From NCBI GenBank assembly GCA_944376655.1, contig CALWDJ010000025.1:1-33459 (forward strand): a stretch of DNA of 33,459 bases. The letters are read 5' to 3'. A program made the translations under genes and the position numbers. Shown here piece by piece: positions 1 to 33,459 of this stretch (positions are counted from its first letter, which is position 1; every line of letters starts with the position of its first letter). The notes under the pieces are model-generated. The model ran no database searches, was not told where the DNA came from, and worked only from the letters and a program-made list of their open reading frames with translations. Origin of the DNA: an uncultured Clostridia bacterium. Lineage in GTDB: Bacteria > Bacillota > Clostridia > Oscillospirales > Acutalibacteraceae.

Positions 1-1
1 C

Positions 2-1414
2 AGTAAAATTATAATGTCCGGAAAGGACGGCGCCAGGTTTGCCGTGTCGGTTTCGTTTGGGACAGACGAATTTTCGGTCACGGAAAGTGCCGACAGGCTT
101 TTTTCAGACAGAGATGTATCGGCTGATAAAAGCAGAAAGTTCTGGAACGGCTATTTTGATTCCTGCCCCGTATATATATCGGGTGAGGAGGAGCTTCTTG
201 TCAGACAGTACTGGGCGTGGTGGTGCCTGCTTGTGAATGTGAGCGATGTGGAGTTTAACCGTTTCCCGGTTTATATGGCTCCGGACAGGACCGGCTGGCT
301 TGGAACATGGAGCAACGACGGGCCGGAATGCATGGCGGCTCTTTCGCTCACCTGTATGCGTGACACGGCAAAAAGACTTATTTGCTCATATATTGATGCC
401 GCGATAAATTCCGAGGGGCGGCACGGCTGGTATCTTCATTCTGATGGGGAAAGCTGCTACGGCAGGAAAGGCGATTCGGGACGTCTCTCCAACGGCGTTG
501 CTATAATAGTACATACTGTGGGATTTTACATAAGGAATACCGGAGATAAGGACATTCTTGATTTCAGGCTGCCTTCGGGTATGACCGTGTATGAGAAGCT
601 CAGCCTTTATATGCACAGCATCGGGAAAGACCGGGATATAAATTCCGATTCGCTTATCGAATGGGCTAATCTCTGGGAGAGCGGCTGGGACGATAAGCTG
701 GGATGCTTTTTCAGAAACGCCCCTATCGGAGAATGGTGGAAAGCGGCGGAGAGCATGAGCGAAGCGGAATATCAGGCTTTCCTCAAAAAAAACCGCTCGC
801 CTGTCACTACTGTGGTTGAGCAGGTTTACTATTTAAGGGCGCTTTCCGAAATGTCGGCGATGGCGCGTATAAAAAATGACGCTGAGTTTGAAAAGCAGTG
901 CGCGGATAAGTATAATAAGGTCAGAGCGGCTGTACGTTCTGAATGCTGGAGCGGAGAAGACGGGTTCTATCACGATATTGACGTAAACGCCGGTGAAATT
1001 ATAAACGCAAAGAGCGCCGATTCGTTTTATTTCCTCTATTACGAAACCGACGGAGACAGAAAAAAGCAAATATATTCCCATCTTGACAATCCCGACGAGT
1101 TCGGACTTTATTATACTCCTATGCAGAGCGCCGACTGCGAAGGCTTTTCGCCTGACGGCTACTGGAGCGGCGGTCACTGGCCGAGGGAAATGTCATATCT
1201 GGCGTTAGGGCTTGATAAGGCGGGATATACGGAAAAAGCCGTTGGGATTCTTAAGAAAGCACTTTGCTCCGGAAAGGGAAATATTTTTTATGAGGTGCTT
1301 AATCCTTATACGGGAAAGCCCACCACCGGTATTACAAGAATGGCGTACGATATAATGGACGTTGTGGCGCTTCTGGCGGTAAGCGGAAAAATCAGGTGGA
1401 CCAGAGAGATATAA
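2..1414 (+). CDS. GH63/trehalase-like (alpha/alpha)6-barrel glycosidase, 5' end probably cut by window
   Basis: Probable glycoside hydrolase with an (alpha/alpha)6 barrel, related to the GH63/GH37/MGH1-like superfamily. At least 466 residues are visible from an ATG at 14. That ATG has no Shine-Dalgarno site, the frame is open to the window edge, and the first residues read like the end of a beta-sandwich, so the true start is probably upstream. Barrel signatures include LWESGWDD (about residues 220-227), a helix beginning VVEQVYYLRAL (about 268), and GYWSGGHWPREMSYLALGL (about 385-403), which matches the YWRGP.W...NYL..GL segment of GH63-type enzymes. Catalytic acids cannot be assigned with confidence. 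The stop lies 18 nt before the next gene, a solute-binding protein, so it probably belongs to the same transcript. No signal peptide can be judged because the N-terminus is missing. The substrate is unknown; glucosidase, mannosidase or rhamnosidase-like activities are all possible. Confidence 0.7.
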   Translation, partial: SKIIMSGKDGARFAVSVSFGTDEFSVTESADRLFSDRDVSADKSRKFWNGYFDSCPVYISGEEELLVRQYWAWWCLLVNVSDVEFNRFPVYMAPDRTGWLGTWSNDGPECMAALSLTCMRDTAKRLICSYIDAAINSEGRHGWYLHSDGESCYGRKGDSGRLSNGVAIIVHTVGFYIRNTGDKDILDFRLPSGMTVYEKLSLYMHSIGKDRDINSDSLIEWANLWESGWDDKLGCFFRNAPIGEWWKAAESMSEAEYQAFLKKNRSPVTTVVEQVYYLRALSEMSAMARIKNDAEFEKQCADKYNKVRAAVRSECWSGEDGFYHDIDVNAGEIINAKSADSFYFLYYETDGDRKKQIYSHLDNPDEFGLYYTPMQSADCEGFSPDGYWSGGHWPREMSYLALGLDKAGYTEKAVGILKKALCSGKGNIFYEVLNPYTGKPTTGITRMAYDIMDVVALLAVSGKIRWTREI

Positions 1415-1421
1415 CAGATTC

Positions 1422-1427
1422 GGGTGA
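1422..1427 (+). promoter_or_regulatory. ribosome binding site that decides a TTG start
   Basis: GGGTGA lies five bases before the TTG at 1433. The same arrangement (GGGGTGA, then five bases, then TTG) occurs before the gene at 6105. An upstream in-frame GTG at 1424 overlaps this site and is therefore less likely to be the start. Confidence 0.5.
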
Positions 1428-1432
1428 TTGTT

Positions 1433-4261
1433 TTGGGCACAGCTAAATCAACTAAAAAAACATTAAGAATGCTTGCTGCCGTTACGGCTGCGGTAATTTC
1501 GCTTTGCGCCTGTTCGGCAATATCGGCGCAGGAAATGAGCATACCGTTAAGCGGCTCGGATGAGTATAAGGATTACGTCGATTATTTTTCCGGCGCGGAG
1601 GAAAGCGCGGCTGATGCAATAAAACTTCTGCCCGAAAGCGCTTCCGCGCTTGAAAATGCGGAGCTTGTCCCGCGGGAGGACAACGGCGGCAACTGTCTTG
1701 ATATCGCCGAAGGCGGCAGCGCGTCATGGAAAATCACGGGGGAGCCGGGCTGGTACAGCGTCAGGATAAACTACTATCCGGGCGAGTGCCGCTCGTCATA
1801 TGCCTCGGTCTCTGTGAAAATAAACGGTGAGATACCTTTTGCCGAAGCAGGCGGAATAAGTTTAAGCTGCATATATGCCGACAAGGACGGTATCAGGCAG
1901 GATTATTACGGCAACGATATCCGTTCGTCACAAAGCCTTGCGCCCCGCTGGGAAACAACATATTTATACGATACGGAGCGATATGAAAACAGTCCGCTTT
2001 GCTTTTACCTTGAAAACACAGATGAGTTTTCGGTCGGCTCGGTCACCGGGAACTTTTCGGTTTCATTGGTTGAACTTGTGCCTTACAGCGGCACACCGGA
2101 CTATGCTGATACATTAAAAGAATATTCCGCTCTCGGGTACACCGAGATAAGCGACAGCTTTGATTTGTACGAAGCGGAGAATTATTTTCTCAAATCAGAC
2201 CCTACGGTTGTACCGGTGAGCGACAGCAGCTCTTCGGTAACGCCGCACGATAATTTTCTGATGAAGCTCAATACTGTAAGCGGCTCAAACTGGAAAACCG
2301 CCGGACAGTTCATAATATGGAAGATAAATGTTAAGCAGGCAGGTCTTTACAGGATAACGCTTAAGGTAAAACAGGATTTCAGGGAAGGTCTTTACTCAAC
2401 GAGACGGCTTTATATAAACGGTGAAATACCTTTTGCCGAAGCTAATGCCGTCAGATTCATATATACCGGCGGTTGGGTCAATATGACCCTCGGCGACGAG
2501 CAGAACGGTGACTGGCTGTTTTATTTTGAGGAGGGTGAAAACGAAATAAAGCTCGAGGCGGTGCTCGGTGAAATGGGCGGCGCACTGCGTGAGGTAAGCG
2601 ATATAGTTGACAGCCTTAACACCATATACCGTGAAATACTCGCGGTCACAGGCGCTTCGCCTGACTCTTACAGGGATTACAGTCTTGACAAACTGGTGCC
2701 GGAGGTGCTTGAAAGTATTTCGGTTCAGAAAAAAAGGCTTGAAGAGGTAAGGGACAGCTTTGAGGCGGTCACCGGTAAAAAGGGCGGAGACCTTTCGGTT
2801 TTCGACACGCTTATAAAACAGCTCGGCAGCTTTGAGGAGGATCCGGACAATATTCCGCCGGCATTCAGTTATTTCAAAACAAATATAGGCTCGCTTGGCA
2901 CATGGTACACCTCGGCGCTGTCACAACCTCTTTCTATGGACTCATTTATAATAAGCGGCAAAAACAATGAAATACCGGAAGCTGAGGCAAACATATTTAA
3001 AAAGATTGCGGACAGCATTATTTCCTTTATCTCGTCTTTTATTGTCGATTACAATAATATCGGCAATATGTCAGACAATTCAGGGAAGCCTGTAAAGGTC
3101 TGGATGACATCGGGAAGAGACCAGATGCAGGTTCTTAAAACAATGATACAGAATTCATTTGTTCAGGAAAGCGGAATAAATGTTCAGCTTGAAAATGTTG
3201 ATACGGCTTCGGTTCTCAAGGCGGTATTTGCCGGAAACGGACCTGATGTGCTTCTTGGTGCGGCGGTTTCTGATCCGGTAAACTATGCGCTGCGCAATGC
3301 CGTGTACGACCTTAATACATTTGACGGAATTGATGAAATACGGGAGCGCTTTTATCCGGAAACGCTCGTTCCGTTGAGCTTCGGAGGCTCGCTGTACGCT
3401 CTGCCTGAAACGGTTACTTTTCCGCTTCTGTTTTACAGGGCGGACATACTCGGAGAGCTTGAGCAGCCGCTGCCTGAGACATGGGACGATGTTATTGAGC
3501 TTATATCGGTTCTTCAGAAAAACAATATGACCTTCGGGCTTCCGTCGTCGCTTAATACATATTCGAGCTTTATGTTCCAGTACGGCGGGGAAATGTATGC
3601 CGGAAACGGGCAGGAGACTCTCCTTTCGTCACAGAAGAACGCCGACGCTTTCGAGCTTATGGTGAATTTTTACAGCAATTATTCGCTTGACCTGCAGTAC
3701 GATTTTGTCAACCGCTTCAGAACCGGTGAAATGCCGGTGGCGGTGGCTGAAATAGGGTCGTATAACAACTTAAAGGTGTCGGCTCCCGAAATTGACGGAC
3801 TGTGGGGAATAGCGCTGCTGCCCGGAATAAAGAATGAAGACGGTACAATAAACAGAAGCGGCTGCATAAGCGCGACGGCAAGTATACTGCTTAAAGGCTC
3901 AAAGCAGCCGGAAAAAGCGTTTGAGTTTCTTGACTGGTGGAGCTCAGCAGATGTTCAGTCTCAGTTCGGAAAAGAGATTGAAAGCATATTGGGGCCGTCG
4001 TCAAGATACCTTACCGCCAACAGGGAAGCGTTTGAGACGCTGCCGTGGACAGAAAGCGAAATCAGGGTGATAGACGGTCAGATTTCGGTTTCGAGTGCGG
4101 TTGAAGAGGTGCCGGGAAGCTATTATCTCAGCCGGCATTTCAACAATGCTTTAAGAGCGGTGCTTATTAAGGACGAGGATATTAAGGACACGCTTGATAA
4201 GTATACCGCAGATATCAACAAAGAGCTTTCGGACAAACGCAGCGAGTTCGGACTTGAATAA
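1433..4261 (+). CDS. very large ABC sugar solute-binding lipoprotein with N-terminal sugar-binding-like domains
   Basis: Extracellular solute-binding protein of 942 residues, about twice the usual 430-550. The N-terminus has a basic stretch, a hydrophobic segment (about 13-26) and a lipobox-like LCAC with Cys27, so a membrane-anchored lipoprotein is likely. Two beta-rich domains follow, each carrying the hexapeptide-plus motif INGEIPFAEA (about 130-139 and 328-337) after an aromatic Y.V/ITL strand, as in galactose-binding-like or CBM modules. A helical region (about 380-545) connects to a family 1 solute-binding domain from about 553 to the end, recognised by KVWMTSGRD, PDVLLG, YALPETV, LFYRADIL, PLPETWDDV and EKAFEFLDWW. 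The permease genes follow directly. The TTG start is chosen for its ribosome site. The protein probably captures oligosaccharides for one of the two permease pairs; the ligand is unknown. Confidence 0.85.
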   Translation: MGTAKSTKKTLRMLAAVTAAVISLCACSAISAQEMSIPLSGSDEYKDYVDYFSGAEESAADAIKLLPESASALENAELVPREDNGGNCLDIAEGGSASWKITGEPGWYSVRINYYPGECRSSYASVSVKINGEIPFAEAGGISLSCIYADKDGIRQDYYGNDIRSSQSLAPRWETTYLYDTERYENSPLCFYLENTDEFSVGSVTGNFSVSLVELVPYSGTPDYADTLKEYSALGYTEISDSFDLYEAENYFLKSDPTVVPVSDSSSSVTPHDNFLMKLNTVSGSNWKTAGQFIIWKINVKQAGLYRITLKVKQDFREGLYSTRRLYINGEIPFAEANAVRFIYTGGWVNMTLGDEQNGDWLFYFEEGENEIKLEAVLGEMGGALREVSDIVDSLNTIYREILAVTGASPDSYRDYSLDKLVPEVLESISVQKKRLEEVRDSFEAVTGKKGGDLSVFDTLIKQLGSFEEDPDNIPPAFSYFKTNIGSLGTWYTSALSQPLSMDSFIISGKNNEIPEAEANIFKKIADSIISFISSFIVDYNNIGNMSDNSGKPVKVWMTSGRDQMQVLKTMIQNSFVQESGINVQLENVDTASVLKAVFAGNGPDVLLGAAVSDPVNYALRNAVYDLNTFDGIDEIRERFYPETLVPLSFGGSLYALPETVTFPLLFYRADILGELEQPLPETWDDVIELISVLQKNNMTFGLPSSLNTYSSFMFQYGGEMYAGNGQETLLSSQKNADAFELMVNFYSNYSLDLQYDFVNRFRTGEMPVAVAEIGSYNNLKVSAPEIDGLWGIALLPGIKNEDGTINRSGCISATASILLKGSKQPEKAFEFLDWWSSADVQSQFGKEIESILGPSSRYLTANREAFETLPWTESEIRVIDGQISVSSAVEEVPGSYYLSRHFNNALRAVLIKDEDIKDTLDKYTADINKELSDKRSEFGLE

Positions 4262-4272
4262 GAGGTCAGAAA

Positions 4273-5193
4273 ATGAATAAAATATCACTCGGTGAAAAAA
4301 TACGTTACAATCTGAGGCTTGCAAAGAAAAATTACGACTGCTATCTTTTTCTTCTGCCGTTCGGGATACTTTTCGCGGCGTTTGTGGTAATGCCGGTGGC
4401 GATTTCCATATTTTTCGGGTTTACGGATTTCAATCTGCTTGAAATGCCCGAGCTTGTGGGACTCAAAAATTACCAGAAGCTGTTTGTAGATGATGAGATT
4501 TTCACTATCGCGTTCAGGAATACCATAATAATTGCGCTTGTTGTGGGTCCGATAGGTTATCTCGCGTCCTTGCTGATAGCGTGGCAGATAAATGAGCTTA
4601 ACAATGTCCTGAGGGCGGTCATGGTAACAATAATGTATGCTCCGTCAATATCCGGCGGCGCTTATACGATATGGCAGTATATTTTCAGCAACGATTCTTA
4701 CGGCTATATAAACAGTGTGCTGATAAGCCTCGGCGTAATAAAAAAGCCGGTGCAGTTCCTGTCAGACACAGAGTGGATGCTGCCGATTGTTATTATAGTT
4801 ATGATATGGATGAGCTTGGGCGCCGGATTTCTGTCGTTTGTAGCGGGACTTAAAACAATAGATAAAAGCTTTTATGAGGCGGGATATATCGAGGGAATAA
4901 AAAGCCGCTGGCAGGAGCTGTGGTTTATAACCCTTCCTACCATGAAGCCGCAGCTGATGTTCGGCGCGGTAATGAGCATCACCGCAACCTTCTCGGCAGG
5001 CGCCGTAGGAACCCAGCTTTTCGGCTCTCCCAGCACGGATTACGCCGCGCACACCATAATAAATCATCTCGAGGATTACGGAAACACTCGTTTTGAAATG
5101 GGCTATGCCTGCGCGATAGCAACAGTGCTTTTCGCGCTGATGATAATATGCAACGAGCTCATTAAAAGGCTTTTGAATAGGGTGGGCACCTGA
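4273..5193 (+). CDS. sugar ABC transporter permease, MalF/UgpA type
   Basis: Inner-membrane permease subunit of a carbohydrate uptake (CUT1) ABC transporter, 306 residues with about six membrane segments. An N-terminal cytoplasmic stretch precedes the first helix (about 23-48). The cytoplasmic EAA loop that docks to the ATPase is clear at about 202-226 (EAGYIEGIKS ... ITLPTMKP). The start is the ATG at 4273, preceded by GAGG at 4262-4265. The gene begins 11 nt after the solute-binding protein gene and is followed two bases after its stop by the partner permease. No ATPase gene is in the window, so a shared MsmK-like ATPase encoded elsewhere is inferred. The solute-binding gene at 1433 is the likely partner by position. 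Confidence 0.93.
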   Translation: MNKISLGEKIRYNLRLAKKNYDCYLFLLPFGILFAAFVVMPVAISIFFGFTDFNLLEMPELVGLKNYQKLFVDDEIFTIAFRNTIIIALVVGPIGYLASLLIAWQINELNNVLRAVMVTIMYAPSISGGAYTIWQYIFSNDSYGYINSVLISLGVIKKPVQFLSDTEWMLPIVIIVMIWMSLGAGFLSFVAGLKTIDKSFYEAGYIEGIKSRWQELWFITLPTMKPQLMFGAVMSITATFSAGAVGTQLFGSPSTDYAAHTIINHLEDYGNTRFEMGYACAIATVLFALMIICNELIKRLLNRVGT

Positions 5194-5195
5194 TA

Positions 5196-6080
5196 ATGAA
5201 AAAAACTACCGAAAAGAAAGTAAAACGCATTTCGCGGGCGGGACTGGCAAGGTCGGTCGGCGGCAATGCGGTAAACTTCATATTTCTTTGCATAATAGCG
5301 GCATTTATGGCGCTTCCGCTGCTGTATGTGATAAGCAATGCCTTCAAGCCGATGGATGAAATTTTTGTTTATCCGCCGCGGCTGTATGTAATTAACCCCA
5401 CACTGAGCAATTTCAAAAATCTGAGCTCGCTTATGTCGCAGTCGTGGATACCTTTTTCAAGATACATATTCAACTCGGTGTTTGTCACGGCAATTTCAAC
5501 CTTTTTGCAGATAATATTCGCCTCCATGGCGGCGTATGTGCTTGAAAAGCGAGAATTTCCCGGTAAGCGGATATTCTTTGGCACAGTGGTTATTTCCCTT
5601 ATGTTCACCGCGACCGTAACCGCGATACCTAACTATATTATTATGAATTCTCTTAATATGGTGAATACGTATTTCGCGCTTATTCTTCCTGCTGCCGCTT
5701 CCTCAATGGGACTTTATCTTATGAAGCAGTTTATCGCAACAAGCGTTCCGACGGTTATTCTTGAAGCGGCGCGGGTGGACGGCGCAAGCGAGATGCGGAT
5801 ATTCTGGCAGATAGTTATGCCGCTTGTAAAACCCGCGTGGCTTACACTAATCATATTTTCTTTCCAGTCTATATGGAGCACTACCGGTAACGGCTATATT
5901 TATACCGAGACTCTCAAGCCGCTTAATTACGCGCTTAGTCAGGTGGTTTCAGGAGGAGTGGCTCGGACCGGCTCCGCTGCGGCCGTGGCGTTCATAATGC
6001 TGCTGCCGCCGCTGGTTGTTTTCATAGTATCGCAGAGCAATATACTTAATACTATGGCGTCATCGGGCATAAAGGAATAG
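5196..6080 (+). CDS. sugar ABC transporter permease, MalG/UgpE type
   Basis: Second membrane subunit of the first carbohydrate transporter, 294 residues with six predicted helices. The first helix (about 25-48) is followed by the SNAFKPMDEIF segment typical of MalG-type subunits (S.KP..E.F). The EAA loop is at about 190-213 (EAARVDGASE ... QIVMPLVKPA). The ATG lies two bases after the stop of the MalF-type gene, and an AGGGTGG ribosome site sits inside that gene's end, so translation is probably coupled. Together the two permeases would form the translocation pore. Assignment to the CUT1 family is firm; the sugar is unknown. Confidence 0.93.
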   Translation: MKKTTEKKVKRISRAGLARSVGGNAVNFIFLCIIAAFMALPLLYVISNAFKPMDEIFVYPPRLYVINPTLSNFKNLSSLMSQSWIPFSRYIFNSVFVTAISTFLQIIFASMAAYVLEKREFPGKRIFFGTVVISLMFTATVTAIPNYIIMNSLNMVNTYFALILPAAASSMGLYLMKQFIATSVPTVILEAARVDGASEMRIFWQIVMPLVKPAWLTLIIFSFQSIWSTTGNGYIYTETLKPLNYALSQVVSGGVARTGSAAAVAFIMLLPPLVVFIVSQSNILNTMASSGIKE

Positions 6081-6092
6081 TTTCTTTTGTTT

Positions 6093-6099
6093 GGGGTGA
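6093..6099 (+). promoter_or_regulatory. ribosome binding site that decides a TTG start
   Basis: GGGGTGA lies five bases before TTG at 6105, which opens with Lys-Lys-Arg-Lys and a hydrophobic signal segment. The longer reading from a TTG at 6087 would place the ribosome site inside the coding region and is disfavoured. Confidence 0.55.
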
Positions 6100-6104
6100 A
6101 AATT

Positions 6105-8174
6105 TTGAAAAAAAGAAAATGGCGCCGCTCGGTTCTGGCGCTTCTGCTTTTAATACAGATACCGCTTTTTTCCGCCGCCGCCGAATCTCCGACGAGGAGC
6201 TTTACATATGACCTTGAGAATAATGCCGTTCCCGCTCCGGATGCGGCAGAGTTTTATATAAATATTACCGGAGAGCACCTCGGTACAGGCGCTTTTACGG
6301 AGCCGACCGATGTTTGCTGCGATTCGGACGGCAATATATATATAGTTGACAAGGGCAACAGCCGGATCGTAAAGACGGATCCCGACTGCCGCACCGCGGA
6401 GGTTATAAAAGAGTTTGAAAACGGCGGAAAAACCGATACGTTTAGCCAGCCCGAGGGCGTTTTTGTTACGGGCGAGGGAGACATTTATATATGCGATACA
6501 GGGAACAGACGCATAGTAGAGCTTGCCGCCGACTTTTCCTTTAAAAGAATAATTCCCGCGCCTGACGCGGCGGCTCTGGGCGAGGATTTCGCCTTTACAC
6601 CGGTGAGGATAACCGTGGATTCGCTCGGCAGAATGTATGTTGTTTCGAGAAACTTCAATTCCGGTATAATAGAGCTTGATAAAAAAGGTGCGTTTAACCA
6701 GATTTTCGGCGCGGTTGAAGTGGAATTTTCACTGTCCGATATATTCTGGAGAATGATTTCCACAAAGGCGCAGAAGGAACGTTCGGTTTCGCTTGTTCCT
6801 AACGAGTACAGCAGCGTTTGTGTTGACGAAAAGAATTTCATATACGCCTGCTCGGCTTATTTTGACTCTACCGATTCGTTAAGCTCTGTAAAAAAGCTCA
6901 ACGCGCTCGGAAAAAACATATTAGACGAGATATCAACTCTCAATGTCAACCGGTATTCAAAGGGAAAATACGGAGGACCGGAAACCTATGTGGACGTCTG
7001 CTCGTTGGGTAACGGGATATACGCGCTGCTTGACAATACGCGCGGCAGGGTATTTGTCTACAATGATGACGGTGATATGCTCTTTGAGTTCGGGGGAAAG
7101 GGAAGCTACGCCGGAACATTTGAAACCGTATCGGCGCTTGACTATCATTCCGGAAGATTTTATGTTGCGGACTCGCGCGGCGACTTTGTTTCGGTTTTCA
7201 ATCTGACTGATTACGCCATGAAATATATTCAGGCGGCGGAATACCATTCGGCGGGCGATTACGAATCCGAAAACGGTATATGGAAGGAAATATACGCGCT
7301 TAACAACAACAGTATATGCACAATAAGAAATTTCGGTCGTGTCAATTACCGCGAGGGAAATTACGCGGAGGCTATGCACTATTTCAAGCTGGCTAATGAC
7401 CGTGAGTCTTATTCAAAGGCTTACAGCGCCCAGCGCCGGATTTTTACCGGCGAGCATTTTTCGCTGATTTTTACCGGCGCTATTCTTGCTGTCTTGGCGC
7501 TTATAGCCATAGCGGCGGTAAATAAGAGACGTCCGAAAAAGGAGCGTGACCCGTTTACATATTCTTCGGCTCTCAGATACAGCCTTAAGATCATTTCAAG
7601 ACCGATAAGCTCATTCTGGAATATGAAAAAGGAAGGATACGGAAGGACGTCTGCCGCGTTAACGATACTTGCGGCGGCAACGCTGTTTTTTGCGGTATTC
7701 AACTGTACGAGGGGCTTTATCTTTACAACCGGCATAGGGACAGACAGCTTTGTGATGAGCCTGTTCACGGTTATAGCCCCGTTTTTCCTTTTTGTGATAT
7801 GCAACTGGTGCGTGTCAAGCCTTATGAGCGGCGAGGGCAGCTTCAAATACATATTTATGGGAACCGCCTATTCGCTTACGCCGATGCTGATATTCCTTCC
7901 TGTGCTGCTTATCTGCTCGCATATTATGACAGCCGACGAAAAGAGCATTTATATTCTGCTGATGTCGGTTATGCTTATCTGGACTTTCGCGCTTATTGTA
8001 TGCTCCAATATGCAGGTTCACTCCTACACCATGTCAAAGACGGTTCTGGTGCTTCTGATAACACTGCTCATAATGGTGATAGTAGTATTTCTTGTAATGC
8101 TGGTATTCGCGCTTGTGAGCCAGATGATAGGCGTAGGCAGCGATATGGCAAACGAAATTTATCTCCGTTTTTAA
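6105..8174 (+). CDS. NHL beta-propeller / Yip1-domain membrane protein
   Basis: Membrane protein of 689 residues with a three-part layout. A signal peptide (about 1-24) leads into an extracellular NHL-type beta-propeller. Repeats such as GNIYIVDKGNSRIVK (about 76-90), GDIYICDTGNRRIVE (about 125-139) and GRMYVVSRN are visible, with later blades near 325-375. A helical, TPR-like stretch follows (about 385-445; NYREGNYAEAMHYFKLA). A membrane helix near 455-475 then precedes a C-terminal Yip1-type domain with about five helices and the characteristic NWCVSSLMSGEG ... GTAYSLTPM segment (about 565-595). The gene lies between a permease pair and a DUF5696-type gene. From memory, NHL-Yip1 proteins recur beside such transporters in Firmicutes. 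A sensing or assembly role for the transporter is inference; no enzymatic motif is seen. Confidence 0.8.
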   Translation: MKKRKWRRSVLALLLLIQIPLFSAAAESPTRSFTYDLENNAVPAPDAAEFYINITGEHLGTGAFTEPTDVCCDSDGNIYIVDKGNSRIVKTDPDCRTAEVIKEFENGGKTDTFSQPEGVFVTGEGDIYICDTGNRRIVELAADFSFKRIIPAPDAAALGEDFAFTPVRITVDSLGRMYVVSRNFNSGIIELDKKGAFNQIFGAVEVEFSLSDIFWRMISTKAQKERSVSLVPNEYSSVCVDEKNFIYACSAYFDSTDSLSSVKKLNALGKNILDEISTLNVNRYSKGKYGGPETYVDVCSLGNGIYALLDNTRGRVFVYNDDGDMLFEFGGKGSYAGTFETVSALDYHSGRFYVADSRGDFVSVFNLTDYAMKYIQAAEYHSAGDYESENGIWKEIYALNNNSICTIRNFGRVNYREGNYAEAMHYFKLANDRESYSKAYSAQRRIFTGEHFSLIFTGAILAVLALIAIAAVNKRRPKKERDPFTYSSALRYSLKIISRPISSFWNMKKEGYGRTSAALTILAAATLFFAVFNCTRGFIFTTGIGTDSFVMSLFTVIAPFFLFVICNWCVSSLMSGEGSFKYIFMGTAYSLTPMLIFLPVLLICSHIMTADEKSIYILLMSVMLIWTFALIVCSNMQVHSYTMSKTVLVLLITLLIMVIVVFLVMLVFALVSQMIGVGSDMANEIYLRF

Positions 8175-8193
8175 CAGGGAAAGGTAAAGACTG

Positions 8194-10728
8194 ATGAAGA
8201 AACTGATTTGTACGGTGCTGCCGGTTCTGCTTGTTGTTCTTTCCGGCTGCTCCGGTAAAAAGGCAGAGAAAAAAGCAGTCGGGGAGTTCATTGAATCGGG
8301 ATTTGCAGGAAATGACACCTCCGGTACGGCTTATGAAACGGCCGCGGAAAACGAGAAGCTCGAAATGCGCATAAATCCCGATACTACCGACTTTGAAATA
8401 ATAATCAAAAGCACCGGAGCGGTATGGAGCTCTTCAGGCGGAATAGCGGAAGAGGGCAGAGGCGCGCTGTTTTCGTTCACTTATCTCGACGCGTCAGGTG
8501 TGACGGCCACAATGAATTCTATGGCAGACAGCGTTGAAAAGGGTCAGTACAGCATAGAGAAAAACGAAAGCGGAGCGACGGTCACGTATTCGTTCGGCGA
8601 TATTGCAAACGACCTTATTTATCCGGTTTATATATCCGCCGAAAGATTTGAGGAGTTTACCGGAAAAATGTCATCATACTCAAAAGCTACCGTCACCTCG
8701 CTGTACAGGCATCTTGCGCCTGATTTATACACCGACGAAATGTACGAGGATTTTTTGCAGACATATCCGAAGGCGAGAGACAAAGACGTTTATATACTGC
8801 GAAACGAGGATATGCTTCTGAACGCCAGAAAGCAGCTTTCAGCCGCTTTTGAGGAAGCCGGATACAATGCGGAAGAGTTGGAGCGTGACTGTGAGGAATT
8901 CGATATATCGGCTTCGGTAACAACAAACAACAGCTTTCAGTTCAATATCACGGTGGAATACACGCTTGACGGTGATGACCTTGTTGTGACGCTTCCGGGG
9001 GAAGGATTGTACTGGAACGACGCGGCGGACGGTATAGAAAAGCTCTCGGTGCTTCAGTATTTCGGTTCGCCGCCGGCTGACGGTGAAGGATATTTTCTCA
9101 TTCCTGACGGGTCAGGCTCGCTGATGGATTTTTACAACGGAAAGGAAACGGCGGGACAGACCGTCAATACGGCGCTTTACGGCGAAAATCATTCAATTAC
9201 GCAGAATGAAAGCATTTACTCGCTCAATCAGGCGATTATGCCGGTTTTCGGCATCAAAAAGCAGAACAGTGCCTGTTTCGCCGTGATAGAGGACGGGGAC
9301 GCCATAGCGGGCATAAACGCGGTTTCGGGTACAAATACCCTTTCGGCGCGTATATGGCCGGATTTCAGCATAAAGGATACCCAGCAGGTTTATCCCAAGT
9401 CACTGTCAGACAGCGGGTATTACGAAAACGCTTCGTATACAAGAGAGCAAAGCGAGCCGTATTCGGGGGACATAAAAATCAGATATCATTTTATGACCGG
9501 TGAGGACGCGGATTATTCGGGAATGGCTGTATGGTACGGAAATTACCTTTTCGGGGACAGCAGAACGGGCGAAAGCGTGCCTCCGCTGTATACGGAAATA
9601 GTTTCCTCGGTTGACTATAAGAAAACCAGCGCCGGCTTTACCTATAATGTTATAAAGGTTCTGACCGATTTCGGAAAGGCGGGCGAAATAGCGGCTGACG
9701 CCGCCGAAGAATCCGGCGCGAGGGAAAAGCTGATTCTTTCGGGCTGGCAGGATACGGGCTGGCGTTCTGGCTACGCCGACAAGCTGAAAATCTCATCTGA
9801 AGCGGGCGGCGAGGACGGCTTTTCAGAGCTTAAGGAGCTTGCAGACGAAAACGGGATAGAGTTTTTCCCAGATATAGATTTACAGTTCGTATATCAGTCG
9901 GCGATAGGCTCGGGAGTAAAAAAGGAGCTCGTGAGCCGCACCTTGGTTCAGCAGCTTTCAAAAGTGTATGAATACAATCTTTCAGACTATCAGAAAGCCG
10001 ATCTGCTGGCTTACGCCATGACTCCTGAATATACGGCGGAGTCGCTCGACAATGTGATACGGGAATTTTCGGAGCTCGGTATAAGCTCGCTTTCGCTGCG
10101 CGGTCTCGCGGAATACATAATACCCGATTACAGCGAAAACGACGTGACCGACCGTGAGGAAACCAAAGAAATGCTGAGCGGGGCAGTCGCGCAGCACAGT
10201 GAGAACGGAAGCAGGCTGCTTTCGAGAACGGGAAACGTGCCTTTCGGCTCGAATATGAGCGATATAGTGGAGCTTCCGCTCATAAGCACGCGGAATAACA
10301 ACTGTATGTATGAGGTGCCTTTTACCGCGATGGTTTACAGCGGCCGTATCGACTATGCCGCAGGTGCGGTAAATTTATCGGGAGCCTCAAGAAGCGATAT
10401 TCTGAAGCTCATAGAATGTAATTCGGGAGTATACTTCATAACCGCCGGAAATACCGACGATAATCTGAAGGACTCCTATTTCAGCAAATGGTATTCCATT
10501 AAGTATGACGATATTAAAGAGAGCGTGCTTTCGGTTTACAAAGAGGTAAAACAGGCGCTCGAGGGGAATTACGGCCTTACGGTGAAAAAGCATGAAAGAC
10601 TGGCGGACAATGTGTATAAAACCGTTTTTGAAAACGGGAATTATGTCATTGTGAACTATAACGGCTACGGAGTTACAGTCGGCGGAACCGAAGTGCCGGC
10701 GGAAAATTATGTGAGGGGAGCAGAGTAG
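8194..10728 (+). CDS. DUF5696-type lipoprotein, possible TIM-barrel glycosidase-like protein
   Basis: Secreted lipoprotein of 844 residues: short basic N-terminus, hydrophobic stretch and a lipobox VLSGC with Cys19. The middle contains GYFLIPDGSGSLMDF (about 302-316) and MPVFGIKKQN (about 349-358), which I recognise as typical of the DUF5696 family found beside sugar transporters. The second half has alternating strand/helix signals like a (beta/alpha)8 barrel: LILSGWQDTGWRSGY (about 513-527), then LKELADENGIEFFPDIDLQF, resembling the GW..gG ... L...a...G..f pattern of retaining glycosidase barrels. The C-terminus ends in a small strand domain (VIVNYNGYGVTVGG). The start ATG has AGGGAAAGG at 8176-8184. 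The next permease begins directly after the stop. Function is unproven: a surface glycosidase or a glycan-binding pseudoenzyme are both possible. Confidence 0.75.
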   Translation: MKKLICTVLPVLLVVLSGCSGKKAEKKAVGEFIESGFAGNDTSGTAYETAAENEKLEMRINPDTTDFEIIIKSTGAVWSSSGGIAEEGRGALFSFTYLDASGVTATMNSMADSVEKGQYSIEKNESGATVTYSFGDIANDLIYPVYISAERFEEFTGKMSSYSKATVTSLYRHLAPDLYTDEMYEDFLQTYPKARDKDVYILRNEDMLLNARKQLSAAFEEAGYNAEELERDCEEFDISASVTTNNSFQFNITVEYTLDGDDLVVTLPGEGLYWNDAADGIEKLSVLQYFGSPPADGEGYFLIPDGSGSLMDFYNGKETAGQTVNTALYGENHSITQNESIYSLNQAIMPVFGIKKQNSACFAVIEDGDAIAGINAVSGTNTLSARIWPDFSIKDTQQVYPKSLSDSGYYENASYTREQSEPYSGDIKIRYHFMTGEDADYSGMAVWYGNYLFGDSRTGESVPPLYTEIVSSVDYKKTSAGFTYNVIKVLTDFGKAGEIAADAAEESGAREKLILSGWQDTGWRSGYADKLKISSEAGGEDGFSELKELADENGIEFFPDIDLQFVYQSAIGSGVKKELVSRTLVQQLSKVYEYNLSDYQKADLLAYAMTPEYTAESLDNVIREFSELGISSLSLRGLAEYIIPDYSENDVTDREETKEMLSGAVAQHSENGSRLLSRTGNVPFGSNMSDIVELPLISTRNNNCMYEVPFTAMVYSGRIDYAAGAVNLSGASRSDILKLIECNSGVYFITAGNTDDNLKDSYFSKWYSIKYDDIKESVLSVYKEVKQALEGNYGLTVKKHERLADNVYKTVFENGNYVIVNYNGYGVTVGGTEVPAENYVRGAE

Positions 10729-11637
10729 ATGTCACAAAAGCGCAAAGCGGTCTCGTTTGAGAAAAAGCAGAACCGCAACGGATATCTGTATTGTATGCCC
10801 TTTATAATAGGCTTTCTGGTTTTCGTGGCCTATCCGCTTTTCAAGGTCGTGGTTTTCAGCTTCAACGAGCTTACGGTAGGAGCGGAGACATATGAGACTA
10901 CATGGGTCGGACTGACGCATTACAACAGAATATTTTTTGTCGATCCCGATTTCAGAAAAACCGTGCTTTCCTCTGTGCGCGATATGGTAATAAACGTTCC
11001 GGTGGTTGTACTGTTTTCCTTTTTTGTAGCGAGTATACTCAATCAGAAGTTCGTTGGGCGGACGGTTTTCAGAACAATTCTGTTTTTGCCCGTAATACTC
11101 GCTTCCGGTATGGTAGATTACCTTACGGCGGGAGATTTCATAAGCAGCAATATGCAGAACATAGGCAGCCTTTCGGAAAATTCGGGCTCGGTTTTCTCGG
11201 GCGGGCTTACACAGCTGCTGACCGAAATGAACATCGGCAAATCCTTTGTTGACTTTATTGACGGACTTGTAGGCAGAATATCGGATATCACCACCATGTC
11301 GGCGGTGCCGTCGGTCATATTCCTGTCGGGAATGCAGTCGATATCGCCGAGCATATATGAGGCATCGTATATAGAGGGAGCCTCCGCGTGGGACGTTTTC
11401 TGGAAAATCAGCTTCCCTATGGTAAGTCCTCTTATTCTGGTTAACATAATTTACTGTATAGTCGATTCCTTTACAAGCTCGTCAAACAAAGCGATAACCG
11501 AGATACACGAGGCGCTCTTCTCAAACGCCCAGTACGGACTCGGCTCGGCAATGGCGCTTTTCTATCTTGTGCTGGCGGGAATTATCATAATGATAATCTA
11601 CACGCTGGTTAAAAGGCTGGTGTATTACTATGACTGA
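10729..11637 (+). CDS. second sugar ABC transporter permease, MalF type
   Basis: Membrane permease of a second carbohydrate transporter, 302 residues with about six helices (first at about 22-46). The EAA loop is at about 210-233 (YEASYIEGASAW ... KISFPMVSP). An extended loop between the third and fourth helices (about 137-190, rich in Ser, Gly and Asn) is longer than in the first MalF-type protein of this window. The ATG follows the preceding TAG with no gap, with GAGGGGAG at 10713-10720 as ribosome site. Its stop overlaps the start of the next permease by eight bases. It is a diverged paralogue of the gene at 4273, not a recent copy. Confidence 0.93.
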   Translation: MSQKRKAVSFEKKQNRNGYLYCMPFIIGFLVFVAYPLFKVVVFSFNELTVGAETYETTWVGLTHYNRIFFVDPDFRKTVLSSVRDMVINVPVVVLFSFFVASILNQKFVGRTVFRTILFLPVILASGMVDYLTAGDFISSNMQNIGSLSENSGSVFSGGLTQLLTEMNIGKSFVDFIDGLVGRISDITTMSAVPSVIFLSGMQSISPSIYEASYIEGASAWDVFWKISFPMVSPLILVNIIYCIVDSFTSSSNKAITEIHEALFSNAQYGLGSAMALFYLVLAGIIIMIIYTLVKRLVYYYD

Positions 11638-12586
11638 TTTAGCGGGCAGACTGCGTGTTTACAGGGAAAGCTCCGGCTTTTACAGGATAAAAAAGACTGC
11701 TTCGCATATTGCGGTAACGGTTTTGAGACTTGTTCTTCTTATCGGAATCAGTTTTGTGATAATTTATCCGATAGTGTCTGTTATATGCGGCTCGTTTATG
11801 TCGCTTGACGATCTTGTGGACATAACGGTCAAGTATTTCCCGAAGCATTTCACGCTTGAAAATTATTCGTCCGCCGCGGACGCTCTCAACATACCGCACA
11901 CAATGATCACATCTCTGATTATTTTCACGCTCACCTCCGCCGTGCAGACAATGTCCTGCACAATGGTGGGCTACGGTCTTGCGAGATTCAGATTTAAAGG
12001 CAACGCGGCAATCTTCGCTTGCGTGATAATTCAGCTTCTTATACCGCCTGACACTTTAATGCTCACAAGATATATACAGTTCAGATATTTTGATTTGTTC
12101 GGGCTGTTCAGGCTTATCGGAGCGGGAACGCTTAACCTTACAAATTCATTTGCACCCCTTATAATACTCGGGATACTGTGTATGGGACTTAAAAACGGTC
12201 TGTTCATATTTATTCTCAGACAGTATTTCAAGGGTCTTCCGCGTTCGCTTGAGGAAGCAGCTTATGTTGACGGCTGCAACTCGTTCAGGGCATTTGTGAC
12301 GATAATGCTTCCCGGCGCGCGCGCGATGATGGTCACGGTGTTTCTTTTCTCATTTGTATGGCTCTGGACCGATATGACGGTGGCTCCGGTGCTTACAAAT
12401 TCCGATATTCTGGTCAATATGACTTATATGCTGACATCGGGAAGCGATTCCACAGGAGGGCTGAGTCTCTCTCTTATGAGAAACGCGGGCATAGTTCTCA
12501 TACTTCTGCCGGTGCTTATAGTATATGTGGTATGCCAGAAATCGTTTATTCAGGGTATTGAAAGCTCCGGACTCACCGGAAGCTGA
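11630..12586 (+). CDS. second sugar ABC transporter permease, MalG type
   Basis: Partner subunit of the second transporter, 318 residues and six predicted helices. The first helix (about 27-53) is followed by GSFMSLDDLV, the MalG-type periplasmic start. The EAA loop is at about 208-230 (LEEAAYVDGCNSF ... IMLPGAR). The start overlaps the upstream permease by eight bases, which implies translational coupling and a one-to-one complex. It closes the transport block; the next gene starts 22 bases later with its own strong ribosome site. Whether this pair uses the solute-binding protein at 1433 or the one at 24260 cannot be read from the sequence. Confidence 0.93.
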   Translation: MTDLAGRLRVYRESSGFYRIKKTASHIAVTVLRLVLLIGISFVIIYPIVSVICGSFMSLDDLVDITVKYFPKHFTLENYSSAADALNIPHTMITSLIIFTLTSAVQTMSCTMVGYGLARFRFKGNAAIFACVIIQLLIPPDTLMLTRYIQFRYFDLFGLFRLIGAGTLNLTNSFAPLIILGILCMGLKNGLFIFILRQYFKGLPRSLEEAAYVDGCNSFRAFVTIMLPGARAMMVTVFLFSFVWLWTDMTVAPVLTNSDILVNMTYMLTSGSDSTGGLSLSLMRNAGIVLILLPVLIVYVVCQKSFIQGIESSGLTGS

Positions 12587-12594
12587 TAAAAAAC

Positions 12595-12600
12595 GGGAGG
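12595..12600 (+). promoter_or_regulatory. strong ribosome binding site fixing the start at 12609
   Basis: GGGAGG lies eight bases before ATG 12609. This start gives a signal peptide directly at the N-terminus. The open frame extends upstream to 12525, but that part only overlaps the preceding permease gene and would bury the signal peptide. Confidence 0.7.
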
Positions 12601-12608
12601 TAAATATT

Positions 12609-15600
12609 ATGAAGCGAATCCTATCGTCAGCCGTCGCGGTATGCACGGTATTGAGCATACTTTTCGGTTTGATAGCGAGTGTCTATGTTGCTTCGGCGGA
12701 AACTTTCTGGAAGGGTTTTCTGTTTTCATTTGAGGAGAGCAATCCGTTTGACAGCATAAGCAATGTTTACAGCGGCGCGGAGCACTGGACGTCGGACGGC
12801 ATAGGCACCGTTTCGGGCGCTGAGGCTCTTAACGGAAGCTCATCACTCAAGATATCCGCTGTTTCGGAGAATAATTCCGAGACGCGTCTTAAAATAATAG
12901 ACGCTCCCGGAATGCCGGAATTCAGCAAAACCGATTTTTCCGAGGCTTCGGGCATAGCGCTCAGAATTAAAATAGCCGACGGCGCTGACAGCTCAAGGCA
13001 TAAATTCACGATCGCGCTGCGTCAGAGCGGAGTGGCAAAAGCTACATGGCTCGGAAAGCAGTCAGTTGCGTATGACATAGACGGCAGCCGCGTCGAAATA
13101 ACCACCGAAAATCTCGGACTTTATCTGCCTGCCGGCTTCGACGGCTTCGTCTTCCTCCCTTTCAAAGAGTCAAGGAGCGAACAGGTCACGGTGCCCGGTT
13201 CGTATGACAGCTATCAGACATATCCTGACAGTATGGTAGACCTTTCTGAGGATTACACGTTTCAGATGTATCTCGGTGACAGCTCTTGGAACGGCTCTGA
13301 TGTATATATCGATGATATATGCGTATATTCGGGTGAGGAAACAGCCGATCATTATGAGCTGCTCAGAAGTCTCGGTTACGGTATTACGGCGGTGGCGCAG
13401 CCGTCGCGGTATTCTCTGCCGCTGAGCTTTGAGGAGCAGTACAATCCATTTATCAACGTAAATAACATTTACGATAATGCGGAGCATATAAGCGGCGAGG
13501 GCATTGCGCTTGTAAGCGGCAGCGAAGCGCTCAACGGCATTTTCTCTCTCAAGGTAGGTCCGATAAGAGAGGGCAACCAGAGAACAATGCTGACCAACGC
13601 CGCAATGAAGGCAGAGCCGGATTTCAGCAAGACAGATTTCAGCAAGATAACCGGTATAATGCTGCGTATAAAAATCAGCGGATATACCGGAACCGCTTCG
13701 CACCGTTTTACCGCCGCTTTAAGACAGGACGGCGTAGCAAAAGCCACATGGCTCGGCTACGGAGCCGCGGCGTATGACCTTGGCGGAAACAAAATAGAAA
13801 TCACTGCCGAGAACCTCGGGCTAAGCCTGCCGGCAGGCTTTGACGGTTTTGTGTTTATGCCGCTTGAATACGCGCGCAGCGAGCAGGTGACCGAGCCCGG
13901 TTATTACGATAATTATCAGACTCATCCCGAAAGTATGGTTGATCTTTCAAAGGATTACAGCTTCCAGATATATCTCAATGACGAAACCTATAACGGAACA
14001 ACGGTATATATAGACGATATAAACTATTACAGCGGCCATACTCACGGGGAGCATCTTGAGCTTATAAAATCGCTAGGATACGCCACAACCGCGGTAGTAC
14101 AGCCGTCGAGATATTCCTTCCCGCTTCCGTTTGACGACGGGCTTATGCCGTTCACCTCGGTGAGCAACGTGTACGATAACGCAGAGCATGTAAGCAGTGA
14201 GGGCGTTGCGCTTGTAAGCGGTTCGGAAGCGCTTAACGGAACGGCGTCGGTGAAGGTCGGACCGATAAGAGACGGCAATCAGCGCACATTCCTTACCAAT
14301 GTTCCGATGACCGCCGTAGAGGGCTTCAGCAAAACCGATTTCAGTAATGTCACGGGAATCGCCCTGCGTATAAAGCTGACCGGCGACAGCGGCGGAACGC
14401 ATAAATTCACTGTTGCCTTAAGGCAGGACGGGGTGCAGAAACCGACATGGCTCGGCTACGGCGCAGCGGCGTATGACCTGAGCGGAGAAATAATAGAAAT
14501 TAAAACCGAGCAGCTGGCGCTCAACCTGCCGGCAGGCTTTGACGGGTTTGTATTTCTTCCTCTTGAGAGCGCGCGCAGCGAGCAGGTTACCGAACCGGGA
14601 TATTACGATACATACCAGTCGTATCCGGAAAATTTGGTAGACCTTTCAAAAGAATACAGCATGCAGATATATTTCCATGACGAGACATGGAACGGCATGA
14701 CGGTTTATATGGATGATTTCGGAATATACAGCGGAACGGACGCCGCCTCGCATTACGAATATCTTAAAGAGCTCGGTTATATCATAACAGCCGTCGCCCA
14801 GCCCGAAAGATATTCACTGCCGCTGAGCTTTGACGAGGAATACAATCCGTTCATTACCGTGACCGATGTGTATGACAACGCCGAGCATGTGGCAGACGGC
14901 GGAATAGGGCTTGTCGGCGGAACCGAAATGCTTAACGGCGTATATTCCCTTAAGGTGGGACCGATAAGGGAAGGAAATCAGCGCACACTGATAACAAACG
15001 CGAAAATGGCGGCTGAGCCGGATTTCAGCAAAACCGATTTCAGTAAGATAACCGGTATAATGCTGCGCGTCAAAATCGCGGGAGACAGCTCAGGCTCAAA
15101 GCACCGCTTTACCATCGCACTCAGGCAGGACGGGGTGCAGAAGCCGACATGGCTCGGATATTCGGCAGTGGCGTATAACCTCAAGGGCGAGAAGGTCGAT
15201 ATCACGACCGAGCAGCTTGCCGCGTCGCTTCCGGCGGGATTTGACGGATTTATCTTCCTGTCTTTTGAAAACGCACGCAGCGAGCAGGTTACCGTGCAGG
15301 GATATTACGATACATATCAGACCTATCCCGAAAATATGGTTGACCTTTCAAAAGACTACAATATGCAGCTTTATTTCCATGATGAAACATGGAACGGTTG
15401 CACCGTATATATCGACGATATAAACTTTTATTCAGGCGATACGCACGAAGAGCACATAAAGCTCATCAATACGCTCGGGTACAGCACTTCGGCTGTAATT
15501 CAGCCCGAACGCTATTCCTTCCCGTTTGTCTTTGATGACGGGCTTATGCCGTTTACATCTGTGAATGATGTCTATGACAATGCCTCACACTGGAAAAACG

Positions 15601-17786
15601 ACGGCGTAAAAACTGTGACCGGCTCCTCGGCGCTTGTCGGCAGCACTTCCTTAATGGTGGGGAAGATAGTCGCCGGCAATCAGCGCACAGAGCTTAACGT
15701 GGTCGATATGGCGCCGATATCCGGTTTCAGCAAATCGGATTTCAGCAAGGTTAGCGGACTTATGCTGCGCGTTAAAATCAGCGGAGGCGACAGCTCGGTT
15801 ACCAAAAATATCGCCTTCGCGATAAATCAGGAGGGGCTTGAAAAGCGTACATGGCTCGGCAACAATGCCGCGGCATACGACCTTGAGGGTAATCCGCTCC
15901 AGTTAAGAAACGCTAATTTGGAGGTTGTGCTTCCGGGCGATTTTGACGGATATCTTTTCCTTCCGTTTGAAGACGCGCGCAGCGAGGTTGTTACGGTACC
16001 GGGGTATTATGACAGCTATCAGACGTATCCGGAAAATATGGCGGACTTCTCAAAGGATTATACGCTCCAGATTATGTTTAACGGAGACGTATGGGGCGAT
16101 ACAACGGTTTACATCGATGATATGCGCATTTACAGCGGAAATAAGCATATCAATATCCTTAAAGAGCTGTATGACGGAATAATCACCGTACAGCAGCCGG
16201 ATTGTTACACCCTTCCGTTTGACTTCGAGGGCGGAATGACGCCGTTCAAGGAGCCGCTCGACGGCGGACTTTATGTTCAGGATAAGGGTGAATACGGTAC
16301 CGGCGGAACGCTGACCTATGAAATGTCGGATATACAGAACCGCAAAGCCATGAAAATAAAATTCGCCGATGATCTTACCGACGCATACAGCGTCTATACA
16401 TCAAAGGCGCTTGTCCAGGGCGGGGAGAATATGAAGGGCTTTGTGCTGAGGGTAAAGACCGACTGCAAGGAATCGGCTACTCTTTCGATAATGACCGACT
16501 GGCTTACCGACGATTCTACCGTTTTCGGCTCGGGAGCGGTGCTTTATGACACGCGCGGAAATATGGTTGACCAGCCGAGAGAAAAGCATAACTGGCTCGG
16601 CGTAGGACTTCCGGCTGAATTTGACGGGTTTATATTCATACCGTACGACCAGGGCTTTATCGAGAAAAACAGCCTTAAATGCTCCGCGGTTGACGGCTGG
16701 AAATTCAGCAACAGGCAGCGGCTTATGCAGCTTATATTCCACGGCGAGGAGCAGTGGCAGGGCACGACCTTTACAGTGGATTATTTCGGAGAGTATTCCG
16801 ATACGAATTATGTCGGGCTTATCGAATCGCTCGGATATGAAATATCTGCCGGCACACAGCTTGTATGGAGAGAAATCTACGGCAGCGCCGCGGATAAATT
16901 CTTCTATAACATCAGATTAAACGAAGTGTTTGATGCGGCTGCTCTTGATGAGCTTACTAACTGGACAGTGCTTAACGGGGAAGACCCGGGCGGCAAAAGC
17001 TCTTTTAGCGCGTCAAATGTAAGGCTCGGTAATAACTCGCTTATCATAGGCTCGTCAAAGAACGGAGACGCATATACCACCGGCGGGGTACGTTCGGCGG
17101 CGAAGTATTCCTACGGATACTACGAGGCGGTTATAACGCTGCCTGAAATATCAGGAATAGAGAGCCTTTTCAGACTTGTCACAGACGGCGATTACAGAAT
17201 GGGCGGAACCGCGTTCGAGATAGATATAGCCTATCTGAACGAACTTTATGAGCTTCAGACCGGATACCGATATATGGAAAACCATACTCCGCTTGAGCAG
17301 GGCGGAAAGGTGATTGACGGCGGCGCGGCGGCGGAAATAAACGATGATTTCGCCGGTGTCTCGCATACCTACGGACTGCTTTATACATACGATTACCTGC
17401 GTTTTTATGTTGACGGAGAGCTTGTGCGTGTGGTCGAAAATGATTTCGCGCGCGGAGGCACCTATATCGAGCTTGCGCAGACTGTTACCGGAGAAGTAGA
17501 AGGAGACCTTAACTCGCAAAGCTCCGAAATGCATATCAGCAATGTTTCGTACTGGGAAATAGATATGGACGAAATGAGCAGATATGACGAACTGAGCGAT
17601 GAGGAAAAGCTGATGCTCGGAACAGGCGGCGGCAGCGAAACCGGCAGCAAGATACAGCCGAAGACGGCTGCAAGCGGTGTGTTTAAAGTGCTTTGCGTAA
17701 CTCTTGGGATTGCTGATATTCTGTGTCTCGCAGCACTTGCCGTTACGGTTATAGTAGGTAAAAAGAAAGGAAGGATCGCCGTATGA
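12609..17786 (+). CDS. giant membrane-anchored surface protein: six beta-rich modules plus a GH16-like domain lacking its acid/base Glu
   Basis: Surface protein of 1725 residues. A signal peptide (1 to about 30, ending ASA) is followed by six tandem modules of about 233 residues starting near 37, 270, 504, 736, 971 and 1200. Shared marks are a P-L-x-F-E/D opening, SEALNG, GIMLRIKI, TWLG, A-Y-D-L-x-G, LPAGFDGF-hydrophobic-F-L-P, and a closing YIDDI..YSG. The linker reads SLGYxxTAVxQPxRYS. A GH16/concanavalin-like domain follows (about 1436-1657; YTTGGVRSAAKYSYGYYEA). Its catalytic motif is EIDIAY (E1537-Y1542) where active GH16 enzymes have EIDIxE or EIDIE, so the acid/base Glu seems absent. 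A C-terminal helix (about 1690-1715) and KKKGR anchor it in the membrane. It overlaps the next gene by four bases. The role is inferred to be glycan capture; the modules have no name I can assign. Confidence 0.8.
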   Translation: MKRILSSAVAVCTVLSILFGLIASVYVASAETFWKGFLFSFEESNPFDSISNVYSGAEHWTSDGIGTVSGAEALNGSSSLKISAVSENNSETRLKIIDAPGMPEFSKTDFSEASGIALRIKIADGADSSRHKFTIALRQSGVAKATWLGKQSVAYDIDGSRVEITTENLGLYLPAGFDGFVFLPFKESRSEQVTVPGSYDSYQTYPDSMVDLSEDYTFQMYLGDSSWNGSDVYIDDICVYSGEETADHYELLRSLGYGITAVAQPSRYSLPLSFEEQYNPFINVNNIYDNAEHISGEGIALVSGSEALNGIFSLKVGPIREGNQRTMLTNAAMKAEPDFSKTDFSKITGIMLRIKISGYTGTASHRFTAALRQDGVAKATWLGYGAAAYDLGGNKIEITAENLGLSLPAGFDGFVFMPLEYARSEQVTEPGYYDNYQTHPESMVDLSKDYSFQIYLNDETYNGTTVYIDDINYYSGHTHGEHLELIKSLGYATTAVVQPSRYSFPLPFDDGLMPFTSVSNVYDNAEHVSSEGVALVSGSEALNGTASVKVGPIRDGNQRTFLTNVPMTAVEGFSKTDFSNVTGIALRIKLTGDSGGTHKFTVALRQDGVQKPTWLGYGAAAYDLSGEIIEIKTEQLALNLPAGFDGFVFLPLESARSEQVTEPGYYDTYQSYPENLVDLSKEYSMQIYFHDETWNGMTVYMDDFGIYSGTDAASHYEYLKELGYIITAVAQPERYSLPLSFDEEYNPFITVTDVYDNAEHVADGGIGLVGGTEMLNGVYSLKVGPIREGNQRTLITNAKMAAEPDFSKTDFSKITGIMLRVKIAGDSSGSKHRFTIALRQDGVQKPTWLGYSAVAYNLKGEKVDITTEQLAASLPAGFDGFIFLSFENARSEQVTVQGYYDTYQTYPENMVDLSKDYNMQLYFHDETWNGCTVYIDDINFYSGDTHEEHIKLINTLGYSTSAVIQPERYSFPFVFDDGLMPFTSVNDVYDNASHWKNDGVKTVTGSSALVGSTSLMVGKIVAGNQRTELNVVDMAPISGFSKSDFSKVSGLMLRVKISGGDSSVTKNIAFAINQEGLEKRTWLGNNAAAYDLEGNPLQLRNANLEVVLPGDFDGYLFLPFEDARSEVVTVPGYYDSYQTYPENMADFSKDYTLQIMFNGDVWGDTTVYIDDMRIYSGNKHINILKELYDGIITVQQPDCYTLPFDFEGGMTPFKEPLDGGLYVQDKGEYGTGGTLTYEMSDIQNRKAMKIKFADDLTDAYSVYTSKALVQGGENMKGFVLRVKTDCKESATLSIMTDWLTDDSTVFGSGAVLYDTRGNMVDQPREKHNWLGVGLPAEFDGFIFIPYDQGFIEKNSLKCSAVDGWKFSNRQRLMQLIFHGEEQWQGTTFTVDYFGEYSDTNYVGLIESLGYEISAGTQLVWREIYGSAADKFFYNIRLNEVFDAAALDELTNWTVLNGEDPGGKSSFSASNVRLGNNSLIIGSSKNGDAYTTGGVRSAAKYSYGYYEAVITLPEISGIESLFRLVTDGDYRMGGTAFEIDIAYLNELYELQTGYRYMENHTPLEQGGKVIDGGAAAEINDDFAGVSHTYGLLYTYDYLRFYVDGELVRVVENDFARGGTYIELAQTVTGEVEGDLNSQSSEMHISNVSYWEIDMDEMSRYDELSDEEKLMLGTGGGSETGSKIQPKTAASGVFKVLCVTLGIADILCLAALAVTVIVGKKKGRIAV
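12717..16860 (+). repeat. six tandem ~700-bp protein-module repeats
   Basis: Module starts are near 12717, 13416, 14118, 14816, 15520 and 16207, a period of about 690-704 bp. Modules 1 to 5 are clearly alike in protein and in stretches of DNA; modules 2 and 4 resemble each other, as do 3 and 5 at their openings (LSFEE/LSFDE-YNPF against DDGLMPFTSV). That alternation suggests duplication of a two-module unit. Module 6 is the most diverged. Confidence 0.85.
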
Positions 17787-19099
17787 AAAAACTGTCTTTA
17801 AAAATTATTTCGGGTATTGCGGCTGTTTTAACGGCGCTTTACGCCTGCTTCGTCGCGCCTGTCGGCGTTTCGGCGGAGAAATATTCGGCGTCAACCGATT
17901 TTATGGCGGGAAAATACGGCATATTCCTGCATTATCTTTCGTCTATGCAGCTCGGCGGCAGCGCTCCCTTAAGCAGCTGGAACGAGCTTGTAAATTCCTT
18001 TGATACCGACGCTTTCGCGAAAAGCGCTGACGAGGTAGGCGCGTCATGGGTCTGCATAACGCTCACACAGTCTGACGGACTTTACTGCATTCCCATGCCG
18101 GAGCTTGAAAATATGATAGGCGGCTCAAAGCTCTCGACCGACCGCGATCTGGTGCTTGACCTTTATAATTCACTTGAGCCTTACGGTATAAAGCTGATGC
18201 TTTACTGGATACCGGGAGCTACAACCGGCAACACCGCAGTCGCCAAAGCGCTCGGAGCCGAGCGCCGCGTTTCCGGAGAGCTGGCGGGCGGTCAGAGCAA
18301 CTCCGATTATATGCTCAACTGGACGGTTGTGAAAAATCAGTCATCGCTTATGAGCGCCGTATCCGAACGCTACGGTGATAAAATATCCGGCTGGTGGATC
18401 GATGGCTGCTATGATTCCACCGGATTTAACGAAAGGGTTGCCGAGCAGGAAGCGGCGGCTCTCAAAAGCGGAAACAAAAACGCGGTTGTGGCTTTTAACA
18501 ACGGAACAAAGGCTGATGACTGCCGCTTTGAGGTTGAGGATTACTCGGCAGGCGAAATATGCCACCCCAATTCCATTGCGGAAACCGATATTTTTGATTA
18601 TTCGGCGGAGGGCAGATGGACAGAGCTCGGTTACCAGAAGCATTTTCTCACCTTCCTGGGCAGCAACTGGGGAACAGGCGGAACGATATACGATACCGAG
18701 GAGCTTGTAAAGCATTGCTATGAGAATATTCTCAGCAAGGGAGCGGCGCTCACACTTGATGTGCGTGTTTCAGGCGACGGAACTATTGAGGCAGACCAGT
18801 ACGCGCAGCTTGTCCGGCTTAATGAATATGTATCATCAATGCCGGAAATAACGCTTGATAATATTGTGGATAACAGAAGCGGGAGCGCCGGCGCAGAAAG
18901 CGATACGAGTGAAAGCTCCGAGAATACGGAGCCGTCGCAGACCGAAAATATAACCGATGTAAGCGTGAAAAACGAGAGTCCGGGAAACGGCAGCGTACTG
19001 CGCACTGTTATAATAATTGCCGAAGCGGCTGTTCTCGCGGCAGGCATGGTTTTGATAACGGTTATGCTTATAAAAAGGAAAAGAGCTGAAAGAAAATGA
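17783..19099 (+). CDS. membrane-anchored GH29-like glycosidase (fucosidase superfamily)
   Basis: Protein of 438 residues with a signal peptide (1 to about 31), a GH29-like (beta/alpha)8 domain (about 35-350), a Ser/Thr/Glu-rich linker (about 365-402), and a C-terminal membrane helix (about 405-430) ending KRKRAERK. GH29 landmarks are KYGIFLHY (44-51, His50 like the first fucose-binding His), FDTDAFAKSADEVGA (73-87), DRDLVLDLY, and GWWIDGCYD (203-211), where Asp207 fits the catalytic nucleophile position. The HHDG segment of true alpha-L-fucosidases is replaced by QSDG (96-99), so the substrate may not be fucose. The ATG overlaps the TGA of the 12609 gene, and its own stop overlaps the next start in the same way, so the three genes are translationally coupled. 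Paralogues are at 23254 and 25708. Confidence 0.7.
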   Translation: MKKLSLKIISGIAAVLTALYACFVAPVGVSAEKYSASTDFMAGKYGIFLHYLSSMQLGGSAPLSSWNELVNSFDTDAFAKSADEVGASWVCITLTQSDGLYCIPMPELENMIGGSKLSTDRDLVLDLYNSLEPYGIKLMLYWIPGATTGNTAVAKALGAERRVSGELAGGQSNSDYMLNWTVVKNQSSLMSAVSERYGDKISGWWIDGCYDSTGFNERVAEQEAAALKSGNKNAVVAFNNGTKADDCRFEVEDYSAGEICHPNSIAETDIFDYSAEGRWTELGYQKHFLTFLGSNWGTGGTIYDTEELVKHCYENILSKGAALTLDVRVSGDGTIEADQYAQLVRLNEYVSSMPEITLDNIVDNRSGSAGAESDTSESSENTEPSQTENITDVSVKNESPGNGSVLRTVIIIAEAAVLAAGMVLITVMLIKRKRAERK

Positions 19100-19839
19100 T
19101 TAAAATAGGTGTGGCGGATTACGGGCTCAACTGCTGGGACGGTGCGCTGTACGATTACAGCGACCGGCTGGCGATGCTTAAAAGTCTCGGCTTTTCGGGA
19201 ATAGAGCGTCTTGAGGCACGCACAGAAGCCGAGGTAGTCGAAACAGCCGCCGCAGCAAGGCGCCTCGGCATGGGCTTTGCCACCTGCCGGGGCGGCACAG
19301 CCGCGGAAACAATAAAATGGTCTTCCGCACTCGGATATGATTATATATGGGCTGAATCAAAAAGCGGAGAGCTGCCGGTTTTCTGTGAGCAGACCCGAAT
19401 TCAGGCGGAGGCTGCCGCTGAATACGGACTGAAGGTTTCTGTGCATAATCATCTCGGCCTTGCGGTTGAGAGCTCGGAGCAGTTAGAGGAATTCCTCAGG
19501 CAGTGCCCGCAGTGCGGATTGATACTCGATGTAGGACATCTGCATGCCGCAGGAGGCGACCCTCTTTATATCATAGATAAATATGCAGACAGGATTTCAG
19601 CGGTGCATATCAAGGATTATGTGATAAAAGACCCGAACGGACAGTACTGGTGGGACCGGATAAGATTCTGTGAGCTTTCCGCCGGAGAAATGGGCGGGCT
19701 TAATACGGAAATTCTCAAAGCACTTAAAAACGTGGGCTACTGCGGCTGGATATTTGTCGAACACGATACGCATCTGAGAAATCCCGCGGAGGATCTCGCG
19801 GTCAGCATGAAATTCATTGAAAAGGCGGGTGTGCTCTGA
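19096..19839 (+). CDS. sugar isomerase/epimerase-like TIM barrel protein (AP_endonuc_2 family)
   Basis: Cytoplasmic protein of 247 residues of the xylose-isomerase-like TIM barrel family. Putative metal and substrate residues are in VSVHNHLG (114-121; His117, His119), ILDVGHLHAAGGDPL (143-157; Asp145, His148), AVHIKDY (169-175; His171) and WIFVEHD (218-224; Glu222). No signal peptide is present. The ATG overlaps the preceding stop by four bases, and a Gfo/Idh/MocA dehydrogenase follows within five bases. Such pairs act on inositols and in breakdown of C-glycosides or 3-keto-glycosides, so the protein may be an isomerase, epimerase or keto-sugar lyase. Length is slightly below the usual 270-290. 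The exact reaction is not determinable. Confidence 0.82.
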   Translation: MIKIGVADYGLNCWDGALYDYSDRLAMLKSLGFSGIERLEARTEAEVVETAAAARRLGMGFATCRGGTAAETIKWSSALGYDYIWAESKSGELPVFCEQTRIQAEAAAEYGLKVSVHNHLGLAVESSEQLEEFLRQCPQCGLILDVGHLHAAGGDPLYIIDKYADRISAVHIKDYVIKDPNGQYWWDRIRFCELSAGEMGGLNTEILKALKNVGYCGWIFVEHDTHLRNPAEDLAVSMKFIEKAGVL

Positions 19840-19843
19840 TATA

Positions 19844-20926
19844 ATGGATAAACCGATAAATATAGGAATCGTGGGGCTCGGCCGCGCCGGAAACGGGATG
19901 CACCTGAATGAGCTCAAAAATAAAACGGACAAATTCCGCGTTGCCGCCGTGTGCGATATTATACCCGAAAGGGCGGAGCGCGCGGCTCGTGAGCTTTCCT
20001 GCAGGGTATATTTCAGTATAGAAGATATGCTTAAAGACAGCGAGGTTGAGCTTGCCGATATCGCGACCAGAACCATAGACCATTACAGACATGCGCTGGC
20101 GGCGCTTGAGGCGGGAAAAAAGGTTTTTCTTGAAAAGCCTGCCTGCTGCTCTTACGATGAGTTTTTAAAACTGGTGGAATATGCCAACGGGTCGGGAGAT
20201 ACAAGGCTGTATGTGAGGCAGAACAGAAGATTTGAGGCAGTATTCAATTATTTTCTCAATACCGTGCGCTCCGGACTGCTTGGAAATGTTTTTGATATAC
20301 GAATAAGCCAAATGGGCTATCAGCGGCGGGACGACTGGCAGACTTTAAGCCGTTTCGGCGGAGGACAGCTTCTTAACTGGGGACCGCATATAATCGATCA
20401 GGCGCTGGTGCTGTTAGGCTCACAGGTGAAAAGTATGTCTTCAGACTTAAAGCAGGCGGCTGCCGGCGGAGACTGTGAGGATCATTTTTCCGTTTATCTG
20501 CGCGGGGAAAACGGCAGGAGCGTTTCGCTTTGCATAAGCGGAGCGGCTGCGCTCGGTCAGGGCAGAAAATATGAGGCTTACGGCGACAGGGGCGCTATGA
20601 TATGCGAAAACAACCTGATAAAAGCCAGATATATAAATCCGGAGCAGATTCTGCCGGCTGTGGTGTCAGACCCCGGCACGCCGGGACAGAGCTTCGGCAG
20701 CAGCGGCACATTTGAAGCGGCGGTGACTCCGGAATGGGTCGAAACCGAAAAAACGATTGACACCGAGGATCTGAGCGTGATATGGGATTATCTTTATGAA
20801 AGCATAAGAAACGGAAAGCCTTTCCCGGTAACCGACAGCGAGGTTTTGTCGGTGATGAAGGTTATAAGCGCGGCGAAAGAGGAACCGATTGTTTTGTCCG
20901 GAGATATAGACTGCTATGAAAAGTAA
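19844..20926 (+). CDS. Gfo/Idh/MocA-family NAD(P)-dependent sugar dehydrogenase
   Basis: Cytoplasmic oxidoreductase of 360 residues. An N-terminal Rossmann fold begins INIGIVGLGRAGNGMH (5-20) with the G-x-G-x-x-G dinucleotide loop. The family signature EKP is at 97-99 (VFLEKPACC). The C-terminal domain contains QNRRFEAVFNYF, GGGQLLNWGPHIIDQAL (about 178-194, with the conserved G.H..D that usually holds the catalytic His) and EAYGDRGAM. The start is taken at ATG 19844, four bases after the previous stop; an in-frame TTG at 19817 would add nine residues but leave the Rossmann strand less terminal. It overlaps the next gene by 11 bases. It probably oxidises a sugar hydroxyl or reduces a keto-sugar together with the neighbouring isomerase-like protein; substrate unknown. 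Confidence 0.88.
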   Translation: MDKPINIGIVGLGRAGNGMHLNELKNKTDKFRVAAVCDIIPERAERAARELSCRVYFSIEDMLKDSEVELADIATRTIDHYRHALAALEAGKKVFLEKPACCSYDEFLKLVEYANGSGDTRLYVRQNRRFEAVFNYFLNTVRSGLLGNVFDIRISQMGYQRRDDWQTLSRFGGGQLLNWGPHIIDQALVLLGSQVKSMSSDLKQAAAGGDCEDHFSVYLRGENGRSVSLCISGAAALGQGRKYEAYGDRGAMICENNLIKARYINPEQILPAVVSDPGTPGQSFGSSGTFEAAVTPEWVETEKTIDTEDLSVIWDYLYESIRNGKPFPVTDSEVLSVMKVISAAKEEPIVLSGDIDCYEK

Positions 20927-23261
20927 GCCATATATCCTGAAATACAGCGTTCCGGCTCCTTTCGGAAACGAGGGGGCGGAGCGCTTCAGTACCGAAAATC
21001 CTGAAAATGACGGCTGGGAAAAATGGTCGCTGCCTGTCGGAAACGGCTTCTTCGGCGCCAGTATTTTCGGCAGAACTGAAACCGAGCGCATCCAGCTTAC
21101 CGAAAACAGCTTCGCCAATCCTATGAACACGGAAAACTGCGGAGCGGGTCTTAATAATTTAGCGGAAATATATATTGATTTCTTTCATAACAATCCGGAA
21201 AAATATGGGCGCGGACTTGACATAGAAAAGGCCGAGGCGTATGTTGAATATGATTTTGCGGGAGTAAAGTACAGGCGGGAATATTTCGCGTCCTATCCTG
21301 ACAGGGTAATGATTGTAAAGCTGACCGCCGGCGCAGAAAACGCTCTTTCGTTCAGATTAAGGGCGGAGGTCCCGTTTGTGCGGGATTATTGCGTAAAGCC
21401 GAATGACGGAATGGGGAAAACCGGCGGGGTTTCTGTTTGCGATAATTTTATACTGCTTACGACACATCTTGAAATGTACGATGTATACGGCGCGGTGTGC
21501 GTGCTCGCCGAAAGCAACGGCAGAATAACCGCCGACAGCGGAGCGCTGAGTATTTCAGACGCGGACAGCGCCGTGATTTACATATCCTGCGCCACAAATT
21601 ACAGGCTGTGTGCAGAGATTTTCACCGAATCCGACCCAAAGAAAAAGCTCAGAAATAAAAGCTATCCCACGGAACGTGTGATAAGCACGGTAAAAAAGGC
21701 GGCGGAAAAGGGCGCCGTAAAAATAAAAGAAGACCATTTAAAGGACTATAAAGGACTTTTCGGCACAGCTTCACTTGACCTTGGAGGCGAAGTGCCGGAA
21801 TGTACTACCGACAGGCTGCTTGAAGATTTCAGAAACGGCGGAGACGGCAGATATTTGCAGGAGCTGCTGTTTCAGTACGGGCGGTATTTGCTTATAGCAT
21901 CTTCGAGAAAGGGCGGACTTCCGGCAAACCTGCAGGGTATTTGGAATTGTTACGCGGACGCTCCGTGGACAGCCGGATACTGGCACAACATAAATATACA
22001 GATGAATTACTGGTTCTGCTTCGGGTGCGGACTTGCAAGGCTTTTCAAGCCTTATGCCGATTATTTTTCGGCGTACAGAAAAGCGGCGGAAAACGGTGCG
22101 GACAGCTATGTAAGGGAGCTTTTCCCCGAAAACTATGAGGGAGCCGGAAATAACGGCTGGTCGATAGCGACCGGAGGCTGGCCGTATGAAATACAGCCGA
22201 TAAATGCCGATGAGTATAATCATTCGGGTCCCGGGACCGGCGCTATGACCGCTATGCTTTTCTGGGATTATTACGATTTCACAGCTGACAAGGAGCTGCT
22301 TGCCCGTATATGTTATCCGGCTCTTTACGGCGCGTCGCTCTTTCTCTCGAAAATAATGGTCTGTGAAAACGGCGCGTGGCTTATTAAGTATTCCGCGTCG
22401 CCCGAGCAGTGGCAGGACGGCAAATGCTATCGTACAAAGGGCTGCGCCTTTGACCAGCAGACCTGCCGTGAGGTTTTCTGCGCCACGGTAAAAGCGGCGG
22501 AGATACTGGGGCTTGACAATGACAGTCTGATAAAAACGCTGCGTGAGAGAAAAGACAGGCTCGAGCCGTTTTTGTACGGTGAGAGCGGGCAGGTAAAGGA
22601 ATTCCGGGAGGAAAAGGAGTACGGCAGCATAGGAGAATATCACCACAGACATATTTCACAGCTTGTCGGATTTTACCCTGGCGTATTCTACGATAAGGAG
22701 GACAGCCGGCTTAGAGAAGCCGTGAAAAAAACGCTTGATCTTCGCGGTGACCGCAGCACGGGCTGGGCGACGGCGCACAGGATATGTGCCTGGGCGCGCA
22801 CCGGTGACAGAAAGCGAACCTCCGAGCTGGCAAAGACATTTATAAACAACTGTATTTTGCCGAATCTGTGGGATACGCATCCGCCTTTCCAGATTGACGG
22901 AAATTTCGGTTACTGCGCCGGAGTTTACGAAATGCTGATACAGTCGCACGGGGACAGTACCGAGCTGCTGCCGGTGATTCCGGAGGAATGGAGCGAGGGA
23001 GCTTTCTGCGGATTATACGCGAGAGGCGGCTTCAGCTTCAGTGTGAGCTGGAAAAAATGCAGGCCTTATAAAATTTCTGTTTATTCCAAAGCGGGGAAAA
23101 TGCTGAGGCTCAAAACAGGAAATTTGAAAATAGCCGGAATAAATACGGCGGACGGCGGACGAAAACCGCAATACAGTATAAAAAACGGCATACTTTCACT
23201 GGAAACAGTTGCCGGAGAAGAATATATTTTTATTTTGAAAGGGGAGGATAACGGTGTCTGA
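20916..23261 (+). CDS. GH95 glycosidase (alpha-L-fucosidase / alpha-L-galactosidase family), cytoplasmic
   Basis: Inverting glycosidase of 781 residues, the normal length for GH95. The N-terminal beta domain shows WSLPVGNGFFGASIFG (37-52) and ERIQLTENSF, both GH95 hallmarks. The (alpha/alpha)6 domain has LPANLQGIWN and HNINIQMNYW (357-366), with Asn358 and Asn360 at the expected catalytic asparagine pair. It also has SASPE (493-497, Glu497 a candidate general acid) and HPPFQIDGNFG (655-665, Asp661 matching the Asp that activates the asparagine). No signal peptide is present, so it should work on imported oligosaccharides, removing terminal L-fucose or L-galactose. The start ATG overlaps the dehydrogenase gene by 11 bases, and the stop overlaps the next gene by eight. 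Fucose versus galactose preference cannot be read with confidence. Confidence 0.92.
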   Translation: MKSKPYILKYSVPAPFGNEGAERFSTENPENDGWEKWSLPVGNGFFGASIFGRTETERIQLTENSFANPMNTENCGAGLNNLAEIYIDFFHNNPEKYGRGLDIEKAEAYVEYDFAGVKYRREYFASYPDRVMIVKLTAGAENALSFRLRAEVPFVRDYCVKPNDGMGKTGGVSVCDNFILLTTHLEMYDVYGAVCVLAESNGRITADSGALSISDADSAVIYISCATNYRLCAEIFTESDPKKKLRNKSYPTERVISTVKKAAEKGAVKIKEDHLKDYKGLFGTASLDLGGEVPECTTDRLLEDFRNGGDGRYLQELLFQYGRYLLIASSRKGGLPANLQGIWNCYADAPWTAGYWHNINIQMNYWFCFGCGLARLFKPYADYFSAYRKAAENGADSYVRELFPENYEGAGNNGWSIATGGWPYEIQPINADEYNHSGPGTGAMTAMLFWDYYDFTADKELLARICYPALYGASLFLSKIMVCENGAWLIKYSASPEQWQDGKCYRTKGCAFDQQTCREVFCATVKAAEILGLDNDSLIKTLRERKDRLEPFLYGESGQVKEFREEKEYGSIGEYHHRHISQLVGFYPGVFYDKEDSRLREAVKKTLDLRGDRSTGWATAHRICAWARTGDRKRTSELAKTFINNCILPNLWDTHPPFQIDGNFGYCAGVYEMLIQSHGDSTELLPVIPEEWSEGAFCGLYARGGFSFSVSWKKCRPYKISVYSKAGKMLRLKTGNLKIAGINTADGGRKPQYSIKNGILSLETVAGEEYIFILKGEDNGV
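23241..23247 (+). promoter_or_regulatory. ribosome binding site for the GTG start at 23254
   Basis: GGGGAGG lies six bases before GTG 23254 and inside the end of the GH95 gene. It is one of the strongest ribosome sites in the window and supports a GTG start with an eight-base gene overlap. Confidence 0.7.
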
Positions 23262-24204
23262 AGCGGCGGACAGATTTCTTGCAAAAAAATTCGGCGTCTT
23301 TTCACATTATTTGAACGGAATACAGAACGGGGGAGACAGCCGCCGAAACCCGAGCGGAAAGCGGACAACGTGGAACGGGCTTGTGAATGAGCTTGACACC
23401 GATAAGCTGGCTTATTCGCTCAATAAAATGGGAGCCGGATATTTTTTCATAACACTTATGCAGGGTACGGCGCAGCTTTGCGCCCCCAATTCGGCGTTTG
23501 ACCGGATATGCGGCACAAAGCCGGGTGAGGCGTGTTCAACAAGGGATCTGCCGGCTGACCTGTATGACTCGCTTTCAAAATACGGTATCGACCTGTTTCT
23601 TTACTACACCGGAGACGGTCCTCACCTGACTCCGGTCATAAACGAGCTTATGGGTATGCCCGAGCCGCGCATACCCGTAACCGAAAAATTTCTCAATAAC
23701 TGGTCTGAGGTTTTAAGAGAGTATTCCGAGAGGTACGGAAATAAGGTCAAGGGCTGGTGGATAGACGGCTGCTATGATTGGCTCGGGTATAACGAAAAGA
23801 CGCTTGCGTATTATGACCGCGCAATAAAATCAGGAAACCCGGACGCGCTTATCGCTTATAACTACGCAGGAGCGGCGGAGGGTCCGCTCATTCGTTCTCC
23901 GTATCCGGAGGAATATGTTGCGGGCGAGCGCAACGATTTTATCTGTATACCGCAGGGACGGTATATAGACGGCGCGCAGGCACACGTTTTCGCGCCACTC
24001 GGCGTTCTGCCGGAAGGATACGGTGGCGGAGCGTGGGCGTTTCCGGGCACGAAGAGGGACCGTGAATATATGCTTGATTATATAAAAAAGGTCAATGCCG
24101 CCGGCGCTACCGTTACGGTTGATATAGTTCTTTACAGGGACGGCGGCTTTGCGCCGGAGCAGGAGGAGCTGCTGACATATGTGGGAACACACCTGCAAAA
24201 ATAA
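23254..24204 (+). CDS. cytoplasmic GH29-like glycosidase
   Basis: Protein of 316 residues, essentially the bare GH29-like barrel with no signal peptide, linker or anchor. It shares with the gene at 17783 the segments KKFGVFSHYL (11-20, His18), LDTDKLAYSLNKMGA, STRDLPADLYDSL and KGWWIDGCYDW (166-176, Asp171 the candidate nucleophile). The HHDG fucose-binding segment of classical GH29 is replaced by MQGTA (69-73), even further from the family norm than in the two secreted paralogues. The protein lacks the C-terminal beta-sandwich common in GH29. The GTG start has a strong ribosome site, and the gene follows GH95 with an overlap, so the two probably act on the same imported oligosaccharide. Activity is inferred from fold only. 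Confidence 0.68.
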   Translation: MSEAADRFLAKKFGVFSHYLNGIQNGGDSRRNPSGKRTTWNGLVNELDTDKLAYSLNKMGAGYFFITLMQGTAQLCAPNSAFDRICGTKPGEACSTRDLPADLYDSLSKYGIDLFLYYTGDGPHLTPVINELMGMPEPRIPVTEKFLNNWSEVLREYSERYGNKVKGWWIDGCYDWLGYNEKTLAYYDRAIKSGNPDALIAYNYAGAAEGPLIRSPYPEEYVAGERNDFICIPQGRYIDGAQAHVFAPLGVLPEGYGGGAWAFPGTKRDREYMLDYIKKVNAAGATVTVDIVLYRDGGFAPEQEELLTYVGTHLQK

Positions 24205-24215
24205 ATGTTTGGAAT

Positions 24216-24231
24216 CGGATAAAATTATCCG
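24216..24231. promoter_or_regulatory. 16-bp inverted repeat upstream of solute-binding protein gene
   Basis: CGGATA-AAAT-TATCCG is a perfect six-base stem with a four-base loop, in the 55-bp gap before the solute-binding lipoprotein. It could be an mRNA stem-loop that gives the binding-protein message extra stability, or a regulator half-site pair. A related hairpin occurs at 33156-33173. Confidence 0.35.
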
Positions 24232-24259
24232 TTATTAAATTCTGAAAAGGAGTATTGCA

Positions 24260-25687
24260 ATGAAAAAAATATTTAGAAAAACCGTATGCGGTGTTCTGTG
24301 CTTGGCGACCGCGCTGGCTCTGGGCGCCTGTTCAGGCAAGGAAGCCTCAAGTGATAAGCCTGAAAGCGGTAATGACGGGGAAGCTGCCGCGCGTGTGAGT
24401 CAGGAGTTTCTCGATTCTCTTAACGGAATGAGCATAACAATAGCTTATCCGGATAAAATGAGAAATCCCGGGCAGAGCCCGATTGATGACGAGTGGCAGA
24501 TGACCGTCAACCGTGTTTCAAAGGAACTCGGCGTTACAATCAAAGAGGAATTTTTCACAAATAAGGAAAACGGAGCCTCGTTTATAACTGAAAGCCTTTC
24601 AGGCAATAACAGCGGAAATATCGAGGTTGTCTGGTTTACAAACGCGTTGCTCGGAGCGCAGAAAAACGCTTGGGCGGATCTTGACGCCGCCGCAAAGGAA
24701 GCGGGGATAACCCTTGATACTGACTGGGTGTTTGCGCCGACCACAAAAGCCTGCAATATCGACAATGTGCAGTACGGAGTACAGTATAAAACGCAGTTTG
24801 TTGACTTTGCGGCAATGTATTACAACGTAAATATGGTAACGGTGGACAATAAGCTGGAGGATCCTTATGAATTATATTTGAAAAATGAATGGACATTTGA
24901 TAAGTTTGAAGAGTACTGCAAAAAGCTCACTAAAACCGATGCGTCAGGAAATATAACTGTTTACGGCTGCCAGCTTCCGGCTACGGCGTGGGTAACTAAT
25001 TTTATTGACGCTAACGGCGGCTCGGTAGGCAGACTTGACGGGGACGGAAGATGGAAGCAGACTCTTTCGGACAGCAAGACCCTGAACGCATATAACTATG
25101 TATACAAATGGATGTATTCAGATAAATGCGTATATGTTCCGCAGGGAACATGGGATACCGCTTATCAGAATCTTTGGGACGGAAAGACCGCGATGGTAAT
25201 GGGAGCCTCTTCAGCCGCTACCGATTCCTACTTAAAGCAAAAGGACGAAGGCGGAATGGGAGTAGTACCGCTTCCAAAGGGACCTGACGCAGAGGATTAT
25301 TCGCTCAATTCCAGCGGCGGATTTGCATATGTAATACCTGTCGCCTATCAGAAGGACGCGGCGAAATATCTTTACGTCATAGATGAAATATCACGTTCAT
25401 GGTATGAAAACTTTGAGTCGGTTTACAGCGCCCAGCATTCGGCGGTTTTCAAGGATCAGAAATATTACGATTTCTTCTACAAACTTATGAACAACGATCT
25501 TCTTACCGATATTTCGGGGGCTGCACTCTCTCTCGTTTCGGACTCTTCGGGATACAGCTCTTCTATGCTTACGGTTGAGATAACCAACGGGGCTTCTCCG
25601 GCAACCGCCATAAGCCGTTTCGCGTCTGCGATGCAGAATGAAAATGACGATGTTATGGGAGATACACGGTATACCGGCTTTAACTGA
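24260..25687 (+). CDS. ABC sugar solute-binding lipoprotein
   Basis: Extracellular solute-binding protein of 475 residues, family 1 type. The signal peptide ends in the lipobox LGAC with Cys24, followed by a flexible acidic/Ser-rich linker. Domain marks are MSITIAYPDK (about 54-63), EVVWFTNALLG, AMYYNVNMV, NEWTFDKFEEYCKKLTK (about 210-226), DGKTAMVMGAS and GGMGVVPLPKGP (about 330-341). The ribosome site AAGGAG is at 24247-24252 before ATG 24260. It sits away from both permease pairs, behind a 55-bp gap with an inverted repeat and just before the dockerin-bearing GH29-like gene, so it may have its own expression level. It could feed the permeases at 10729/11630. The ligand is unknown. Confidence 0.88.
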   Translation: MKKIFRKTVCGVLCLATALALGACSGKEASSDKPESGNDGEAAARVSQEFLDSLNGMSITIAYPDKMRNPGQSPIDDEWQMTVNRVSKELGVTIKEEFFTNKENGASFITESLSGNNSGNIEVVWFTNALLGAQKNAWADLDAAAKEAGITLDTDWVFAPTTKACNIDNVQYGVQYKTQFVDFAAMYYNVNMVTVDNKLEDPYELYLKNEWTFDKFEEYCKKLTKTDASGNITVYGCQLPATAWVTNFIDANGGSVGRLDGDGRWKQTLSDSKTLNAYNYVYKWMYSDKCVYVPQGTWDTAYQNLWDGKTAMVMGASSAATDSYLKQKDEGGMGVVPLPKGPDAEDYSLNSSGGFAYVIPVAYQKDAAKYLYVIDEISRSWYENFESVYSAQHSAVFKDQKYYDFFYKLMNNDLLTDISGAALSLVSDSSGYSSSMLTVEITNGASPATAISRFASAMQNENDDVMGDTRYTGFN

Positions 25688-25707
25688 TAAAAACAGGAGG
25701 AGAAAAA

Positions 25708-28700
25708 ATGTCAAAGATAATCAGCAGACAATTTTTAAAAGCAGTTTCACTTTTAATTTCAGCAATGCTTGCATTCTCGGCTTTTGTTTTTGCACCGGTC
25801 ACTTCCTCCGCAGCCACATACAATAATAAAACAGATTTTATGAACGGCAGATACGGTATTTTTCTCCATTATCTCTCAAACGGCAATATGACCGATGAGC
25901 AATGGGAGGAAAAGGTAAAAAGCTTTGATTCGGAAGTTTTTGCATCGGCAGCGGAAACCGCCGGAGCGTCATGGGTCACGGTGACTCTGACTCAGGCTGA
26001 CGGCAGATACTGCATACCGATAGATACGATATTTGCCGAAAGCGATATACCCGGTTTCGGCTCGGGTACCGTAAAGGCAAAGGGTGTTGCCGCGGAAGAC
26101 GACCTTGTGGCGCGTCTTTATACGGCGCTCAGTGCCAAGGGAATAAAGCTCATGCTTTACTGGATACCGAGCGCGCCCTCAGGCAACGCGGAGCTTGCGG
26201 CAGAGATGGGCGCGACCGAAATGGTGTCCGGCAACTGGAGTATAAACGAAACGGTTTATACCAATATGAGCGCTGCTATGCGTACCGTTTCCGAATACTA
26301 CGGCGATAAAATATCCGGCTGGTGGATAGACGGCTGCTATGACTCGGTAGACTTCACCGAGACGGTCGCCGACGGATACAAGGCAGCGCTTACCGCGGGC
26401 AATGCCGATGCTGTTGTGGCTTTCAACAACGGCGCCAAGGCTGATGACTGCCGCTTTGAGTGCGAGGACTACACGGCGGGTGAAATTTGTCACCCTGATA
26501 CGCTCGATATTACGGATATTTACGATTATTCCGCGGATTCGAGATGGTCTCCGCTCGCTTACCAAAAGCATTTCCTTACCTTCCTCGGCGACAACTGGGG
26601 ATTCCCCGGAACGCACTATGACACCGACGCTCTTGTAAAGCACTGCTATGACAATATACTGAGCAAGGGCGCGGCTATATCATTTGATGTTGCCTGCTCG
26701 TCATCGGGAACGATAGACGCGGCGCAGCTGGCACAGCTTGAGGCATTAAAGGAATATTCACAGAATGCGCTCTTTGATATGCCGCTCGGGTTTGAAAGCG
26801 GACTTAATAATATTTTCGGTCTTGAAAAAATAGAGAATAATACCGTATACAAATACGCTACCGAGACAGCCGGAGGGGAAAACGCGCTAAACGGCGATTA
26901 TTCGCTTCTCATTGTCCCCGACGGCGTGCAGCGCACATCTGCGGTATCGTCACGCAATATAAAAGGGATAAGCGGATTTTCATGGGATAAGCTCAAAAAC
27001 GGCACAAGCGAGGTTGACGGAATAATGCTCCGTATGAAAATTACGGGTTCCGACGCTTCAAAGCCTCTCGCTTTCAGCCTTTTCGCGACCCAGAGCGGAA
27101 AATCGTATACATGGCTCGGAAGGAATGCCGTTCTTTACGATACCGACGGCAATCTTCTGACAGCGCCGAGCTCCAGCTTTTCGGTAACGCTTCCGGCCGA
27201 ATTTGACGGATTTATTTTCCTGCCCTTTACGCAGGCTAAAACCGACGGCGCGGGCTGGCCGTCATTCTCAGCCGATACCGATACTTCCACATTTGTGGAT
27301 TTCTCTCAGAATTTTAATTTGAGCATAAATTTCAAATCGGTTTACGACGGCGGTGAAAACGGCTGGATAGGAACTGAAGTGTTGCTTGACGATATAGCCG
27401 TTTATTCGGGCGACCACTATGATATGATCCGTTCGCTCGGATATGATCTGCTCGCCGCCACGCAGCCTGAATATTACAGCTTCCCGCTTGACTTTGAGGG
27501 TCTTGAGCTGCCGGCGGGCTGGAATTCGGCAACGGCTACATATATAAAGGTTACCGACGGAAACAAATCGTGGCCGAGTGAAAATTTCAGCGGTTATATG
27601 TCTCTGGTTTCCGGCAGCGAGGCGTTAAACGGCAAATATTCGCTTAAAATTTCTGTTCCAGAGCTTAATATCAGCTGGACCGATGAACAGAACAATCAGA
27701 CACTCGGAAATATCACCACCGGTTATATGCCGGTTGACGGTATAGAGGAGCTTTCATTTGAAAAACTGGCAGACGCCGCGAAAAACAGTAAAAGCGATTA
27801 TGCGTATATCCGTATCAGAATGAAGCTCCCCGAGTCGGAGGACTCAAGCCCCTTCAACTTCGCGCTGCGTATAAAGCAGGACGGAATAACAGACCAGATT
27901 TATCTTGCTCACGGTGAATTCGCGTATGACCTTAACGGAAACGAGGTCACATCAGTCAGAAGCAATACGGAGCAGAATAATATGAGCCTGCCTTCCGGCT
28001 TTGACGGATATCTGTACATTCCGTTTACAGGAATGACAAATACAGAAAAATATATAGGTTATTCCTCCGCGACTGAAGAAGAGATGCCTGATATGTCCGA
28101 ACCGTTCTCGGTATGGTTTTTCTTCGCAAACGATACATGGTGCGGCGCCGATGCTTATATAGACGACATGAGCATAATAATGAACAACAGTGCGCTGCCC
28201 TTTACCTTTGACAATGAGATTCAGCGTCCTTTTACCTTGCTTACCAACTCCGGAGCGTCAGCGTCAGGACTGTCGTATGTGACAGGCAGCGAGTCGCTCA
28301 ACGGGAACGCTTCGTTTAAAATCGATTTCCCGGATAATTCGCAGAAAATAGAAACAAATCATGCCGCGGTTTCAGGAAACGCCGCTTTCTCATGGGATTC
28401 GCTCAAGGCCGGAACAGAAACCGTGAGCGGAATAATGATGAGAATAAAAATAACCGGAGGAACTGCGGAAGAAAGTCTGCCGCTGAGCCTGATTCTCTAT
28501 CAGAGCGGAAAATCAAAGACATGGCTCGGAAGGTCAGACGCGGTAATTTATGATCTTGACGGCAATAAAACAGAACTTTCGGACAATAAGTTCTGTCTGT
28601 ATCTGCCGGGAAACTTTGATGGCTATCTTTTCCTGCCCTTCAGCTCGGCAAGACTTGATGACGCCACATGGACCGGATACGGACCGGATACGGATATGTC

Positions 28701-29733
28701 CGCTTTTGTCGATATTTCGGCTGATTATGAGCTTTCATTTATGTTCGGAGGAGTATACGACAATCATGTTTCATGGGCGGGAACAGAAGCGGTGATAGAC
28801 GATATAAGCTATTACGGCGGCTCGGCCGACGAGGAGCATTATGCCGCGATACGCGCGCTCGGATATGAAATGCTGCGAGCGGAACAGCCGGAGCGCTACA
28901 CCGTTCCGCTTGATTTTGAGAATTATGAATTGCCGTTCGCCGAATCGGTTTCTTACTATTCCTATAACGGCGGATATCCTACAATTAACGGGTCCAACCG
29001 TTTGGTTGGCACAGGATCCGCTCTTTCAGGCAAGGTTTCGCTTGCTCTTACCGTTCCGGGCGGTGGAGAAGGAAGCTATGTGAGAGCGGAGACCTCATGG
29101 TCGGAATTTGCCGGTATCAGCGGGCTCGATAAGGCAACCCTTATGCTCGCAAACTCGGATTACGCGTCATTAAGGCTTCGTATCAGAATACCCGACGGTT
29201 CTCCTGAGGAAATGTTTACATTTAACATTGCCTTTGTACAGGACACCGCCACGGCAAACAGCGCGGAGACAGTAGGCTATCTTTCGGCAGGCGCCTGCGG
29301 GTACAACGCCGACGGCAGCTATAATTCTTCGGTCACATATTTTGACAGGTATATAAAGGCCCCCGCCGGTTTTGACGGATATATTGAGATACCCCTGCGC
29401 AGTATGTTTGCCGTACTGCCTGACAGATATCTTGATTACGGCGACAGTGAAAATATGCTGCCCGACCTTTCGGAGAATTTCAGTATCCGTCTGAATTTCT
29501 ATGACAATACCGAGGGCAGAACTATTCTTATTGACGATATAAGCGTTAAGAAAGACGGCACATTCGGCGATCTGAACGGCGACGGAGCCGTTAATGCGCA
29601 GGATAGTGCGCTTCTTAAAAAGGCGCTTTTGGGCGCTGCGTCTTATGACGGTTCGATGGACCTTAACGGCGACGGATATGTCGATGTAAAGGACCTGATA
29701 AGGCTTAATAAACTTTTAAGTATGATTTCATAA
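25708..29733 (+). CDS. secreted GH29-like protein with four beta-rich modules and a type I dockerin
   Basis: Secreted modular protein of 1341 residues. A signal peptide (1 to about 35) is followed by a GH29-like barrel (about 38-350) with RYGIFLHYL (His54), TQADG (95-99, replacing HHDG) and GWWIDGCYD (204-212, Asp208 the candidate nucleophile). Four beta-rich modules start near 357, 592, 828 and 1066, each with the P-L-x-F-E/D opening and a (A/S/N)-x-FDG-(F/Y) core, clearly related to those of the gene at 12609. The C-terminus (about 1288-1341) is a dockerin with two calcium loops, DLNGDGAVNAQD and DLNGDGYVDVKD, each followed by an LxxLxKxLL-type helix. AGGAGG at 25695-25700 fixes the ATG. 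The protein should dock onto a cohesin scaffold at or beyond the cell surface; no cohesin is in the window. Confidence 0.85.
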   Translation: MSKIISRQFLKAVSLLISAMLAFSAFVFAPVTSSAATYNNKTDFMNGRYGIFLHYLSNGNMTDEQWEEKVKSFDSEVFASAAETAGASWVTVTLTQADGRYCIPIDTIFAESDIPGFGSGTVKAKGVAAEDDLVARLYTALSAKGIKLMLYWIPSAPSGNAELAAEMGATEMVSGNWSINETVYTNMSAAMRTVSEYYGDKISGWWIDGCYDSVDFTETVADGYKAALTAGNADAVVAFNNGAKADDCRFECEDYTAGEICHPDTLDITDIYDYSADSRWSPLAYQKHFLTFLGDNWGFPGTHYDTDALVKHCYDNILSKGAAISFDVACSSSGTIDAAQLAQLEALKEYSQNALFDMPLGFESGLNNIFGLEKIENNTVYKYATETAGGENALNGDYSLLIVPDGVQRTSAVSSRNIKGISGFSWDKLKNGTSEVDGIMLRMKITGSDASKPLAFSLFATQSGKSYTWLGRNAVLYDTDGNLLTAPSSSFSVTLPAEFDGFIFLPFTQAKTDGAGWPSFSADTDTSTFVDFSQNFNLSINFKSVYDGGENGWIGTEVLLDDIAVYSGDHYDMIRSLGYDLLAATQPEYYSFPLDFEGLELPAGWNSATATYIKVTDGNKSWPSENFSGYMSLVSGSEALNGKYSLKISVPELNISWTDEQNNQTLGNITTGYMPVDGIEELSFEKLADAAKNSKSDYAYIRIRMKLPESEDSSPFNFALRIKQDGITDQIYLAHGEFAYDLNGNEVTSVRSNTEQNNMSLPSGFDGYLYIPFTGMTNTEKYIGYSSATEEEMPDMSEPFSVWFFFANDTWCGADAYIDDMSIIMNNSALPFTFDNEIQRPFTLLTNSGASASGLSYVTGSESLNGNASFKIDFPDNSQKIETNHAAVSGNAAFSWDSLKAGTETVSGIMMRIKITGGTAEESLPLSLILYQSGKSKTWLGRSDAVIYDLDGNKTELSDNKFCLYLPGNFDGYLFLPFSSARLDDATWTGYGPDTDMSAFVDISADYELSFMFGGVYDNHVSWAGTEAVIDDISYYGGSADEEHYAAIRALGYEMLRAEQPERYTVPLDFENYELPFAESVSYYSYNGGYPTINGSNRLVGTGSALSGKVSLALTVPGGGEGSYVRAETSWSEFAGISGLDKATLMLANSDYASLRLRIRIPDGSPEEMFTFNIAFVQDTATANSAETVGYLSAGACGYNADGSYNSSVTYFDRYIKAPAGFDGYIEIPLRSMFAVLPDRYLDYGDSENMLPDLSENFSIRLNFYDNTEGRTILIDDISVKKDGTFGDLNGDGAVNAQDSALLKKALLGAASYDGSMDLNGDGYVDVKDLIRLNKLLSMIS
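26777..29560 (+). repeat. four tandem ~700-bp protein-module repeats
   Basis: Modules start near 26777, 27481, 28191 and 28903 (period about 705-710 bp) and encode the same module as the repeats at 12717-16860. Modules 1 and 3 are the closest pair (QSGKSYTWLGR and QSGKSKTWLGR), as are 2 and 4, again suggesting duplication of a two-module unit. Confidence 0.8.
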
Positions 29734-29739
29734 ATATCT

Positions 29740-29770
29740 GCCTCCGCACGCCAATCTGCCGTGCGGAGGC
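29740..29770 (+). terminator. 11-bp hairpin after the dockerin gene
   Basis: GCCTCCGCACG and CGTGCGGAGGC form a perfect stem with a nine-base loop, seven bases after the stop of the dockerin gene. A T-run does not follow, so it may be a weak terminator or a 3'-end stabiliser, allowing partial readthrough into the esterase genes. Confidence 0.5.
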
Positions 29771-29778
29771 GGTTCATT

Positions 29779-30069
29779 AAAATAAGGGAATATCCATATC
29801 CGGAATATGTGTGTCCGTTTAGAAAATTCGGCGACAGAACATTTAACGCGCTCGGATATTCCGATTCGGCAAAAAACAGTATGCTGCTGATTTTATGAAA
29901 TATGGATACCGAGAATTTTGAGATTGATCTCAGTAAATACGGCTTTAATAAAGCTCTTCCCGTATATCCCATAGATTTCGGCAGCTATACATATCGCTTT
30001 GAAAACGGTATTTTGAGCGTAAACTGCGGCGGCAAAAACCGTGCGAGAATAATACGTTTGGATAAGTGA
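29779..30069 (+). pseudogene. remnant of a glycoside-hydrolase-like C-terminus with an in-frame stop
   Basis: Translated in one frame, the stretch reads as coherent protein: EYPYPEYVCPFRKFG ... SDSAKNSMLLIL, then TGA at 29896-29898, then NMDTENFEIDLSKYGFN ... YPIDFGSYTYRFENGILSV ... RIIRLDK and a stop at 30067. A TGG-to-TGA change would explain the break (LILW-NMD). No start codon or signal precedes it, and the upstream part is bounded by the hairpin, so the 5' portion is lost. The tail looks like the small beta-sandwich that ends many glycosidases; the family cannot be assigned. Its final stop overlaps the ribosome site of the esterase at 30079, so it was probably an operon member. Confidence 0.55.
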
Positions 30070-30078
30070 GGAAATGGT

Positions 30079-30801
30079 ATGAATTATTCTGAAGACATCT
30101 GGAACGGTTTTAAAAGACTGTCGTTTGACGCTGACGAGAGAGAAGCGTTTCTAGTTCTTCCAAAGATAGAAAAAAACGGAAAATGGCTTTTAAAAACCGA
30201 ATATTTCGGAGCTTTTCCGGACTTTGAAATCGAAATGCTTAAAAGAGGTTACAGTCTTGCCTATGTTTCAAACAGCACACGCTGGCACAGAGAGTCTGAT
30301 GATGACGTAAAGGCGGAACTGGCGGTGAGGCTTCAAAAAGAATTCGGCTTATCGGATAAATGTATGCCGGTGGGAATGAGCTGCGGCGGTATGCACGCGG
30401 TATATTTCGCGGCAAAATATCCTGAATATGTTGCCGCGCTGTACCTTGACGCTCCGGTACTCAATCTCCTGAGCTGTCCGTGCGGCGTAGGAGAGGGCAC
30501 CGATGAAATGTACGGGGAATTTCTGCGTGACAGGGGAATAACGGTTTCACAGCTTATAAATTACCGCTCTCATCCGATAGATAAGGTGCCTGCTTTAATC
30601 ATGAACCGCATACCGGTCTTTCTTGTGTGCGGCGACAGCGACGGGGTTGTCCCTTATCCGGAAAACGGGGAGATACTGGCTCAGATGTACGAAAACAGCG
30701 GCGTTCCGTTTGAAAAAGTTGTAAAGCCGGGCTGTGGGCACCATCCTCACGGATTAAGCAACCTGAAACCGCTTATTGATTTCGCTGAAAAATATTATTG
30801 A
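30079..30801 (+). CDS. alpha/beta-hydrolase, probable carbohydrate esterase
   Basis: Cytoplasmic alpha/beta-hydrolase of 240 residues with no signal peptide. The nucleophile elbow is GMSCGG (99-104, Ser101), the acid is likely Asp188 (CGDSDGVVPYPE), and the His is likely His221 (GCGHHPHG). This gives the usual Ser-Asp-His order. The ATG has GAGG at 30068-30071, seven bases before it. It is the first of three esterase-like genes in a row, each starting within 16 bases of the previous stop. Deacetylation of imported oligosaccharides fits the context, but feruloyl or other ester cleavage is equally possible. It resembles small S9/BD-FAE-like hydrolases more than the CE7 family. Confidence 0.75.
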   Translation: MNYSEDIWNGFKRLSFDADEREAFLVLPKIEKNGKWLLKTEYFGAFPDFEIEMLKRGYSLAYVSNSTRWHRESDDDVKAELAVRLQKEFGLSDKCMPVGMSCGGMHAVYFAAKYPEYVAALYLDAPVLNLLSCPCGVGEGTDEMYGEFLRDRGITVSQLINYRSHPIDKVPALIMNRIPVFLVCGDSDGVVPYPENGEILAQMYENSGVPFEKVVKPGCGHHPHGLSNLKPLIDFAEKYY

Positions 30802-30815
30802 AGCAGGGTGAAAAA

Positions 30816-31925
30816 ATGAATTATCCCGATATACTGACGTCTTTGAGCGGCGAAAAAATAAACAGCCGGTTTTTGTGGGAAAATTTCCGAAGAGGTGAGA
30901 TAGCCGGCCTTTTCGGCGATTACGTGTACGGAAAATGTCCTGCCGGAAAGCCTGACGGGATTTCCTTTAAGGTAACAAAAGTCATCGGCGGCTTCCACGG
31001 TCATAAAATCACATACAATGAAATAACCGCCGGCTTTTCTGATTACTCCTTTAAGATAATGGGGTTTGTTCCTGAAAAGAAGCATAAGGTTCCGGCATTT
31101 GTCTATCTGATGATTGAGGCTCAGGAAAAACGTTCGGATCTTCTTGAAGAACCGCAGAGCGATTTTTTACCCGTTCTTGATATAGCGGAGCGGGGATATG
31201 CCGTATTTGTCCTGCCCTCGTCGGGAATTTATCCTGACTGGGAGAATAAGGCGGATTACCGTAAAGGTGTTTTCGGCGTGCTTTCACCTGACAGAGAAAA
31301 ACGCAGAAGCAATGACTGGGCTACAATTTCTGCGTGGGCGTGGGGAATGTCGAGAGTTATTGACTATCTTGAGACACGTGATGATATAGATACTGACAAT
31401 ATCGCCGTAGCAGGACATTCGCGGGGAGGAAAAACCGCTCTCTGGTGTGCTGCTAATGACAGCAGAGCTTCCTTTGCGGTCTCAAACGCCTCGGGCTGTA
31501 TGGGGGCGGCGGTGCTTCGCGGAAAAACCGGCGAGCATATAAAGGATATAAATATAACCGACTGGTTCTGTGAAAACTTCAAGAAATTCAATGATAACGA
31601 GGAAATGCTGCCGGTCGACCAGCATATGCTGCTCTCGCTTATAGCGCCGCGGCTGCTGTACGTCGAAAGCTGCAGCGAGGACGATTGGGCGGATCCGTTA
31701 AACGAGAGGCTTGCCTGTCGCCTTGCGAGTCAGGTTTATTCGGAAATATACGGATTAAAGGGCGCCGTATTGCCTGATGAGCCGGTTGAGGCTGACAAGG
31801 CTTATCACGAGGGAAGTATCGGATATCATATGAAATCCGGAAAGCACAGTATTACTTCCGAAGACTGGAATTACTATATGGATTTCTGGGATAAAAAGCG
31901 AAACGGCGGCAAAAAAGGGGAGTAA
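30816..31925 (+). CDS. CE15-like glucuronoyl esterase-type hydrolase
   Basis: Alpha/beta-hydrolase of 369 residues resembling bacterial CE15 glucuronoyl esterases, which cleave esters of 4-O-methyl-glucuronic acid. The nucleophile elbow is GHSRGGK (200-206, Ser202). The segments SNASGCMGAAVLRG, ITDWFCENF (247-255), LPVDQHMLLSLIAPR (265-279) and SCSEDDWADP (285-294) follow CE15 order closely. The acid may be in the E288/D289 pair, and His344 (GKHSIT) fits the catalytic His. The ATG at 30816 follows AGGGTGA at 30805-30811; an in-frame TTG at 30798 is within the previous gene's stop region and is disfavoured. No signal peptide is seen, which is unusual because CE15 enzymes are normally secreted. 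Confidence 0.78.
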   Translation: MNYPDILTSLSGEKINSRFLWENFRRGEIAGLFGDYVYGKCPAGKPDGISFKVTKVIGGFHGHKITYNEITAGFSDYSFKIMGFVPEKKHKVPAFVYLMIEAQEKRSDLLEEPQSDFLPVLDIAERGYAVFVLPSSGIYPDWENKADYRKGVFGVLSPDREKRRSNDWATISAWAWGMSRVIDYLETRDDIDTDNIAVAGHSRGGKTALWCAANDSRASFAVSNASGCMGAAVLRGKTGEHIKDINITDWFCENFKKFNDNEEMLPVDQHMLLSLIAPRLLYVESCSEDDWADPLNERLACRLASQVYSEIYGLKGAVLPDEPVEADKAYHEGSIGYHMKSGKHSITSEDWNYYMDFWDKKRNGGKKGE

Positions 31926-31930
31926 AAGAA

Positions 31931-33127
31931 ATGAACGGTACAGACAGCATTTCATACGAAAAACAGTTCGGAATATATCCTTCTGCGGAGTTTTGTCCGC
32001 AGTATGACCCTGACGGATATTCCCGGATAAAAGCGTTTGCCTTTGCCGGAGTTCCTTTGAACGGAACCGACACAAAGGTTTTCGCTTTCATCGGTATTCC
32101 GGAAAATTGCCGGTTTCCTGCTCCTGCTGTAATACTGGTTCACGGCGGAGGGTGTCACCCGGATTGCGAATGGATGAATAAATGGATTGACCGCGGATAT
32201 ATAGCCTTGGCAATGGATACCACAGGCTATTTTCCGGCAAAGGAGCATACTGCTTTCAGCGAGGGCAACCGCGGTGAGTGGGCAAGGAAAATACCGCAGG
32301 GCATCGCTTCTGAGGGATTCAGTGTATCACCCGATAACAGCGGAATGAATGATATAAATATTTCCGCTTGTGACAGATGGCTTTATCATGCGGTTTCGCA
32401 GGTTATTCTCGCTCATAATATCCTTTTGGAGGACAGTCGTGTCGATTCGGATAAAATAGGAATTTCTGGCATTTCGTGGGGCGGAGTTATTGTTTCGGCC
32501 GCAATCGGGATAGACAGAAGATTTGCCTTCGCGGTACCTGTTTACGGTTCTGCGTTCCTTGCCGATGGGTTATCACAAATAGACAAACCCTTCAGACTTC
32601 CCGAAAACAGCGATTGGCTTGCCGAAAAAAATTATGACGGACTCGAAATGCCGGTAATGTGGCTTTGCTGGAACGATGACTGCTGCTTTTCCGTCAACTC
32701 AAATGCGCTTTCATACGCGGCGGTGTCGGAGAGCAGCCCCAAGTCTCTCTTGTCAATGAAGCACCTGATGTACCATTCACATACAAACGCATATAATTGC
32801 GAGGAAGGCTATTGGTTCGCGGACCGTATAATCAACGGAAAAGACGTGCCGGCGGTAAGCAGTGTAATATGCAACGGCGAACTAATAATAGATATTTCAC
32901 AGCCGGTAAGCTCAATACGTCTTTTCTACATAACCGGGAAAATGGAATATGTAAAACAAATTAAATACGGTATAGATAACTGCTTTATGAAACAGGAGTG
33001 GCAGATAAACAATATCAAGCCGTCCGAAAGAAAAATAAAAATACCGGAAAACGCAGCAGAATATTATGTCGAGTTCACGCTTGACAGCGGCATAGTAATA
33101 TGTTCCGACTATTTCCAAAATAAATGA
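31931..33127 (+). CDS. alpha/beta-hydrolase, acetyl-xylan-esterase-like
   Basis: Alpha/beta-hydrolase of 398 residues with no signal peptide. An oxyanion motif HGGG (71-74) precedes the nucleophile elbow GISWGG (180-185, Ser182). The acid is probably Asp249 or Asp250 (CWNDDCCF), and the His is His282 or His284 (YHSHTNAY). A small beta-rich C-terminal domain (about 305-395; ISQPVSSIRLFYIT, YYVEFTLDSG) follows the hydrolase core. The ATG lies five bases after the CE15-like gene, with AAGGGGAG at 31914-31921 as ribosome site. A strong terminator follows at 33245, so this is the last gene of the transcript. The family resembles acetyl-xylan esterase or dienelactone-hydrolase-like proteins; the substrate is unproven. 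Confidence 0.75.
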   Translation: MNGTDSISYEKQFGIYPSAEFCPQYDPDGYSRIKAFAFAGVPLNGTDTKVFAFIGIPENCRFPAPAVILVHGGGCHPDCEWMNKWIDRGYIALAMDTTGYFPAKEHTAFSEGNRGEWARKIPQGIASEGFSVSPDNSGMNDINISACDRWLYHAVSQVILAHNILLEDSRVDSDKIGISGISWGGVIVSAAIGIDRRFAFAVPVYGSAFLADGLSQIDKPFRLPENSDWLAEKNYDGLEMPVMWLCWNDDCCFSVNSNALSYAAVSESSPKSLLSMKHLMYHSHTNAYNCEEGYWFADRIINGKDVPAVSSVICNGELIIDISQPVSSIRLFYITGKMEYVKQIKYGIDNCFMKQEWQINNIKPSERKIKIPENAAEYYVEFTLDSGIVICSDYFQNK

Positions 33128-33155
33128 TTTTAAAATATAAAACTGCTGTTCGGTC

Positions 33156-33173
33156 GGATAAAAATATTTATCC
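33156..33173. promoter_or_regulatory. small inverted repeat downstream of the last gene
   Basis: GGATAAA-AATA-TTTATCC, a seven-base stem with a four-base loop. It shares GGATAAAA and TTATCC with the repeat at 24216-24231. It may be a processing stem-loop or a protein site. Confidence 0.3.
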
Positions 33174-33220
33174 CTCGAAGAAATTTAAAAACGGTTTTCA
33201 ATAGCGTATATATAACAGCG

Positions 33221-33241
33221 CCTGAGCATAAAATGCTCAGG
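33221..33241 (+). terminator. accessory hairpin before the main terminator
   Basis: CCTGAGCAT-AAA-ATGCTCAGG, a perfect nine-base stem just four bases before the main terminator stem. Tandem hairpins like this often reinforce 3'-end formation. Confidence 0.55.
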
Positions 33242-33244
33242 TTG

Positions 33245-33275
33245 AGCCGGAGGGTTATCCCTCCGGCTGTTTTTC
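33245..33275 (+). terminator. Rho-independent terminator of the locus
   Basis: AGCCGGAGGG and CCCTCCGGCT form a perfect ten-base stem with loop TTAT, followed by GTTTTTC. It lies about 118 bases after the last stop and marks the end of the gene cluster. Confidence 0.88.
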
Positions 33276-33387
33276 ATGTGATTTTTCGTGTGACATTTGT
33301 GTTAATTCGTGTGATTTTTTTATAGTTTCACAGCATTTTTATAAGATTAAAGTTATGTTATAAAGCACCTAAAAACTGCATAAATCA

Positions 33388-33459
33388 AAACCACCGGTTC
33401 AACCGGTGGTTTGCTCCACCCCTATAAGGGGTGATTACTGGCTTGACCCCTAAAAGGGG
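33388..33459. mobile_element. hairpin cluster resembling an IS200/IS605-type element end
   Basis: Three hairpins follow closely: AAACCACCGGT-TCA-ACCGGTGGTTT (33388-33412), CACCCCT-ATA-AGGGGTG (33417-33433) and CCCCT-AAA-AGGGG (33447-33459, running off the window). Subterminal hairpins of this type mark the ends of IS200/IS605-family insertion sequences in clostridia, as I recall them. No transposase is in the window, so this would be the edge of an element lying outside it. A MITE-like remnant is the alternative. Confidence 0.45.

What the first reader, a model, noticed from the sequence alone, without database searches (positions are those of the whole stretch)
12717..29560. A ~233-residue beta-rich module present in ten copies across two surface proteins
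Six copies in the protein at 12609 and four in the protein at 25708 share P-L-x-F-E/D openings, S-E-A-L-N-G, T-W-L-G, L-P-A-G-F-D-G-F/Y, and a closing Y-I-D-D-I..Y-S-G, joined by an SLGY..xAxxQPxxY linker. The pattern suits a beta-sandwich carbohydrate-binding module, but I cannot match it to a named CBM family. The strong conservation of TWLG and FDG suggests binding or fold-critical sites.
Basis: partly seen in the sequence, partly recalled or inferred. Interest (0 to 1): 0.72.

Follow-up and report, generated by a model that had tools for sequence, protein, structure and literature searches.

The report
Unnamed sugar-binding modules, ten copies
A gut Clostridia bacterium carries ten copies of an unnamed, probably sugar-binding protein module in two secreted proteins, one apparently held in its membrane and one able to plug into an enzyme complex, inside a gene cluster that looks built to take apart a fucose-containing glycan.

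Summary
The repeat is real. All ten copies (215-238 aa) were found again in leave-one-out profile searches (E 3e-19 to 6.5e-96). They match no module family of Pfam or NCBIfam and no PDB sequence. AlphaFold2 gives a confident beta-sandwich (pLDDT 93.6). Its best solved neighbour is CBM11, and CBMs make up 20 of the 50 rows shown, but TM-scores are low (at most 0.41 by query length): CBM-like, no close relative. F5, E/D6, R84, K86, FDG, W192 and D200-D201 are near-invariant in 40 copies; the W of TWLG is not.

Four Clostridia genomes share the pair in a syntenic locus. One protein has six modules, a GH16-fold domain lacking the catalytic acid/base Glu in all four, and a membrane helix; the other a GH29-like domain, four modules and a dockerin. 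Fucosidase-type enzymes, ABC permeases and esterases surround them. One genome adds a protein of four modules plus dockerin without a recognised enzyme.

Best reading: a narrowly distributed CBM-like family holding a fucose-containing glycan at the membrane and on a cellulosome-like complex. Binding and ligand are untested.

The parts
12609..17786 (+). Carrier 1, 1725 aa: signal peptide, six modules, GH16-fold domain, C-terminal membrane helix with basic tail
12717..13415 (+). module A1
   Evidence: profile search
13416..14117 (+). module A2
14118..14816 (+). module A3
14817..15518 (+). module A4 (the one modelled)
15519..16211 (+). module A5
16212..16856 (+). module A6, divergent, one group across four genomes
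16857..17594 (+). GH16-fold domain; EIDIA at about 17217-17231 in place of EIDxE, acid/base Glu missing
   Evidence: Pfam PF00722 E 6.2e-11; PDB alignment; four genomes; fold (low-confidence model)
25708..29733 (+). Carrier 2, 1341 aa: signal peptide, GH29-like domain, four modules, dockerin
25810..26778 (+). GH29-like catalytic domain with GWWIDG motif
   Evidence: PDB 9pnj alpha-L-fucosidase E 5.9e-9; 55.5% identical to the GH29-like protein at 17783; no Pfam match of its own
26779..27480 (+). module B1
27481..28194 (+). module B2, no linker after it
28195..28902 (+). module B3
28903..29553 (+). module B4, divergent, one group across four genomes
29566..29718 (+). type I dockerin
   Evidence: PF00404 E 3e-9
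1424..12586 (+). Neighbours upstream: solute-binding protein (1424), permeases (4273, 5196, 10729, 11630), NHL/Yip1 protein (6087), DUF5696 protein (8194)
   Evidence: synteny
17783..25687 (+). Neighbours between the carriers: membrane-anchored GH29-like (17783), isomerase-like barrel (19096), oxidoreductase (19817), GH95 (20916), GH29-like without signal peptide (23254), probable solute-binding lipoprotein (24260, read from sequence only)
   Evidence: synteny
30079..33127 (+). Three esterase/hydrolase-type genes; the middle one glucuronyl-esterase-like

Best explanation
The repeat is an unnamed family of CBM-like beta-sandwich modules, about 230 aa with a C-terminal helix and linker, that hold a glycan. 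In this bacterium they are used in two places. The six-module protein is anchored in the membrane and ends in a GH16-fold domain that has lost its catalytic acid/base, so it most likely captures and presents polymer rather than cutting it. The four-module protein carries a GH29-like domain, predicted active, and a dockerin, so it can plug into a cohesin-bearing complex. Several modules in a row give avidity for a repeating glycan and keep the fucosidase-like enzymes and ABC importers of the locus supplied. The glycan most likely contains L-fucose and perhaps esterified uronic acid. Shown by computation: repeats, predicted fold, architecture, synteny, loss of the GH16 Glu. Inferred: glycan binding, avidity, cell location, ligand.
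For: Ten copies by leave-one-out profiles. Confident beta-sandwich (pLDDT 93.6, pTM 0.90) whose first PDB hits are CBM11 (E 3.1e-4) and whose 50 rows shown include 20 of CBMs or CBM-bearing enzymes. E/D6 in 38 and D200 in 39 of 40 copies stand near the chain ends, as do the calcium carboxylates Glu122 and Asp351 of the BT2081 jelly roll (passages of PMC2954218). Same two architectures in four of four genomes in a syntenic locus with GH29-like, GH95, esterase and ABC transport genes. Acid/base Glu of GH16 absent in four of four. 15 dockerin and 4 cohesin matches in the genome. A four-module dockerin protein without a recognised enzyme in the sheep genome, its modules matching B1-B4 in order.
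Against: No binding data. TM-scores are low (query-normalised at most 0.41 in the 50 rows shown) with rmsd of 5-16 A; 16 of those rows are binding domains of clostridial neurotoxins and 11 an exo-agarase, so the match is to a broad jelly-roll class, and some neighbours are not CBMs. W112 is not conserved. Some near-invariant residues (R84, FDG) recur in the distant superfamily, which fits a fold role as well as binding. The GH16-fold model is weak (pLDDT 64.7). No cohesin-dockerin pairing was tested. Two of the three window esterase genes were not seen in the sheep and UBA stretches fetched, so the uronic-ester part of the ligand guess is weak.
Confidence: 0.65

Rival explanations
1. The modules are structural spacers: a stiff rod that lifts the GH16-fold domain off the membrane and spaces the GH29-like domain from the dockerin, without binding sugar.
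For: The linker helix (210-219) is confidently placed on the module and the LGY..QPxxY linker recurs, as for a rigid rod; module number is constant at six and four in four genomes; R84 and FDG, the most conserved residues, could be fold-critical.
Against: In the sheep genome four modules stand with a dockerin and no recognised catalytic domain to space. A6, B2 and B4 have kept their own sequence types across genomes, more than a plain spacer needs. The fold is that of binding modules.
Confidence: 0.15
2. The modules are members of a CBM family already in CAZy that has neither a Pfam model nor a PDB entry, so the tools here could not name it.
For: CAZy and UniRef could not be searched. CBM75 and CBM76 were described from Ruminococcus flavefaciens enzymes (one table passage of PMC10992016, plus its listing), a related kind of host.
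Against: No CBM family of Pfam for any of 40 copies, no PDB sequence at E up to 10. Strong matches are limited to four genomes among those examined.
Confidence: 0.12
3. The modules bind proteins or other bacteria (adhesion or assembly), the glycan locus being incidental.
For: Carriers are secreted and one looks membrane-anchored; jelly-roll folds also bind proteins (one EphA2 row).
Against: Both carriers have glycosidase-type domains and keep their place among glycan genes in four genomes; a distant relative pairs an Alpha_L_fucos domain with three weakly matching modules (L032).
Confidence: 0.06

Closest known systems
CBM11 of Clostridium thermocellum and the CBM4/CBM22/CBM27/CBM28/CBM30 jelly-roll class
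   Same: Beta-sandwich fold class, Foldseek E from 3.1e-4; acidic residues near both chain ends, as in the structural calcium site that PMC2954218 (passages) describes for such jelly rolls
   Different: No sequence match to any CBM family; about 230 aa against 160-195 aa for most of the isolated CBM chains listed; TM query-normalised at most 0.41
GH16 (domain of carrier 1)
   Same: Pfam match E 6.2e-11; fold match E 4.4e-11
   Different: Acid/base Glu replaced by Ala in four of four genomes, nucleophile Glu also lost in one
GH29 alpha-L-fucosidases (N-terminal domain of carrier 2)
   Same: PDB 9pnj alpha-L-fucosidase E 5.9e-9 with an Asp aligned at WWIDG; sister protein at 17783 passes Pfam PF01120
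   Different: No Pfam match of its own at E up to 10; activity untested
Sas20, starch-binding protein of the Ruminococcus bromii amylosome
   Same: Works like: a non-enzymatic binding protein of a cohesin-dockerin type complex on a gut Clostridia cell surface (abstract and section list of PMC9112005)
   Different: Sas20 has two starch-binding domains of other folds; here four or six related modules and a different locus; homology between them was not tested
Surface glycan-binding proteins of Bacteroides PULs (SusD/E/F type; recalled, no call)
   Same: Works like: binding proteins beside importers that hold polymer
   Different: Gram-positive ABC importers, no outer membrane; no relation tested

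Membership tests
Carbohydrate-binding module (general class) | Discrete folded module attached to glycan-active proteins | tested here: met
   Ten copies, confident fold, GH29-like and GH16-fold partners
Carbohydrate-binding module (general class) | Demonstrated glycan binding | not testable with these tools
A named CBM family (any in Pfam, or with a solved structure) | Sequence match to the family | tested here: not met
   0 of 40 copies match a CBM family at E up to 10; 0 PDB sequences at E up to 10
CBM11/CBM4-type jelly roll | Same fold at high structural similarity | tested here: inconclusive
   E 3.1e-4 but TM 0.41/0.52 and rmsd 8.6 A
A CAZy-only CBM family | Match in CAZy/dbCAN | not tested
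   Library not available
GH16 enzyme (domain of carrier 1) | Nucleophile and acid/base Glu in ExDxE or ExDxxE | tested here: not met
   EIDIA, EIDIA, SIDIA, EVDIA in four genomes; the motif itself is recalled and seen in the aligned 3o5s
GH16 fold | Profile and fold match | tested here: met
GH29 (N-terminal domain of carrier 2) | Profile match and catalytic Asp | tested here: inconclusive
   No Pfam match; 9pnj E 5.9e-9, Asp aligned; GWWID[GS] in four of four genomes; that this Asp is the nucleophile is recalled
Cellulosome component (carrier 2) | Dockerin on the protein and cohesins in the genome | tested here: met
   the pairing itself is untested

The most novel reading that the evidence does not exclude
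A new CBM family for a fucose-containing, perhaps acidic glycan, used as a shared binding code: the same modules sit on a membrane-anchored, catalytically dead GH16 capture protein beside the ABC importers and on dockerin proteins, so that the membrane and the cellulosome-like complex hold the same polymer. This would be a Gram-positive counterpart of the surface glycan-binding proteins of Bacteroides PULs.
Probability: 0.35. Interest if true: 0.65.

Novelty: new member of a known kind. Interest (0 to 1): 0.45.

Why it matters
If the modules bind, they are a new CBM family of gut Clostridia and a possible probe for a fucosylated polysaccharide. The locus also offers a testable case of a Gram-positive gut bacterium using one binding module both on its membrane and in its enzyme complex, with a dead hydrolase apparently kept as a binding domain. 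As a class of thing (CBM arrays on glycan-degrading proteins) it is ordinary; the interest rests on the missing family name and on the paired architecture.

Tried and rejected
No relative of module A4 on plasmids at E up to 1e-5, and none confirmed in viral contigs (68 pattern stretches, 0 confirmed). Two of the weak genome hits (L023, L024) are RmuC proteins and read as chance matches to a short P-x-x-DGFIYLP stretch; they remain inside the tally. Other weak hits (E 1e-3 to 2e-8) lie in part in long secreted repeat proteins with the same R-x-K, P-x-x-F-x-G-Y and D-[DN]-I/V-x-Y pattern; I read those as distant relatives, not as members of the close family. Not all of the weak hits were opened.

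Recent expansion of the array was considered and rejected: fourfold-degenerate third positions of shared residues agree at only 26-49% between A1-A5 of the window, although A2-A5 group by lineage rather than position in the tree.

An active beta-glucanase was rejected on the missing acid/base Glu. The paper searches showed no title or abstract on this module; the library lacks most subscription journals, so I do not claim that it is absent from print. The pdb_via aligner was not available. No coordinates of the models were available to me, so conserved residues could not be mapped on the surface.
Full report
What is there. The window is a whole contig (G000:C25) of a 1.99 Mb genome, 95.9% complete, related to Clostridia MAGs. 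Two large secreted proteins carry the repeat. Carrier 1 (12609-17786, 1725 aa) has a signal peptide, six modules, a GH16-fold domain and a C-terminal hydrophobic helix with a basic tail. Carrier 2 (25708-29733, 1341 aa) has a signal peptide, a GH29-like domain, four modules and a type I dockerin. Ten of ten copies were found again when each was left out of the profile (E 3e-19 to 6.5e-96, database size set to 1000); none of 2000 shuffles was reported at E up to 100. The same genome also holds two (profile A1) or three (profile A2) weak matches on contig C24, in two open frames, one of them with a partial dockerin match.

No named family. Pfam gave no module match for the two proteins at E up to 10. 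For the 40 copies of the close family, nine families matched one or two copies each, best E 0.014, none of them a CBM family. NCBIfam gave nothing over a cut-off; its weak hits inside the array are a dehydratase-type and an elongation-factor model. The PDB sequence search with the ten-copy profile gave 0 hits at E up to 10. CAZy and UniRef were not available.

Fold. The model of A4, on a 40-sequence alignment, has mean pLDDT 93.6 and pTM 0.90: 16 strands of three or more residues and a C-terminal helix (210-219); only the last ten or so linker residues are uncertain. Foldseek against the PDB returned 1197 matches with E up to 10, of which 50 were shown. Five have E of 0.001 or less: two CBM11 chains (best E 3.1e-4, TM 0.41/0.52, rmsd 8.6 A), two chains of an exo-beta-agarase and one neurotoxin binding domain. 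By my count the 50 rows hold 20 CBMs or CBM-bearing enzymes (CBM11, CBM4, CBM27, CBM22, CBM30, CBM28 and others), 11 exo-agarase chains, 16 clostridial neurotoxin binding domains or chains (one titled only 'receptor binding domain') and 3 others. The fold class is therefore that of jelly-roll binding domains, with no close relative of known structure.

Conservation. In 40 copies from four genomes R84, F142, D143 and G144 are 40 of 40; F5, G124, P139 and D200 39; E/D6, K86 and Y120 38; Q104 and D201 36; W192 35. E/D6 and D200 lie near the two chain ends, as do Glu122 and Asp351, the conserved calcium carboxylates of the BT2081 jelly roll, a site shared with its structural neighbours (passages of PMC2954218). 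That the site exists here is inference. W112 of TWLG is W in 14 of 40, all 14 in the window and the BRZ genome. R84, K86, Q104, Y120 and W192 are candidates for a binding face; I had no coordinates to test that, and R84 and FDG-like residues recur in distant relatives, which also fits a fold role.

Distribution. A scan of the genome collection found six loci in three named genomes: BRZ_DH bin49, sheep-colon RGIG5552 and UBA5905. The samples overlap and are not exhaustive. The other matches are weak, and two are RmuC proteins. Within the four genomes the architecture is fixed: six modules plus GH16 fold plus hydrophobic tail, and GH29-like plus four modules plus dockerin. In the sheep genome a third protein (L052:8973-12167) has a signal-like start, four modules and a dockerin and no other Pfam domain; its modules 1-4 each match best the same-numbered module B1-B4 of that genome, so the block was copied as a unit.

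Evolution of the array. In the tree A6, B4 and B2 each form one group across the four genomes (support 100/100, 99/95 and 86/78), whereas A2-A5 are forced into several groups, largely by genome or lineage; A5 of the window and BRZ joins the A2-A5 of UBA. A1, B1 and B3 are unresolved, ten of 37 inner branches are weak and several rows have long branches. Fourfold sites agree at only 26-49% between A1-A5 of the window. The reading, by inference, is old lineage-specific homogenisation or re-duplication of the inner copies while their number stayed at six.

The GH16-fold domain. Aligned to the Bacillus beta-glucanase 3o5s, EIDIE is EIDIA. The four genomes read EIDIA, EIDIA, SIDIA and EVDIA: the acid/base Glu is gone in four of four and the nucleophile Glu in one. 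The model is weak (pLDDT 64.7, four sequences) but matches GH16 structures from E 4.4e-11, among them one titled a pseudo beta-1,3-glucanase (4wzf). Much of the rest of the domain is conserved. So carrier 1 probably cuts nothing.

The locus. Around the carriers are a 945-aa solute-binding protein, four permeases, an NHL/Yip1 and a DUF5696 protein; three GH29-like proteins or domains (carrier 2; the protein at 17783, 55.5% identical to it, over Pfam's cut-off and with a C-terminal hydrophobic helix; the protein at 23254, just under the cut-off and without signal peptide); GH95, an isomerase-like barrel, an oxidoreductase and three esterase or hydrolase genes, one glucuronyl-esterase-like; and a probable lipoprotein at 24260 with no Pfam hit that I read as a second solute-binding protein. 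The core order is kept in the other three genomes; carrier 2 lies before the solute-binding protein in the sheep and UBA genomes and downstream in the window and BRZ. The first and third esterase genes were not seen in the sheep and UBA stretches fetched. HTH/AraC-type genes lie near carrier 2 in the sheep and UBA loci, the UBA one below Pfam's cut-off. The enzymes point to a fucose-containing glycan; which one is open (plant pectin, arabinogalactan or xyloglucan, host mucin or algal glycans).

How it most likely works. Carrier 1 holds polymer at the membrane near the importers through six sites plus a dead GH16 domain. Carrier 2, and in one genome the protein without a recognised enzyme, bring the same binding to a cohesin-bearing complex (15 dockerin matches, two of them partial, and 4 cohesin matches in the genome). 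A working precedent is Sas20 of Ruminococcus bromii, an amylosome protein with two starch-binding domains (abstract and section list of PMC9112005).

Noticed in passing
29797-30066: Remnant of a GH36 (melibiase-type) gene: it matches residues 599-688 of the 688-aa protein at L018:9604-11667 in the BRZ genome at 85.6% identity; the rest of the gene is missing from the window.
   Followed up: partly
17783-19099 and 25810-26778: The same GH29-like domain exists in a membrane-anchored and a dockerin-bearing form, 55.5% identical, parallel to the modules on membrane and dockerin carriers.
   Followed up: partly
24260-25687: 475-aa probable lipoprotein with no Pfam hit that reads like a solute-binding protein; conserved in the BRZ, sheep and UBA genomes at 96, 56 and 60% identity.
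   Followed up: partly
L021, L027, L030, L032, L034, L036 (genome G153): Very long secreted proteins built of several distantly related modules; the one in L032 also has an Alpha_L_fucos domain. No Pfam module model covers them over its cut-off in the four scanned or seen (L021, L032, L036 scanned; the rest not scanned).
   Followed up: partly
L052:8973-14758: In the sheep genome the four-module dockerin protein is followed by an 866-aa protein with a dockerin and no other Pfam match.
   Followed up: no
1424-4261 and 8194-10728: The solute-binding protein is unusually large (945 aa; Pfam match only at residues 569-845), and a DUF5696 protein lies between two permease pairs; both are kept in the four loci.
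   Followed up: no
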